Origin: Gari tellinella
Taxonomy: Eukaryota; Mollusca; Bivalvia; Cardiida; Psammobiidae
Reading direction: 5' to 3'
DNA length: 64,000 nucleotides
Assembly: GCA_922989275.2 (NCBI GenBank)
Contig: OV277870.1
Coordinates: forward strand, 42,156,356-42,220,355
Position numbers and translations under genes: made by a program. How positions within the stretch are numbered: position 1 is the stretch's first letter; each line of letters opens with the position of its first letter. The notes beneath the pieces were generated by a model. The model was given only the letters and a program-made list of their open reading frames with translations, made no database searches and was not told the origin of the DNA. Of the stretch, positions 1-64,000 are shown in pieces.

Positions 1-2084
1 AATAGAGTTTTGTCAGTTTATAGCACAGTGTAAGAAAAATATTCGATTTTTAACCCGAGAAAATCAAATTTCCGTTACTGTCTCCGTCTTCAAATCTAGT
101 TTTGTAAAGCATTTTCTGATAATAAAATCACATGGTAACAATCTAAAATAAGGCTAAATTTTTGCATTTATATGTGTAGTCACTTTGTTTCAAGCCTAAT
201 GCACCATGAAACCAGAGAGTGTAACAATACCATTGAAGAAGTAGTTGTCCCCAGACTTTTGAGTTTCTAAAAAATCTCCGTTATCGCATATTTGTGTATC
301 TTCAAATAATAGAAATAGCTTTGCTACAGCTGCCAATTTATATTTATTTGGAAGTATATGAACTTGCTATACCATCTAGGTGATATATTCACTGACTGCT
401 TTTCAATGTTGTCGATCTATAACTGCCGAAGGTAAAGTGTGGTCATTTTGTTATACAAACCTAAATATCCGTTACCGTTATTTACACACATACTGTTTAG
501 ATATTGGGTATTCTAGATTTTAAACACAATGTAAAGAACACTAATGATTAAAGCAAGCAGCCTTTACCAATTATCAACTCCTTTTCAAATTGCTAAAGTT
601 GATATTTATGACAAAAATTAAATTTCCGTGATCAAAATTTCCGTGATCAAAATTCTAAATTCAGAAATACAGGGATATAAACTTGTATTTGATTGCATGA
701 CAATATTTTATGATGTCATTGCATGATGTAATTATACTGTGAATAGACTGCCATGATAATAAGAGTTTAATTGACCAGCATGATTAACAGAGAAGACACG
801 AAGATAAGTGATCATTTATATAAAAACTCATTTGTGTAAAGACATTCATGAAAATGTCATTGGAATCACTCTTTCTTTTCTAAATACCCCAATTACTTAG
901 ATAAAACTAATGGTGATAACACATTGCAAACAGTGATCTTGTTGACATCAATATATTGGAGGTAAAATTTCCGTTACTGGGCGGTAACGGAAATTTTTAT
1001 TTCATCATCACTGACAAATTGGACGCATTCCTTTGCATTTCTCATTAATGAAGCAGAATATAACTTTTATTCTACTTTATGCTAAATTGCAGACACATTG
1101 GCGCAAAAATAAACTGGGTTCATAAATAAGAGCGTTCAACATTGCCATTGCCTTTCTTGGCAGTAACATAGGCCATTTATGTTTTGTTGAAAGATGGTTA
1201 CATTGCAACATAACATTACTAGAGTTTCTTTTGACATTATTTAAATTAACAAATACAAAAAGAGTGTAAGGTGACATAGTTGTGTATCGAAAAATAGACC
1301 AGTTTGACACACAGGCCATGTTCCATGTTAGTAACGGAAATTTGATTTTTGGTAACGGAAATTTATTCTTTCCAGAGACAAAATTGTGCCAAAAACAAGG
1401 GCAAAACCCCAAAAAGCATTCTGTTTAAACATATTAGTTTGTTTCTAAAATAAAAATGTATGTCATCATTGATTTATAACAGTTTAAGTGTTTGATTGAA
1501 ATGTCCGTTACCGAACCTGCTATTTTTTCTTCTTTGCTTTACTTATGTCCCATTGTAAATATCGACTCAAAAATTCAAAAAACATGCACAAGATAGTTAG
1601 AGTTTTAGATTAAAGTGACAAAATATGATTAAAGTAAACAATCATTAGATTTAGAATTTCTGAAATACTAAAATATGTTGAATTGTCTACAAAAATACCC
1701 CCCAAAAATAAAACACACTTAGTTCCATGTGATATTCCAGTAGATTGGTGGATATTTCATGCTATTATATCTAATTTTGGATACAGATAAACATGTTGAA
1801 CAAAAAAAAAGTATTATTTTTTGCATTTGGTCTACAGCACATATGCCGTTTTAGCAATATTTTGTATACATGCACATAACGGATATATGATTTTCTTTCC
1901 ATAATCCCTGGCTAGTGTCGATAGATAATCATTCGTTAAATCAAAACCATAAAAGATTTGTATTCAAAATTTTAGATACAAATTCCTGAGATAACTCTTT
2001 AAGGTAAAATCAATAGGACATATGTATACGCTGAAGTTGAATTTTTAACATCTATATAGCTGCTGTGTTCCTTCTTATTGAGAA
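1..2084. other. AT-rich gene-free stretch with repeated CCGTTAC motifs
   Basis: No coding region is recognised. The motif TTTCCGTTAC or its complement recurs near 69, 285, 470, 625, 645, 966, 985, 1330, 1357 and 1503. At 964-1000 two copies face each other as a short hairpin. This suggests an old element rich in this word rather than a gene. The open frame on the minus strand at 1077-1412 is AT-rich and matches nothing I know. Confidence 0.5.
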
Positions 2085-3260
2085 ACAGTGTTTACATAGA
2101 GTTATATAGTGAAATGTTCAAACATCTTCTTCTTCAAAACCACATGCCTGATTGCAACCAAACTTCATAGGAATGTTCCTTGGGTCAAGCTCTTTCAAAG
2201 TTGTTCAAAGAATATGAAACAATGCAGAACTCTGGTTGCCATGGCAACCAAAGTGAAAAAATAAGGAAATCTTAAAAATCTTCTTGTCAAAAACCACAAG
2301 GGCTAGAGCTTAGATATTTGGCACATGGCATCATCTATAGGTCCTCTATCAAGATTGTTCAAAGTTTGACCCTGGGGTCAAAATTGGCACCGCCCCGGGG
2401 GTCACCGTTTTACACAGAGTTATATAGTGAAATGTTCAAACATCTTCTTCTTCAAAACCACATGCCTGATTGCAACCAAACTTCACAGGAATGTTCCTTG
2501 GGTCAAGCTCTTTCAAATTTGTTCAAAGAATTTGAAACAATTCAGAACTCTGGTTGCCATGGCAACCAAAATGAAAAAATAAGGAAATCTTAAAAAATCT
2601 TCTTGTCCAAAACCACAAGGGCTAGAGCTTAGATATTTGGCACATAGTATCATCTATAGGTCTTCTATCAAGATTGTTCAAAGTTTGACCCTGGGGTCAA
2701 AATTGGCCCCGCCCCGGGGGGTCACCGTTTTACATAGAGTTATATTGTGAAATGTTCAAACATCTTCTTCTTCAAAACCACATGTCTGATTGCAACCAAA
2801 CTTAAAAGGAATGTTCCTTGGGTCAAGCTCTTTCAAAGTTGTTCAAAGAATTTGAAACAATGCAGAAGTCTGGTTGCTATGGCAACCAAAGTGAAAAAAT
2901 TAGGAAATCTTAAAAAATCTTCGTGTCAAAAACCACAAGGACCAGAGCTTAGATATTTGGCACATGGCATCATCTATATGTCCTCTATCAAGATTGTTCA
3001 AAGTTTGACCCTGGGGTCAAAATTGGCCCCGCCCCGGGGGTCACTGTTTTACATAAAGTTATATAGTGAAATGTTCAAACATCTTCTTCTTCAAAACCAC
3101 ATGCCTGATTGCAACCAAACTTCACTAAGCATTATCTACAGGTCCTCTATCAAATTTGTTCAAATTTTGCCACTTGGGTCAAAGTTGGCCCCGGCCCGGG
3201 TGTCGCCATTTTACATGGAGTTATATAGTGAAATTTTCAAACACATTTTTCTTTGAAATC
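2085..3260. repeat. tandem array, about 320-bp unit, about 3.6 copies
   Basis: The unit starts with 'tacatagagttatatagtga' near 2093, 2412, 2731 and 3051. It holds 'ggttgccatggcaacc', 'tttgaccctggggtcaaaat' and a CCCCGCCCCGGGGG box. Copies are roughly 90 percent alike. Open frames across the array simply translate the repeat. Repeats of this type are, to my knowledge, common in bivalve genomes. Confidence 0.85.
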
Positions 3261-3900
3261 AATATGGCTAGAGCTTAGATATTTTGCATGATGTAATGTC
3301 TAGAGGTCTTTCACATATGTTGATGAATTGGTTCCGGTCTGTTGCATATCTGGGTCACCAGAGCTAAACATAGATTTTTTTCAATGAAAACTTTAAAAAT
3401 CTTCTTGTCTGAAATCATAGTACACTGAGCTTAGCTATTTGGCACTTAGCATCGTCTACAGGTCCTGTATCAAGAGCATTCTTATTATGTCCCTGGGGTC
3501 AAAAGTGACCCCGCCCGTGGGTCAAAGTTTCACAAATTTTCTTTTCTGAAATCACTGACCCATCACCATGTAGAGGTGAGCGATTAAGGGCCATTCTGGC
3601 CCTCTTGTTTATGTCAACTTATGGCAGCCCTATATTTCACACACGTGAGGCAATGGTATTCCTCTATTAGATGTCCTACAATAGCTTTCCTTTCTTAAAG
3701 ACCATGGTGCAAATGGTAGGGAATGGTTTCCGTATATGAATTTAGTGAAAACGTACAAATCTTCTTTTCTGGAACTACTATCCAATTTAAATGTCACTTT
3801 ACCCATAATTATTGACTACCAGGTGAGCGATTTCGGGTCCATCATGACCCGTGTGCATTTTTTACGCAATATTTTATATTTTAGCATGTATTGAATGGAG
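3261..3900. repeat. degenerate tail of the tandem repeat family
   Basis: Weaker copies of the 2085-3260 unit continue, for example 'ctggggtcaaaagtgacccc' at about 3492. They end in 'aggtgagcgattaagggcca' plus 'ctggccctcttgt' near 3600, and a second, diverged end lies near 3820-3860. No gene is seen. Confidence 0.6.
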
Positions 3901-3927
3901 CAAATTGAAACCATAGGCAATTGTGCC

Positions 3928-4124
3928 GACCTAAACGGATTTTTGTTTGCATAAAACTAGATCTAGATATACATAGTGAGAAAGAGCTGAGCAAAAATGA
4001 TTTGGAAAAAAAAAAGATTTTGTCTTTTGGTATATTATAAAAATAAATCCATTTTTTTCTCAGCTCTTTCTCACTATATATATATCTAGATTTAGTTTTA
4101 TGCAAACAAAAATCCATTTAGGTT
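3928..4124. repeat. foldback element just before the gene A exon-2 acceptor
   Basis: The left arm (3928-3994, from 'gacctaaacggatttttgtt' to 'gagaaagagctgag') and the right arm (4060-4124, from 'ctcagctctttctcac' to 'aaaatccatttaggtt') are inverted copies of about 65 bp around an AT-rich loop. The element ends about 45 bp before the splice acceptor at 4171. Confidence 0.8.
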
Positions 4125-4171
4125 AGGTACCATTGCCTTTGATTGAAACAGCACCTTTTGTCTTGTGACAG

Positions 4172-5731
4172 GAAAGACCGTCACCACGAAGACAGTGACT
4201 ATAACCAAAGAACCCAGCAAAGAACAAGGCAATATTAGCCCCAATATCGCCTTTCAGCCTAATGCTCCACCGATTAGATACCCGCCTACTCCTTCGACGC
4301 CTGGGTATACAGTTCCACCTCCAATTAGTTATCCACACCAACCAGGAAACTTTGTTCCAAGGGGAGCAATGCCAAGACCCAATCGACCCATTAGCCATGG
4401 CAATTATTCTGGATATGAACCTGGCTATCAGGAGAACACATTTCGTCCACAAAATCCTCAACCAGAACCTCTCATGGGGGGCTTCCAACCACCATCTAAT
4501 AGGAGAGGAACGAGACGACCCCCATCTTCTGGTAGATATAGAGGTCAAGGGACAAGAGGAGCTTTTTCAAGGACAGGAAATGATAACCGTTCAGAAAGCC
4601 TGAACGATACGGCCACCGGTGGTCCAGACAGTCACTCCAATAGGGACAAAAGAAGCGGTCAAGATGTTTCTAATAATGAGGCAACACAGAATGTAAAAAC
4701 AAAACAGAAGAGAAGTCAAAAACTGAAATCGCCACGGAACGATGAAACATCTGATAATATTGAAGAAGTCTCAACCGGTATTGACGACATAACATTGAAT
4801 ACCAACGACTCGATAGATAATTCAGATACCAGAGACAAAGTGGTAAAGCAATCGAAAAGAAGAAATAAGAAAAAATCAGATAAAATAGTAGATGACAGTG
4901 AAGTTCCAAAGGCTGAAGAAACAAGCTCAAAATTAGACCTCAACAGAAAAACATCCGAAACTGATGATGACCTTTCACAGGGACCATGGTTTCAGACAGT
5001 TTTTGACTACATGGTGAAAGAAATGAATGGAAAGGGCTCCCCTGCCGAGATAAGTAGAAAGTCTGGCCTATTTCCTGTCACATTTGACAAAGATATGATA
5101 GAGAACTGGTTCAAGAGCAGAATCGGAAAGTTCAAGAGTATTGTCAGAAATGGGCATGTCGAATGTGTCTTCGTGTATCAAGGTCAAATGAACTATTGCC
5201 TTGACTATATCTCTAAACGTTCCTGCAAAAAGGACAAATGCACAAGATACCATGTATGTAAAGACATGCTCTGTGGAAACTGTATGTATGGAGATGACTG
5301 CAACAAGTCACACGATTTCTTTGACGATACCCAAGAGAATTTGTCTATTTCCAAAGGAATTAGAATCACGGACAAATATACAAATGAGCAAGTTCTATCC
5401 ATCATGCAATGTCGCTACCCTCACGTTTGTCACGATTGGAATCAAAAGAAAGGATGCCGTTTGGTCAATTGTGAAAACCTTCACATATGTGACTCATTCA
5501 TGCTTGGCAAATGTCAAAATGGCGATGACTGTAGCTATGGTCATGATCGAATGTCTACGCATAACAGGCCCATTGTTGAAGCCTACGAGATGACCAGCTG
5601 GAATGATGAACATTTTCGGCGAATAATCTATATCAAAAGAGGCGTAGTTTCTAAAGAACGTGTTGAGGCCAATGTTGCTGAAGATTCTGCTGACCCAACG
5701 GAGAAGACCGACAAAGACAGGAATAAAACAG
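4172..5731 (+). CDS. Gene A exon 2: low-complexity N-terminus, winged helix, CCCH fingers 1-4
   Basis: The acceptor is 'gtgacag' ending at 4171; the exon begins with two bases completing a Gly codon and continues KTVTTKTVTITKEP. About 270 residues are Pro/Gln-rich then Lys/Ser/Asp-rich linker. A compact domain follows (about 4980-5190; FDYMVKEMNGKG, then SRKSGLFPVTF), which matches the winged-helix start of the ZAP RNA-binding domain. Four fingers follow: C-x8-C-x4-C-x3-H at 5197-5253, C-x7-C-x5-C-x3-H at 5257-5313, C-x8-C-x4-C-x3-H at 5428-5484 and C-x7-C-x5-C-x3-H at 5488-5544. The donor is 'acag|gtacat' at 5731/5732 in phase 1. The frame stays open past the donor to 5808, but that extension has no counterpart in gene B. 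Confidence 0.9.
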
Positions 5732-8700
5732 GTACATGTATTACATTGGCTACACATTTTCCCCACTTTAAACGAAAGGAAAGGACAAACGCGCAGCAAT
5801 TAAGGTAAAACGGAACACTGATTCAGATTAGTGGCAAATTTGTTCTAATTTTAGTTTCAAACAGTTTGGAGCCTGCTTAGACGTTGCACTCCTCTAGGCT
5901 TAATCTGACCTCATATTGTTTGCGATGGATAAAAGTTATTTCAATACATACGTATTTATTGTGAGGAAAGTATAAACCGTATTACTTTACAAGACGATAG
6001 TAAAACATCAAATTTCTTTCGAAGCTTTCTACTCTACTTTAATATTGCCCTTAGCTATTTCAATCTTTAAAACAATCAACCAATCTTTGTTTTAGTTGTC
6101 GTATTAGACGCATTTACTATATATTTATTATGCACTATCCTAATAATGATATGTAATAATCATTGCATGTGCATGTCTTTAAAACCATCAATCATTTTGT
6201 TTGGTAGTAACGATGATTTTTTACTGTCTTAATGATGTACAATTTCTTTTTTCAACGTTTATATCTGTGACGTTCGTTATTTAGACATCGGGGTGGAGCT
6301 GTGTGAGAAATATCTCCTTGACAACTGCAAAACTCCCAAATGCCGACTATATCACAATGTAGACCTACGCTTACCCTACATCTGGCAGGTGAAGGTGTGG
6401 GATAACTGGATTAACATAAGCCAGTCTGAGGCTGTAGAGAAAGAGTTCTGTGCCTTTCAAGACAAATCCGAACCATTATACGTGGTAAGCAATTTGTTAC
6501 TGGGACAAGCGATTAAATATGATGCATTATAGTTGAGTCGGGATATCTTGAGTTTGCGTCATTCGAATATAACCGTGTTTCAAAGATAAAGTCTATTCCT
6601 AGGAGAGGCGTCGAAACTCGACGTCTAATCTTGCTTAGTTCTGCCAAATTGTCCGAGAGTTTTTTACACCTTCACCGTTTCATTGTCGTCTGCTTCAATA
6701 TTGCTGTCTGCAAGATCGTTTCAAAGTAAGATTCAATGTAGTATGACTTATACATATCGAAACGAGTGTCAAATAGTTTTGATCCTGATAGACGCCGCGT
6801 TAAGCGGCGTCTGATAAGGATCCAAACTGTTTGCAAACACGCTTTTTAGGCGCCATGGAGAGTGAAAGGGTTAAAATTTACTGCAGAAATTTATTTGGCT
6901 TGAAAATACTGTTCCAAATGTTTTTCAGATTCGAAAGAATGTCATCTTTGTTACATATAATATGAGTTCACAGGGGTTGAAAATTTTGAAATTTGTCACT
7001 CGTCCTGCACATTAGACAATGAAGGGAAAAGTCACGCAGGACGAGCGGACGAGTGGAATTTTCGAACCCTGGTTCAATTTGTCTTTCATTTCATAGCAAA
7101 TGAGATATAGTGAACAGTAAACAGACGATGTGTAAGCAATACATATGAATGAAAATATTTAAAAAGGTGTTTCAGATAGAACAAGCCTTTCACAAGTTAG
7201 TGATTAGTTACCATGCTTATCTGTGTGATCTAGAGGTTTAACACATATTTCCCCTGAAACTACCAATGGATGATTCCAGTGTACAATAAAGGCTGGTCCA
7301 TTTTAGACTATTTAGGGTTGTTTTTTTTTATAATACATGTATATTGAAATATGACAAACAGTGAAGTCCCTGATTAGAGGGCTCCTGCAGGAGCCATCTA
7401 ATCAGGGACTTCACTGTTTGCATTAGACCAGTGTACTCTTAACAGGTACACTTTTGGTAAACGACGCATATATGCGTCACTAGGGATCAATGAGTTAAGG
7501 TGAAACAACTCATGCCAGTAATTATGCTATTTCCTTGAAAACATTGACGTGGATAATTCAGTAAGTACATAGTAGTTCGTGCATGCATTTTTGAAGACAC
7601 GACACTTAGGTGTTTTACATGACTGTTTCGTCCACTGCTACGGCCTTCCCCGGATCTACTGACACAGTGACAATTTGTTTTATTTCGAATCCTCGGACAT
7701 TTCTATAAATCTTTCGTTAATTGGCGAAAACAGTGTCGTATATTTAAGAGAGAAGGCCATGACTGATGACTGTAACCTTATTTAGCCAGGCCCCAATGTT
7801 ATTCAGAGTTTGAGCCCCCCCCCCCCCCCCCCCCCCCCCACAAAAAAAAACAAAACAAAAACAAACAAAAAACAAAAACAAACAAACAAACAAAAACCTT
7901 CCTACCTTGTCATGATTCTGAGGCTTAATTGTCATAGGGAATGGGGTTCAGTTTTTTATCGAGATTATACCCTCTGCAAAGAGCTAAAAGGTAGGCGGGA
8001 CGATGGTTTTGATCCATTGCGCTGGTTCGCAACGAATGAGATCAGCGGAAATTATCTTCCTGAAATCATCATAATTTCATCTCATTATCCCTCATTATTC
8101 TTCGGCGCCATATGACATATTTTGTGTCGCTGTGCCGTTAATCCAACTCATCCGTCCAATTACTATTTGAACTGAGTCTAAGGTCGTTTTTAAGCATTGG
8201 CTTAGTTGTATGTGCTAGCAAAAGCTCAAACCTGACCCAGAGAACGACCTCATACTCATCACAAACCCTTTATAACCGTGGGTCCTGATGTGTACTGAGT
8301 TCATCGTTTTTCTCACTTTCCTGTTGGTTTACCTTTCGTGTCCCCCCAAGTGGAGATATATGATCACAGTGCTAGTTTCTTGAAAGACACACGTGTATTG
8401 AGGAAATCTGAATCGTTAAACATCTGTTTTGAATAAACCTTAGTTTTGCAATGTTTTATTTTCAGAATGACTTGGAGAGCGACAGGTCGGAGTTAGTTCA
8501 AATAACATTCCAACCGACTATTAGCGCGCGAATCCCGGACAGTCGCACGCCATTGGAAGCTAGACGACTCTCAACAAGGTCTTATATATCCAAAGGCCCA
8601 ATGAGCTTCAGAACCCAATGGCGCTGGTATTATATAGACGATACTGGGGAAGAGCAAATATACAGTCCGGTATGTTGGAAATGTGTTTGATATATATAAT

Positions 8701-11700
8701 CAAATACTTGTATTATGACCACTGAATTGGGTAGAATTGTCCGTGTTTAAGATTGGTTATTGGCATCTAGCAAAATGAAAGTATAGTAGAAATACCATCA
8801 CTGCGGGCAAAGTGTCATCAAATGTATCGCTACGACAACTAATATGAGAATTATAATAGATTTGTATTCCTACGAAGGCAACTTTGTTCGTAGCAAACTA
8901 GCAAAACATTTGCCAGTATATACAATGATTTCGTAAATGTTAGTAATAATTTTAGCACACATGTAATCGTTGGGAAGACTCACAACATTACGGTGTGTAA
9001 AAGTAACAGCTGAAAAATCATGTACTATCCATATGTAGGATGATCTGCAGCATTCACTGGAGATGAAATATCTGTTTGGCCAGACAGAATACACGTTTAT
9101 GAAAGAGGGCTTTCCACACATTAACTTTTCATCAATGAGTTTGGTTAACGATGGGGGCTACACAACGATTTTTCGGAGACCACTGTTAGTGACAAGAGAC
9201 GACGTCGACGAAAGAAGTGTGTAAGTTGAACCTTAAGTGACTATGTCATGATTAAACTTTGATGTATTGGTGCCGGTTTGCACTGGAAGAAATTCGAATA
9301 AATAAGACTTAATCAAGTTAAAGTTATTGAGGTTCTATTGCATTTAAACCTTGTTAATTGTTATATGTTTACTTTCTGTTTTCTTTAACCCTTAGCCTGC
9401 CACTCACGACTATAGCTCCATATGCAAACAGCTTGGATCCGGATGAGACGCCGAGTAATTCGGCGTCTCATCCGGATCCAAGCTGTTTGACACTCGGACA
9501 ACATTTTCAGCAATTTTGAGCAATTTTGAAGCACTTTGAAACTTGAAGCAGACGAGAAATATAGCAGACGACAATTTATTTGGCGGGCTAAGGGTTAACC
9601 ACACGTGTTGATTGGAACTTTACAAAAAGGGTACGATTTACACTTATTCGAAGCATAAATACTCTTTTATAACCACAGTGAAACCGGTAAGGGGAAGGTC
9701 CGTCAGCCGGTGTGATCGTTCGTCCGTTACAGTTTTGGATAAAGTTCTGCAATTATCAGCATGTATTTTTTTCAATATTACTCAACTTGTATTTTTTTCA
9801 ATCTTTTACTTTTCGCTTTACACTCATATTGATGTATTTTCATTTAACCCTTTCGGCGCGAAATTAACCGTGAGGTTTTTACGCCTTATCGTTAGTTTGT
9901 CGTCTGCTTCAATACTGTTGTCTGCAATGTTGTTTCAAAGTTAGACGTTAAGGTTGTTTGACTTAAGAAATATCTAAACGAGTGCCAAACAGCCTTACGC
10001 GGCGTCTAAGTTGGATCCAAACTGTTTCCAAGTCGACTTTATGCAACTCCGGCGATGAAAGGCTTAACCCTTTACCACATAGAAGCGTCTTTTAGCGCAT
10101 TCTGCTTTATTTTCAACCTTCTTTAAGTGGTCACATAGTTTCACTACCAGAAACGGCCTATAAGGTAAATTAAAGTGTAAATTAGCAAATATACATGTAA
10201 AAATAAAGCGGACCACACCAGACGACATTGTTAATGTGAATGGGGTTCAAGATCACCGGTTTGTTTCAATCTCAATATGATTTATTATCACAAGATCACT
10301 GGTTTATTTCAATCTTAATATGATTTATTGTCACAAGACCACCGGTTTGTTTCAATCTCAATATATATGATTTATTGTCACAAGATCACCGTTTTATTTT
10401 AATCTCTATATGATTTATTGTCAAAAGATCACCGTTTTATATCAATCTCAATATCATTTTTAGTTAATATGTATTTTATATTACTGCATTCTCCTGAAAT
10501 TGTAGTCCAGCATCTCCAAACTCTGTTGTGGAGATAAAAGTGCCCTTGCCACGAGATTGGGCCCCATGGGATGTCGCCAATACAGCAGAGCTAATAAATC
10601 TGGCTAAAACATCGGACGAATACGCTAAGGTAGATGACAAGTTCTTTGAACGTCTTGACAGAGGTAGACTACACATTCAAGGTGTGTTTAGAGTCCAGAA
10701 CAGTGAACAGTGGAGCCAGTTTGCCAGGTAGGTCATCATAATAATCAATTTCTGAAAAACCGGATTATTCGCGAAAATATAAATTACGCGTTAATTCGCG
10801 AATGTGTTGCCTCGCGTCTCCAGTTTTGAAATTCGGTGACTTCTTAAAGCAGGTTGAAAGTTAAGTAGAATGTGCCTTAAGGCACATTCTGCTTTACTTT
10901 CAGCCTGCTTTTAGCTACCACTTGCTAGAAATATTGCATGATGTCGCGAATTAATACAAAATCGCATTACGCGAAATACCACACTATCATTGATTTAAAT
11001 GTGGTCACATGAAAGCGGTGGAAATAAATTCAAAAACTATTCCCATACTAGACTACATAATTTATTATATATTGTTTCTTTACTCTTTAAATCGTTCAAA
11101 CTGATATTAAGTCTGATATCGTGGATAAGGGTGTACCGTTTCGTGTTGGCAATGCGATGTACTCGCTTTCACAGACGGACGCAGTGTACATTGTGTACTT
11201 TCGGTTTCAAATATTTACTCGTTGGTGATGTTCCTAAACGCAATGACAGATACATCCACATTATGCACGATGATAATTGCAAAACGACCAGGATTCAAAT
11301 ATGCTTATAAAGCGTTTGAGCGGAGTCTGATATCGTTTTCTGCCTAGGGTGCTATAAGATTGTTATTGACTTTTAATTTCAATTCTAGCAAGGAGGCGAG
11401 TATGTTGAATGCCGTAAAGCGAGCTCAGAAGGCCAAGGATAAGGTGGACAAGCGTTACATGTTCCATGGCACGGATAACTTCGCGGCCGTGAAGGGAATC
11501 TGCCGTACCAACCTTGATCCAAGAGTGTCGGGCAAAAACGCCACCCATTTCGGCCAAGGAACGTACTTTGCTGCTGAAGCAAGACTGGCTCATCAATACA
11601 CGATAGCTCCTGATCGCTATGTTTTCATGGTGAATGTTCTTGTTGGAGATTTCACTAAAGGTGAGAGCGGGTATCGCAAACCGCCGGAGAAACCCGACAC

Positions 11701-11836
11701 CGACGGCGAGTTTTACGACTCCTGTGTCGACGATGAAAAACACCCGATGAAGTTTGTTGTGTTTGATAGTAACCAGTACTACCCCGAGTACCTTATCTGG
11801 TACAGGGATGCTGACGAAGACGATTCGCCGCAGTAA
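4172..11836 (+). CDS. PARP12-like: Gene A: CCCH zinc-finger / WWE / PARP protein (PARP12 or ZAP type), 5' end missing
   Basis: Six exons (4172-5731, 6285-6484, 8466-8669, 9051-9220, 10506-10727, 11389-11836) join with matching phases into 933 codons and a TAA stop. Domain order is: Pro/Gln-rich and charged low-complexity N-terminus; winged-helix-like block; four CCCH fingers; a fifth CCCH finger; two WWE modules; PARP catalytic domain. This is the architecture of vertebrate PARP12 and ZC3HAV1. Those proteins bind RNA through fingers 1-4 and poly(ADP-ribose) through the finger5-WWE block; PARP12 mono-ADP-ribosylates proteins, while ZAP is catalytically inactive and restricts CpG-rich RNA. A role in antiviral or stress RNA control is inferred from the family. 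The first coding exon is absent: the frame enters with two bases of a split Gly codon, as in gene B exon 2. Introns are 553, 1981, 381, 1285 and 661 bp and most carry MITEs. Confidence 0.9.
5732..6284 (+). other. Gene A intron, no element recognised
   Basis: It runs from GT at 5732 to AG at 6284. AT-rich sequence with no clear inverted repeat or coding match. Confidence 0.6.
6285..6484 (+). CDS. Gene A exon 3: CCCH finger 5 and start of WWE 1
   Basis: The acceptor is 'tatttag|acatc'; the first two bases complete the Asp codon opened by exon 2. The exon encodes a finger C-x7-C-x4-C-x3-H (CEKYLLDNCKTPKCRLYH) followed by LPYIWQVKVWDNW, the opening of the first WWE module. In ZAP and PARP12 the fifth finger sits directly against the first WWE domain, so the junction supports this family. 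The donor is 'acgtg|gtaagc' after 6484, phase 0. Confidence 0.9.
6655..6874. mobile_element. H3 MITE (left end lost) in gene A intron
   Basis: Core I palindrome at about 6776-6833 ('gacgccgcgttaagcggcgtc' at the centre). The right end 'gtgaaaggg' plus TTAA is present at 6864-6874; the left TTAA end is missing. Confidence 0.75.
6970..7072. repeat. small foldback element, about 100 bp
   Basis: 'caggggttgaaaatttt' at the left faces 'aattttcgaaccctgg' at the right. Inside, 'cactcgtcctgc' faces 'gcaggacgag...gacgagtg'. Family not recognised. Confidence 0.6.
7238..7498. mobile_element. H6 MITE, complete, TTAA at both ends
   Basis: TTAA at 7238-7241 and 7495-7498. The central palindrome at about 7356-7421 pairs 'gacaaacagtgaagtccctg' with its complement around 'ctcctgcaggag'. 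The end-to-end layout matches 15472-15713 and 54622-54869. Confidence 0.8.
7815..7896. repeat. poly-C run followed by A-rich (CAAA)n tract
   Basis: Twenty-five consecutive C from 7815 to 7839, then an A-rich tract with CAAA units, inside a gene A intron. Open frames on both strands here are artefacts of the homopolymers. Confidence 0.9.
8466..8669 (+). CDS. Gene A exon 4: end of WWE 1, start of WWE 2
   Basis: The acceptor is 'ttattttcag|aatgac', phase 0. It encodes 68 residues. The first half ends in LEARRLSTRSY, which resembles the RRLST strand closing WWE 1 in PARP12. The second half opens WWE 2 with TQWRWYYIDDTGEEQIYSP, whose W-x-WYY is the diagnostic aromatic patch. The donor is 'agtccg|gtatgt' after 8669, phase 0. 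Confidence 0.88.
9051..9220 (+). CDS. Gene A exon 5: end of WWE 2
   Basis: The acceptor is 'gatctgcag|cattca', phase 0. It encodes HSLEMKYLFGQTEYTF and then FSSMSLVNDGGYTTIFRRP, the second half of a WWE module (F-x-x-M and the R-R-P end). The loop between WWE halves is shorter than in human PARP12, so a small extra exon cannot be excluded. The donor is 'aagtgt|gtaagt' after 9220, phase 2. Confidence 0.85.
9385..9598. mobile_element. H3 MITE, complete with TTAA duplication
   Basis: TTAA at 9385-9388 and 9595-9598, ends 'cccttagcctgcca' and 'tggcgggctaaggg'. The near-perfect core I palindrome at about 9423-9491 is centred on 'cgagtaattcg'. TTAA plus CCCTT ends are typical of piggyBac-like elements (inference). 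Confidence 0.85.
9844..10067. mobile_element. H3 MITE with shortened core
   Basis: TTAA at 9844-9847 and 10064-10067. The core at about 9984-10029 has lost most of its left arm. Its right TTAA is also the left TTAA of the next element. Confidence 0.75.
10064..10173. mobile_element. H5 MITE, internally deleted, abutting the previous element
   Basis: Starts TTAACCCTTTACC at the shared TTAA and ends TTAA at 10170-10173. Only half of the core II palindrome ('gcgcattctgcttta') remains. Confidence 0.65.
10249..10461. repeat. minisatellite, about 50-bp unit, 4-5 copies
   Basis: Unit 'caagatcaccggtttgtttc' followed by 'aatctcaatatgatttattg', repeated in gene A intron and ending 44 bp before the acceptor of exon 6. 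Confidence 0.85.
10506..10727 (+). CDS. Gene A exon 6: start of PARP catalytic domain
   Basis: The acceptor 'attgtag|tccagc' is chosen because it keeps the frame with the phase-2 end of exon 5; the downstream 'tccag|cat' would break it. It encodes VPLPRDWAPWD, then VDDKFFERLD and IQGVFRVQNSEQWSQFA, the segment that opens PARP12-type catalytic domains. The donor is 'gccag|gtaggt' after 10727, phase 2. Confidence 0.88.
10757..10982. mobile_element. H15 element carrying an H5-type core II hairpin
   Basis: Ends rich in 'ttcgcgaa' (10768-10801) face 'cgcgaattaatac' and 'acgcgaaata' (10945-10979). Inside, 10845-10915 is core II, 'aagcaggttgaaagttaagt' pairing around 'gtgccttaaggcac', with H5-like flanks. 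Probably an H5 element inside another MITE. Confidence 0.6.
11389..11836 (+). CDS. Gene A exon 7: PARP catalytic core and stop
   Basis: The acceptor is 'aattctag|caagga'; 'ag' plus 'c' completes a Ser codon. It encodes RYMFHGTDNFAAVK (catalytic His of HGT), then FGQGTYFAAEARLAHQY (catalytic Tyr of GxGTYFA), then FYDSCVDDEKHPMKFVVF and YYPEYLIWY, ending DADEDDSPQ. His and Tyr of the H-Y-x triad are present. By aligning the YPEYLI strand, the third triad position falls on Lys of PMKFVVF, where PARP12 has Ile. No CaaX box is present at this C-terminus. Confidence 0.92.
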
Positions 11837-12104
11837 AGCAGGGAACTCCTGTCGGCGTCCTGCATTAAACAGTCACACGTCTTATGAGATCTATATACCT
11901 CTTTGATAAGGAACTAATGAGCAAGTAAACTATTTGATTTGGACCGAGAATATTTTTCTGAAACTTCAACGATATAATGTTCAAAACTTGCCGATTTCCA
12001 TGTCAATGTTTACAAAGTAATTCAAAGAGTTCTCCTTTACTTTTTTCCGGCGTTATATACATTTAGTATTTTTAAAGATGATCAGCGTTTCTCAGATCAT
12101 CACA

Positions 12105-12373
12105 ATCCTTTACCTCCATAGCATATTTCTAGTATCAAAGATAAGTAACCACTTAAAGCAGATTGAAAGTAAAGCTGAAATCGCCTTAAGGCGCATTCTG
12201 TTTTAGTTTAAGCCTGTTTTAAGCAACACTCTGCCAGTTTATAGAACATATTTCTAATATTACACAGTTACACATTCATGGATTCATAAATTGGAATTAT
12301 TTTCTTCAGGGGAGGCATATGTTAAATACATGGAAGTTAAAATAAGTATCTATGTGGAGAAATGGGTAAAGAT
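12105..12373. mobile_element. H5 MITE, decayed ends
   Basis: 'cctttacctccatagcat' at the left, 'gagaaatgggtaaag' at the right and a core II palindrome at about 12158-12225 centred on 'cgccttaaggcg'. TTAA no longer visible. Confidence 0.7.
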
Positions 12374-12645
12374 GTGTCACGTTTAGATCAATGTCACATG
12401 TTTGTTCTGCATGTAGTTTCCTTTGTTATGAAAACACGCTGCATAAACACGTACTTCATCTATTTATCAACAGGGAGTGTTGATGTGGATATTAAATGAA
12501 GGTGACTGTTTAATGTTGGACAAACTAAATGCTAAAGTCCCAATATGTCTTTTAAAACCAACAGTATGGCATGTAATAGTGCAGTGTCTCTATAGAGAGG
12601 TTCTACATAATTATGTTACGAATGGTATACTATTGGCATTTGTAG

Positions 12646-12895
12646 TACAGTGGAGAATACGTTATTCTTTCCCGTTTAAATGCAAACGAAACGCAAACGC
12701 AAAGCACTAAAACGTAGAAAAGTACAACTTTTTGACAATTCTGATAATTCATGTTTATCTTGGTGGCAAACAGTTTGGAGCCTGATCAGACGCCGGGTTA
12801 CCCGGCGTCTGATCTGGCTCCAAACTGTTTGCATTCAAAATAATAAATTTGGCGTTAACGCGTTTATTTGGGAAAAACACGTTTCCTCCACTGTA
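12646..12895. mobile_element. H1 MITE, near complete
   Basis: Starts TACAGTGGAGAA and ends in 'tcctccactgta'. Core I palindrome at 12767-12833, 'caaacagtttggagcctga' pairing around 'gccgggttacccggc'. TA-CAGT ends suggest pogo/Tc1-type mobilisation (inference). Confidence 0.85.
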
Positions 12896-12936
12896 TAATG
12901 ATGTAGACATACTGCAAACAAAGGTTATGACTGAAG

Positions 12937-13142
12937 TACAGTAAAACCTCGCTATTACGACCACTAGAAAAAGGCTAATTGGTTGTATAAAAGACAGGTG
13001 ACAGCTTAAAGCAAGGTAACAGTAAAACAGAAAGCTCCTAAAGGAGCTTTCTGTTTTATTGTCACCTTGCTTTAAGCAGTCATCTGTCCTCAGCACCTAA
13101 TAATTAATACAATTTTGTGGTCGTTGTAGAGAGGTTTTACTA
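12937..13142. mobile_element. H2 MITE, complete
   Basis: Ends TACAGTAAAACCTC and 'gaggttttactata'. Long central palindrome at 13009-13078, 'ttaaagcaaggtaacagtaa' pairing around 'gctcctaaaggagc'. Confidence 0.85.
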
Positions 13143-13352
13143 TACGTTCATTGTATTGTATGACATGTGTATTTAGCAGTGCTAGTCGTATTAGCACTTG
13201 TCTGCATTGCTGAGGCCTTGCAATGAATACTTGTACATGTATTATAGTTGTACATTTGTAATATTACTCTTGTGTACGGTGTCGAAGGAATGTGGTTAGA
13301 ATATTTTGTCCGTTAAATAAAGGTCCAAATACTTACCACTGACCGAGTCGTA

Positions 13353-13467
13353 CACAGGTACTTGACACATAGAGCTAGATCTATTACCGAAAAATAAATA
13401 AAATTTTTTACTAGTAACAAAATATTTTTTGGTAATATATCTAGATCTATGTGTCAAGTACATGTGG
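13353..13467. repeat. foldback element with CACAGGTACTTGACACATA ends
   Basis: 'cacaggtacttgacacatag' at 13353 faces 'tatgtgtcaagtacatgtgg' at 13448-13467, and 'agctagatctatta' faces 'taatatatctagat'. The same terminal word lies inside the large inverted repeat at 34680-35903. Confidence 0.75.
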
Positions 13468-13592
13468 AGTCGTGCTCAAGATGAAAACAATTAAAATTTA
13501 TTAAAGAGACTGAAAAGCAGATGACAAATTGACGGAATGTTTAAGATTCAGGATGTGTAACTGGTATGAAAAGTTGATTGCTATCATTACCC

Positions 13593-13785
13593 CAGGGCTC
13601 CAGATAAGAGGTAGTTATTTCAACAAATCAAACATTTTCTCACTCTTTTTAGCACCAACTCCTATGGTATTACTACTCATTAGAATCGTCTCGAAGAGAC
13701 GATTCTAATGAGGAGTGACACCATAGGGTTTAATTCAGAAATAAAGATTTTAGTTTTTGAAAAACTACCCTTATCTGGTGCTCTG
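13593..13785. mobile_element. H14 MITE with 7-bp duplication ATTACCC
   Basis: Ends 'cagggctccagataag' and 'cttatctggtgctctg'. Flanks attaccc at 13586-13592 and 13786-13792. Core III palindrome 'agaatcgtctcgaagagacg' near 13682. Confidence 0.8.
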
Positions 13786-13954
13786 ATTACCCTGAGGAAC
13801 ATGACACAGTTTAATGTTTTTTTTATTATTAAATCGAATGTTTTTATCCCATTGCTCTACGTATTACCTCATGACCACTACTATTATTTATCTAGTTACA
13901 TTCCGTAACAAAGAGCGATGGCATGAATATTAACAGAATGAATTGCGCAGCACT

Positions 13955-14173
13955 TTAACCCTTTCATGATCGTGAGAAATTAACCCATTTACCGCCAAAA
14001 TGTTGTCTGCAATATCATTTAAAGTTAGATTTAAGGCAGAATAACTGACGTAAGTTCAAAACAAATGGCAAACAGTTTTGAGCCTGATCAGACGCCGCGT
14101 AACGCAGCGTCTGATCAGGATCAAAACTGTTTGCAAATGCGTTTTATGACGTCATTGAGATTGAAAGGGTTAA
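13955..14173. mobile_element. H3 MITE, complete with TTAA duplication
   Basis: TTAA at 13955-13958 and 14170-14173, ends 'ccctttcatgatcg' and 'gattgaaaggg'. Core I palindrome at 14066-14133 centred on 'cgcgtaacgcagcg'. Confidence 0.85.
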
Positions 14174-14329
14174 CAGTTTCCCGGTAAGGTCATTCGGTAG
14201 AGACGCCTTCTTAAAAGATCGTTTTGTCTTAGTTACACGTGTTTGAATAACAACCATGATAATGATATTTTACATGTACCATTTTATTGACTTTGTTTTT
14301 TACAGTACCATTTACTCAATAGAGCTAGT

Positions 14330-14550
14330 GCGTTTTTAAGTTTGACGACATGAGACCACATAAAGCAGATTGAAGTTAAAACAGAATAAGACTTGAGCGC
14401 AGTATGCGTTACTTTCAGCTTGCTTTTAAGCTACCATCTGCTAGGATGACGGAACTTTTTGTTATGCTGCACGTTTAATACTGTATAACTTGGAACTATT
14501 TTCTTAGGGGATAGGAGGGGTAGTCTAAAAGGGTGAAAGCGCGTAGCAAG
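14330..14550. mobile_element. degenerate H5 MITE
   Basis: Core II is recognisable ('cataaagcagattgaagtta' facing 'actttcagcttgctttt'), followed by the H5 tail 'gctaccatctgctagga' and 'ggaactattttctta'. Arms heavily diverged. Confidence 0.55.
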
Positions 14551-14596
14551 TAGCAAGTAATGGGATATATATATACCAATGTTTAAAACTACTGTG

Positions 14597-14846
14597 TACA
14601 GTGGAGAATCTGTTATTCTTTCCCGTTTATACGCAAACGTACGCAAACGCAAAACACTAAAACGTATAAAAGTACAACTTTTTGACAATTCTGATAATTC
14701 ATGTTTATCTTGGTGGCAAACAGTTTGGAGCCTGATCAGACGCCGGGTTACCCGGCGTCTGATCTGGCTCCAAACTGTTTGCACGGCAAATAATAGTTTT
14801 AGCGTAAACGCGTTTATTGGGAAAGAATAACGTGTTCTCCACTGTA
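14597..14846. mobile_element. H1 MITE, complete
   Basis: Ends TACAGTGGAGAATCTG and 'gtgttctccactgta'. Core I palindrome at 14716-14783, identical at its centre to the copy at 12767. Confidence 0.88.
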
Positions 14847-15047
14847 TGTGTTCGTATAGGCATATTGTATTTAAACCAAATGTTTTTCAGTCTCGTAAAT
14901 CAAAACTGGCAGTAAGACATTTACAAAGGTAGTAATTAATTTACAATGCCAGGAAAATTTGTTATCACTCAAATTAAGGTTGTTTTTGGTATGCAAGGGC
15001 AGTTATATATAAGCAAGATTATAATACTAACAGACATTTATTTATTT

Positions 15048-15425
15048 AGTGCTCCCTCTTTAAACGGCTCTCCACGATTCCCTACCTACAGCAATGATTT
15101 CTGCCTTTTCCCGAAACAAGACAAGTATAACTAAATATTTCACTGCTGCAGTATCGTTTACTTTTTTCATAAACTTATCATCCATTGTTTTTTTTCCTCA
15201 AAGTTACACTATATTAGCCAATTTGAAGAAATATAATGATAAACGACACAACAGTTTAAATACAAATCAGACGCCACGTTACGCGGCGCCTGATATGGAT
15301 TCAAATTTTTTGCATTCTAATGGTATTAATTTCCCCTCCGTACGTCAACTCCCTCCAAACAACACACAAAAGCTTTGTCTCCCATTGGGTTTTGTTGTAG
15401 AGAGGGAGCACTGTATCTTGCTTTT
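15048..15425. mobile_element. H4 MITE, degenerate left half
   Basis: Left 'agtgctccctctttaaacgg', right 'gttgtagagagggagcactgta'-type end. Eroded core I at about 15252-15314, 'cagacgccacgttacgcggc'. Confidence 0.7.
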
Positions 15426-15471
15426 AGATGTCACGAGCTAGACACCATCAATGAATCCTCTTTAACTCTTT

Positions 15472-15713
15472 CCTCCCTGGTTAAAGGTTAAATGAAAAAT
15501 CCAGTTTCCATTTTAGTCTAGTCCATTTCTGACTTTTAAGGGTTGTTTTGTCAATGTTTGGCATTATGACAAACAGTGAAGACCCTGATCAGAGGGCTCC
15601 TTTCGGAGCCCTCTGATCAGGGTCTTCACTGTTTGCATAGGACAAGTGTACTATTCACATGTACACTGATTGAAAAGCACGCCTATATGCGGGACTAGGG
15701 TTCAAAGAGTTAA
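15472..15713. mobile_element. H6 MITE, complete with TTAA duplication
   Basis: TTAA at 15472-15475 and 15710-15713, ends 'ctctttcctccc' and 'caaagag'. Perfect central palindrome at about 15569-15636, 'gacaaacagtgaagaccctg' pairing around 'ctcctttcggag'. Confidence 0.88.
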
Positions 15714-15809
15714 CGTGAGCGTTGTATCAGGACATGACTGCATGCAGTTATCATAATGAATGGTGTGCTTGTGCCAGTATAATGTGACTGGGTAAAAGCT
15801 TCAATTAAC

Positions 15810-16007
15810 TACAGTAAAGCCTCTCTTATACGGCCACTAAATTAAAGGCTTATTGATTGTGACATCATAAAGCAAGGTGACAGTAAAACAGAAAGCTCCT
15901 AAAGGAGCTTTCTGTTTTACTGTCGCCTTGCTTTAAGCAGTCACCTGTCGAGAACGCCTAATGATTTATCACAAATGTTGGTTGTAATAGAGAGCGCTTT
16001 CATTGTA
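15810..16007. mobile_element. H2 MITE
   Basis: Left 'tacagtaaagcctctctta', right 'gagagcgctttcattgta'. Nearly perfect core at 15869-15935 centred on 'gctcctaaaggagc'. Confidence 0.82.
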
Positions 16008-16080
16008 TTTACTAAAGACTTAAACAGTACATGTGAACCCTGACCCTGATACTCACAGAGGGTTCTCTGTACATATACCT

Positions 16081-16331
16081 TTAACCCATTTTCCAATAGA
16101 CTGATTCTAGTTTTGAAAATTGGTGACCACTTAAAGCAGGCTGACAGTAAAGCAGAATGTGCCTTAAGGCACATTCTGCTTTTCTGTCAGCCTGCATTAA
16201 GCTATCATCTGCTTGAATATAGAAAATAGTTCTATTATCCAATATCGTAACTGTATAAATTGGAACTAATTTCTTCAGTGGAGAAATAACTTAAAGGCGT
16301 AAAAAGACGTCTTTATGGGGTAATGGGGTAA
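16081..16331. mobile_element. H5 MITE, near complete
   Basis: TTAACCCATTTTCC at the left, 'taatggggtaa' at the right. Core II at 16132-16200 centred on 'gtgccttaaggcac'. Confidence 0.8.
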
Positions 16332-16378
16332 GTGAGTCATCAAACGTGAGAATAACTTTTTCTCAGAGCTGATGCCAT

Positions 16379-16588
16379 TACAGTAAAACCTCTGTATAAC
16401 GATACCTTAATTATGTTAATTATAAAGTGTATTAAGACAGGTGACTGCTTAAAGCAAGGTGACAGTTAAACAGAAAGCTCCTTTAGGAGCTTTCTGTTTT
16501 ACTGTCATCTTGCTTTAAGCGGTCACCTGTTTGTTATACAATCAATTAGCCTACATCTTAGCGGTCGCAATAGAGAGATTTTACTGTA
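16379..16588. mobile_element. H2 MITE, complete
   Basis: Ends TACAGTAAAACCTCTG and 'agagagattttactgta'. Core at 16448-16519, 'ttaaagcaaggtgacagtta' around 'gctcctttaggagc'. Confidence 0.85.
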
Positions 16589-17133
16589 ATGATTGCTCAT
16601 ATTGTGTCCCACATAAGTTTCACGTAACAGTCAAACTTGTTATAATAAAGTATTGGGCTTTAGATAAATGAAACCTTTATGCAGGACAGAAAGCCCTTTC
16701 CTTTAAATATTGTGTATTGCATTTAGCAGTCATTTGTGTTAGGGGTCGGTGTCCTTCTTCAAAGAGTAGAACAAGTTTGACTGTATTTGATACCCAGAAA
16801 TATAACGACCTCTCTCAGAAGAGCAATTGATAGTAGCCTGCAGTGTATAACGTTTTCTTTTGAAAAGTGTTATGAAGGCAGTTTTTATGTTAAAATGGTA
16901 AAAAACATACATACATGTATGTATATGTAGACATGTTTTGTTTTTTTCTTTATGTAATAAATGTATGTAAATGTGTTATATGATGATGTACTGATGTACA
17001 AGTCAATAAAAGTATGTTCTGGTGTATGTATAAATGTAGATGAGTCGTGTCATAAGAAAACTAGACAAAATACATTAAAACAGTATAATGTATATACACA
17101 CATAACAATCACCTTGGGTTCTGTTTCTGAACA

Positions 17134-17361
17134 GGGAGCCGTTTCATAATACATGATGTTGTCGTTACTCAGGTTATAAAAGTCTAAAATTATTATTTAT
17201 TTCTCCATATAATCCTGTCCTGTGACATCCTTTTTGAATCGTCTTGAAAAGACGATTCAAAAAAGATGTCACACGACAGGATTAGATAGAGAAATTAAAT
17301 GTTTTTTAAAGTTTTGACTTACGACAACATTTATCGTAAGAAGTTTTATGAAACAGGTCCC
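17134..17361. mobile_element. H13 MITE
   Basis: Ends 'gggagccgtttcataata' and 'ttttatgaaacaggtccc'. Inside, 'aatcctgtcctgtgacatc' pairs with 'gatgtcacacgacaggatt' around the core III centre 'gaatcgtcttgaaaagacg' at about 17237. Confidence 0.8.
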
Positions 17362-17455
17362 AGATGTATACACTGGCAGACAAGTCACTGAAGGTGCTGG
17401 TGAGTGTCAAACTGTGTAGCTCCTGACCAAGAACCTGGCTCCAATGTTATAAAGC

Positions 17456-17569
17456 GTTTGAACTGAAGTCATTCTCAGGCATTTGAATGGCCAGATTTGA
17501 GCCTAGGCTCAAATCTGACCAATCAAATGCTTGAGAACAAAGTCAGACTCAACTCAAACGCTTTATAAC
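17456..17569. mobile_element. H12 MITE
   Basis: 'gttataaagcgtttgaactg' at the left, 'actcaaacgctttataac' at the right, centre 'cagatttgagcctaggctca'. Two related copies lie at 27295-27503. Confidence 0.8.
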
Positions 17570-17778
17570 TTTGACGCGATGTTTGGTCTGCGTCTAATAT
17601 GTTTTCTTTTATGATGGTTTTCACCTGACGCTTTTCAAATACGTATAAACAACTTACATACAAAATGCATACAATACAAATAGGTAGACCTAGGTCAACA
17701 ACTGCACATGAGAAACGAAGTATGTGAGTATGCACTATTTGATAGATGCTGAACCACATGTATTATTAATTTTATAAA

Positions 17779-18229
17779 AACAGGAAATCCTCTATATTAC
17801 GACCACCTAAACGAAGGATAATTGGTTGCATACATGACCGGTGACGGTTTAAAGCAAGGTGACAGAAAAACAGAAAGTTCCTAAAGGAGATTTCTGTTTA
17901 CTGTCATCAAGCTTTAAGCAGTTTCCTGTGTTAAAAACCTAAGAATTAACACAATCAACCCTTTCACCGTCAGAATCGCCTAAAGTCGAATTTGCAAACA
18001 GTTTTGATCCTGATCAGACGCCGCGTTACGCGGCGTCTGATCAGGATCAAAACTTTTTGACACCCGTTTCGATATATCTTATGTCATACTCTCTTAATTC
18101 TAACTTTGAAATGATATTGCAGACTATAATATTGAAGCAGACGACACAATTACGGTGTAGGGGTAAAATACTCAAAAATAATTTGGCGGTGAAAGGGTTA
18201 AGTGGTGATAATAGAGAGGTTTTTCTGTA
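17779..18229. mobile_element. H2 MITE split by an H3 insertion
   Basis: Left half 17779-17954 ('caggaaatcctctatattac', core 'aagcaaggtgacagaaaaac'), right half 18202-18229 ('gtggtgataatagagagg' and 'ttctgta'). Removing 17955-18201 restores the H2 order seen at 12937 and 55449. Confidence 0.8.
17955..18201. mobile_element. H3 MITE nested in H2
   Basis: TCAA-CCCTTTCACCG at the left and 'cggtgaaaggg'-TTAA at the right; one target copy has a single change. Near-perfect core I at 17992-18059 centred on 'gccgcgttacgcggc'. Confidence 0.85.
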
Positions 18230-18315
18230 TACGGTCGAACCTCAGTATCACATACTTGCTTAAGTCGAACTTACCAGTATGTTTACAATTGAAAACGGAT
18301 AACTTGTGATCGCTT

Positions 18316-18518
18316 TTGTCGAAACCTCTCTCTTACGACCCCTTAAAAGAAGGCTAATTGACAGCATAAAAGACAGGTGAGTGCTTAAAGAAAGGTGAAC
18401 GTAAAACAGAAAGCTCCTGAGGGAGCTTTCTGATTTACGTTTACATTGCTTTAAGCAGTTACCTGCCTTTTACACCTAACAATAATTTAATGGTCGTAAT
18501 AAAGAGGTTTTGTTGTAC
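18316..18518. mobile_element. H2 MITE
   Basis: 'gtcgaaacctctctcttacg' at the left, 'aaagaggttttgttgta' at the right. Core at 18383-18455 centred on 'gctcctgagggagc'. Confidence 0.75.
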
Positions 18519-18599
18519 CAGTATTTCAGGCTGAAACGTGACTCAGCCTCGTTTGAACCTTAATATGGATACGTTCAACACTAGCCAGTTAGCGAGGTT

Positions 18600-19153
18600 T
18601 GACTGTAATGTTAAAATAAAGGTGTATTGATAGTTGTTGTTACTTGTAATCAAAGCATCAAAAGGAATGGTCGAAGAACATAGTTCTGGTATATGTTAGA
18701 GAGTGATATCTAAATGGTAAAGAAGGTCAAAGCGAGCGCCCAGCGAGCGTGACCCTTCTTAGCCGTTAAGATGTAACTTAATTTGTTCTAACTAACTTAG
18801 AATATAACCTATATTTTGATTGGCCCATTCAAAGGCTTCTTGTAAACAAATCTCACTTATTCTGGTTGTGAGGTCGCTAAATATGGCAGTGTTTACAACT
18901 AGTTGTTACGAGCCGGAGCTATCTATATCGCGCGCAGACACCACGCGATGTCGATAAACAACACAATTCTTAATGATTAAGTGTCGTACTTAATGGGTAG
19001 CAAAAGGCAGTTTGATTGGTTTAAAATGTAGTATATATTCTAAATAATGATCAAATGTACAAATGAATGCTGTATTTGATAAGAGTTTGTTTATTTTTTG
19101 TCAATACACTAAAACGTACTACTGTGAGTATACAGAGGGTACATTTTTGGAAA
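18600..19153. other. gene-free DNA, no element resolved
   Basis: A short hairpin, 'gaaggtcaaagcgagcg' facing 'cgagcgtgacccttc', lies at about 18722-18760. 'cttagaatata' near 18798 and 'tatattctaaat' near 19033 face each other weakly, which hints at a decayed foldback element. No coding match. Confidence 0.4.
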
Positions 19154-19586
19154 AACAGTTAAAAACTTCTATTGCGACCACTAAAACGAAGGTTAATTGA
19201 CTAGAAAATACAGACGGTTACAGCTTAAATAAAAGTAGCATTCTGTTTTACTGTCACATTTCTTTAAGTAGTTGTCTGTCGTAAACACTCAATAATTAAC
19301 CCATTACCCCATAGCCTGTTTCTAGTTTTGAAGATAGTTGACCAACTAAAGCAGGCTGAAAGTAAAGCAGAATGCGCCTTAAGGCGCATTCTTCTTTACT
19401 TTCAGCCTGCTTTAAGCTATTATCTGCTAGAATAAAGAAACTATTTATTATGAATCTTATTAGTTACAATATAAATTGGAACTATTTTCTTAAGTATAGA
19501 GGCTTGAATTAAAGGCGAAACATGTGTATTTATGGGGAAATGGGTTAACACAATTTAGTAGACGTAATAGGGAAGGTTTTACTGTA
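19154..19586. mobile_element. H2 MITE split by an H5 insertion
   Basis: Left 'cagttaaaaacttctattgc', right 'cacaatttagtagacg' through 'ggttttactgta'. The H2 core is shortened. Insertion point is the TTAA found at the same place in intact H2 copies ('aattaacacaattt'). Confidence 0.8.
19296..19548. mobile_element. H5 MITE nested in H2 with perfect TTAA duplication
   Basis: TTAA at 19296-19299 and 19545-19548, ends 'cccattacccc' and 'ggggaaatggg'. Core II at 19346-19413, 'taaagcaggctgaaagtaaa' around 'cgccttaaggcg'. Confidence 0.88.
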
Positions 19587-20582
19587 TCTACAACTCTGGA
19601 ATGATTAAATGTAATCAAAGTACTGTAGTACTGTAGGCTCGGACTTTCAGTTTAATGTAGAACAAAGTAATGCAGAAAGCTAATTATGGAGTTTCTGCAT
19701 TACCATTGCCATGCATTAAGCAGAAACATGCAGCGCTTAAAGACCCTAAACAATTTTGTACTGTGCATGTCTTATAATGCATCGTCTGCTATGACTACTA
19801 GGTGAATGTTTACTACAAAGGAGTAAATACGGTGTTTAAATCACCCAGGTACAGACTCAAGATCCTGAGTTTAAATCAGTGCTATACGGTTTATCTGATA
19901 GTGACGTACCCAGCAACTGAAGCTCCGGTATCGGCATATGTAAATCCCCGTATGACAGGATTTGTTTGTAGGGGGAGTTAGACTCGCACCAATTTCATAC
20001 AATAGGATTCGAAATAGGCTCTCCGAGCCAAAAACGAAAATGTATTGCAGGCACTAATTTCTGGCATGGCAATACGTTAGAAGGAATATAGAAATTGTTC
20101 ATAAAGTATTTGTTGTCAGAAACAATAATTACATGTCATATGTTTACCCATTTTGTAGCTATGTGTATTTTATTAGATGTGCTTTACTTTGCTTTTGCTT
20201 GTTCAACAGACATTATTTGCTAGATATGGAAACATGACATTATGCAATGAATTGGTTTAATGAATTTGTTTAAAATGTATAAAATACTAACACTATTATT
20301 TTGTCATCAAATGCTTTTCTACTTAAGCATCTGAGACCATTGTACACAGATGTATACATTGCAAATAGTCTCGAGTGCCGTTGTTTAATTGTTATTGCAC
20401 GATTTGTATTGTTTAACCAATTGACCCCTATTGACGAATATAAACGCAAAAAAACACTAAGTTACTTTTAAATTTAGGAATGATAGGTAAAGTTCTGAAA
20501 TACATTGTTATATTCGATACTTTCAACATGGAGAAATACAATTTTTGCATGCAATGCATCCATATCCACGTGAAAAGGTATG
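19587..20582. other. gene-free DNA, no clear element
   Basis: AT-rich. A partial hairpin near 19650-19730 ('gtagaacaaagtaatgcaga' facing 'tctgcattaccattgcc') may be a worn H2-like core. No coding match. Confidence 0.45.
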
Positions 20583-20845
20583 AACAGTGCTCCGTCTCTA
20601 CATCAACACCCATTGGGAGACAAATATTGCGTGTGTTGTTCGGATGGAGTTGTTAAAGGAAGATAAATTAAGACTTGGTTTACATTTGCAAACAGCTTGA
20701 ATCCAGATCAGACGCCGCGTAACGCGGCGTCTGATCTGGATTCAAGCTGTTTGTCATTCTTCATTATATTCCTTCTGTCAAAATGGCCACTTATACCAGT
20801 ATGTAAACGCAGACAACGGTAAATTCCGATAATAAAAGAGCGTGC
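20583..20845. mobile_element. H4 MITE, right part lost
   Basis: 'cagtgctccgtctctacat' at the left. Near-perfect core I at 20687-20754, 'caaacagcttgaatccagat' around 'ccgcgtaacgcgg'. The H4 right end is absent. Confidence 0.75.
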
Positions 20846-20989
20846 TGCCGCCGCCCCCAAAGTTGAAATGCAAAGGTTAGCTTCGAAACTCCGCCCTGCC
20901 AATTCAATAAAATCGGCCTATACCTTTAATGAGAACACATGCTCTATGCAAAATGCGGCCTTCGATTAGAGGGCTCCTGTTGGAAGCAT

Positions 20990-21103
20990 GTGATAGTGGA
21001 CTGCATCATTTGTCATTTCTGTTTATTGTTACAATGCTTTAAGCAGTCACCTGTCTTAAAACACATAGTAATTAATGGCCGTTATAGAGAGGGATTTTCT
21101 GTT
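20990..21103. mobile_element. H2 fragment (right half)
   Basis: 'gctttaagcagtcacctgtc', then 'gtaattaatggccgttatag' and 'gagggattttctgttt', the H2 right end. Confidence 0.65.
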
Positions 21104-21151
21104 TTTACATGGATTCGTTATCGAGGGGGTTGTCCTCTAAAGTTTTAAAAG

Positions 21152-21519
21152 TACAGTGCTCCCTCTCTACAACGAAACCCAATGGAAGACACAAAATGTT
21201 TGTGTTGCTTGGAGGGAATCGTTATAGGGAGGTAAAATTAAGACTTGGGCCGGCTTACATTTGCAAACGGCTTGAATCCAGATCAAACGCCGCATACCGC
21301 GGCGTCTGGTCTGGACTTAAGCTGTTTCCAACTCGTCATTATATTTATTCTATCAAAATGTCCACTTCTATGTAACTTCGATAATAAACAGCAGACGACA
21401 ATTTGAAGCAGACGATACTGCAGCAGTAAAAGCGTTGTCCTGTTTAGGGAACTGCAGCAATGGTCGTTGTCAGGAGGGATTCGTTGTTGGAAGGGCAGTT
21501 GTAGGGAGAGAGCACTGTA
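21152..21519. mobile_element. H4 MITE, full length
   Basis: Ends TACAGTGCTCCCTCTC and 'gggagagagcactgta', 368 bp. Core I at 21262-21330 has a few mismatches ('gccgcataccgcggc' centre). Best reference for H4. Confidence 0.85.
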
Positions 21520-21572
21520 TGACAAAAAAATGCAAGCCTTGATCAGATTATTTTTTAGGAGCCCTTTGACCA

Positions 21573-21808
21573 GGGGCCCGTCATATGAAATGTCGTACGA
21601 CAAAAACGGTCGTAAGTCAAAACATTAAAATTCATCTTATTTCCTATTTCTCCATCTAATTCTGTCTTGTGACATTTCTTTGGAATCGTCTTGAAAAGAC
21701 GATTTAAAGAGATTTCACAAGACAGGATTAGATGGATAAAAAAATGGATACTTTTAGAATATGACTTGCGACCATTTTTGTCGTTCGACGTTTCATAAAA
21801 TGGGCCCC
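21573..21808. mobile_element. H13 MITE
   Basis: 'ggggcccgtcatatgaaatg' faces 'gtttcataaaatgggcccc'; 'gtcgtacgacaaaa' faces 'ttttgtcgttcgac'. Core III centre 'gaatcgtcttgaaaagacg' near 21684. Confidence 0.82.
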
Positions 21809-22301
21809 AGCGTCTCGGCTGTTTGCAAAGATGCTTAGATCCAGTTCAAGCACTATCAGGGTGTAAAACTGTCAATAATACTGCTGTAAATAAAAGCATT
21901 GTAAAAGATGTTTGTATATCTTGTCATATTTAAAGATCCAGTGTACATCTCTTTAAAACAAATTGAATAACTATAATGGTTTTGTTCGCATTTGAACAGT
22001 TTATTTTTTTTACAGTTGATTATTTTATTATACTGTCGCATATAAAAAGATACATACAATAGTTGAAAATGTATCATATACTGTCAAGCTGTTATACACG
22101 GTTGTCAAGCAGCCTATATTAGACACTTCATTTATACTTATAATTGCATGACGAATAGCAAAGAGTGTAGACCATGCTAACAGCGCATCTCCCAGGCTTG
22201 ATACACACTTTCTGAAAATGCCATTGGCGCGCAAGCATTATAATTTGCCAATGGTTGACCTGTTTAGGTACAAATGTAAAGTTTACAAAAAAATTGAACG
22301 C

Positions 22302-22594
22302 TACAGTGGAGAATACGTTTTTCTTTCCCGTTTAAAAGCAAACGAAATTTTATTGCAATTAAAGGAGAACATGACAATACTTAGAAAAAATTTCTATCTG
22401 AGTGACAAATGATTTGCAATAAAAGGAAACATGATAATATTTAAGAGAATTTTCACAATTATTTTTCTATCTGAGTGGCAAACAGTTTAGGGTTACCCGG
22501 CGTCTGATTGGGCCCCAAACTGTTTGCATTTGAAATAAAAAAATTTTTAGCGTAAACGCGTTTATCGAGAAAGAATAACGTTTTCTCCACTGTA
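22302..22594. mobile_element. H1 MITE with internal duplication and damaged core
   Basis: Ends TACAGTGGAGAATACG and 'gttttctccactgta'. The stretch 'attgcaattaaaggagaac' is repeated. The left core arm is cut to 'caaacagtttagggtta'. Confidence 0.75.
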
Positions 22595-22648
22595 TCAGCG
22601 TGTGGCTCATCATAGTTTACACTGTTTGCTAAATCATATGAATATTGG

Positions 22649-22898
22649 TACAGTGGAGAAAACGTTATTCTTTCCAAATAAACGCGTTTACGCTAAAACT
22701 ATTATTTGCAGTGCAAACAGTTTGGAGCCAGATCAGACGCCGGGTAACCCGGCGTCTGATCAGGCTCCAAACTGTTTGCCACCAAGATCAACATGAATTA
22801 TCAGAATTGTCCAAAAGTTGTACTTTTCTACGTTTTAGTGTTTTGCGTTTGCGTACGTTTGCGTTTAAACGGGAAAGAATAACAGATTCTCCACTGTA
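22649..22898. mobile_element. H1 MITE, inverted orientation, complete
   Basis: Starts TACAGTGGAGAAAACG and ends 'agattctccactgta'. Core I at 22713-22780 around 'gccgggtaacccggc'. Confidence 0.88.
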
Positions 22899-22917
22899 TG
22901 TTGTACAGACAAATACT

Positions 22918-23166
22918 CCTGTAACCCTTTCACTGCTAACTTTTCCGTGAGATTTTTACCCATTCACCGTTTCATTGTCGTCTGCTTCAATTTTGATTTT
23001 TACAAGATCGCTTCAAATTAAGATTCATTGTAGTATGGCTTAAAGCATATCGATACGAGTGTCAAACAGTTATGATCATGATCAGACGCCGCGTTACGCA
23101 GCGTCTGATCAGGATCCAAACTGTTTGCAAACGCGCTTTTAAGCGTCATTGAGAGTGAAAGGATAA
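22918..23166. mobile_element. H3 MITE, decayed TTAA
   Basis: 'gtaaccctttcactgc' at the left, 'gagagtgaaaggataa' at the right. Core I at 23063-23129 around 'gccgcgttacgcagc'. Confidence 0.78.
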
Positions 23167-23633
23167 AATAGACTATAAACCTAAATTGACATAAACTTCG
23201 TGAATGGAGGCTAGGCGACTATATAAACATGTAAATATAAGTTTAGGAAAATGATATATCTGACGGTCTATTTTCATCCCTTTTTTTAATACCATGTGCA
23301 AGACAAAACCACAAATTTTCCTTATTTAAGTGCTTTTTTTATTGTATTTTTTTTGCAAAATCACCATTTTGTTTTCCGTATATTTAAAATACTATTCAGA
23401 ATTTGTCCACATCCGCATACACATGTCTATATGTACAGTAGAACTTGTGTCAAAAAGTCACTGGTATCTCTAAATACAAATGCAGCTTATTGCAGAAAAA
23501 ACAGTAAAGCTGAAAGTTAATATAGTCTTATTTCTTTAGATTTGTCTGAATCAACTTGCTACCTGTATTAACGACCGCACATACATTATCTTTTGTGAAG
23601 TCGCCTAAAGCTATATTTTTGTGCAATATACCA

Positions 23634-23809
23634 GGGCTGCCAAACTTGATCATTAAAAATCCTAAGATTTCCAAAGTTTCTATTTTTCATGCAAATACTT
23701 AAAGCAGCATTAAGGCGCATTCTGCTTTACTTTTAGCCTGCTTTAAGCTACCAACTGCTAGGATTAGAATCCGAAGAGTTCGGAAAGATCTGGAAAAATG
23801 GCAGCCCTG
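23634..23809. mobile_element. H7 MITE, short
   Basis: Ends 'cagggctgccaaac' and 'aatggcagccctg'. Flanks atatac and atatgc (6 bp, one change). Inside is the right half of core II with H5 flank 'gctaccaactgctagga'. Confidence 0.75.
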
Positions 23810-24071
23810 ATATGCACCTTCACAAAATCGCTCCAAACTTTACATACTAGGCATTTATTCAGCCCCAGATACATTTTCTCTTCAAATTTAAAGTACATGT
23901 ATTTGAATATAATCCAGATTTGTATTACGGAAACTTTCCGAAAATCTCCGGTTAAATTTCGAGTAACAAATCAGACATGGAATACATAATTATGAGCCGT
24001 GACATGACAAAACCTGCAACATTGCATTGCAACAAATTACATCTGCATGAAAGCTTTAGATACATCGTGGT

Positions 24072-24142
24072 TTCAAACAGTGTAGATCAAGACCAGCCGC
24101 CGCATCTTTGACGCGGCGGCTGGCGTTGATCTACACTGTTTA
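24072..24142. repeat. solitary core-I-like hairpin with different stem sequence
   Basis: 'caaacagtgtagatcaagac' plus 'cagccgccgc' pairs with 'gcggcggctggc' plus 'gttgatctacactgttt'. The ends match core I/H6, but the GC-rich stem differs on both sides so that pairing is kept. Confidence 0.75.
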
Positions 24143-24320
24143 CAATGTAATAAGGCTGAGTGTTTTCATGGCACGGCTCATGCTTTTTCTTTGCCTACGA
24201 TTAGTAGAAAATGCTTTCCCTTCAGATAATGTAGTCCCCGTGTAAGGGGGTTGGTTTATTTCTGCACGACTTTTGTGTGATCAATGTATTTGAGGTGCGT
24301 TTGACTGAGTGTCCCGGGTT

Positions 24321-24466
24321 GAATTCCGCTTAAGCTGCTGCTAGGGGCGTGAGCATTGTTGCATATTTCAGTATTGCTCATGAACAGACTCAATTAAACC
24401 GAGTCTGCAATTTTCAGTATTTGCTTTGTTTTCTGTGCTTTCAAAGGACCTCCCCTTATTCCGAAC
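24321..24466. repeat. dispersed repeat copy (related copies at 60249-60332 and 60451-60600)
   Basis: Shares 'gaattccgcttaagctg', 'ggggcgtgagca', 'gaacagactcaattaaaccg' and 'cagtatttgctttgttttct' with two copies downstream of the gene C exon. About 95 percent alike. Family unknown to me. Confidence 0.75.
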
Positions 24467-24515
24467 TTTACACTACTGCATAACTCTATCACTCCTAACA
24501 CTTTTAATGGACACA

Positions 24516-24830
24516 CCGGCGGTAGTGGCCCAATGGTTAACACCTTGGACTACCGTACCAGGGGTCGTGAGTTCGATCCCCCGCCGGACCAGCGGTCTGA
24601 CTAGGGGATTTTTCTGAATCCCCGATGATGTACAGGAATGTTGAGCAAGACATGTACCGCGAATTGCTCCTCTCCACCCAGGGGTTAAATGGGTACCTGT
24701 GAAGGGTCTGAGTCGGTACTGCGGCTGCCATATGTTAGCAGTGCTCATAGGCAAGATGGCTCGATGATCAGGGGAGTATATATGTACAGTCGGCTGAGCG
24801 GTCTTTCGGACTGAAAGTAGACTTTAACTT
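24516..24830 (+). mobile_element. tRNA-derived SINE
   Basis: The 5' part folds like a tRNA: A-box-like TAGTGGCCCAATGG, B box GAGTTCGATCC, acceptor arms CCGGCGG and CCGCCGG. A long body follows with 'ccacccaggggttaaatggg', a word I associate with the conserved central domain of molluscan SINEs. The head is fused to a body, so it is not a functional tRNA gene. Confidence 0.75.
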
Positions 24831-24833
24831 GGT

Positions 24834-25033
24834 ATATTATTACTTCCAGTTGCCATTTAAGTCAGACCATTTATGACTATTCAACGTTGTTTTCTTTTAA
24901 AGTATTACAAAATGCCAAAACTTCAGGTGTCCTCTGATCTGGGTTTACACTGTTAACAAAGGACAAATATACTATCGACAAGTACATGTTTGTTAATGAC
25001 GAGTTTACTTGTCGCTAGGGTTGAATTTGTTAA
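24834..25033. mobile_element. H6 MITE, decayed core, TTAA at both ends
   Basis: TTAA at 24834-24837 and 25030-25033. Central palindrome reduced to its right arm 'gatctgggtttacactgtt'. Confidence 0.6.
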
Positions 25034-26220
25034 CCTTCATCCACCACTTGCGGTGTGAATATCATTGATTTCAGTACGATTCCGAAAATAGCCGACGCGT
25101 TTCGCAAATCTATGTTCGCGAGTATACTATCAACTTATTCTCATCAGAAAGTCTGAAGGTTGTTGTAATACTATATACTTTATGGTTCTGAAGTCACGAT
25201 TTAAACGTATTTTGTCTCCAAAGATGACCCGAATATATCTTTAAAGAGAACATTTCCGTAAATCGTCAATTTATTTTTCCGTGACAAAGCAGAAACTGTA
25301 TAAGTATATGTATATACATATTCTCTTCGTTTGAGTATAACCTCTAACTAAGTAGAAACTTATTTCCTCTTTAGGCGATGTAATCAGGATATAAATCGGA
25401 GGTTTAATCGTATTAAAGTTATTTTACACCTAATGTTATTCGTGCCAATGAGGTTGGTATGGATTTAAGCGGACTAAACGTTGATATTATTCAGCGACTA
25501 CTGTCGGTGTGCATTATTATTTTCTGTATGATGAGTCGACGCGCTCCGTTATTTTGTCGCAAAATCGACTTTTTTTCCCATAGCTACTATCAGAATTTAA
25601 CAATGTTGTATGGCCATTTGCAGAAAGTTATGCATGTATATGCATTGTGATTCTGAAGAATGTTGTTTTAAACACATAAGGAGAGAAACTCAATAAGTTT
25701 ATTCTTTCGTTTCAATCCTTTTCCTAAGTATTGTAAAATAACGTTAGCGTGTATAATTGTAAACATATGTACTTCTGGAAATAAATATGTTTAAACTAAA
25801 CACATATGCTCTCTAACGATGAACCGCAAATCAATCTTTTTAACACATGTTTGACTGTTTTATACAGTTTATACAGTTTATTTGTTTATTAGAATTGCGA
25901 GGTAGACATATACTCAGCCCACGGTTGAACAATCATATTTCATTAATCCCATATTTATACGCCATTAAAATCCCATAGCTCTAATAAAACAACTCCGATC
26001 AATTTAATCTGTCCGTTAATATTAATACATTTATATGGACATGTTTATGGAATTTGGAAATTCATAACTTATCAACAATATTCAGAAATTTAGATACGAT
26101 AACAGGTGCTTCTATTGTTTGTATGTTAGATCTACCTCTGTGTATGTAGATCTATTTTTTTAATTAGGTAGATTTTACTAGACTATGGTACTATGGCACC
26201 TCTGTAGATGTATAACAAAT
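25034..26220. other. gene-free DNA
   Basis: No inverted repeat or coding match recognised; AT-rich. Confidence 0.5.
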
Positions 26221-26913
26221 ACAGGATATTGAATTAGTGAGTTTTCAGTAATGAATTATTTGATCTCCTTGGATAAAATAATATGTTGCGAGCCTTGACG
26301 AGCAAAATATCATTTTATCCAAGGAGTTCAATAAATCCACTGCTGAAAACACACGAATTTGGTATACTGTTTATCACATAAACAACAACTGACAAAAAAT
26401 TTCGAACATTCTTACTTTCTCTTTTTACTCAGCTATTTTGAAAAAGATTCGTCATAAGTGCTGTTAGAATTTATTCATCCCTAGATAAAAACACCTTTCA
26501 AACTAAAATAAAGAAAGAAAAAAACATCAATGTGTTTGTGAAAAGACGTCTCTGATACCATATTCGAATTTTGAATTAATTTCTGATCTAAAATTGTTCT
26601 AAAAATGATCATTTGACATTTAGTTTCGTTTGCAAATAACGTCATTATTGCAACATAACGTCATTATTATGGGTACGTCTAAATTAAAACTACGTAGTCT
26701 GATTTGCAGGCTGAATTTGCGGTACTGCTCTGGAAATTTCATTTAGGAAACTGTTTCAAACCGTAGCGGTAATCTAAGTTTGTCTAGATTATCTTAACTG
26801 ATTTACAATCGGAGTAATTCAGTATTTTGATGATTCGAAAATTAGTATAAAATATATGCACAGTACACCCTACGATATTTACGGAACTCTATATTTCGCA
26901 CGTATATGTGATA
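26221..26913 (+). repeat. 700-bp dispersed repeat, copy 1
   Basis: Starts 'aggatattgaattagtgag', contains a hairpin ('ccttggataaaataatatg' facing 'aatatcattttatccaagg' at 26269-26327) and ends 'tatttacggaactctatatt'. Copy 2 is at 30597-31363 in the same orientation. Confidence 0.8.
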
Positions 26914-27018
26914 AATCTGGATCAGGATCTACCCTGTTTGCATATAGCATGCGCTCTCTTCACTCGTAAACTGTTTATACAGAGCGTGTATACGCGGCAC
27001 TAGGATTCAGTGCGTTGA
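26914..27018. mobile_element. H6 fragment (right half)
   Basis: 'ctggatcaggatctaccctg', then 'gtttgcatatagcatgc' and 'gcggcactaggattcagtg', the H6 right arm. Confidence 0.55.
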
Positions 27019-27294
27019 TCACGTATTAGGCTGTAGAAATAGTAACTCTCACTTTTCATAAAATCAGCGCACAAAAGTCTTTGCTATTGAGAATATGTTA
27101 ACTTTGTTAAAAAAGGTACCTCAATGGGGAAATACTTTGATTTAACATGCTCATTAATATTACAGTAGCCATGTAAATACCAAGTCTTTTAGAAATATGC
27201 TGAGTACGTTCTTCATAAATCAAATCCGTGAAGGGTATTAATAATAGTATGGATCACCGAGTATGATAACGACAATGGTTGGCCAGGACCAAAC

Positions 27295-27414
27295 GTTATA
27301 AAGCGTTTGTGTTGAGTATATAAGATCATTCTGAAGCAATGAGCTGAAATTGCTCGAATTCGACAAATCAAAAGCTTGTGAACGATCTTAGAATCAACTC
27401 AAACGCTTTATAAC
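27295..27414. mobile_element. H12 MITE, with a truncated neighbour to 27503
   Basis: 'gttataaagcgtttgtgttg' faces 'caactcaaacgctttataac'. A second, partial copy (27420-27503) ends 'cagctcaaacgctttc'. Both lie just 3' of gene B. Confidence 0.75.
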
Positions 27415-27545
27415 CAAGCATACGATTAGTCAGATATAAGCTTTTGCTAAAATCTGACCAATAAAATGCTTGCGAACGATCTCATAATCAGCTCAAACGC
27501 TTTCAAACATTGGTCCCTAGTTGAAATTATTCATGGTGTTCTTTT

Positions 27546-29035
27546 TCAAAGTATCACACAGCAACTCGTGTTCGATTGTGTTGCAGACTCGTCGATACCT
27601 TTGGTTTCAACCTGATCTCTTTGAATCGTTTCTCTTCTGATATAGATTATTCGTCTAAAGAAAATATCTTTCCATTCGGTCATCTCATAGGCTTCAATTA
27701 TTGGCCTGTTATGATCAGACATTCGGTCGTGACCATAGCCACAGTCATCGTCATTTTGACATTTTCCAAGCATGAATGCTTCGCATATATGTAGCTTTTC
27801 ACAGGTGACCAAACCACATCTTTCCTCTTGATTCCAATTGTGACAAACGTGAGGGTAGCGACATTGCATGATGGACAGAACTTGCTCATTTGTATATTTG
27901 TCGGTGAATCTAAATCGTTTGGAAATAGACAAATTCTCTTGGGTATCGTCAAAGAAATCGTGCGATTTGTTGCAGTCCTCGCCATACATACAGTTTTCAC
28001 AGAGCATGTCTTTACAAACATGGTACCTCGTGCATTTGTCCTTTTTGCAGGAACGTTTAGAGATGTAGTCAAGGCAATAGTTCATTGGCCGTAGATACAC
28101 AAGGACACAATCGACATGACCATTTCTGACAATACTCTTGAATGTCTTGGATTTGCTCTTGAGCCAGTTCTCTACCATACCTTCGTCAAACGTGACAGGA
28201 AATAGGCCAGACTTTCGGCGTATCTCGATTGGTGTACCTTTTCCATTCATTTCTTTCACCATGTAGTCAAACACTGCCTGAACAGCTGGTCCTTGTGGAA
28301 GATCATTAAGCTCGTTCGATTCTGGTAATTTCCTGGTGTAGTCTAATTTAGAGCCTTGTTCAGTAACATTTGCAACGTCAGTGACATCTCCTGTTCTATC
28401 TGTATTTTTCTTATTTCTTCTTTTAGATTGCTTTTCATCTTTTTCTCTAGGATATGAAGTATCTCTAGTGTCGTTGGTATTGCATGTAGTATACTCTTCT
28501 CCAACTGCAACCTCCCTAATTTGTTCGGAAGTTTCATTGCTCCGAGGTGATTTCTTTTTTCTATTGATTTTCTGTTGTGGATTTACAGTTTTTGTTCTCG
28601 GATCATTAGTGTTTTTCGCTCTGCTTCTAGGTTCCCTGATGTCAGAATTATCAATTTCATTCCTTGCTAAACCTTTAAAGCTATCTGTAAAGTCACCCGC
28701 TTCTGTCATCGAAAAGGCCCCTTTTTGCCCCTTTCGTCCATGTCGATCAGAATTAGGATGATATGGATTTGTCCCTCTCCTATGTGATGTTGATATTCTA
28801 TCGACTATTAGAGGTTGTGTTCCGAGAGGAGCTGCATAGAATTGGTTGGAATGATATCCGGGCTCATTATAGCCGGGCTCATAAAACTGGTTGGATTGAT
28901 AGCCGGTTTCATAGTCAGGTTCATCGTAAAACGGCAATGGGTAGCTAAGTTGTGACGGGGCATTCGATTGGTAGTCGCGGTGGCCCGGATTTGGCTCGCT
29001 AGTCATGACTAATGTCGTTTTGGTGACAGATTTGC
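27546..29035 (-). CDS. Gene B exon 2: winged helix, four CCCH fingers, C-terminal CVIL
   Basis: Closely parallels gene A exon 2. The acceptor ('tgcag' at 29040-29036) leads into KSVTKTTLV, matching gene A KTVTTKTVT. A low-complexity linker with repeated YEPGY/GYQSNQFYEPGYNE motifs follows. Then come the winged-helix block (VFDYMVKEMNGKG), four CCCH fingers with the same spacings as gene A, and RRIIYIRRETIQ. Gene A then uses a phase-1 donor, whereas gene B runs on as SNTSCCVIL and stops at 27546. The last four residues, CVIL, fit a CaaX box with Leu, preferred by geranylgeranyltransferase I. No good donor and no downstream minus-strand WWE or PARP exon was found. Total with exon 1 is about 569 residues. 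It is probably a cytoplasmic or membrane-tethered RNA-binding protein (inference). Confidence 0.85.
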
Positions 29036-29085
29036 CTGCAAAAACAAGTGAAAAATAAGTGATGCAATATATTCAGTCACTTTAT

Positions 29086-29662
29086 TAGTTATACAGTTTT
29101 TTCCAAGGGTACATGAGGATTTGTTGCAAGCTGAGGAAAAGTATGTTGCCCGAGCAGTTAGGCGAGGATTACATGATTTTCCTCAGCCGGGAATAAATCC
29201 TCAAGTAACCTGGGAAGAAACTGTATAACGAATTTTATTATACTGCAAAGTTTTTAATGTTCAAAAGAAATATATCGGAATGTATCGTGTACACTGTACA
29301 GCGCTTAGTAAACAGTAAAAACATCGCGTCAAAACATATGACCATGAGCGTCAATGACATCCTGTTACTGACGGTTGCTATTCAAAAGGAAAATGGGCAT
29401 GCTCGAAGACATCGGCGTCAAACTTTCCCCGAACAAAAATAACTGTTCAAAGATCCAAAACCCGAATGCATCTTAGCCGAAATGGACTTGGAACGGAAGA
29501 TGCACGATTGAATGCACACACTCCTTTCAAACAGGCGGTCATCTTATTTTCTGCGAAGCACGACTAAGGGACCTTTCAGCCAATGATATAGCTGCATTTC
29601 TACGTACCCTGTCACAGGTACGGCTCATTAGCCAATCAGAAGTAAGGAATTTACGTTGCATA
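29086..29662 (+). repeat. 600-bp dispersed repeat, copy 1, with 145-bp foldback head
   Basis: The head (29086-29230) is an imperfect palindrome, 'gttatacagttttttcc' facing 'gaagaaactgtataacg'. A non-palindromic 430-bp body follows ('aggcggtcatcttattttct', 'gaagtaaggaatttac'). Copy 2 is at 55787-56405. It lies in the gene B intron. Confidence 0.8.
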
Positions 29663-29707
29663 TAATAAATATTTTCGTAACATGTAGAAACAATCCAGGC
29701 GCTATGA

Positions 29708-29860
29708 ATTAATTTTGAAAACAGGTTTGGTTCCTGATCAGACGCCACGTAAAGCGGCGTCTGATCAGGATTCAAACTGTTTGACACGCATTTAAATATA
29801 TTTCTTATGTCAAAATACATCATATTTAGATTTAAACGTAAAAGCAGGAAATTGTTTTAA
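29708..29860. mobile_element. H3 fragment around a core I hairpin
   Basis: Core at about 29721-29784, 'ctgatcagacgccacg' facing 'cggcgtctgatcagg'. The ends with TTAA are lost. In the gene B intron. Confidence 0.6.
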
Positions 29861-29939
29861 AATTGATGAGGTCATGACATTGAATGTGTTAAAACTTTCA
29901 GGGATGAGTGTGTTAAGTTTTCAGATGAACATGTTTTAC

Positions 29940-30159
29940 CTCCTTCTATGATTGTTGTTGTTGTCTCTTCGCTCATCATCTGACCCTCTGTAGATGGTGT
30001 TGGTGGAGTGTTATAGCCTTCGGACGGAGGGTTATATTGACGGTCAAATATAGGTGTGTCCCCAATGGTACCAGCATAGTAACCTCCCCTGTTTGAACCG
30101 CTTTTATGCCCCCTACCCCTGCTTCTATTGTTGTAAGATCGCCTCGGTCTTCCAGACAT
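29940..30159 (-). CDS. Gene B exon 1: RG-rich N-terminus
   Basis: ATG at 30159. Encodes MSGRPRRSYNNRSRGRGHKS, then a Gly/Tyr/Pro-rich stretch, and ends SEETTTTIIEGG with a phase-1 donor 'ggag|gtaaaa'. Joined to the exon at 29035 this reads EGGKSVTKTT. The RG/RGG-like start suggests RNA binding or arginine methylation (inference). The gene C exon ends in the same ETTTTTIEGG motif and phase. Confidence 0.82.
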
Positions 30160-30257
30160 TGTAACAGTATGCGTGTATCTGGAAGATAGAGCTTTTATTT
30201 TAATACATACACTTGGTTATTATAACTATTGTTTTTGGCTACCTCCCCTCTTGGAGC

Positions 30258-30508
30258 TACAGTGGAGAAAACGTAATTCTTTCCCAATGAACGCGTTTAC
30301 GCCAAATCTATTATTTTCAATGCAAAAAGTTTGGAGCCAAATCAGACGCCGGGTACCCCGGCGTCTGATCAGGCTCCAAACTGTTTGCCACCAAGATAAA
30401 CAAGAATTATCAGAAGTGTCCAAAAGTTGTTCTTTTCTACGATTTAGTGCTTTGCGTCTGCGTTTCGTTTGCATTTAAACGGGAAAAAATAACATATTCT
30501 CCACTGTA
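30258..30508. mobile_element. H1 MITE, inverted orientation, just upstream of gene B
   Basis: TACAGTGGAGAAAACG to 'tattctccactgta'. Core I at 30320-30389. Starts 99 bp 5' of the gene B ATG, so it may overlap the promoter. Confidence 0.85.
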
Positions 30509-30596
30509 CTACTGTTCATTCTGTTTCGTCTTGTTATATCGGACGTTGTATCCCAGTGTCGCAGTGCCGTAAAAACCCAACTCATCCATCCAATCG

Positions 30597-31363
30597 AGGA
30601 TATTGAATGAGTTTGTTTCTATCAGTAGTTAATTTATTGAACGAGTTGGATAAAATAATATGTTGCCAGTCTTGGCGACCAACATATCATTTTATCCAAC
30701 GAGTTCAATAAATTTAATGCTGAAAACACAGGAATTTAATATTCTCTTTATCACATAAACACACATAGGCACACAGATCCGAACGGTTTTACTTTTCACT
30801 TTTCCCTCGGTTGTTAGGAAAACGATTCGTCATAGTTTTAGTCTATGCGTTATTTGTGTTTTATTCATCCATATATAAAAAAAAAACACCTATCAAACTA
30901 AAATAAAGAATAGCAACATCAATTTGTTTTGGAAAGATTTTTCTGATACCAAATTCAAATCCTAAGTTACCATTTAATCTTAAATTGTTCTTATTAACTC
31001 AAATGACCATTTGACATTTAGCTTCGTTTTCAGAATAACGTCAATATTGCAACATGATGTCACTCTGATGAAACGTGTGAATTTGAATTGTTCTGAGCCA
31101 TTGTTAATACCAGAGCTCTATATATGTAGCCGGATTTGTAGCCGAATTTGCCGGACTGCTTGAGAGAATTTTTAGAACACTTGCGAATGTTTCAATCACT
31201 CGTAGGGATCCAAGTTTGTCAAACTAGATGCTCTATTTCAGCTGTGTTTACAGTCGGCGCAGTAGTACAGTATTTTGGTGATGCAAATATTAGTATAAAA
31301 TATATGCACAGTGTGCCGCACGATATTTACGGAGCTCTATATTTTGCACGTTTATGTGATAAA
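30597..31363 (+). repeat. 700-bp dispersed repeat, copy 2
   Basis: Same order of blocks as 26221-26913, including the hairpin 'gagttggataaaataata' facing 'ttttatccaacgagttc' and the end 'tatttacggagctctatatt'. Confidence 0.8.
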
Positions 31364-31536
31364 ATAATATAATACGACATTACAATGTAATAATATCGTT
31401 TTCAGCCTTTTCTAAATAAAGACATTTTGTTACAATACTCTTTGAAAACATATTTTATCCACATGAAGAAGCCAAGATTACTTGGAAAGAGTCATATCTC
31501 CTTAAATAAACGCATGGTATTAAATATTCTTATATT

Positions 31537-31840
31537 AAAAAGGAGCTTTCTGTTTTACTTCAATCTTGTATTAACAGAGCTCCAGATAAGGGGAGTATTT
31601 AAAAAACTAAAATCTTTATTTCTGCATCAAACCCTTTGGTGTTACTACTCATTATAACCGTCGGGAAGATACGATTCTAATGAGTAGTAACACCATAGGA
31701 TTTGGTGCTGAAATGAATGAGAAAGTATGAATTTGTTCAGTTTACTTCCTCTAATCTGGAGCCCTGCATTAAGCAGCCACCTGCCTCACACACCTTGTGC
31801 GTAACATAATTTAATTATCGAAATTGAAGGGTTTTACATA
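31537..31840. mobile_element. H2 right half split by H14
   Basis: 'aggagctttctgttttactt' at 31541 and 'aagcagccacctgcc' after 31770 are adjacent in intact H2 copies; H14 at 31575-31766 separates them. The H2 left half is missing. Confidence 0.7.
31575..31766. mobile_element. H14 MITE nested in H2, 6-bp duplication
   Basis: Ends 'cagagctccagataagg' and 'ctaatctggagccctg'. Flanks tattaa and cattaa. Core III is worn ('aaccgtcgggaagatacg'). Confidence 0.75.
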
Positions 31841-31878
31841 AATGATATCCCTAAATATCTTAATGACAGTGTAAAAGG

Positions 31879-32116
31879 TACAGTTTATTTCCCATTTAAA
31901 CGCGAACGAAACGCAAACGCGTTGACATAAAATGTACAAAATAACACCTTTTTGACAATTCTGACTATATATTTTTATACGAGTGGTTAACAGCTTGGAG
32001 TCTGATCAGACGTCAGGTTACCCGGCGTCTGATCTGGCTCCAAACTGTTTGCAATGAAAATAATAGTTTTAGCGTAAACGCGTTTATTGGGAAAGAATAA
32101 CGTTTTCTCCACTGTA
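31879..32116. mobile_element. H1 MITE, left end deleted
   Basis: 'tacagtttatttcccattt' at the left has lost the 'ggagaa' block; right end 'cgttttctccactgta' intact. Core I at 31986-32053 around 'caggttacccgg'. Confidence 0.78.
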
Positions 32117-32159
32117 TACAGATAAAATAATCGTAATAGATTTCTATGATAGCATAAAG

Positions 32160-32265
32160 TACAGTAAAACCTCTCTATTGCGACCACTAAATTATGTTGA
32201 CGATTAGTTGTTCAGGACAGGTGAATGGCTACAGTAGTATGACAGTAAAACAGAAAGCTCCGAAC
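32160..32265. mobile_element. H2 fragment (left half)
   Basis: TACAGTAAAACCTCTCTATTG, then 'gacagtaaaacagaaagctc', the left arm of the core without its partner. Confidence 0.7.
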
Positions 32266-33018
32266 TCTCTGTTAAACGTCCATCTTAACCCATGTATGCC
32301 AAGTGGATTATTCCATGTATTTGCTTTGCCCAAGTTATCATTTTTTGTACAAACATACACATACAACCTTTTAAGTAATACATGATGTAAAGTTGTATGG
32401 AAAATATTGTACATGTATATTTTTAAGAGTACGGTTCAGATTTTTTAATTTTTCACATCGTATGATGAAAATATTGGGACAATAACTTTTATTTTGTGAT
32501 GTTCACGTCTTCTGGCATAGGCATGACATAAAAAATATCAGTAGTTTAGGTTATACTAGGTAAAAATCACCTTTCAGGAATATGAATTTTGACGTTTAAT
32601 TTTCTCGCATATTTTCCTACCTGTAAGGCTATATACAATATTTCAAATATTGATGAGAAGAGATGGCGAAAACCTTCATATTTCACACAAGATACGGGAA
32701 TTACATGTAGTATCAATTAATAATATCATTTTCACATTACAATTACCCTACCTTCAGTGTTGGATTACCTTAAATATCACAATGGATCATTTTTCAGTGA
32801 TCGTATAAAATCTACAATCGAGAGGATGTAATCAATCCAAATAAACTTGTTGACGCTATAACAATTATTTCCACTGCAAAAACAGCTCGAAGCTAAACCG
32901 GTGTCTGATCAGGCTCTACGCTGTTTACAACTCATATTAAAAAGAACAATTTTTCATTTACTGCATATTTTTGATGTGTGTTTACTGTCATTTAAACGGG
33001 AAAGAATAACGCATTCAC
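32266..33018. other. gene-free DNA ending in a very decayed H1 copy
   Basis: No coding match. From about 32830 worn H1 blocks appear: 'ccggtgtctgatcaggct', 'tttaaacgggaaagaataac', 'gcattcactgta'. Confidence 0.45.
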
Positions 33019-33058
33019 TGTAAAACCCTAACAAAATCAGACGTCTCTTTTATTATAA

Positions 33059-33440
33059 TACAGTGTTCCCTCTCTACAACGACACTCCCTACAACGATTC
33101 CTTCCTTACAACGACCCTTGCCACTGTTCCCCAAACAATTCATTTATGTCCAACCTTTTCATTGCTTCAATACCGTCTGCTTAAATTTGACTTCTAATGT
33201 TGTTCTCAAAGTTACCAGTATATTTTTAAAAATGTACATTATGATAGAATGAATATAATGACAAATGACAAACAGATTGAATCCAGATCAGACGCCGCGT
33301 AAAGCGGCGTCTGATCTGGATTCAAACTGTTTGCAAATGTAAGCCAAGTCTTCAATTTCCCTCTCTATAACGATTCCCTCCGAACAACACATACAATCTG
33401 TGTCTCCCATTTGGTGTCGTTGTAGAGAGGGAGCGCTGTA
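33059..33440. mobile_element. H4 MITE, full length, inverted
   Basis: Ends TACAGTGTTCCCTCTC and 'gagagggagcgctgta'. Near-perfect core I at 33267-33335, 'caaacagattgaatccagat' around 'ccgcgtaaagcgg'. Confidence 0.85.
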
Positions 33441-34071
33441 CAATCAACTTACCGGTTTCACGTCCAATTGCACAGTGAATTTCAGATGAAGTGATTGAAT
33501 GACTTTAGTTAACGAGGGTAATTCAGTTAGTCTAATGACTAATCCTCCATGAGGCCCTCTAGATGATGTGACTATTAACCCTTACAGCTCTGGGAACTGA
33601 GGCTATAAATCATTTCCTAGTATACATTGTATATATCAGCCTGAAGACTCAAGAGGGAGCCATTGGACCAGGATCTACACTTTTTGTAATACTTGATAAA
33701 ATATTATTAGACAACCCCCTTAAAAGTCAACTAAACTGATTATTTTAGAGAAAAAAAATGGAAAAGTTAAATTAGGATTAAGCATTTAAGAACACCCGGC
33801 TACACATGTAAAGCGTTACGATGGGATTCCAAACAATTCAATTAGCCACTGGAAAGTAAGTAAGCGCCCACAATACGTCTGTAAAATGTGTTGTGAAATG
33901 TTGTTGCCTGCAACAAATTTAAACGTTGATTAATCTGATATTTCTTTTAGAAGAAAATACCATCAATGTGCTAAACAATTCTAGATGGTAAGCCGAGTTA
34001 CCCGGCGTCTCATCTGGATCCAAATTTGCTTGCAACAGTAAGGATACATTCGCCCGTAACGTAGAAAGAGT

Positions 34072-34321
34072 TACAGTGGAGAATCTGTTATTCTTGCCCG
34101 TTTAAACGCAAACGTACGCAAACGCAAAGCACTAAAACGTAGAAAAGAACAACTTTTGGACAATTCTGATAATTCTTGTTTATCTTGGTGGCAAACAGTT
34201 TGGAGCCTGATCAGACGCCGGGTTACCCGGCGTCTGATCTGGCTTCAAACTGTTTGCACTGCAAATAATAGTTTTAGCGTAAACGCGTTTATTGGGAAAG
34301 AATAACAGATTCTCCACTGTA
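34072..34321. mobile_element. H1 MITE, complete
   Basis: TACAGTGGAGAATCTG to 'cagattctccactgta'. Core I at 34191-34258. An older H1/H3-like core scrap sits at about 33990-34035. Confidence 0.88.
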
Positions 34322-34354
34322 CATGTTTGTTTTAATAAAGAGTTATCGTCTGTT

Positions 34355-34571
34355 TTAACCCTCGTGTCGCCAAAGTATCGTCTGCATTGGTAGTGTCGTC
34401 TGCAGCGTTTTTTAAAGTCAGCTTTAGGGCTGTTTTAACTGAAGAACTGTTTATAATACGAGTGTCAAACAGTTTAGATCATGATCAGACGCCGCGTAAC
34501 GCGGCGTCTGATCAAGATCCAAACTGTTTGCAAAGTCTCCATTTGGGCGCCGTTGGCGGTGAAAGAGTTAA
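34355..34571. mobile_element. H3 MITE, complete with TTAA duplication
   Basis: TTAA at 34355-34358 and 34568-34571, ends 'ccctcgtgtcgcca' and 'tggcggtgaaagag'. Core I at 34466-34532 around 'gccgcgtaacgcggc'. Confidence 0.86.
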
Positions 34572-34679
34572 TCGTAATATTGTACTTCCGGAGCATCCGA
34601 TACTGCGCAGAACACGCAATTCCTTTCCGTGAAAACAGAACCAGCCGCAAAACAAAGTGCGTCATGGTATAGAAATTAT

Positions 34680-35903
34680 ATAGAGGATAACTGTTTTTTT
34701 CAGTGTAAGATCGAAATTTAATCCATTGAGTGAACATCAGACGTTATATTTTCACGAGTGTCGAAGCCACGAGTGAAAATATAACAGTCTGATGCACAGG
34801 TACTTGACACATACTTTATTATCTATGAACCCCCTCCCCCCTTAAAAAAAAAAAAAAAATTTTTTTTTTTACTATACTTCTATTATAGATACAAGGTAAA
34901 CAGCGCAATTCGACACCTAGTCTTTACTATCGACTTAAACTGATGCTAAAATAGACTCGATCGCCGATATTCTCTTGTGGTACCCTCGGGAAAAGATTAA
35001 TTTATCAATATCTACTTTTTATTTCATCAAATTCCGTCAAATAACGCCACAGTACGTGAATTATAACGAAAATAAGCTTCAAAAAGTTTTATGTCGTTCT
35101 CTTGGTACAGAATTTATTGCCCAAAATAAGGGGTAATCTAGTCGGTTTGCACATTTAACGGCCTTTACGGCTGGAACTTTCACCTAATTTCATTAGAGCA
35201 AATGCGTTTGTGTCGGAACATGACCCTCTTCACTATCAGCTATATGAAATATACATGTAATTTGGCACGAAATTGACAAGTGAAAAGACTCATTTCATTT
35301 TCAATGCCATTTTGAATACCGGAATGAATCGAATGAACGGAGCGATCTCATTGGTCAAAATTAAACAGGTTAAGTTTCTTTTAATTTTGCATTCTATGTA
35401 AATTATATAAAACTGATAATATTTCATTTAAAGATGATTTATAATATTTGGTGAAAGTTCCAGTGGCATAGGCCGTTTATTGTGGACAAATAACAGATCA
35501 CCCCTACATGTACATTCGTTGCTATGTACCAAGAAAACGACAAAAAACTTTTTGATGCTTATTTTCGTTATAATTCACGTACTGTGGCGTTATTTGACGG
35601 AATTTGATGAAATAAAAAGTAGATATTGATAAATTAATCTTTTCCCGAGGGTACCACAAGAGAATATCGGCGATCGAGTCTATTTTAGCATCAGTTTAAG
35701 TCGATAGTAAAGACTAGGTGTCGAATTGCGCTGTTTACCTTGTATCTATAATAGAAGTATAGTAAAAAAAAAAATTTTTTTTTTTTTTAAGGGGGGAGGG
35801 GGTTCATAGATAATAAAGTATGTGTCAAGTACCTGTGGTCTGATGTTCACGAAATGGATTAAATTCGATCTTACACTGAAAAAACACAGTTATTCTATTT
35901 ATT
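34680..35903. repeat. 1.2-kb inverted repeat, arms about 500 bp, spacer about 260 bp
   Basis: The left arm 34680-35195 ('ataactgtttttttcagtg', 'aagatcgaaatttaatcc', 'cacaggtacttgacacat', 'ccctcgggaaaagattaat') is repeated inverted at 35450-35903. Differences include a poly-A/poly-T change and a 28-bp-stem hairpin inserted only in the left arm (34736-34792). No open frame is seen. Looks like a large foldback element or a palindromic duplication. Confidence 0.85.
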
Positions 35904-36180
35904 TATGCTTTTAAGCCACTTTTTAAACGAAATTGTTTAAAAATTGAAAGCGAACGTACATTATTTATCCCGTGTTGAGCCCCACGTTTTATGTCGAACA
36001 CACGCGCGTGACAGTTGGCGGTATAATGACGTCACTCGTTGCTCCCGAGTTTGGATTCGTGCTCTTCCGGTGAGTAGTTCGCGACAAATCGGACTGCCGG
36101 AATTTAACGATAAGACACGATTGACTACGATTCTTGGGGAGCCCTACGGGGAAAATTCATAATAAAAAGCGATTGATGAT

Positions 36181-36456
36181 AATCCACTGCAGTGGATTAC
36201 CAAGTGATCATCCACTGCTATTTCGTGGTAATCCACCGAAAGGCATAAATAAAGGGGTTTAAATAGTTTGAAGAACCGTTTTAATCAGTTTTGAACTTGA
36301 TCAGACGCCAGCCTCTAGTCTGACCCCAAACTGCTCAAAGGGCATACGATTGATGTTTAGCATAAACGCGTTTTTTGTGGGTTTTTGTTTTTACTGTTTT
36401 TGTTTTACTTTTTTGTGGAGGGGGGGGGGGGGGAAGGGGCGGGGGGGGGGGGGGGA
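36181..36456. repeat. decayed H1-like remnant, small palindrome and poly-G run
   Basis: 'aatccactgcagtggatta' at 36181; H1 scraps 'gatcagacgccagcct' and 'tagcataaacgcg' at 36298-36372; G-rich run with AA and C interruptions at 36418-36455. Confidence 0.55.
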
Positions 36457-36977
36457 CTTTTAAGAAAAATGTAAAAATTTCATTACGCCATAGCTGTTTC
36501 TATTTTTGAAGACAGGTGACCACTTTTAAAAAAGTAGGCTGTAAGGAAATTAGAATACGTCTGCTGTAAGCTATATTTATAGACAATATATTTATTATGA
36601 TGCATATTCATGATTATATAGATTTGAATTGTTTCTTCTGAAAGCGGTCGTATCTTGTATTTTATTAAACCGATACTCTTTTAACAATTTAGAGGCTGTT
36701 CTTTCATGTTTAAACGCAGCAAAATGCAAATTCAATGCATGTAAATGTAGACAATGACGGGTCCTTAGAATCACAGTCGATTTGTTATAATCTGATTGGC
36801 AAACAGGTTGGATCTGAACTATTACATTGACTATTAAAACAAGATTTTTTTCCCCAAAGCATGGAAAGAAAGGTAGATCTTATTAGAAAACAGGAATTGT
36901 CTGATCTGGGTCTTAACTGTTTTCAGGAAGAGTCAATATAATATAAGTTAATAGTACAAGAAGGTTTTAGCGATCAG

Positions 36978-37596
36978 TACAGTGCTCTCTCCCTAATCGG
37001 CTCTCAGAACGATTCCCTCCTGACAACGCTTGTCACTGTTCCCCTTAACCCTTTCCCTTATAGAAGCGACTTTTAGCACATTCATTTTATTCATCCGCTG
37101 AAGAAAATAGTTCCAAATTATACCGTAATGAATATGTGTCATATTTAATACTTTCCTGATTCTAGCAGTTAATAGCTTAAAGCAGGCTGAAAGTAAAGCA
37201 GAATGCGCCTTTGGGCGCATTCTGCTTTACTTTCAACCTGCTTTAAGTAGTCACATATCTTAAATACTAGAAACAATGCTATCAGGTAAAGGGTTAACAA
37301 GAAAATTATGTCCAACCTTTTAACGGCTGCAGTATCGTCTGCTTAAAGCTGTCGTCTGCGGGTTTTTTCTTCTTCTCAAAGTCATATAATGGACATTTTA
37401 ACAGAAACATCAAAATGACACGTGACAAACAGCTTGAATCCAGATCAGACGCCGTGTCACGCGGAGTCTGATCTGGAGTCAAGTTGTTTGTAATTGAAAG
37501 CCATTATTTCCCTCCCTATTACAACCTCCTCTGATACACACACATTCTTTGTCTCCCATTGAGTGTTGTTGTAGAGGGAGGGGAGGGGCACTGTCA
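36978..37596. mobile_element. H4 MITE split by an H5 insertion
   Basis: Left TACAGTGCTCTCTCCC, right 'gtagagggaggggagg' and 'ggcactgt'. Core I at 37423-37491 intact. The insert at 37045-37297 interrupts 'tgtcactgttccccttaa'. Confidence 0.82.
37045..37297. mobile_element. H5 MITE nested in H4, TTAA duplication, inverted
   Basis: TTAA at 37045-37048 and 37294-37297, ends 'ccctttcccttatag' and 'atcaggtaaaggg'. Core II at 37176-37246 around 'cgcctttgggcg'. Confidence 0.87.
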
Positions 37597-37751
37597 ATAC
37601 ACCGTCATTCAGAAGTCTCTTACACTACCGTATATATTAGTTGCTAAACTCAGGATAAACATAAAGCAGAAAGCTGTTCTGTATTATTTCTATCCTGTTT
37701 GTAGCAACCACCCGGTTTTGATTTCCTTTACGATTCCTGAAAGAAATGTCG

Positions 37752-38038
37752 CGTAACCTTTTACCTGCTTTTAGAGTATAGTGACGCTTTTCTTAAATAG
37801 TAAAGAACCAAATCAAGCATCTCATTTACAGGTAGTGTACATATGAATATTACACTTGTCCTATGCACACAGTGTAGACCCTGATAAGAGGATTCCTTAA
37901 GGAGCCCTTTGATCAGGGTCTACACTGTTTGCCATTTTGAAATATATTGTTAAAATCAACCCTCAATAGCCAAAAATGGACTAGACTTATTTTGAAATTG
38001 GAATTGTACATTAAAAGTTTCAGGAGTGAATGAGTTAA
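37752..38038. mobile_element. H6 MITE, inverted, left end decayed
   Basis: Core at about 37870-37932, 'acacagtgtagaccctgat' facing 'gatcagggtctacactgttt', around 'attccttaaggagc'. Right end 'gtgaatgag' plus TTAA at 38035-38038. Confidence 0.72.
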
Positions 38039-38063
38039 GGGCTGTTTGACACTCCTCTTGTTG

Positions 38064-38315
38064 TTAACTCTTTACCTGATAGCCTGTTTCTATTATTGAA
38101 GATAGGTGACTACTTAAAGCAGGTTGAAGGTAAAGCAGAATGCGCCTTAAGGCGCATTCTGCTTTACTTTCAGCCTGCTTTAAGCTATAATGTGCTAGAA
38201 TATAGAAAATATTCCCTATAATATATATTCATGACTGATTAAATTGGAACTATTTTCTGCAGCGGAGGAATAAATCATATTCGCTAAAAGGCGCCTCTAT
38301 AGGGGGAAGGGTTAA
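38064..38315. mobile_element. H5 MITE, complete with TTAA duplication
   Basis: TTAA at 38064-38067 and 38312-38315. Core II at 38114-38183 around 'cgccttaaggcg'; tail 'gcgctaaaagg'-like block before the end. Confidence 0.87.
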
Positions 38316-38545
38316 AGTTTGTTTTTTTAATGAAAATACATATAATATACTTGATTTTCACCAATCTTGCAGACGGCAATTTCAAAGCAGAAGATAGTGT
38401 GGCAGGATCAGAATTAACTCTATGCAACATGCGAACAAAATTAATGTGATATTGCCAACTATTACAAACAGTTTGGATCCAGATAAGACACCGAGTAACT
38501 CGGCGTCTCATCTAGATCTAGACATTTGACACTCTAAGGATATTG
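38312..38545. mobile_element. decayed H3 MITE
   Basis: Shares the TTAA of the H5 element. Internal 'gcagacggcaatttcaaagc' and the core 'gtttggatccagataagac' facing 'ggcgtctcatctagatc' at 38465-38520. Right end not found. Confidence 0.5.
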
Positions 38546-38640
38546 CTATGAAATGAAATGCATATTGGTCAGTCAGCTCAGAGAATTAATGCAGACTGCA
38601 TATTTTTCAGATTACAGTTAGTTTCATAATGTTGTACCGT

Positions 38641-38820
38641 GAGTGGAGAATCTGTTATTCTTTCCCGTTTAAACGCAAACGTACGCATACGCAACGCACT
38701 AAAACGTAGAAAATAACAATTTTTGGACAATTCTGATAGTTCATCCGGCGTCTGATCTGGCTCCAAACTGTTTGCAAGGGCAATAATAGATTTAGCGTAA
38801 ACGCGTTTATTGGGAAAGAA
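38641..38820. mobile_element. H1 MITE, left core arm deleted
   Basis: 'gagtggagaatctgttattc' at the left; right half 'catccggcgtctgatctgg' to 'attgggaaagaatt'. The left arm of the palindrome and the right tip are missing. Confidence 0.72.
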
Positions 38821-38841
38821 TTGTACTTGACCTTTATCACG

Positions 38842-39115
38842 TTAACCCTTATCATGCTGAATTTTCGTTTTTTTGCGCTCATATATGATCAGGGTTGAAA
38901 AATCTTCTACATCACAACATTAATGTTGCTGCGACGGAAAAATATGTGATGCTTTTTTTTTCTATAAACGACAGAGGCTAATCACAGGTGTTTTTTAAAC
39001 AGTTTTTATCAAGATCAGAAGCCGGGTGACTCAGCGTCTGATTCTGATCAAAATTTGCAGATGTTAGCCAAATCGTTCTTATCGTGAACACGACGAAGTA
39101 ATAACATATTGATAA
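38842..39115. mobile_element. H9-type element, decayed right end
   Basis: TTAACCCTTATCATGCTGAAT at the left matches inverted 'attcagcatgataagggtta' at 48646-48664. Core 'cagtttttatcaagatcaga' facing 'ctgattctgatcaaaatttg'. Confidence 0.5.
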
Positions 39116-39149
39116 TTTTAACTGTTTCTTTTACCCTGAATAACACACA

Positions 39150-39231
39150 GTAAGATTCGACGTCTGGTAATCCGGTGTCTTATGACGCTCTAGCGCCATA
39201 AGACACCGGATTACCAGACGTCGAATCTTAC
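39150..39231. repeat. 82-bp hairpin, one mismatch, with a stem unlike the other cores
   Basis: 'gtaagattcgacgtctggta' pairs with 'taccagacgtcgaatcttac' and continues through 'atccggtgtcttatg' to the centre at about 39190. Flanked on the right by 'tccaaactgtttt' (core I outer end) and 'tagcataaac' (H1-like). Confidence 0.85.
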
Positions 39232-39307
39232 TCCAAACTGTTTTCAACGGGAAGAAGAATTGTTTAGCATAAACAAGCCTGTTTGGAAAGAAAACAAATT
39301 CTTCACT

Positions 39308-39515
39308 TTAACTTTTTCACTGCCAACGGCGTAAAAAGGCTACTTAGCAAACAACTTCGAACCTGATTAGACACCGCGTAACGCAGTGTCTGATCAGGAT
39401 ACTGTATGATACTCGTATCGAAATTTCATCAGTCAAAACAGCCCTAAGTCTGACTTTAAAAATATTGCAGACGACACTACCAATACAGACGATGTTTTGG
39501 CGGTAAGATGGTTAA
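39308..39515. mobile_element. H3 MITE, complete with TTAA duplication
   Basis: TTAA at 39308-39311 and 39512-39515, ends 'ctttttcactgcca' and 'tggcggtaagatgg'. Core I shortened at 39357-39410. Confidence 0.78.
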
Positions 39516-39610
39516 AGCAGACGCTTATATTTGTTTAAACTTTGTTCTTTATTTCTTTTTTGTATAACTTGTATACTTTTCTAAATGTCAAATCACATGT
39601 CAAATTATGA

Positions 39611-39860
39611 TACAGTGGAGAATCTGTTATTCTTTCCCGTTTAAACGCAAACGTACACAAACGCAAAGCACTAAAACGTAGAAAAGAACAACTTTTGGAC
39701 AATTCTGATATTTCATGTTTATCGTGGTGGCAAACAGTTTGGAGCCTGATCAGACGCCGGGTTACCCGGCGTCTGATCTGGCTCCAAACTGTTTGCACTG
39801 CAAATAATAGTTTTAGCGTAAACGCGTTTATTGGGAAAGAATAACAGATTCTCCACTGTA
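39611..39860. mobile_element. H1 MITE, complete
   Basis: TACAGTGGAGAATCTG to 'cagattctccactgta'. Core I at 39730-39797, almost identical to the copy at 34072-34321, so a recent family member. Confidence 0.9.
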
Positions 39861-40375
39861 AACATGCAATTATGAACATCTACTGTCTATAGTGTATTTC
39901 AAATACTGCAAAGGAAAGGATCTCTATAAACATAGCTTTCGATCCAATCCTTTTTCATTATATCCATGTATTATGTTCATGTACACTATCTGAAATAAAA
40001 TACGTTTAAACCAAAGCAGACAATAAAATTTGGCAGGGAAATAGTTAGATATTGAAACATATGATCATTACTTACATCATGTATTTACTGGTTGTGGTTG
40101 CCCTGACATCTCACCAGCCAAGATAAACAACTCATACACAGGTTTGTAAGAATTCTAGATGATTAATTTCCCATATACATGTAAAATAACAAGCGAGGTT
40201 TTACGCAAGCGTAAAATGGTTGCCAAAAAGGGGAACACTAGTTACAAGTCTGAAAAAAAATTCTGTTGTTTTTCAATGGTTTGGCACTACCATATGCCTT
40301 TATAATTCTTACAAAAGAGTCAAGCACTGATTTATCAATCAACCTGACTATGTAACAAATAAAAGAGAAATAGCC

Positions 40376-41304
40376 TTTAAGGGTGTATAAATGTCATGAA
40401 TTTGGGAAATTTTCAAAGTATATGAAAACACTCTATGGTGGTTTTGTATTGAAGAGCTATTTAAGATGAATAAAAAATTAGAAAAAGTGTACATTTTGGT
40501 GAACAACAGTTGGCTCTACGGCCATGTAAAATTTACCCCACCCACTTTCTCTTATTTTGTCCTTTTCAAATAGCCCGCTTCAATAAAATCCATTTTAAAT
40601 GAAAACAAATATGATAATTTGGGTTTGTGTTATTTATGTCCTATCTATGGTAGTATTTTTTCATACAAAAACTGATTTAAGGAAAAACAGGCACCAAATG
40701 TGAAATTTATGAAGCTCTAAATATCATCGATATGGTTCTTTTTTTTGTAAATTTTGTAAGGGGAGATAACTCTTTTTACTTTAATAACTCAACATTTTCA
40801 ACACTATTTTGAACTGTCTTAGCATTGGCTTTCCTCTGGTAGAATATAAGAAAAAGTTTAATACTAGAACTATTTCATTTTCAAACTTTTTTACTTTTTT
40901 TTCATAAAATAAAAAATCTAATAAAATCATGCCCTATAAAAAGCATATCTTTGATATTCGAGGATCCATATTGTTCAAACTTAGTGCCTGCTTTGTCTAA
41001 ATTTGGTTTCTATATGTGAAAATACCACCATAGACATGAAATAAATAATGAAAACCCAAATTCCCATGTTTGTTTTGTTTTGAAATAGATTTTACTGAAG
41101 CTTGTACTCTGAATGGGTAAAATTTGAAAAAAAGTCCAAATTTGACATACCTTTTTCAAATCGCTGTAGCTCAAAAAAAGGACACCACCATATATATTTT
41201 TTTTCATTTTTTTATTCATCATAAATAGCTCTTCCAAAAAAACAATGATAGAAAAAAGTTTAATACTTTGAAAAAATCACTTATGGGTTGGATACACCCT
41301 TAAA
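40376..41304. mobile_element. 930-bp inverted-repeat element
   Basis: Ends TTTAAGGGTGTAT and 'atacacccttaaa'. Inside, 'agagctatttaagatgaata' faces 'tattcatcataaatagct'. AT-rich, no open frame of note. Confidence 0.7.
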
Positions 41305-42199
41305 GATAACATCGTCTGGCGCCAGTCTACATACATAACATACGTTTATTGTAATATAAGGCTTCCGGCCTAGTATACAAATGGCTGATAGGAATTGCAT
41401 GATAATAAACATACATGCATGTATTACGTGAACATCCGTATGCAAAAATATATATGTCTTCAAATCACAGGGTCCCAGTTAAAATGAGTATTGCGAGGCT
41501 AATTTTCAACCACAACGTCCTGAGCACCAACGACGGGTATACTCGCCATTCACCAATGGTAAACATGTGAGGAATACTGGTGTGCTTTGCAACATTGTAT
41601 GCAAACAATATGGACCCAGATTCAGGTTATTCCTATAGGAGCCCAGATCAGGATATGCAGTTTCCGTCATTTTGAAGGGTATTGTTTTATAGTCTGATTT
41701 CTATAATCGATGATGCCATTGCTTTTTAAGCAAGAACATTGGGACATGAATTTCTGATCAAAGCTAATCTAACAAGACATGTATTTCTGTCACGCTTGTA
41801 AACACGTGTTCTCGAAGAAGCGCCTTTCAAATTTGGCAACTGCTAATATAATTTTTAATTGCAAAATTCAGATCATTAAACTTTTACTATTTACACAAAT
41901 TGAATGCGCGTATGTTATGCTAAATTTAAAGTATATCTAATAGAAAGGGTAAAAACAACAATTAGTAATGGACAATTATAATTCTAATTTAGTTCGGTAT
42001 AAAAAATGGGGGAGGGGTGTTTACGAAAATGTACGGGTAGCGAAACGTCCAGGATAGAAACACCCTTGGTAGCGAACTGACAGGTGAAACGCAACCTATC
42101 AGCAAAATCTAGTCAACGTCTGCATTGCATTTAAAATAACTTGGCATAAATGTTCATCTAGAAGGTACGAAATATCGCGCACAAAACAGAAACATTCTG
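41305..42199. other. gene-free DNA with an H6 scrap
   Basis: 'ctataggagcccagatcagg' near 41630-41655 is a decayed H6 core. Otherwise nothing recognised. Confidence 0.4.
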
Positions 42200-42480
42200 T
42201 AGCTTAAAGGTCAAGGTCAAACCTCGAGTTCAAAGGTCAGAAACATGTATTATTTGCCTTGTCCGGGCTCTAAGTCGGAACTCCATAGAAGGATTGTGAA
42301 ATGACTAGTAACAAAAGTTCAACTTGAAGATATATTAAAATCAGGTCTATAGCTGAAAGGACAATGCCATAATTAGAGGTCAGAGGCTAAAACAATATAA
42401 CTGTTTGCTTGTCCGGGCTGCTATTCCAAACTCCATGAATGGATTGTGAAATGACTAAGCATTCATGTTTGTCTAGGTCA
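42200..42480. repeat. two copies of a 180-bp unit
   Basis: 'cttgtccgggct', 'aaactccat' and 'ggattgtgaaatgact' occur at 42258-42312 and 42411-42462. Resembles dispersed tandem repeats of bivalves (inference). Confidence 0.6.
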
Positions 42481-42769
42481 GTAGCTAAAAGGTTAAAGTC
42501 CCATTGTGTTTTCAGACCTTTTCTTAATGCCTGAAATACAATAACGGTTAATAATAATGTTTGAACATTCTTATGGGCCAAACTGATCTATGAAATGATG
42601 AAGACGGACCTAAATCACCAAAAAGGGCAATTTAAAATCATAACAAACCGAAAATAGAACGTCTGACATAAACATTTCCACATGGCTTAGTATCACGTGA
42701 TACAGCCGAAATCAACTTCACTGGGTGCAACCGTATCTACCTCCGCCCGTCCATCCATCAGTCAGTTAG

Positions 42770-44700
42770 ACTATCACACTTTTTTGTCCGCTCTCTAACT
42801 CAACTATTTTTATCCGATCTTCCACAAACTTGCTGAAAATGTTCATTGATATAAAATCAAGGTTTAGTTTGATTACTACTAAAATTGCATGAGGTATTTT
42901 TGAGTTATTGCCTGTTAATTAATAAAAAAAAGACTGTTCCAGTCATTTTTGCACTCTAAAACAAACAGCTTTTATCGGATATTCACCAAACATGCTGAAA
43001 ATATTTATTCATATAAAGTTTAGGTCTAGTTTGATTATTACTAAAATCGCATGTGACATATCGGAGTTTTTGCCCTTTATGTATTAAAAAAATGACTGTT
43101 TTCAGCAAGTTTTGCTCTCTAACACAAATACGTTTTATTGAATCTTCACCAAACTTGCTGAAAATGTTTATTGATATAAAATCAAGGTTTAGTTTGATTA
43201 CTACTAAAATCGCATAAGGTATATCCAAGTTATTGCCTGTTTATTAATAAAAAATGACTGTTTCAGTCACTTTTGCACTCTAACACATACAGTTTTTATC
43301 GGATATTCACTAAACTTGCTGAACTTGTTTAATTATATAAAATTTAGGTCTAGTTTGTTTATTACAAAAATCGCATCTGGCATATCTGAGTTTTTGCCCT
43401 TTATGTATTAGAAATGACTGTTTTCAGCAAGTTTTGCTCTCTAACACAAATACTTTTTTTTTAATCTTCACCAAACTTGCTGAAAGTTTTCCTTTATATA
43501 AAATCAAGGTTAAGTTTGAATCCTACTAAAATCGCATGAGGCATTTTGGAGTAATATCCCTCTAATTATTTTTAAAAATGGCTGTTTCAGCCTTTTTTGC
43601 TCTCTAACACAAAGAGTTTTCAGCGGATCTTCACCAAACTTGCTGAAATTCTTTATTTATATAAAATCTAGGTCCAGTGTGATTATTACTAAAATCCCAT
43701 AGGAATTATCTTAGTTATTGCCCGTTATGTACTAAAAAGGACTGTTTCACCATTTTTTGCTCTCTAACACAAATACTTTTTTTTATTGATTTTCACCAAA
43801 CTTGCTGAAAATGTTTATTTATATATAATCAAGGTTTGGTTTGAATACTACTAAAATCGCAAAAGGCATGTCTGAGTTTTTGCCCTTTAAGAATAAAAAT
43901 TAATATTTCAGCATTTTTTTTGCTTTCTAACACATACAGTTTTTATCAGATATTCACCAAACTTGTTGAAAATGTTTATTAATATCAAATCTAGGTCAAT
44001 CATCTTAACTACCAAAATCGCACAAGGCATGTTGGAGTTATTGCCCTTGAATGACTAAAATTGACTACTTCAGGCTTGTCAGCTTTCTGACTCAAACAGT
44101 TTTAATTGGATCTTCACCAAATTTGCTGAAAATAATATTTGTATAAAATCTTGGTCCAGTTCTATAAATACCCAAATCGCCGAATGCATGTTGGAGTTAT
44201 GGTTCTTTAATTTTTGAAAATTTTGCTATTTTATCCTTATTTTTGCCCTGTCCACTCTGTAAAGGGACCAGTTTTTATTCTATTTTTAGCCAAATATCTG
44301 GTCAAATTTGCATGTGCTTCATCTTAGCCGTGTTGGTAATAAGTTAAGTAATAAATGACCACTCCATTTCTCCTTTACCTCTTGAAGGATTTTCATTCAA
44401 CTGTATTCGATTTTTTTCCTTGACCTAGATTTAATACCAATACACGTTGTCAGCAAGTTTGGTGAAGATCCAATAAAAAGTGTTTGTGTTAAAGAGCAGA
44501 AAATGCTGAAACAGTCATTTTTTAATTATTCAAGGACAAGAACTCAGACATGCCTTATGCGAGTTTGCTAGTTATTGAACCTGACCTAGATTCTATACTA
44601 ATAAACATTTTTAGCAAGTTTGGTGAAGATCCAAAAAGAAGTGTTTGAGTTAGAGAGCTGACAAGGCTGAAACAGTCATTTTCAGCAAGCTCAAGGTATA
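42770..44700. repeat. satellite, about 165-bp unit, about 9 direct copies then inverted copies
   Basis: 'ttcaccaaacttgctgaaaa' or close variants recur about every 165 bp from 42830 to 44130, with 'tctctaacaca' and 'actaaaatcgca' between. After 44430 the unit reappears inverted ('agcaagtttggtgaagatcc' at 44453 and 44612). Confidence 0.85.
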
Positions 44701-44774
44701 GATTCTCTGTAGTTTTTTTAATCGTTTACCCACCGTGAATAATATTTACACGTTGTTACTGGATCTCATAGTGT

Positions 44775-44986
44775 TTAACCCTGTGCCTACTGGTCGTAAC
44801 TTTACGGAGTTTACACACTATTTGAATCTAAAAAGACGCCGCGTAACGCGGCGGCTCATCTGGATCCAAACTGTTTGACACTCGTCTTAAGGTTTGTTTA
44901 ATTAAAATAATGCATAAATCTAAGCTGAACAAATTTTGCAGACGACAATGTCAAAGCGGACGTCTGTGCAGCAGAATAAGGGTTAA
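44775..44986. mobile_element. H3 MITE, complete with TTAA duplication
   Basis: TTAA at 44775-44778 and 44983-44986. Diverged core I at 44817-44881 around 'gccgcgtaacgcggc'. Confidence 0.82.
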
Positions 44987-44998
44987 CAGTGTCATTTT

Positions 44999-45198
44999 CA
45001 GTGCTCCAGCTACACATGTAAGCGGGAGTAATCTGAACTAATCTAACATTTTCTCACTCATTTCAGCACCGAATGCTATGGTGTTACTACTGATTAAACC
45101 GTCTCTTCGAGACAATTTTAATGAGTATGACACCATTAGGTTTAAAAGCAGAAATAAAGATTTTAGTTTTCGAAATACATCCGTTATCTGGAGCCCTG
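44999..45198. mobile_element. H14 MITE
   Basis: Ends 'cagtgctccagc' and 'gttatctggagccctg'. Core III 'aaaccgtctcttcgagacaa' near 45098. Confidence 0.75.
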
Positions 45199-45863
45199 TA
45201 TTTACAAAGTTGTCCTTCTTTCCATTCACAAGGGAGGCTTTTTAATTTGTGCAGCACAAAAATATTATAAATAAAATTTAAAAAGCGAATTTCTTAGATA
45301 AAGCCGGTTTTTGTGAAAGAATCACGTCCCACTTAGTTCAAATGGGACCCCAAACAACCGTTTTATACAGGTTTCTCAAAAACACAATGCGGCTTTAAGG
45401 TCATACACAAGAGAGTGACCACGAACGAGACAAATCAAGGAGGCAATACGCATCCGAACCAATCTGAATGTGATGAACCAGGACCAGGTGGCGTTCCGGC
45501 TAAGCCATGTCTACAACCCTTTGTTTGCTACCACTACCGGTATCAACAAGGGGAAGGAAATCCCAGTAGCGCGTTCAGTTACCGTATCGATTGCATCGAT
45601 ATTATCAAAAAACGTAACAATTTAACTAAAACGACATGTTTGCACAATATCGATTACAATAACGGTCTCAGAGGTAGTGAGCCAACGCTAACGAGAAAAA
45701 CAAAATGGCGACGAAATGAGTATACAAATACAGCGAACTGTCCCGAGTTAATTTCTCATTAATAAACCAACATTTTCCGATACTTAATGTCTACTTAAGG
45801 GGGCACTAGGCTAGAATGTGTTAAAAAGAAACCAGTTAACGTCTACCCTACTGACACAGAATG
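45199..45863. other. gene-free DNA with one unassigned open frame
   Basis: A frame from 45415 to 45762 is open only from a GTG; its product (QSECDEPGPGG, KPCLQPFVCYHYRY) matches nothing I know. A second frame in the same DNA reads VAFRLSHVYNPLF, faintly like a LINE reverse-transcriptase tail. Neither is called as a gene. Confidence 0.35.
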
Positions 45864-45950
45864 TACAGCGTTCCCTCTCTACAACGGTCCTCCCAACAAC
45901 GACTCTCTTCTTACAACGACCCTTGTCGCAGTTCCGTAAATAGGACAAGT
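45864..45950. mobile_element. H4 fragment (one end)
   Basis: TACAGCGTTCCCTCTC through 'acgacccttgtcgcagttcc', the first quarter of H4. It is fused to the 3' side of the LINE endonuclease frame below. Confidence 0.7.
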
Positions 45951-46525
45951 GACAGAGGCGCGTGATCTGACCATTCATTGAAATTTTCCACAGCAAAATC
46001 AGTGGCATACCTGAAATCAGATTCTTTCAGCAATAAATAGTCGATCATGCTTGCCCCGTGCTTATTACAAAAGGTGTATGATCCTACATCACAATCCGTA
46101 CCCAGTCTGCCATTTGCTATTCGTAGACCTGTATATTTACAAAGTTCAATAATAATATGCCCGTGAGAATTACAATGTTTATCTATTGAGGTTCTTCCCA
46201 TGTGCTTGTCGGGAACATAATTGGGCTCATCTAAATAATAATTTTCCCTGTCATATACTATGAAATCGTGTTTACTGCCAACCCGCCCATTAAAATCACC
46301 TGTAATAAATATTGAACCTAAATTTTTGAAATCACATATATCGCTCTGAAGGATTTGAAAAAGGTCTACACTGTGTACATTATATGCAGGAGAATCCTCA
46401 CACCAAATATAAACACCACAAATATAAATATCACGATCAAGATTAAAATAATGCCTACAAAGTTTTAACCATATAATTGTATCATAATGATTCTTTACTA
46501 CAGTAACACCCTTTTCTTTATTTTT
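45950..46525 (-). pseudogene. LINE endonuclease (EEP) fragment
   Basis: An open minus-strand frame without a start reads KGVTVVKNHYDTIIWLKL, DRDIYICGVYIW, FITGDFNGRVG, and RYATDFAVENFNEWSDHAPL. GDFN and SDH are the catalytic Asp/Asn and His motifs of apurinic-type endonucleases of non-LTR retrotransposons. The N-terminal strands and the reverse transcriptase are missing, and the frame runs into H4 sequence at about 45950. No internal stop was seen. Confidence 0.85.
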
Positions 46526-46649
46526 AGCATCTCATAGTATCGTTCTTATATATATAGCAATTCAAAACATAATCTCAATCAAAATAATTTTTTGGGTTCA
46601 TATAATTATGTACACATGGAGAATTAAATTTTCCTTTTTTAAAAAATTC

Positions 46650-47150
46650 TTCCTTATTTCTCTCTCATTCTCTCTGTGTCTCTGTCTGTGTCTCTGCCTG
46701 TCTGTCTGTCTGTTTCCGATTGCAGATGTCTATGTGTCTGCCTATTTGTCCGATCTGTCATTTCGTCTCTCTCTCCCTCTCTCACTGTTTATCTCTATCT
46801 CACTCCTTCTCTCTGTCTGCTTTTTCCCCCTCTCTGTGTCTCTTTTTCTGTCTATTTGTGTGTCTCTCTGTTTCCTTCTCTTTCTCTCTGTCCATGTATG
46901 TCTATTACTCTATCTTTCTCTCTATTTGTTTTACTCATCTATTTCACTCCATCTCTATCTCTCTCCCTCTCTCTTTCTGTTTCTCTCTCCCTCTCTGTCT
47001 CCTTGTGTGTGTTTCTATGTGTCTCATTTTCTCTCTCTGTCTCTCTGGCTGTGTATGTTTGTCTCTGTATCTCTGTCACCCTCTCGTTTTCTTTCTTTCT
47101 ATCTCTCTCTTTTTTTCTCTCTCTCTCTAAGTATCTCTCTCTCTCTTTAG
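46650..47150. repeat. CT-rich microsatellite (TCTCTGT-type)
   Basis: 500 bp of TCTCTC, TCTGTC and CTCTGTG words. Three overlapping Ser/Leu/Cys-rich frames here are artefacts. Confidence 0.95.
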
Positions 47151-47305
47151 ATCTAAGACATAAAATATGATCATGTTTCTCTAATTTGAGAATAGATCTT
47201 TTCCTATATCGAATCTATATAGATATAAGTACTATGTATAGATCAATACCTAATCAAACGCTAGATTTATTAAAGCTGACTTATTTAACAGAAAATGGCA
47301 TCATC

Positions 47306-47453
47306 CCGTTAAAAAATGGTTCGTTTCAACGAAACGTTTGATGTCAAGCTGTTGAGAGAGGTGTTAGCACAAAACCCCTTCCAGAACAAAAAAAAGCTGG
47401 GAAAGTATCGCCGACGCAATAAGTGATGCAGACATGCCCATCGATGGAAGACG
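47306..47453 (+). pseudogene. SANT/Myb-like domain gene fragment, frameshifted
   Basis: Reads MVRFNETFDVKLLREVLAQN, then after a frameshift near the A-run at 47387-47394, WESIADAISDADMPIDGR. The pattern (F-x-E..LLREVL..NPF, then W..IA) resembles the N-terminus of SANT/Myb-like DNA-binding proteins common in molluscs and linked to Harbinger-type elements. Cut off by H1 sequence at 47453. Confidence 0.5.
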
Positions 47454-47667
47454 AAACGCAAACACAAAACACAAAAATGCAGAAAATTACATATCTTTTA
47501 AATTTAGCTCAATTTAATTTCGTCTAAGATACAAAATGTTGGAAGCTTATTCAGATGCCGGGTTACCCGGCGTCTGATATGGCTCCAAACTGTTTGCAGG
47601 GCAAATACTACATTGTAGTTTTAGCGTAAACGCGATTATTTGGAAAGAATGACGTTTCTCCACTGTA
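47453..47667. mobile_element. H1 MITE, left end missing
   Basis: 'acgcaaacacaaaacac' at the left, 'gacgtttctccactgta' at the right. Core I left arm shortened; centre 'gccgggttacccggc' at 47557. Confidence 0.72.
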
Positions 47668-47783
47668 GGCTACATCAAGGATTAACATAACACAGTAAAT
47701 TAAGACCTACATCATGCATGATTGTACAAGTTGTCCAATTTCGGAACACGATTTAGAAAATACGTATATATATACATAATATG

Positions 47784-48008
47784 CACAGTGGAGAAAACGT
47801 TATACTTTCCCGTTTAAACGCAAACGAAACGCAAACGCAGTGCATTAAAATGAGTAAAATGACAATTTTTTGACAATTTTGACGACTCATTTTAGACTGA
47901 GTGGTAAACAGTTTGGAGCCTGATCAGACGCCGGGTTACCCGGCGTTTGATCTGGCTCTAAACTGTTAGCAATGGAAGTAATAGCTTTAGCGTTTAAAAC
48001 GCTTTTAC
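47784..48008. mobile_element. H1 MITE lacking its right end, joined to an H2 end
   Basis: 'cacagtggagaaaacgttat' at the left, core I at 47906-47972, then 'tagcgtttaaaacgctttt'. At about 48008 the sequence switches to the H2 terminus 'caattagccttcttttagtg' and 'agaggttttacggta' (to 48057). Confidence 0.78.
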
Positions 48009-48223
48009 ATTCAATTAGCCTTCTTTTAGTGTCCGTAATAGAGAGGTTTTACGGTATATAATTGCTAAAAGTCGCGTTTATGTTAACAAAACACCGTTTT
48101 ATGCAATCGGCAGTTACTTAACCCGCGGTTAAAATCAATTCTAAGTTTAAACTTTGGTTATGCAACCGTGTAGATCCATATCAAACACCAAATAATTTGC
48201 CATGCTTAAATTGGCTTTAATCC

Positions 48224-48476
48224 TTAACCCTTTACCTGATAGCATATTGCTAGTATTGAAGATAGGAGACCACTTAACGCAGGTTGAAAGTAAAGCAGAA
48301 TGCGCCTTAAGGCACATTCTGCTTTACTTTCAGCCTGCTTTAAGTTACCACCTGCTAGAAATTTAGAAAATATTTATTCTAATACATATTTGTGACTGTA
48401 TAGATTGAAACTATTTTCTTCCGCGGAGGATTAAATGGAATGCGCTAAAAGGCGCTTCTATAAGGGAAAGGGTTAA
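48224..48476. mobile_element. H5 MITE, complete with TTAA duplication
   Basis: TTAA at 48224-48227 and 48473-48476. Core II at 48274-48343 around 'cgccttaaggcaca'. Its right TTAA starts the next element. Confidence 0.87.
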
Positions 48477-48665
48477 CAGGCTATGCGCGAAATTTGTTAA
48501 CAGTTTTGATCCAGATCAGACGCCGCGAAACTGAATCCAAACTCTGTGTCACTCATATGATCCAACTTTTCTTTAGTTTTAAAACATGAAATGAAAACCG
48601 AATTGCTCTTTTTCGCAGACAGTATATATTTAGCAGATTTTATGATTCAGCATGATAAGGGTTAA
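48473..48665. mobile_element. H9-type TTAA element abutting H5
   Basis: Shared TTAA at 48473 and TTAA at 48662-48665 after 'attcagcatgataaggg'. Core reduced to 'cagttttgatccagatcaga' with a short partner. Confidence 0.62.
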
Positions 48666-49264
48666 ACGCTTTTCTCAATTTTAAATTTAACTTATTCACC
48701 CTTGAACATTTTAATTAACAATGTCAGTTTCCAATTAAGGCTTCCAAGTACAGTAATGATTATAAGGTTTGTTTTCTGCAATATTTGCGAAATGACAAGC
48801 AGTGCTGATACTGATCTTTCGGTTCCGTTAGAAGCCCTCAGAGATTGGTCTTAACAGTTTTCACAGGACTCTTTATACTTGTGATTCAATTTTTCCATAT
48901 TAAGTCATATGAAGTCAGATCTCTTATCTACCTGTAAATGCCAAGTACCTAGACAGAACATATAGCGCAATATGATGTAACAAAACTCTTCCTCTTCCTC
49001 CGAAACTGGTATCCCGCTGAGAAAAACGCTATGCCTTTGGCGATAACTGCTATTGTGACGCGGTAAAGCACGGATTATATCTGGTGGTCAGCAATAACTG
49101 ATAAAATAGATGTTTCGCTACCCGCACTTTGCGTATTTAAGCATCGTTACCTTCCACAGAATATTTGATTTACATTTGCCTACATGTAATATAAAATACA
49201 ATACATATGGTTTAGATCCAGATCTCTCTTAAATATTAGATAAATGTGTGATAAACCAAGTCAG

Positions 49265-49500
49265 TTATAGTAGCGAAAAGGTGCAAACAGTGTGGATCCA
49301 GAACAAACACCTAGTGACTCTGCATTTGATTTGATCCTACGTCATTGCCAATATTAAATCATAACATAATAACCACCAATTCCAAGCACATGAATATCGC
49401 AGCATAATTAACAACATTAAAGTGTTTCAAACAATATATGCAAGCTGTGTGGATCATGACCGAATACCCAGTACCTCGGCATCTAATTTGCGTCTAGAAT
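49265..49500. repeat. two decayed core-I-like scraps
   Basis: 'tgcaaacagtgtggatccag' at 49283 and 'gcaagctgtgtggatcatga' at 49441 with poor partners. Old elements. Confidence 0.4.
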
Positions 49501-49532
49501 GATGGCAAATATTAATCATACCACCATAACCA

Positions 49533-49862
49533 CTTAGCCTAATAGCCTATAATAATAAGTATTTCCTCCTTGTGAAAACAGGTGACAACTTAATGCAGGC
49601 AGGAAATTAAGCATGAATGCATCTCAAGGCGCATTCTATACTATACTTTCAACCTGCTTTAAGTGGTCATCTATCTAAGTTTACTGACCAGGATCAAAAC
49701 AGTTTGAAATCAATTTACTATCGTACTTTAATTCATGTACCTAATTTTAGATTATGAAATAAGACAACATGTTTAACCCATTACCCCATAGACTGTTTCT
49801 CATATTGAATATAGATGTCCACTTAAAGTAGGTTGAAAGTGAAGCAGAATGCGCCATAAGGT
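49533..49862. mobile_element. two partial H5 copies
   Basis: 49533-49680: 'aacttaatgcaggcaggaa' facing 'actttcaacctgctttaag'. 49774-49862: TTAACCCATTACCCC and the left core arm only, broken at 'gcgccataaggtaag'. Confidence 0.6.
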
Positions 49863-50394
49863 AAGTTTCGATTTGTAGGTTCATCGAGAATTGATCTGCA
49901 TATTTTTAATACGATTACATAGAGACTTTACAGGGTGATTGTAAATATTGTGAAATTGACACAGATTGGCTCTTGGTGACATATAACTCCGCCATTTAGA
50001 TTGTAAGAACAATTTCTACGAAAAAATGCCTAAGGAAAGAAAAGGCCAGAGGTAAAATGCTAAAGGAAAACTGCCATATAAAGGGGAAAATAACAGAGGA
50101 AAAATATTCATAAAACTTAAATAACCTTTATCGTGCAAAAATTGTCATGTGTGTCAAATACATCGTCTGCAAGAAAAATCAATGTCAGTTTTTATGCCTT
50201 TTTAAACTGCAGAAACGGTGAATTTGGGCAGAGTTGGGATCTAGATCAAACGTGTCTGATTTGGATCCAAACAGTTTGCAAATGTTAGCCAAGTCGCGCT
50301 TCGCACGAGGAGAGTAAATATGTTTTAATGAGTTATATAATTACTTATTAAGTACATTTGGTGGTCAAAACCCCATTAATACACCATTTTACGC

Positions 50395-50613
50395 ATCTAA
50401 TCTATTCCTTCACCGAAAAATTAGTTTAAATTTATACCGACATGCGTATGCAACCTTAAAAATATTTTTTATATTCTAGCAGATTGTAGCTTAAAGCAGA
50501 CTGAAAGTAAAGCAGAATGCATCTTAAGGTGCATTCTGCTTTACTTTCAACCTGTTTTAAGTGGTCACCTGTCTTCAAAACTTAAAGCAGACTGTATATA
50601 TGGGTAAATTGTT
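50395..50613. mobile_element. H5 MITE, inverted, worn ends
   Basis: Core II at 50491-50560, 'ttaaagcagactgaaagtaa' around 'catcttaaggtg'. Flanks 'ttctagcagattgtag' and 'gtggtcacctgtcttc' match H5 in reverse. Confidence 0.68.
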
Positions 50614-52130
50614 TAATCAGATATAAAATAAGAGGTTTTACAGATTGTTTTTGTCTGATGTGAATCCAAACCGTTTGCAAATGCTGTCAAAGTAGCCCCT
50701 AGCATGATACGGGTTTACAAAAAGAATTAAACTTTCAAACTTTTATTTATCATAATTGTATAAGGTTCACTTTACCATGAACAGCATTAACATTATACAA
50801 ATATTAAATAAATACAAATATAAATAGGGAAGCCATTAGTTGGGAACACGCAAACTATTTGAATTTGTTGAAATTTATTTAAAGTCTAAATAAAAACTTT
50901 TACACTTGAATATATATATATCTATAGATGTTTATCGAAATTCGTTCCATAGATAGTAATATATGTTCATGTATGTGGCCTGACAGATTAGATCATGACA
51001 TGGAGGAATTATACCCTCCATGATCATGATCAGGCCCCAGGTGACTCGGCGTCGAAACAAGTGGGTCAGACAATACTATTAATGAAAAGGTGTGAAACCC
51101 TGCTGTTATTCCTTGTTTCACGCATGACATTTGACATGTTAACTCACTCAACCATGTGTCCATTTACACAATTCCAAATAAGTCTAGTCCTGTTTTGACA
51201 TAGTTGATATGTTGCAAAAGTGACAACAGTGTTTTGACGTTAGGGGCTGTTGCTTGGAAAGGACAAGTGTACACTTCACATACACATGTTAGTGACACGT
51301 GTACTCTTGGTTTCTAATTTGCTGTCAAAAGTCTAATTTCAGATGGGATTCAACATTTTAAGTTACATGGTGTTTGATCTGAATATATACTATTTGTTAA
51401 TACCACGGAGTACTCCGTGTTAATGCGGTTTCCTTAATACATGTAGGAATCTATATATCGGATCAAATTGAACGATAACCGTAGCATACTGCTACTTTTT
51501 GAAGGCTGTCAAAGTGTAACTGGTGACAAAAAAAATGTTTTAGTGTGTGGTGCTTGGTTAAACCACGAATGAATTATAATTCATTCGTGGTTAAACATTA
51601 ATAAATAGTTCTAGTGCATTTGTTCGAGATGTGCAAATAAATGGAATTTGTGATAAAAAAAAAATCTGCCGCTGCTGATTACGTTCAAATCGATGGGACA
51701 TGGACATATAAAATCTGCTACGATCGAGGTAAGGTTTTAAAAACAATGTATATTTTGTGTTCTCAAAACTTTTATTAGTTAAATACCATTATACCAGATT
51801 AGTATTCTTGTAATATTATTAAAATCCTTAAATAAAGTTGTTCTGAAGTCTGAAGTTTGTGGTTTTGGGTGATACGTGCCACTGGGTATTTTACTGCCAC
51901 ATACTCCGCTTAAAACAATTAATTATGTATAATTTTTAAAAAAAATCTAAGAACTATATAAGAAAGAACTATGTTCAGTCTTTATTACATTAAACTGCCC
52001 CTGAAAAGGTGCAAGCGACATATAGATAGACGTTATACGATTCAGACTGACTTCTATGATTAAGCACACGCACCTGTCTTTGTTAGACCGATTTTGATTG
52101 GTTCATTGTAAAATTGGCGAAATCTATAAA
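50614..52130. other. gene-free DNA with two small palindromes
   Basis: 'accacgaatgaattataatt' plus 'cattcgtggt' at 51561-51590 and 'cacggagtactccgtg' at 51404-51419. H6-like scraps near 51250. No coding match. Confidence 0.45.
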
Positions 52131-52135
52131 TAACT

Positions 52136-52492
52136 GCTGCCTAGGCAGCATAATGCTGCTCGGGCAGCATATATGCTGCTCGGGCAGCATCTAGATGCTG
52201 CTCGGGCAGCATAATGCTGCTCGGGCAGCATCTAGATACTTTAGACCCCTTTGGTACAACTCGCAAAAGCAACTGAAAGGAACGAGCGTATTGATTGGAT
52301 AACACTAAATGCTATAAATAACTGCTGCCTAGGCAGCAATATGCTGCTCGGGCAGCATATTTGCTGCCTGAGCAGCATATATGCTGCTCGAGCAGCATCT
52401 AGATGCTGCCTAGGCAGCATAACGCTGCCCGAGCAGCAAATATGCTGCTCGAGCAGCATCTAGATACTGCCCGAGCAGCATCTATACTTTAG
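52136..52492. repeat. satellite of GCTGC...GCAGC dyads in two blocks
   Basis: Five dyads (GCTGC, four bases, GCAGC-type) at 52136-52232 and eight at 52323-52480, with spacers AT, ATAT or CTAGAT. Each block ends in the same 'catctagatactttagaccc'-type sequence and 'ctttggtaca', and both begin 'ctataaataactgctgccta', so the second is a longer duplicate of the first. Confidence 0.88.
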
Positions 52493-52524
52493 ACCCCTTT
52501 GGTACACCATACAAGTGTGCGCAG

Positions 52525-52780
52525 CCTATTCAGGGCTTCAATGGAATCTGCTAAAATTGTCATCTGCTGTTTTTCTTAAAGTTACGTAATAGACATTTTC
52601 ACAGAAAAAACTTAATGACATGTGACAAACAACTTGAATCCAGATCAGACGCCGCATTACGCGGCGTCAGATCAGGATTTAAGCAGTTTGCAAAACTTCC
52701 CTCTCTATAACGACTCCTTCCGAACAACGCACATAACTTGTGTCTCAAGTTGGATGTCCTTGTAGAGAGGGAGCGCTGTA
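52525..52780. mobile_element. H4 MITE, left end lost
   Basis: Core I at 52625-52692, 'caaacaacttgaatccagat' around 'ccgcattacgcgg'. Right end 'gtagagagggagcgctgta'. Confidence 0.75.
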
Positions 52781-53031
52781 ATAAAAATTATTATACACTG
52801 ATACATGTATGACAGCTTGTCTGGTGATGGTATTGTCACCGTGTGTTAATTAAGTTTTCAATTATTGCATACTATGTACTGATACAATAGTTACCTTAGG
52901 CGCCCTTAACTTATTGACCTATGAAACTTCATATGGCAAATCCAAACTTCAAATCAAGTCCAGTTTATATCTGACTACAGTAGTACGACCATTTAAAATG
53001 CTAACTAACTGTATAAAACGCACGTTACAAC

Positions 53032-53276
53032 TTAACCCTTTCACTGCCAACTGTTTCGTGAAATGTTTACCCCTTCACAATTTCATTGTCGTCTGCTTCA
53101 ATTTTGTTGTCTGTAATATCGTTTCTAAATTAATTTTAAGGCAGTATGACTGAAAACAGTTCGATACCAGTGTCAAACAGCTTGGATTCTTATCAGATGC
53201 CGCGTTACGCGGCGTCTGATCAGGATCCAAACTGTTTGCAAATACGCCTTTTGGCGTCATTGAGATTGAAAAGGTG
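53032..53276. mobile_element. H3 MITE
   Basis: TTAACCCTTTCACTGCC at the left, 'gagattgaaaaggtga' at the right (TTAA lost). Core I at 53173-53240 around 'gccgcgttacgcggc'. Confidence 0.82.
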
Positions 53277-53299
53277 AAAACAAGGTGACAGTTAAACAG

Positions 53300-54070
53300 G
53301 AATCCCCGAAGACCAGCAAACAACTCCAGATACCGGATCTGGAAATCTAAACCAATCGAATACGCCAATGTCATATGCAATGGCAGCAAGTAAAGAGGAT
53401 TGTCTGAAACGAGTTCATGAATTTTGTGAAAATGTTTTTGAAATTTTCGAACGCAAGCCAGTGTCATTATTGATAGAGCACATCGTTTATGTAAAATAAT
53501 CGGTGGAAAAACGAAAGCTATAGTAACGACATTTGGTATCACGGAAATGATGGTCAAAGATGCACTGAAAACGTCAATCTTAAGACAGGGCTGCCATTTC
53601 TCCGGATTTTTTCCCATTACATGCATGGTAGCTTAAAGCAGGCTGAAAGTAAAGCAGAATGCGCCCTAAGGCGCAATCTGCTATACTTACAGCCTGCTTT
53701 AAGTAGTCGCATGTCAACAAAACAAGAAAAAGGCTATGGGGTAAAGGTACGATTCGTAAAATCGCACTTGAAAAATACAAATTTGGAAATCTTAGGATTT
53801 TTTATGTCAACGTGTGGCAGCCCTGTTAAGGATGCCCCCCTACTCCGTCTTTGATCAGTATCCACACGTTGTCCAGGAGAGACGTAAAGCATTATACCCA
53901 CTGATGAGGAAGCCAAAACTTGAGGACAAACGTGCAGTTATGGTGCAAGACAAAAAATGACAAACTGTTTACGGCTGATGATGTAGCGTAGGAATACGAA
54001 GAAGAGCGTGTCTTTTCGGTAGGGTCATGGAACATTGAGGGGCTGAAAAAATTTGAAACGATAGCGCTGA
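53300..54070 (+). pseudogene. decayed LINE: ORF1 fragment and first residues of ORF2 endonuclease
   Basis: Frames read KEDCLKRVHEFCENVFEIFE, then VIIDRAHRLCKIIGGKTKAI after a frameshift, then (after the H7 insert) FDQYPHVVQERRKALYPLMR and DKRAVMVQDK. The IDRAHR and DQYP..V.ERRK.LYP motifs are typical of LINE ORF1 proteins. Further on, VFSVGSWNIEGLKKFE resembles the start of an EEP endonuclease. Stops and frameshifts show it is dead. Confidence 0.75.
53586..53825. mobile_element. H7 MITE inserted in the LINE ORF1 remnant, carrying H5/core II sequence
   Basis: Ends 'cagggctgccatttctccgg' and 'gtgtggcagccctg'. Flanks ttaaga and ttaagg (6 bp, one change). Core II at 53634-53702 with H5-like flanks, so probably an H5 inside H7. 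Confidence 0.8.
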
Positions 54071-54621
54071 CAAAGTATGGGTTACTCTAGATCTTTCAGA
54101 AACGCTCAGATCGTAATATCTCGAACATATGAAGTTGGCTATGGGAAGTTTAGCCCACGCAGAAAATTTGTATAGTAGATCTAGAATTACAAACCGCTAC
54201 ACTATTATATCGATTAGAACTCTACATTTTGACGACGTCGATTTTATCTTTTGAAGTTTCCGCTGAATGGCGTGAAATAATGACGTCATAACTGTCAATT
54301 TGAATAACATAAACAACGTCAAGTAATTTCACACATAAGACTTGACCATTGTATGTATAAACTAATTCAAACAGGAACTGTATCTTTTACGTTAAGACCC
54401 TTCTGTCTCAGAATTCAAGTTCCAGAATACGATTTGACAACGACGCCAAACCCCTTCTCCTGCCATGTTTGAATAGATCAAAGTTGCTAACATCAACAAG
54501 TTGCACGTGAAAATCTTCGATGGGCGATTATCCATTATGGATTGGTCACATGACCTCCGTAATGACAGTTTTCAACGGCAATTTTGTTACTATTTATAGT
54601 AAGGTATACAATAAATGAGTA
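54071..54621. other. gene-free DNA
   Basis: No element or coding match recognised after the LINE remnant. Confidence 0.45.
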
Positions 54622-54869
54622 TTAATCCTTTGAACCCTACTGTAGTCCCGCATATAGGCGTCATTTTCAAACAGTGTACATGTGAACAGTAGGCTACACT
54701 TGCCTGTGCAAACAGTGAAGACCCAGATCAGAGGGCTCCGAATCAGGGGCTTCAATGTTTGTCATAATGCCAAAACATTGACAAAAACAACCCTTAAAAG
54801 TCAGAAATGGACTAGACTAAATTGGAAACTGGAATTGTCCATTTAACGTTTTAGGGAGGAAAGAGTTAA
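54622..54869. mobile_element. H6 MITE, TTAA at both ends, core shortened
   Basis: TTAA at 54622-54625 and 54866-54869. Core 'gcaaacagtgaagacccaga' facing 'atcaggggcttcaatgtttg', with the centre lost. Confidence 0.78.
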
Positions 54870-55105
54870 AAACCGCTTCAAACAGTGTACTCCTCAGCTG
54901 TTTGTAACTCGTCATTAATGTTTTTTCTTCTGTCATAATGTCCATTATGTAACTTTAGAAAACAATAGCAGAGGACAATTTTAAGCAGATGAAATTGCAG
55001 CAGTAAAAGCGATGGACACAATTGTCTTGTTTAGGGAACTGCGGCAAACGTCGTTGTAAGGAGGGAATCGTTGTTGGGAGGGCTTTGTAGGGAGTGAGCA
55101 CTGTA
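54870..55105. mobile_element. H4 MITE, right half
   Basis: 'agctgtttgtaactcgtcat' then 'gggaactgcggcaaacgtcg' and 'gggagtgagcactgta', collinear with the right part of 21152-21519. Confidence 0.7.
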
Positions 55106-55269
55106 CTAGTATATTGCTAATTTTGTTAAAGGGCTTTCTTTGAAATGTTAAGCAATTCAATGATATGCAGATGCAAATTGGATACACGAAAACAAAATAA
55201 TTATCATAATGACGTTTTGTATCAGATATCATGTGTCAGATACCCAAGGTCCATAGTGTGAATATAATC

Positions 55270-55325
55270 TATTCCAGATCACAAGAGGGCCATGGTGGCC
55301 TTGATATCGCTCGCCTGTTGATATT
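55270..55325. repeat. end of a bivalve-type tandem repeat
   Basis: 'cacaagagggccatggtggc' and 'cttgatatcgctcgcctg' are the mirror of the ends at 3575-3610. Confidence 0.5.
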
Positions 55326-55448
55326 GAAACTGATAGTTTCATCCAAATTACTAGCAGGTAAATAAGGTTAAATATTACTTTTTCTGAATATATCAAATAC
55401 GGGCGTAACTATTTAAACAAACTTCAATATAAACTAAGAAATTGTAAA

Positions 55449-55626
55449 TACAGTAGAACCTCTCTAATACGACCACTCAAAAGAAGGCTAATTTCCTTAT
55501 AAAATACAAGTGATAGCTCCTGTAGGAGCTTTCTGTTTCACTTTCACATTGCTTTAAGCAGTAACCTGTCTTAAACGACTAATATTTGACACAGTTTAGT
55601 GGTCGTAGTAGAGAGGTTCTACTGTA
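55449..55626. mobile_element. H2 MITE, shortened core
   Basis: TACAGTAGAACCTCTC to 'gagaggttctactgta'. Left core arm deleted down to 'gctcctgtaggagc'. Retains 'tgacacagtttagtggtcg'. Confidence 0.8.
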
Positions 55627-55786
55627 GTTATTTATATTTTGCGCAGGTGAAATAAAAATTAATTCAAAACTGTATCCACTAGAATGTTAACACTGTTAAA
55701 TGTGGCGTTTCCAACGAATCAGACATGTGTGCAAAACACGTCTCTTTGCACTGTCCAAAATTATAGTTTCACTGCAAAGCCTTTTT

Positions 55787-56405
55787 TCACAGTAGACATT
55801 ATCAGTTATACAGTTTCTTCACAGTGTACATGAGGATTCATTCCCAGCTGAGGTAAATCATGTTGCCCGAGCCATTAGGCCTGGGTTACATGATTTTACC
55901 AGCCGGGAATAAATCCTCATGTACACTGTGAAGAAACTGTATTTAACGAATTTATCATACTGCAAAGTTTTCACTGTTCAAATGAAATATTTCGGAATTT
56001 GTCGTGTACAGCGCTCATAGTAAACAGTAACAAAGTCGCGCAAAAACAGATGACGTTGAGCGTAAATGACGTAATGTTTCTGACGGTAGTTATTCATAAG
56101 AAAGATGGACACGCTCGTAGACGTCGGCGTCAAACTTTCCCAGAAAAAATCGGCTGTTGAAAGATCCAATCCCCGATTGGTTCTTAGCCGAAATGAACTT
56201 AAAACGGATGATGCACGATTGAATGCACTCTATCTTGTCGAGCAGTCGGCCATCTTATTTTCTGCAAAGCAAGGCTCAGGGACCTGTCAGTCAATGAAAA
56301 TATCTGCATTTCTACGTACCTCTGTCAGCTCACAGGGTACTTGGGGTCATGTCTACGGCTCGGTATCTAATCAGAAGTAAGGAATTTACTTTGCAGTATA
56401 ATAAA
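55787..56405 (+). repeat. 600-bp dispersed repeat, copy 2, with foldback head
   Basis: The head 55787-55940 pairs 'acagtttcttcacagtgtac' with 'gtacactgtgaagaaactgt' around 'gagccattaggcctgggtt'. The body is collinear with 29231-29662. Its head is the better preserved of the two. Confidence 0.82.
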
Positions 56406-56784
56406 GTTATTGGTTTCTATACGTTTAATGTATATTTGGTTAAATAATACCTCAATTTCACAAGCCTTTTCGACCATTTGATCTACTATTTCTAAAACCC
56501 AAATTAGATCTACCAATATTTATAACTGACATAGATTTTGTCAATTTGACAATTCGGAGCAAATTTGATTAAAATTAGGATAACAGTTACCTAAAGAGTG
56601 TTGTAAACTTTCGCCATACTTTGACCCGATGACTTTCCTTTTTACTCTACATATTTAAAGTTGCCCTAGATTTTGCCAAAATAACCATTTTGAACAAGCT
56701 TGATCACGATTGAAACAAAATCATACCGAGAAACTCACTTCTAACGAAGTCGTCGGGACCGTCTGGTTTCTTTTGTTATATATA
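56406..56784. other. gene-free DNA
   Basis: AT-rich, no element recognised. Confidence 0.45.
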
Positions 56785-56790
56785 TTGTTT

Positions 56791-57055
56791 CAGGGCTGCC
56801 ATTTCTCCGGATTTTTCCTTAATCTTCGGATTTTTTTCTTGTACCTCGTAGCTTAGAGCAGGCTGAAAGTAAAGCAGAATGCGCCTTAAGTAAGGCGCAT
56901 TCTTCTTTACTTTCAGCCTGCTTTAAGGCAAGCAGCCACATGTCAACAAAACTAGAAACAGGCGATGGGGGAAAAGGTACGATTCATAAAATCGCACTTG
57001 AAAAATGCAAATTCGGAAATCTTAGGATTTTTTATTTCAACTTATGGCAGCCCTG
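56791..57055. mobile_element. H7 MITE, perfect 6-bp duplication TTGTTT
   Basis: Same composite as 53586-53825 (core II with H5 flanks inside CAGGGCTGCCA ends). Core at 56855-56926 with 'cgccttaagtaaggcg' centre. Flanks ttgttt at 56785-56790 and 57056-57061. Confidence 0.85.
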
Positions 57056-57237
57056 TTGTTTATCCAAGTTTTGTTTTATCAGATCTATTTACTATACGGT
57101 AATTGGAGATGGGGAGTAGTGTTTGTTTTGTTATTATCCAATATTTCGTTATATCCAATTTCGTTTTAAGTGAGCTTCGCTGTAGCCTGTAGTGAGTCTT
57201 CAAAAGTTTTTATGATTTTGATCTAAACAAATATCTT

Positions 57238-57389
57238 CAGGGCTCCAAATTACTGAAATGAGAGGGAGTAAACTGCACAAATCTAACATTTCCTAACCCA
57301 TATTAGTATCAAACCCTATGGTGTTACTACTCATTAGGGTTAAAGCAGAGGTTTTAGTTTTTTAAATACTCCCCTTATCTGGAGCTTTG
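57238..57389. mobile_element. H14 MITE, core deleted, perfect 6-bp duplication TATCTT
   Basis: Ends 'cagggctccaaat' and 'cttatctggagctttg'. Flanks tatctt at 57232-57237 and 57390-57395. The core III arm pair is gone. Confidence 0.78.
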
Positions 57390-58330
57390 TATCTTTCGAC
57401 TGGACATGACACATGGTCAAATTTGACATGTGTTTGTCAAGAATCAGATTATCAATCATATAAAGCAAGTATGATCGAGACAAAAATCGGGGCAAAACTT
57501 ATGACTGTAAACTGTTCGCAAAGTTTCTCTAAAATTGACCTTCGTTTTGATTCCACATACACCATGTTCGACCTTGACCTAGATTTCATCTAAACAAGAT
57601 TTGGACCAATTTTGATGAAGATTAACTAAATCTGTGACATCTAGTATATTCACAAATACAAAAACCTTTAAGAACGACAACGACGGACACAGCACAATCA
57701 CAATAGCCTCACGATAAGGGCCTCGTGCTCAGGTGAGCTGAAAGTGGATGGCAAATGCGTAACCCTACTTTCGTTTTGATTAGGTCAGGGCGAATATACC
57801 TTACTATTAAACAGGACGAGCATCCTGTAAGTTGAATATATTTGATCGAGAACTATGATTCATTAACCCTTTCGCATAAAGTCGACTTTGCAAATAGTCA
57901 GGATCCAAACTGTTTGAAACTCGTATCGCTAATATAGAGACCCCAGACGGGTGGTGGACATTCATCATAATTTGACTGTTTTGTGCAGAGACTTTGCACA
58001 CATCGAGTATAATCAAGTGGTCTTGGTGTTCTTGTGGTACAAATCAAGTGTATGACTAAGTAAATCATATTTATCGGGTTTTCAATTTAGTGTAGTGATT
58101 CCAAGATCTGGGGAATAACTCAATCACAAAAGAATGCACGTTTTCACTTTTACTAAATAATTCTAGTCTTCTTTAATAATGAATGATGTTTTGTCTAAAG
58201 GTTGTACACTTCTGATCTCTCTGACTCTCTCTCATACGCTGCCCAGGTTAGCTAGGGGTTGGACTACAGGTCATTCCCTCGTTATATGATTGGCCAAAGC
58301 ACATCAAAGAGACTGACCATCAGTGAGCCA
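57390..58330. other. gene-free DNA with a half H3 element
   Basis: 57862-57935 is 'cattaaccctttcgcataaa' joined to 'aggatccaaactgtttgaaa', an H3 with the middle deleted. 57700-57740 holds a bivalve-type repeat end ('agggcctcgtgctcagg' before 'tgagctg'). No gene seen. Confidence 0.5.
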
Positions 58331-58570
58331 TACAGCGGAGAATCTGTTATTCTCTCCCAATAAACGCGTTTACGTTAAACCTATTATTTGCAGTGCAAAC
58401 AGTTTGGAGCCAGATCAGACACCGGGTAACCCGGCGTCTGATCAGGCTCCAAACTGTTTGCCACCAAGATAAACATGAATGATCAGAATTGTCCAAACGT
58501 TGTTCTTTTCTACGTTTTAGTGTTTTGCGTTTGCGTTTAAACGGGAAAGAATAACAGATTCTCCACTGTA
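58331..58570. mobile_element. H1 MITE, inverted, complete
   Basis: 'tacagcggagaatctgttat' to 'cagattctccactgta'. Core I at 58395-58462 around 'accgggtaacccgg'. Confidence 0.87.
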
Positions 58571-58641
58571 CATCTGCCCCTCAAATTAAAAATCCTGACC
58601 CTTGTGTCTGCAGCAAAACTGACTTAATTATGTAAACAAAG

Positions 58642-59023
58642 TACAGTAAAACCCCTCTAAACCGGAACCTCTAAATACCGGATTTCTCTCTAAACCGGAC
58701 AAAACCTTTGGTCCCGTTTCCAACCCTTCTTTATTTTTACCCATTACCATAATTACACCTTTTTACTTCTTTGATTTATACACACACTGAAGAAAAATAG
58801 TGTATTCTTTCTTGAAGATGATAGCTTAAAGCAGGTTGAAAGTAAAGCAGAATGCGCCTGAAGGCGCATTCTGCTTTACTTTAAACCTGCTTTAAGTGGT
58901 CATCTATCTTCCATACTAGAAACAATTGTTAAAAAGGTTAAAACCCCTCTAAACCGGAAACCCCTTTAAACCGGACCTTTGTGTAGTCCCCATACATGTC
59001 CGGTTTAGAGGGGTTTCACTGTA
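58642..59023. mobile_element. H8 MITE with an H5 insertion
   Basis: Ends 'tacagtaaaacccctctaaa' and 'agaggggtttcactgta', with 'ccggacaaa' repeats internal to each. A worn inverted H5 (core II at 58823-58896 around 'cgcctgaaggcg') occupies about 58735-58940. Confidence 0.8.
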
Positions 59024-59936
59024 TCTTCAAATCCTGAAAATGCATTAATCTAATACATGTTTAGTTTTCATGTATTTTCAAGAAAGCGTATAATCAGAAC
59101 CATTTACACTACAAACACTATCATACATATGTCCAACTCATTCATCAATTGTGATTTTGTAATGCAAATACTAATAATATAACGCAAATACAAACAAACG
59201 TAAAAAACATAACAGAAAATCTATCATGATGTAACATATATCAAACTGCTTAGTAGATCACTTACTGAGCTTTTCCAGAGAAACTAGCCCCGTGTATATA
59301 TAGTTTACTAATGCAAGCCTAATTTTTAAAGCATATCAATTCCAACTTAATCCTAAGGCTTGCTCAGTCAACATCAAAGAAAATTACCCCCCCCCCCCCC
59401 TCAACTGGGGCAGCATATGCCAAACATCCACACTTGGTTTCATTGACTCAGCATATTCGTGATTTCAATGAACACACACTTTAACACTAATTGGACTTAT
59501 AAAGCCATTGTAAAGTGTTCAACATTTAATACCTGAAATCTATTCAGATAACAGAATTACATATTATATATCAAAAACATCTTATGAAAAACATCTCAGA
59601 ACTTTCAGTAGATCTACCTGTCACAATGAAATAAATCAGAATATTTCAATTATTTGTACACTTTGTCTTAAAATGGTGCAACCAGTGTAGACCAAAAATC
59701 GGAGGGCTTCTGTATGAGCCCTCTATTCAGGATCTGTACTGTTTGTCACTCTGTATTACATAGAAGAAATATATTCAACCTAACGAATGGGGAATTCAAT
59801 TAAATAGAACCTAATCATTTCTTGCAAGGAGTTGATAAGACTACTGGTTCTTCTATAGCTTACAGGTACATTAAAGTAATGATCAAATGTATCTATACCT
59901 ATATCTTACAGGTACTCGCAGGAACCATGGGGAATA
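59024..59936. other. gene-free DNA, H6 remnant and possible gene C leader
   Basis: 59676-59745 is an H6 core ('accagtgtagaccaaaaatc' facing 'caggatctgtactgtttg'). C-run at 59389-59400. Two 'ttacag|gta' sites (59865, 59910) could be acceptors for a gene C 5' leader. Confidence 0.45.
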
Positions 59937-60056
59937 CAGCTCAACAGCAACATAAACCTCCGTCCCCTCCGCCCTCAGGAAATAATAATCAACAGACGCC
60001 CTCTGCAGAGGGCCGCACAAGGAGGGAGGAGACAACAACGACTACTATTGAAGGAG
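59937..60056 (+). CDS. Gene C: lone first coding exon of a ZAP/PARP12-like paralogue
   Basis: ATG in strong context ('aggaaccatgg'). Encodes MGNTAQQQHKPPSPPPSG, a Gln/Pro-rich stretch, and EETTTTTIEGG, then 'ggag|gtaaac' in phase 1. The same Thr-run/IEGG end and phase close gene B exon 1 and fit the start of gene A exon 2. No matching exon 2 (KTVT..., fingers) was found from 60057 to 64000, so the rest is beyond the window or the exon is orphaned. MG at the N-terminus lacks Ser/Thr at position 6, so myristoylation is doubtful. Confidence 0.6.
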
Positions 60057-60248
60057 GTAAACGCTTGTGTCCCTCTAAAGGTCTCTGCGGGAAACCAGTA
60101 TTCGAGAAGTGTCCCGATTATATCTGAACAGTGTAACCCATTGAATAAACGCATGCTTATTTTAATTTTATTGAAGTAAGTGTTTGATGTGTGATCCATG
60201 GCATGCATATATCAGTCTGCACCGCTTTAACCATGGTGTTAATGTCTT

Positions 60249-60600
60249 GAACAGACTCAATTAAACCGAGTCTGCATTTTTCAGTATTTGCTTTGTTTTC
60301 TGTGCTTTCAAAGGATCTCCCCTTATTCAGATTTATAATTCACAACAGCAGATGTTAAGTGCTTGTGTGGCGGCTGTAAAAAGTCGCCCCGTACTGTTAT
60401 ACTTTCTGGTCCTTTGGAATCATTGATTTCAGCGCATTTACAGTTGAAAGTTGAATTCCGCTTAAGCTGGTGCTAGGGGGCGTGAGCACTGTTGCATATT
60501 TCAGTATTGCTCATGAACAGACTCAATTAAACCGAGTCTGCAATTTTCAGTATTTGCTTTGTTTTCTGTGCTTTCAAAGGATCTCCTCTTATTCAGATTT
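60249..60600. repeat. two copies of the dispersed repeat seen at 24321
   Basis: 60249-60332 (partial) and 60451-60600 (longer) share 'gaacagactcaattaaaccg' and 'cagtatttgctttgttttct'. They flank about 120 bp of unrelated sequence. Confidence 0.75.
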
Positions 60601-60684
60601 ATTGATAATTAAGCCAGTCATCCTTCATCGCGATTTTAAGACACATCAGTATGTTAATGTTTTGCTTATGTAGTCGCCGGTTTA

Positions 60685-61310
60685 GAATACCTCAGATACC
60701 GAAGTCCATGACGGCATTGGTGCAGCATTCGGGAACTTCGGTATCCTCTCTCTTTTTTGTTTTTATAAACTTCACTTTTCTATTCGTAAACTAGCCGAGG
60801 GTGTTTTTAAACTTACGGTTGGAGGCATTGTCCTGGTGGAACACCATATCATTGAAATCATCAAGGAACAGTTTTGACACGTCTTTGTTTAACAAAGGCT
60901 TCAGAACATTGTTCCTGTAGACTAGTAATGACCTTTATCGATGATGCGGGTTTTAGTTTTATCCCTATATGAAATCAAAGCCGAAGCGATAAAACCACAA
61001 GCAAATGCGACTAGCAATTTCATCCTATTTCAGGTAACAAACGCGTCTACGTCCATAGCTTCAGCCTAAATAAAACATCGCCTGGTCAGATGTAAATTTG
61101 ACCATGTTTAGCTAGTAAACCTTACTTTTTCCTCAGTTTAGCTTTCAAAATTTGGTTAATAATGCGATAAGCCGTACCTTTAGAAACTCATAGTTTTTAT
61201 GCCATTTCCTGTCAGAAGTGGCGGTTTACTTTCTCTAGCATAGGGCGACTTTTCGTTGCCACAATACATTTTGAAAACTTGGCCTGACGCGATCCAGAAG
61301 ACGAATCATT
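60685..61310 (-). pseudogene. Tc1/mariner-type transposase pseudogene
   Basis: Minus-strand frames give VSKGTAYRIINQILKAKLRKK (helix-turn-helix), then YRNNVLKPLLNKDVSKLF and DMVFHQDNAS (second catalytic Asp, FHQDNA), then FPNAAPM and MDFGI*GILNRR, where the stop replaces the Trp of the usual MDFGIW motif. Several frameshifts and stops; dead. Confidence 0.75.
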
Positions 61311-61604
61311 GCACTGTATATAAGCCGATATTATAGTGAATGTTGCGTATAAATCCTAAAGATATTGAACTTCCCATAGATTTTAATTTTAATGGCCTTA
61401 TAAGAGGTGTTAGTCCAAGGAGTACATCCTTTATTTTATCACTATTTTTTCACTGCAACATCTTGTAAATTATATACATCAAACTACGTTTATCGATAAG
61501 CATGTGTCTAATTGAGGTCAAACAATGCAAACTTAGTTTAAATTACCGAGTTACCCATGTGTGCAATTTGGACACGGTCGCTCATTCATTGACGGCCGGT
61601 GCGC

Positions 61605-61853
61605 CATGCTAAATGCTAAATGCGACTTGCTGTATGCGAAATGCTAAATGCGAATTGCAAAATGCTAATTAAGTACAAAACTCTATTAGGGGTTGTTTAA
61701 TGCTAAATGCTCATTTCTAAAATGCCAAATGCTAAATGCTGATTGCGAAATGCGTTTTGCCAAATGCCATTTGCGAATTGCAAAACTGATAAATACGAAT
61801 TGCAAAAATGCTATTCGCAAATTCCTTAATGCCAAATGCGAACTGCTGTACTA
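61605..61853. repeat. array of short AATGC words
   Basis: Units such as 'aaatgctaaatgcgaattgc' occur irregularly in 7-14 bp steps. Further units ('gctaaaagctaaaagcga') resume at 62432-62475, after the insertion below. Confidence 0.75.
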
Positions 61854-62427
61854 AGGCCAAACAAAAAATACCTCTGTTTCCGGTAACCCGATCGACCCTA
61901 GTTTTTCCCTCCGACCCTAAACTTTCTTTTTCATTTTTCGAAAAACGTATCGGCGAATGGCGGTCATTTTAGCGGCGCATGTGACTGTCGTTTTTGAGGC
62001 ATGTGCAATAGACTTCTAGTTAATTAACAATTGACATATTCAACATACAGACAACACATTTTATTGACATATTTGACAAGCATACAACACATTTCAAAAT
62101 ATTAATAATTCCACCATATATAAGTCACTACTTTGTCGGTTTGGTATAACAATCATACCAGTTTAAACTTTTAAGATAATTTTAGTAACGGGACCTATCA
62201 ATTAACAATTTGAATTGTATTTTATGTATGGCACAAGGCTCTGCAAAATAAAATACATGTACATTCATATGTTTTCATATATGAATATGATTATATAAAA
62301 TACTCCATCAGAAAAATTAAATAGACTATATCTCTATATGACTGTGTTAAAGAAATTCTGACCGTCCGTCCCTAATTTTTTTTGAGCATGTTATAGAAAA
62401 CACGGGTAATTTTTTATTTGGCCTTAA
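61854..62427. mobile_element. 570-bp inverted-terminal element in the AATGC array
   Basis: 'aaggccaaacaaaaaatacc' at the left faces 'gggtaattttttatttggcc' at the right. AT-rich middle, no transposase. Family unknown. Confidence 0.65.
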
Positions 62428-62877
62428 TGCATCTGCTAAAAGCTAAAAGCGATTTGCTGAATGTCAAATGATTGAGACAACCCGCCATTTGAAGAAACCG
62501 CCAAAGTATTTGGCATTCTGGTCAAATAGCATTAAGACGTAACGTCAAAAGCTCATACCCCTTTGAAATATGCTCACATGACCGTTCAATTTGCCTTTCA
62601 AAGCATGTAAAGATTTAGTACAATACTAATGTTATATATCAAAATGAACGTCCAAGATTGCTGAATGTCATGATGCATTCATATTTTAGAAATATACAAA
62701 ACGTGATTAAAATGAGTCGTCAATACTAGTAATGATCAGTAAAAAATCCAATGTCCCATGTTACATTTTCATACAACTGTTTGTGAAGAAACGTACGTGT
62801 TCCGTTCAAACGCGGGAGTAGTAATATGCGAGGCTTTTCACAGAATGCCTGGTGCTACTGGTGTTGTCACGTGACCG

Positions 62878-63250
62878 ATGACGTCACAATGGGATGACGT
62901 CACAATGGGATGACCTCACAAGAGGTCAAGGTCATTGACCTAGAGGGGCTCCACCCTAGAACAATAGAGCCGACCATCCCACATTCCGTAGATGACGTCA
63001 CAATGGGATGACCTCACGAGGGGTCACGGTCATTGACCTAGAGGAGCACCACCCTAGAACAATAAAGCTGACCATCCCACATTCCGTAGATGACGTGGGC
63101 GTCAACGCCCTAGATCAATAGAGGTCACGTCACCCATCCCGCGTTCCATAGAGGTTACCGTATGGCTGCTGCCGTCACCCGAGACGTCACAATAGGGAGG
63201 ATATCCTATGACGGGTGCGGTCTTCGATAAGTCGACCATCCCACATTCCA
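62878..63250. repeat. 97-bp tandem repeat with TGACGTCA and AGGTCA sites
   Basis: 'gatgacgtcacaatgggatg' starts units near 62894 and 62991, and a third, changed unit begins near 63088. Each full unit has 'ggtcattgacctagagg' and 'cgaccatcccacattccg' or variants. Looser copies continue to 63250. Confidence 0.8.
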
Positions 63251-63529
63251 TAGAGGCAACCTCTCGGTCCGCGTTATACTCGGTAGTATACCATACCAAA
63301 ATGTGCAAACAGTTTGGATACTGATACCTCTTACGAGTTTCCAATATCCTTCTCGTTTAATTCCATATTATAATTTCGGTTTCGTTAACTGTCCAGCCGA
63401 AATCAAGTCGCGTGTCGCTAACAGACTTAAGTGTTTATCTACAGTGTTTGTTGACATTTTCTTCTAATGCGTCAATAGCCCAGGGTTACAATTACAGCCC
63501 TTTTGAAAGCATTTTAGCAGATGGCTTGA

Positions 63530-63712
63530 AACTTCTCTGTCTCTCTGTCAGTCTCTGTCTCTCTCTCACTCCATTTGTCTCTCTCTTACTTTCTCTTTTC
63601 TCTTTCTCTGTATGTCTCTCTCTATCTCTCTGTATGTTCATCTTGCTTTCTTTCTCTGTCTGTTTGTATATCTATATCTCTCTCTCTCTCTCTGTCTATC
63701 TCCCCTCTTTCT
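63530..63712. repeat. CT-rich microsatellite
   Basis: TCTCTCTGT-type words as at 46650-47150. The Ser/Leu-rich frame across it is an artefact. Confidence 0.92.
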
Positions 63713-63781
63713 CTATCACTAAAACTATACTAACTTTAATGGGAAATAGCTATGTTATAGATCTTTAGCAGACGGTATTGA

Positions 63782-64000
63782 CCATATAACATTAAAGGTT
63801 ATACGGGTTATACCAATTCCTATACAACGACTAATTTAACGGAGCATAATGTAGTATCTGATCATCTTGATACTTGTAAACAATTAAAAGCTGACGTCAA
63901 CATTACATGTCATAAACTTCCTACTATGTACTGGATACCAAAACTCCACAAAACACCATATAAGTCTCGTTTTATTGCTAATTCAAGTGCATGTACTACT
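63782..64000 (+). mobile_element. Penelope-like reverse transcriptase, start of domain, cut by window end
   Basis: A frame open from 63782 to the edge reads HNVVSDHLDTCKQLKADVN and then LPTMYWIPKLHKTPYKSRF, IANSSACTT. The L-P-x-x-Y-W-x-P-K-x-H-K-x-P motif followed by R-F-I is the opening of the reverse transcriptase of Penelope-like elements. No stop in 73 codons, so the copy may be recent. Confidence 0.82.

What the first reader, a model, noticed from the sequence alone, without database searches (positions are those of the whole stretch)
6655..59023. One central hairpin type is shared by MITE families with unrelated ends
A 60-70 bp near-perfect palindrome ('caaacagtttgga', then 'gatcagacgcc', a short centre, and the complement) sits in the middle of H1 (TA-CAGTGGAGAA), H3 (TTAA-CCCTTT) and H4 (TA-CAGTGCTCCC), with a relative in H6 (TTAA-CTCTTT). 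The ends and target sites differ, implying different transposases. So the hairpin behaves like a module independent of the terminal repeats. It could be a replication, transcription or small-RNA-producing structure, or a sequence that helps an element be amplified. I know of no described MITE system with a common core across superfamilies.
Basis: partly seen in the sequence, partly recalled or inferred. Interest (0 to 1): 0.88.

Follow-up and report, generated by a model that had tools for sequence, protein, structure and literature searches.

The report
Shared hairpin inside unrelated mobile DNAs
A near-perfect 65-72 base DNA hairpin sits in the middle of small jumping DNAs that use different insertion machinery, apparently because one hairpin-bearing kind jumped into others, and its mirror symmetry is kept as sequences change, which suggests that the shape itself helps such elements multiply.

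Summary
The host is a 1.6-Gb eukaryote genome. About 317,000 genome places match the inner 31 bp at up to 2 mismatches (control 0). Consensus A hairpins pair at 31-32 of 32 positions (one 3-copy family: 24). Between A-core families changes are almost all compensated; in single copies they are mostly one-sided.

'Unrelated ends, common core' is right, but the route is ordinary for at least two, probably three, families. H4 shares about 110 bp of one flank with the TTAA families and contains a decayed TTAA terminus; this junction exists about 16,200 times. B6 and BpB, with a second hairpin type B, show the same anatomy. So hairpin-bearing TTAA MITEs (probably piggyBac-type) inserted into other MITEs, and the composites amplified. 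For H1, the largest family, no such scar was found; only the hairpin and about 8 edge bases are shared.

What the hairpin does is unproven. Compensated change between families points to selection on structure, independent of the transposase. Palindrome-driven conversion remains a serious rival; a genome count of hairpin-less copies did not settle it.

The parts
6671..6874 (-).
7355..7420 (.). E-type hairpin (relative of the A core) in a TTAA element
9385..9598 (+). T9 TTAA element (TTAACCCTTAGCC ends); hairpin 9425-9489
12646..12895 (-). H1, 250 bp, TA-CAGTGGAGAA ends; hairpin 12767-12831
12939..13142 (.). BpA: TA-CAGTAAAACCTCTCTATTACGAC ends with a B2 hairpin at 13005-13076; flanked by TA on both sides
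13955..14173 (-). T3 (H3) TTAA element; hairpin 14069-14133; single-strand DNA fold -32.6 kcal/mol, z -13.7
14597..14846 (-). H1, 250 bp; hairpin 14717-14781
15045..15415 (-). H4 composite (TA-CAGTGCTCCC ends); degenerate hairpin 15248-15312
15570..15635 (.). E-type hairpin in a TTAA element
16381..16586 (.). BpA element, hairpin 16448-16519, flanked by TA
17955..18201 (+). T3 (H3) TTAA element; hairpin 17995-18059
19345..19416 (.). B1 hairpin in a BT (TTAA) element
21152..21519 (+). H4 composite; hairpin 21264-21328; the long flank holds the TTAA-family arm GCAGACGACAATTTGAAGCAGACGA...GCAGCAGTAAAAGCGTT
22649..22898 (+). H1, 250 bp; hairpin 22714-22778
22921..23167 (-). T3 (H3) TTAA element; hairpin 23063-23127
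30258..30508 (+). H1; hairpin 30323-30387
31879..32116 (-). H1, older copy whose core edge reads CCACTCGT, as in TTAA families; hairpin 31987-32051
33059..33440 (-). H4 composite; hairpin 33269-33333
34072..34321 (-). H1, 250 bp; hairpin 34192-34256
34355..34571 (-).
37866..37931 (.). E-type hairpin in a TTAA element
38113..38184 (.). B1 hairpin in a BT (TTAA) element
39611..39860 (-). H1, 250 bp; hairpin 39731-39795
44775..44986 (+). T44 TTAA element; hairpin 44813-44877
53032..53278 (-). T3 (H3) TTAA element; hairpin 53174-53238
53586..53825 (+). B6: CAGGGCTGCCAT ends, B1 hairpin 53632-53703, and the BT arm with fossil terminus GGCTATGGGGTAAAGG|TACGATT
56791..57055 (+). B6 composite, 6-bp duplication TTGTTT
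58331..58570 (+). H1; hairpin 58396-58460
58644..59021 (.). BpB: TA-CAGTAAAACCCCTCTAAACCGG ends around a BT element; B1 hairpin 58825-58896

Best explanation
The hairpin is the native centre of a large group of non-coding TTAA-target MITEs, most likely driven by piggyBac-type transposases (inferred from TTAA sites, TTAACCC ends and intact piggyBac genes in the genome). Copies inserted into MITEs with other ends; some of these nested composites were then amplified by the host element's transposase and became new families (shown for H4 and B6, supported for BpB in two copies, inferred for BpA and H1). In four of these five the TTAA-element arms shrank on one or both sides (BpB keeps most of both), but the hairpin stayed palindromic. 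Because compensated changes separate A-core families while single copies mostly decay one-sidedly, I infer that only copies with an intact hairpin found new families. The hairpin would then be a structural aid to amplification that does not depend on which transposase acts. Most likely it works as nucleic acid structure (a DNA hairpin or cruciform that eases end pairing or copying); this last step is inference only.
For: Same core with different ends and target sites: 183 cores sorted by flank as H1 87, H4 18, T5 18, T3 16, T34 5, T8 5, T9 3, T44 3, unassigned 28. H4 long flank against T3, T5, T34, T44 and T9: 0 of 500 shuffles each, z 8.9 to 18.7. H4 keeps GCAGTGAAA..GTTAGA where TTAA families end GCAGTGAAGGGGTTAA; the junction has 16,236 places, control 0. 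B6 keeps GGCTATGGGGTAAAGG of the BT terminus and about 17 bp (one mismatch) of its other arm.

Palindromy: consensus 32/32 in T3, T5, T34, T8, T9 and H4, 31/32 in H1, 24/32 in T44 (3 copies). Family differences: T3-T9 4 pairs both sides, 0 one side; T3-H4 3/0; T3-T8 5/0; T9-T8 9/0; H4-T8 8/0; T3-H1 2/1. Single copies: T3 5 both/59 one; T5 10/52; H4 8/50; H1 19/195; T34 1/22; T8 0/27; T9 0/4. Covariation score 0.219 against 0.092 shuffled, 0 of 500. Old and young H1 differ at 15 of 75 linker bases but 0 of 65 core bases.

piggyBac transposases: 86 matches, several full-length without stops.
Against: H1, the largest family, has no fossil TTAA end and no significant flank homology. Both-sided changes in single copies exceed chance (T5 10 against 3.3; H1 19 against 9.7; T3 5 against 2.5; H4 8 against 3.6), so some conversion, or subfamily structure, exists. 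B families are less clean: B consensus stems pair at 34-35 of 36, and BT-B6 and BT-BpB differ by 2 one-sided and 0 two-sided changes, on 6 and 2 copies. BpA has the same short-arm edge on both sides, as if folded back once, so symmetry can arise by mutation. Hairpin-less H1 copies are not specially rare next to linker-less ones (703 against 49). No transposase was tied to these ends, and no functional data were available. Families were found through the hairpin, which biases towards composites that kept it.
Confidence: 0.55

Rival explanations
1. Neutral hitch-hiking with self-correction: TTAA MITEs are so common that other MITEs captured them by chance, and the palindrome stays symmetric because template switching at a hairpin copies one arm onto the other. 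No function.
For: Nested capture needs no function. BpA looks folded back. Paired changes in copies exceed chance in T3, T5, H4 and H1. 12 of 14 changes at the H1 mismatch pair restore pairing.
Against: In A-core families, differences between consensus stems are nearly all paired, while changes in copies are mostly one-sided at similar overall divergence. The fixed mismatch pair 17/49 of H1 is kept in 61 of 75 copies; by eye only 2 of the roughly 100 places listed read as restored. So correction looks slow.
Confidence: 0.27
2. RNA-level benefit: transcribed copies fold (basal stem from the terminal repeats plus central hairpin), so that the host trims or tolerates them, for example by the inverted-repeat-triggered excision called SOS splicing. 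Insertions are then less harmful whatever the transposase.
For: All 10 consensus elements folded have the terminal repeats paired at the base and the hairpin inside. Excision of DNA transposons from animal mRNA, triggered by terminal inverted repeats, is cited in PMC13155455 and, without the trigger, in PMC13247085 (passages).
Against: Terminal repeats pair as well with the hairpin left out, in 10 of 10. No G-U pair is fixed in the fully palindromic A-core consensus stems. Zhao 2026 itself was not held.
Confidence: 0.2
3. Small-RNA source: the hairpin is a miRNA- or siRNA-like precursor that feeds or evades silencing.
For: Length 65-72 nt and a stable fold.
Against: The loop is 3-4 nt; no Rfam hit at gathering threshold in the window; a mollusc small-RNA survey reports no evidence of a dedicated endogenous siRNA pathway (PMC12479628, passages), and that the host is a mollusc is my guess. 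No small-RNA data here.
Confidence: 0.06
4. The cores in H1 and H4 are separate late insertions of H3 into each copy.
For: H4 does hold a TTAA element arm.
Against: The same H4 junction recurs 16,236 times. 55 of 58 paired-end H1 copies hold the core and the other 3 hold remnants of it. H1 cores have their own consensus.
Confidence: 0.02

Closest known systems
MER6/MER6A: V-SINE domain inside a Tc1/mariner MITE (PMC6887750; abstract and passages read)
   Same: A conserved domain of one element class was, by that paper's reading, captured by nested insertion into a MITE of another class and then amplified with it.
   Different: There the domain is about 120 bp, from a SINE, one capture, 385 to 2,923 BLAST alignments in the genomes that hold it. 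Here it is a palindrome from TTAA MITEs, with about four or five inferred captures and hundreds of thousands of copies.
Highly conserved domains shared by SINE families (V, CORE, Deu; background in PMC6887750, passages)
   Same: One core carried by several elements.
   Different: Those are carried by retroposons, which share one copying route (recalled); here the carriers need different transposases.
mPing and Stowaway MITEs with internal sequences that raise or lower transposition (PMC12595863, passages)
   Same: Sequence inside an element, apart from the terminal repeats, affects its activity.
   Different: Those effects belong to one transposase system each; no palindrome shared across superfamilies is described in the passages seen.
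Prokaryotic REP/REPIN palindromes (search listing only)
   Same: Short palindromic repeats at high copy number.
   Different: Bacterial and linked to REP-associated tyrosine transposases; not known to me as the core of elements with different ends.

Membership tests
MITE (non-autonomous DNA transposon) | Short, non-coding, high copy number | tested here: met
   H1 about 250 bp; about 317,000 places for the inner core; 56,410 for exact young H1 flanks
MITE (non-autonomous DNA transposon) | Terminal inverted repeats and target-site duplication | tested here: met
   138 of at least 155 H1 ends preceded by TA; TTAA at both ends of the T families; exact 6-bp duplication in 6 of 9 B6 end pairs, of the other 3 one 5/6, one 7 bp, one none, read by eye
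piggyBac superfamily (T families, E, BT) | TTAA target site | tested here: met
piggyBac superfamily (T families, E, BT) | Mobilised by a DDE_Tnp_1_7 transposase with matching ends | tested here: inconclusive
   86 PF13843 matches in the genome, but the ends of no autonomous copy were read; Kolobok also uses TTAA (recalled)
Tc1/mariner, pogo type (H4, BpA, BpB; H1 less sure) | TA target site, CAGT-type ends | tested here: met
   the end motif as a pogo trait is recalled
Tc1/mariner, pogo type (H4, BpA, BpB; H1 less sure) | Transposase with matching ends | not tested
   no search for pogo or mariner transposases was run
Composite MITE by nested capture (as MER6) | Remnant of the captured element's arm and terminus inside the host element | tested here: met
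   H4 and B6, and BpB in 2 copies; the genome-wide count of the B6 junction did not complete
Composite MITE by nested capture (as MER6) | The same, for H1 | tested here: not met
   no significant flank homology beyond the core edge
microRNA precursor | Dicer-type small RNAs from the stem | not testable with these tools
   no small-RNA data; no Rfam hit at gathering threshold in the window

The most novel reading that the evidence does not exclude
A selfish structural module: a hairpin whose shape, more than its sequence, raises the amplification of any cut-and-paste element that carries it, and which has passed by nested insertion between MITEs of at least three target-site types. In effect it is a mobile booster shared by unrelated transposases, now numbering perhaps over half a million copies in one genome.
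Probability: 0.33. Interest if true: 0.9.

Novelty: new variant of a known kind. Interest (0 to 1): 0.72.

Why it matters
Why some MITEs reach huge copy numbers is an open question, and terminal repeats alone do not answer it. Here the same internal structure recurs in several of the most abundant short repeat families of one genome, across different target-site types, with compensated changes. That offers natural replicates for asking whether an internal DNA or RNA structure drives MITE success. It also documents nested capture as a repeated route by which new MITE families arise.

Tried and rejected
Searches outside this genome for the core found nothing: viral contigs (A, E and B patterns) and genome contigs (A pattern); the tool notes that records near the window's own genome may be left out. 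Rfam found nothing in the window at gathering threshold and ARAGORN no tRNA. Six core and end words searched inside paper texts gave 22 papers; judged from titles and abstract starts in the listing, none concerned this repeat.

Homology of H1 arms to other families was tested three ways (local alignment, prefix alignment anchored at the core, separate consensus of old copies). It stayed at the level of the 5-6 bp edge, with marginal scores (old H1, long side: T9 24 and T5 41 of 1000 shuffles; short side: T9 6 and H4 16 of 1000; young H1, long side: T34 7 of 1000; short-side local alignment with T3 12 of 500). I dropped the idea that H1 visibly contains a TTAA arm.

I hoped that a lack of hairpin-less H1 copies would show selection. 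The counts (703 hairpin-less against 56,410 with a hairpin-sized gap; linker-deleted 49) show instead that the hairpin is a deletion hot spot; the few sequences shown include both CAAACAGTTTG and CAAACTGTTTG leftovers, so such losses recur. The full-linker count did not complete, nor was the genome count of the B6 junction or of the GCAGACGA arm. The idea that the hairpin is needed to pair the terminal repeats in RNA was not borne out.

Rows dropped before counts: 28 of 183 cores left unassigned and 5 of 59 B hairpins; overlapping duplicates removed by context; T44 left out; copies with more than 12 core substitutions left out of the pair counts and of the mismatch-pair count (75 of 87 H1 copies kept). 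The old H1 set is the 31 of 87 copies with mid-range long-flank scores, so the lowest-scoring copies were left out. The 26 cores were picked by hand. The 30 loci L001-L030 were chosen by the core pattern on C1, so family shares use the 103 cores of window plus L031-L050. That sample sits at places I chose, and the window itself was chosen by others. The B-E half-stem comparison fixes the register at the hairpin axis, chosen after looking.


Full report
Setting. The window lies in G000:C15:42156356-42220355 of a 1.5976-Gb genome in 80 contigs; at least 19 contigs reach tens of megabases.

Observation. A 65-bp near-perfect palindrome (type A) occurs 31 times in the window and 105 times in 264 kb (window plus 20 stretches of 10 kb at places I chose), at 40 or more of 65 matching bases, against 0 in reversed sequence. 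The inner 31-bp pattern with up to 2 mismatches has 317,359 forward and 317,210 reverse matches genome-wide; the pattern is almost palindromic, so these are nearly the same places, and the control is 0. Scaling the 74 cores in the 200 kb outside the window would give roughly 0.6 million; that is my extrapolation from a small sample.

Families. Flanks sort the A cores into families. H1 is a 250-bp TA element. H4 is a TA element of about 365 bp. In the 103 cores of window plus the 20 stretches: H1 35, H4 14, T3 13, T5 9, T34 5, T8 5, T9 3, T44 2, unassigned 17. A relative, E, lies in another TTAA family (14 copies found, consensus stem 33/33), and T8 bridges A and E in sequence (28 of 33 half-stem bases shared with E, 27 with T3). 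A second hairpin, B (72 bp), occurs 55 times in the same 264 kb, 0 in the control. Over all fetched loci B lies in a TTAA family (BT, 33 copies), in two TA families with CAGTAAAACC ends (BpA 13, BpB 2) and in a family with CAGGGCTGCCAT ends (B6, 6), with 5 unassigned. Of nine B6 end pairs, six show an exact 6-bp duplication by eye. B1 and B2 halves each share 18 of 33 bases with E when set on the hairpin axis (5 and 2 of 20,000 shuffles), so A, E and B may be one old hairpin family; for B this is likely rather than certain (T9-B2 shares 12 of 33, 2,807 of 20,000 shuffles).

How much of the repeat landscape this is. Of 78,622 bp with self-match depth of 6 or more in the 264 kb, 45,646 bp lie by a recognised hairpin, while 28% of all bases do; a further 11,439 bp hold a half hairpin (57 of 126 remaining segments; reversed control 0). 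Twelve remaining segments exceed 500 bp (11,873 bp) and were not analysed. This partly answers the worry that families were found only because they hold the hairpin.

Origin of the sharing. The long flank of H4 aligns with the long flanks of T3, T5, T34, T44 and T9 (z 8.9-18.7, 0 of 500 shuffles each); with T8 and H1 it does not. It runs through GCAGACGACAATTTTAAGCAGACGA to GCAGTGAAA..GTTAGA, where the TTAA families end GCAGTGAAGGGGTTAA or similar. Only then does the TA-element sequence begin. The short arm of H4 shares only its first bases with them. The junction occurs 16,236 times, so it is one ancestral capture that was amplified. B6 has the same anatomy on its short side: the BT arm up to GGCTATGGGGTAAAGG, then foreign sequence, and about 17 bp of the BT arm on the other side. 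BpB, in two copies, holds a BT element with most of both arms. BpA has the short-arm edge of BT on both sides of the hairpin, as if folded back. H1 has only the hairpin plus CAA on one side and CACTC on the other, in older copies; further similarity is at best marginal. Its core differs from T3 by two compensated pairs and one half pair. Since A cores occur with TTAA and two TA ends, and B cores with TTAA, two TA and one 6-bp end, core and end groupings disagree; I infer about four to five joinings.

Selection or mutation. A-core family consensus stems pair at 32 of 32 (H1: 31; T44, 3 copies: 24). Between these families (T44 left out) changes come as pairs: 4/0, 3/0, 5/0, 9/0, 8/0 and 2/1 (both sides/one side) for T3-T9, T3-H4, T3-T8, T9-T8, H4-T8 and T3-H1. 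Within families, single copies carry mostly one-sided changes: T3 5/59, T5 10/52, H4 8/50, H1 19/195, T34 1/22, T8 0/27, T9 0/4, although two-sided ones exceed chance in the first four (expected 2.5, 3.3, 3.6, 9.7). On 26 hand-picked aligned copies (23 distinct) the covariation score is 0.219 against 0.092 shuffled, 0 of 500, and slid controls are at most 0.047. The fixed mismatch of H1 persists in 61 of 75 copies, and 12 of the other 14 restore pairing; by eye 2 of the roughly 100 places listed read as restored. Old and young H1 differ at 15 of 75 linker bases, 2 of 65 short-arm bases and 0 of 65 core bases. I read this as selection for intact hairpins among founding copies. Against it: B families show one-sided consensus differences (BT-B6 0/2, BT-BpB 0/2, BT-BpA 5/1), on few copies; BpA shows that fold-back can create symmetry; and a direct count did not help. 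Young H1 with a hairpin-sized gap: 56,410; hairpin-less: 703; linker-deleted: 49, with the full-linker count unanswered.

Mechanism. A benefit common to piggyBac-like, pogo-like and 6-bp-TSD elements cannot rest on one transposase, and the sequence varies widely while pairing is kept (A and B half stems share 12 to 19 of 33 bases). So the structure itself is the likely object. The eight consensus hairpins fold as RNA at -57 to -63 kcal/mol; one genomic copy folds as DNA at -32.6 kcal/mol, z -13.7. I favour an effect at the DNA level (cruciform or hairpin at replication or synapsis), because the loops are 3-4 nt and no G-U pair is fixed in the fully paired A-core stems; RNA-level tolerance is a close rival. 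None of this was tested.

Possible drivers. The genome has 86 PF13843 (piggyBac transposase) matches, several full-length without stops and in groups with equal scores. The 701 bases beside two of these genes (L051, L052) are 99% identical, and both contain a decayed E-like TTAA element (L051:213-413). Whether this lies inside the transposon or beside it in a duplicated segment is open. Transposases for the TA and 6-bp elements were not searched for.

Known relatives and literature. The nearest precedent is the V-SINE domain in the MER6 Tc1/mariner MITE (PMC6887750, abstract and passages), by the same nested route. Effects of internal sequence on activity are known for Stowaway-related elements and mPing (PMC12595863, passages). 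For bivalves, a considerable MITE share is reported, with no such core in the passages seen (PMC10294476). Searches, judged from their listings, in a library that lacks most subscription papers, gave no described hairpin shared across MITE superfamilies. That is weak evidence of novelty.

Noticed in passing
window 4150-5805 (+) and 27549-29069 (-): Two open frames of 552 and 507 aa with PARP12-like tandem CCCH zinc fingers (PF25261), and a PARP catalytic match at 11351-11833 (+): probably PARP12/ZAP-like genes.
   Followed up: partly
window 45914-46528 (-): Weak match to the endonuclease of a LINE-type element (PF14529, E 0.0015, below cut-off).
   Followed up: no
window 52166-52488: Cluster of AGCAGCAT / TGCTGCTCGGGCAGCA palindromic repeats of another kind.
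   Followed up: no
window 17504 and 27443; L039:4254-4578: A different palindromic element (centre like AGGCTCAAATCTGACC), not obviously related to the hairpins described.
   Followed up: no
window 26295 and 30672: Another palindromic repeat, TTGGATAAAATAATATGTTGC..., in two copies.
   Followed up: no
G000:C7:73854474-73857203: The H4 junction occurs here repeatedly, mostly at 108-bp steps, so part of the composite seems to have become a tandem array.
   Followed up: no
L051:213-413 and the matching place in L052: A decayed E-like TTAA hairpin element beside or within two 99% identical piggyBac loci.
   Followed up: partly
T3 long arm, e.g. window 6671-6769: The T3 long arm holds an internal end-like motif (GAAACGGTGAAGGGGTAAA) before its real end, as if a TTAA terminus had been added outside an older one.
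   Followed up: no
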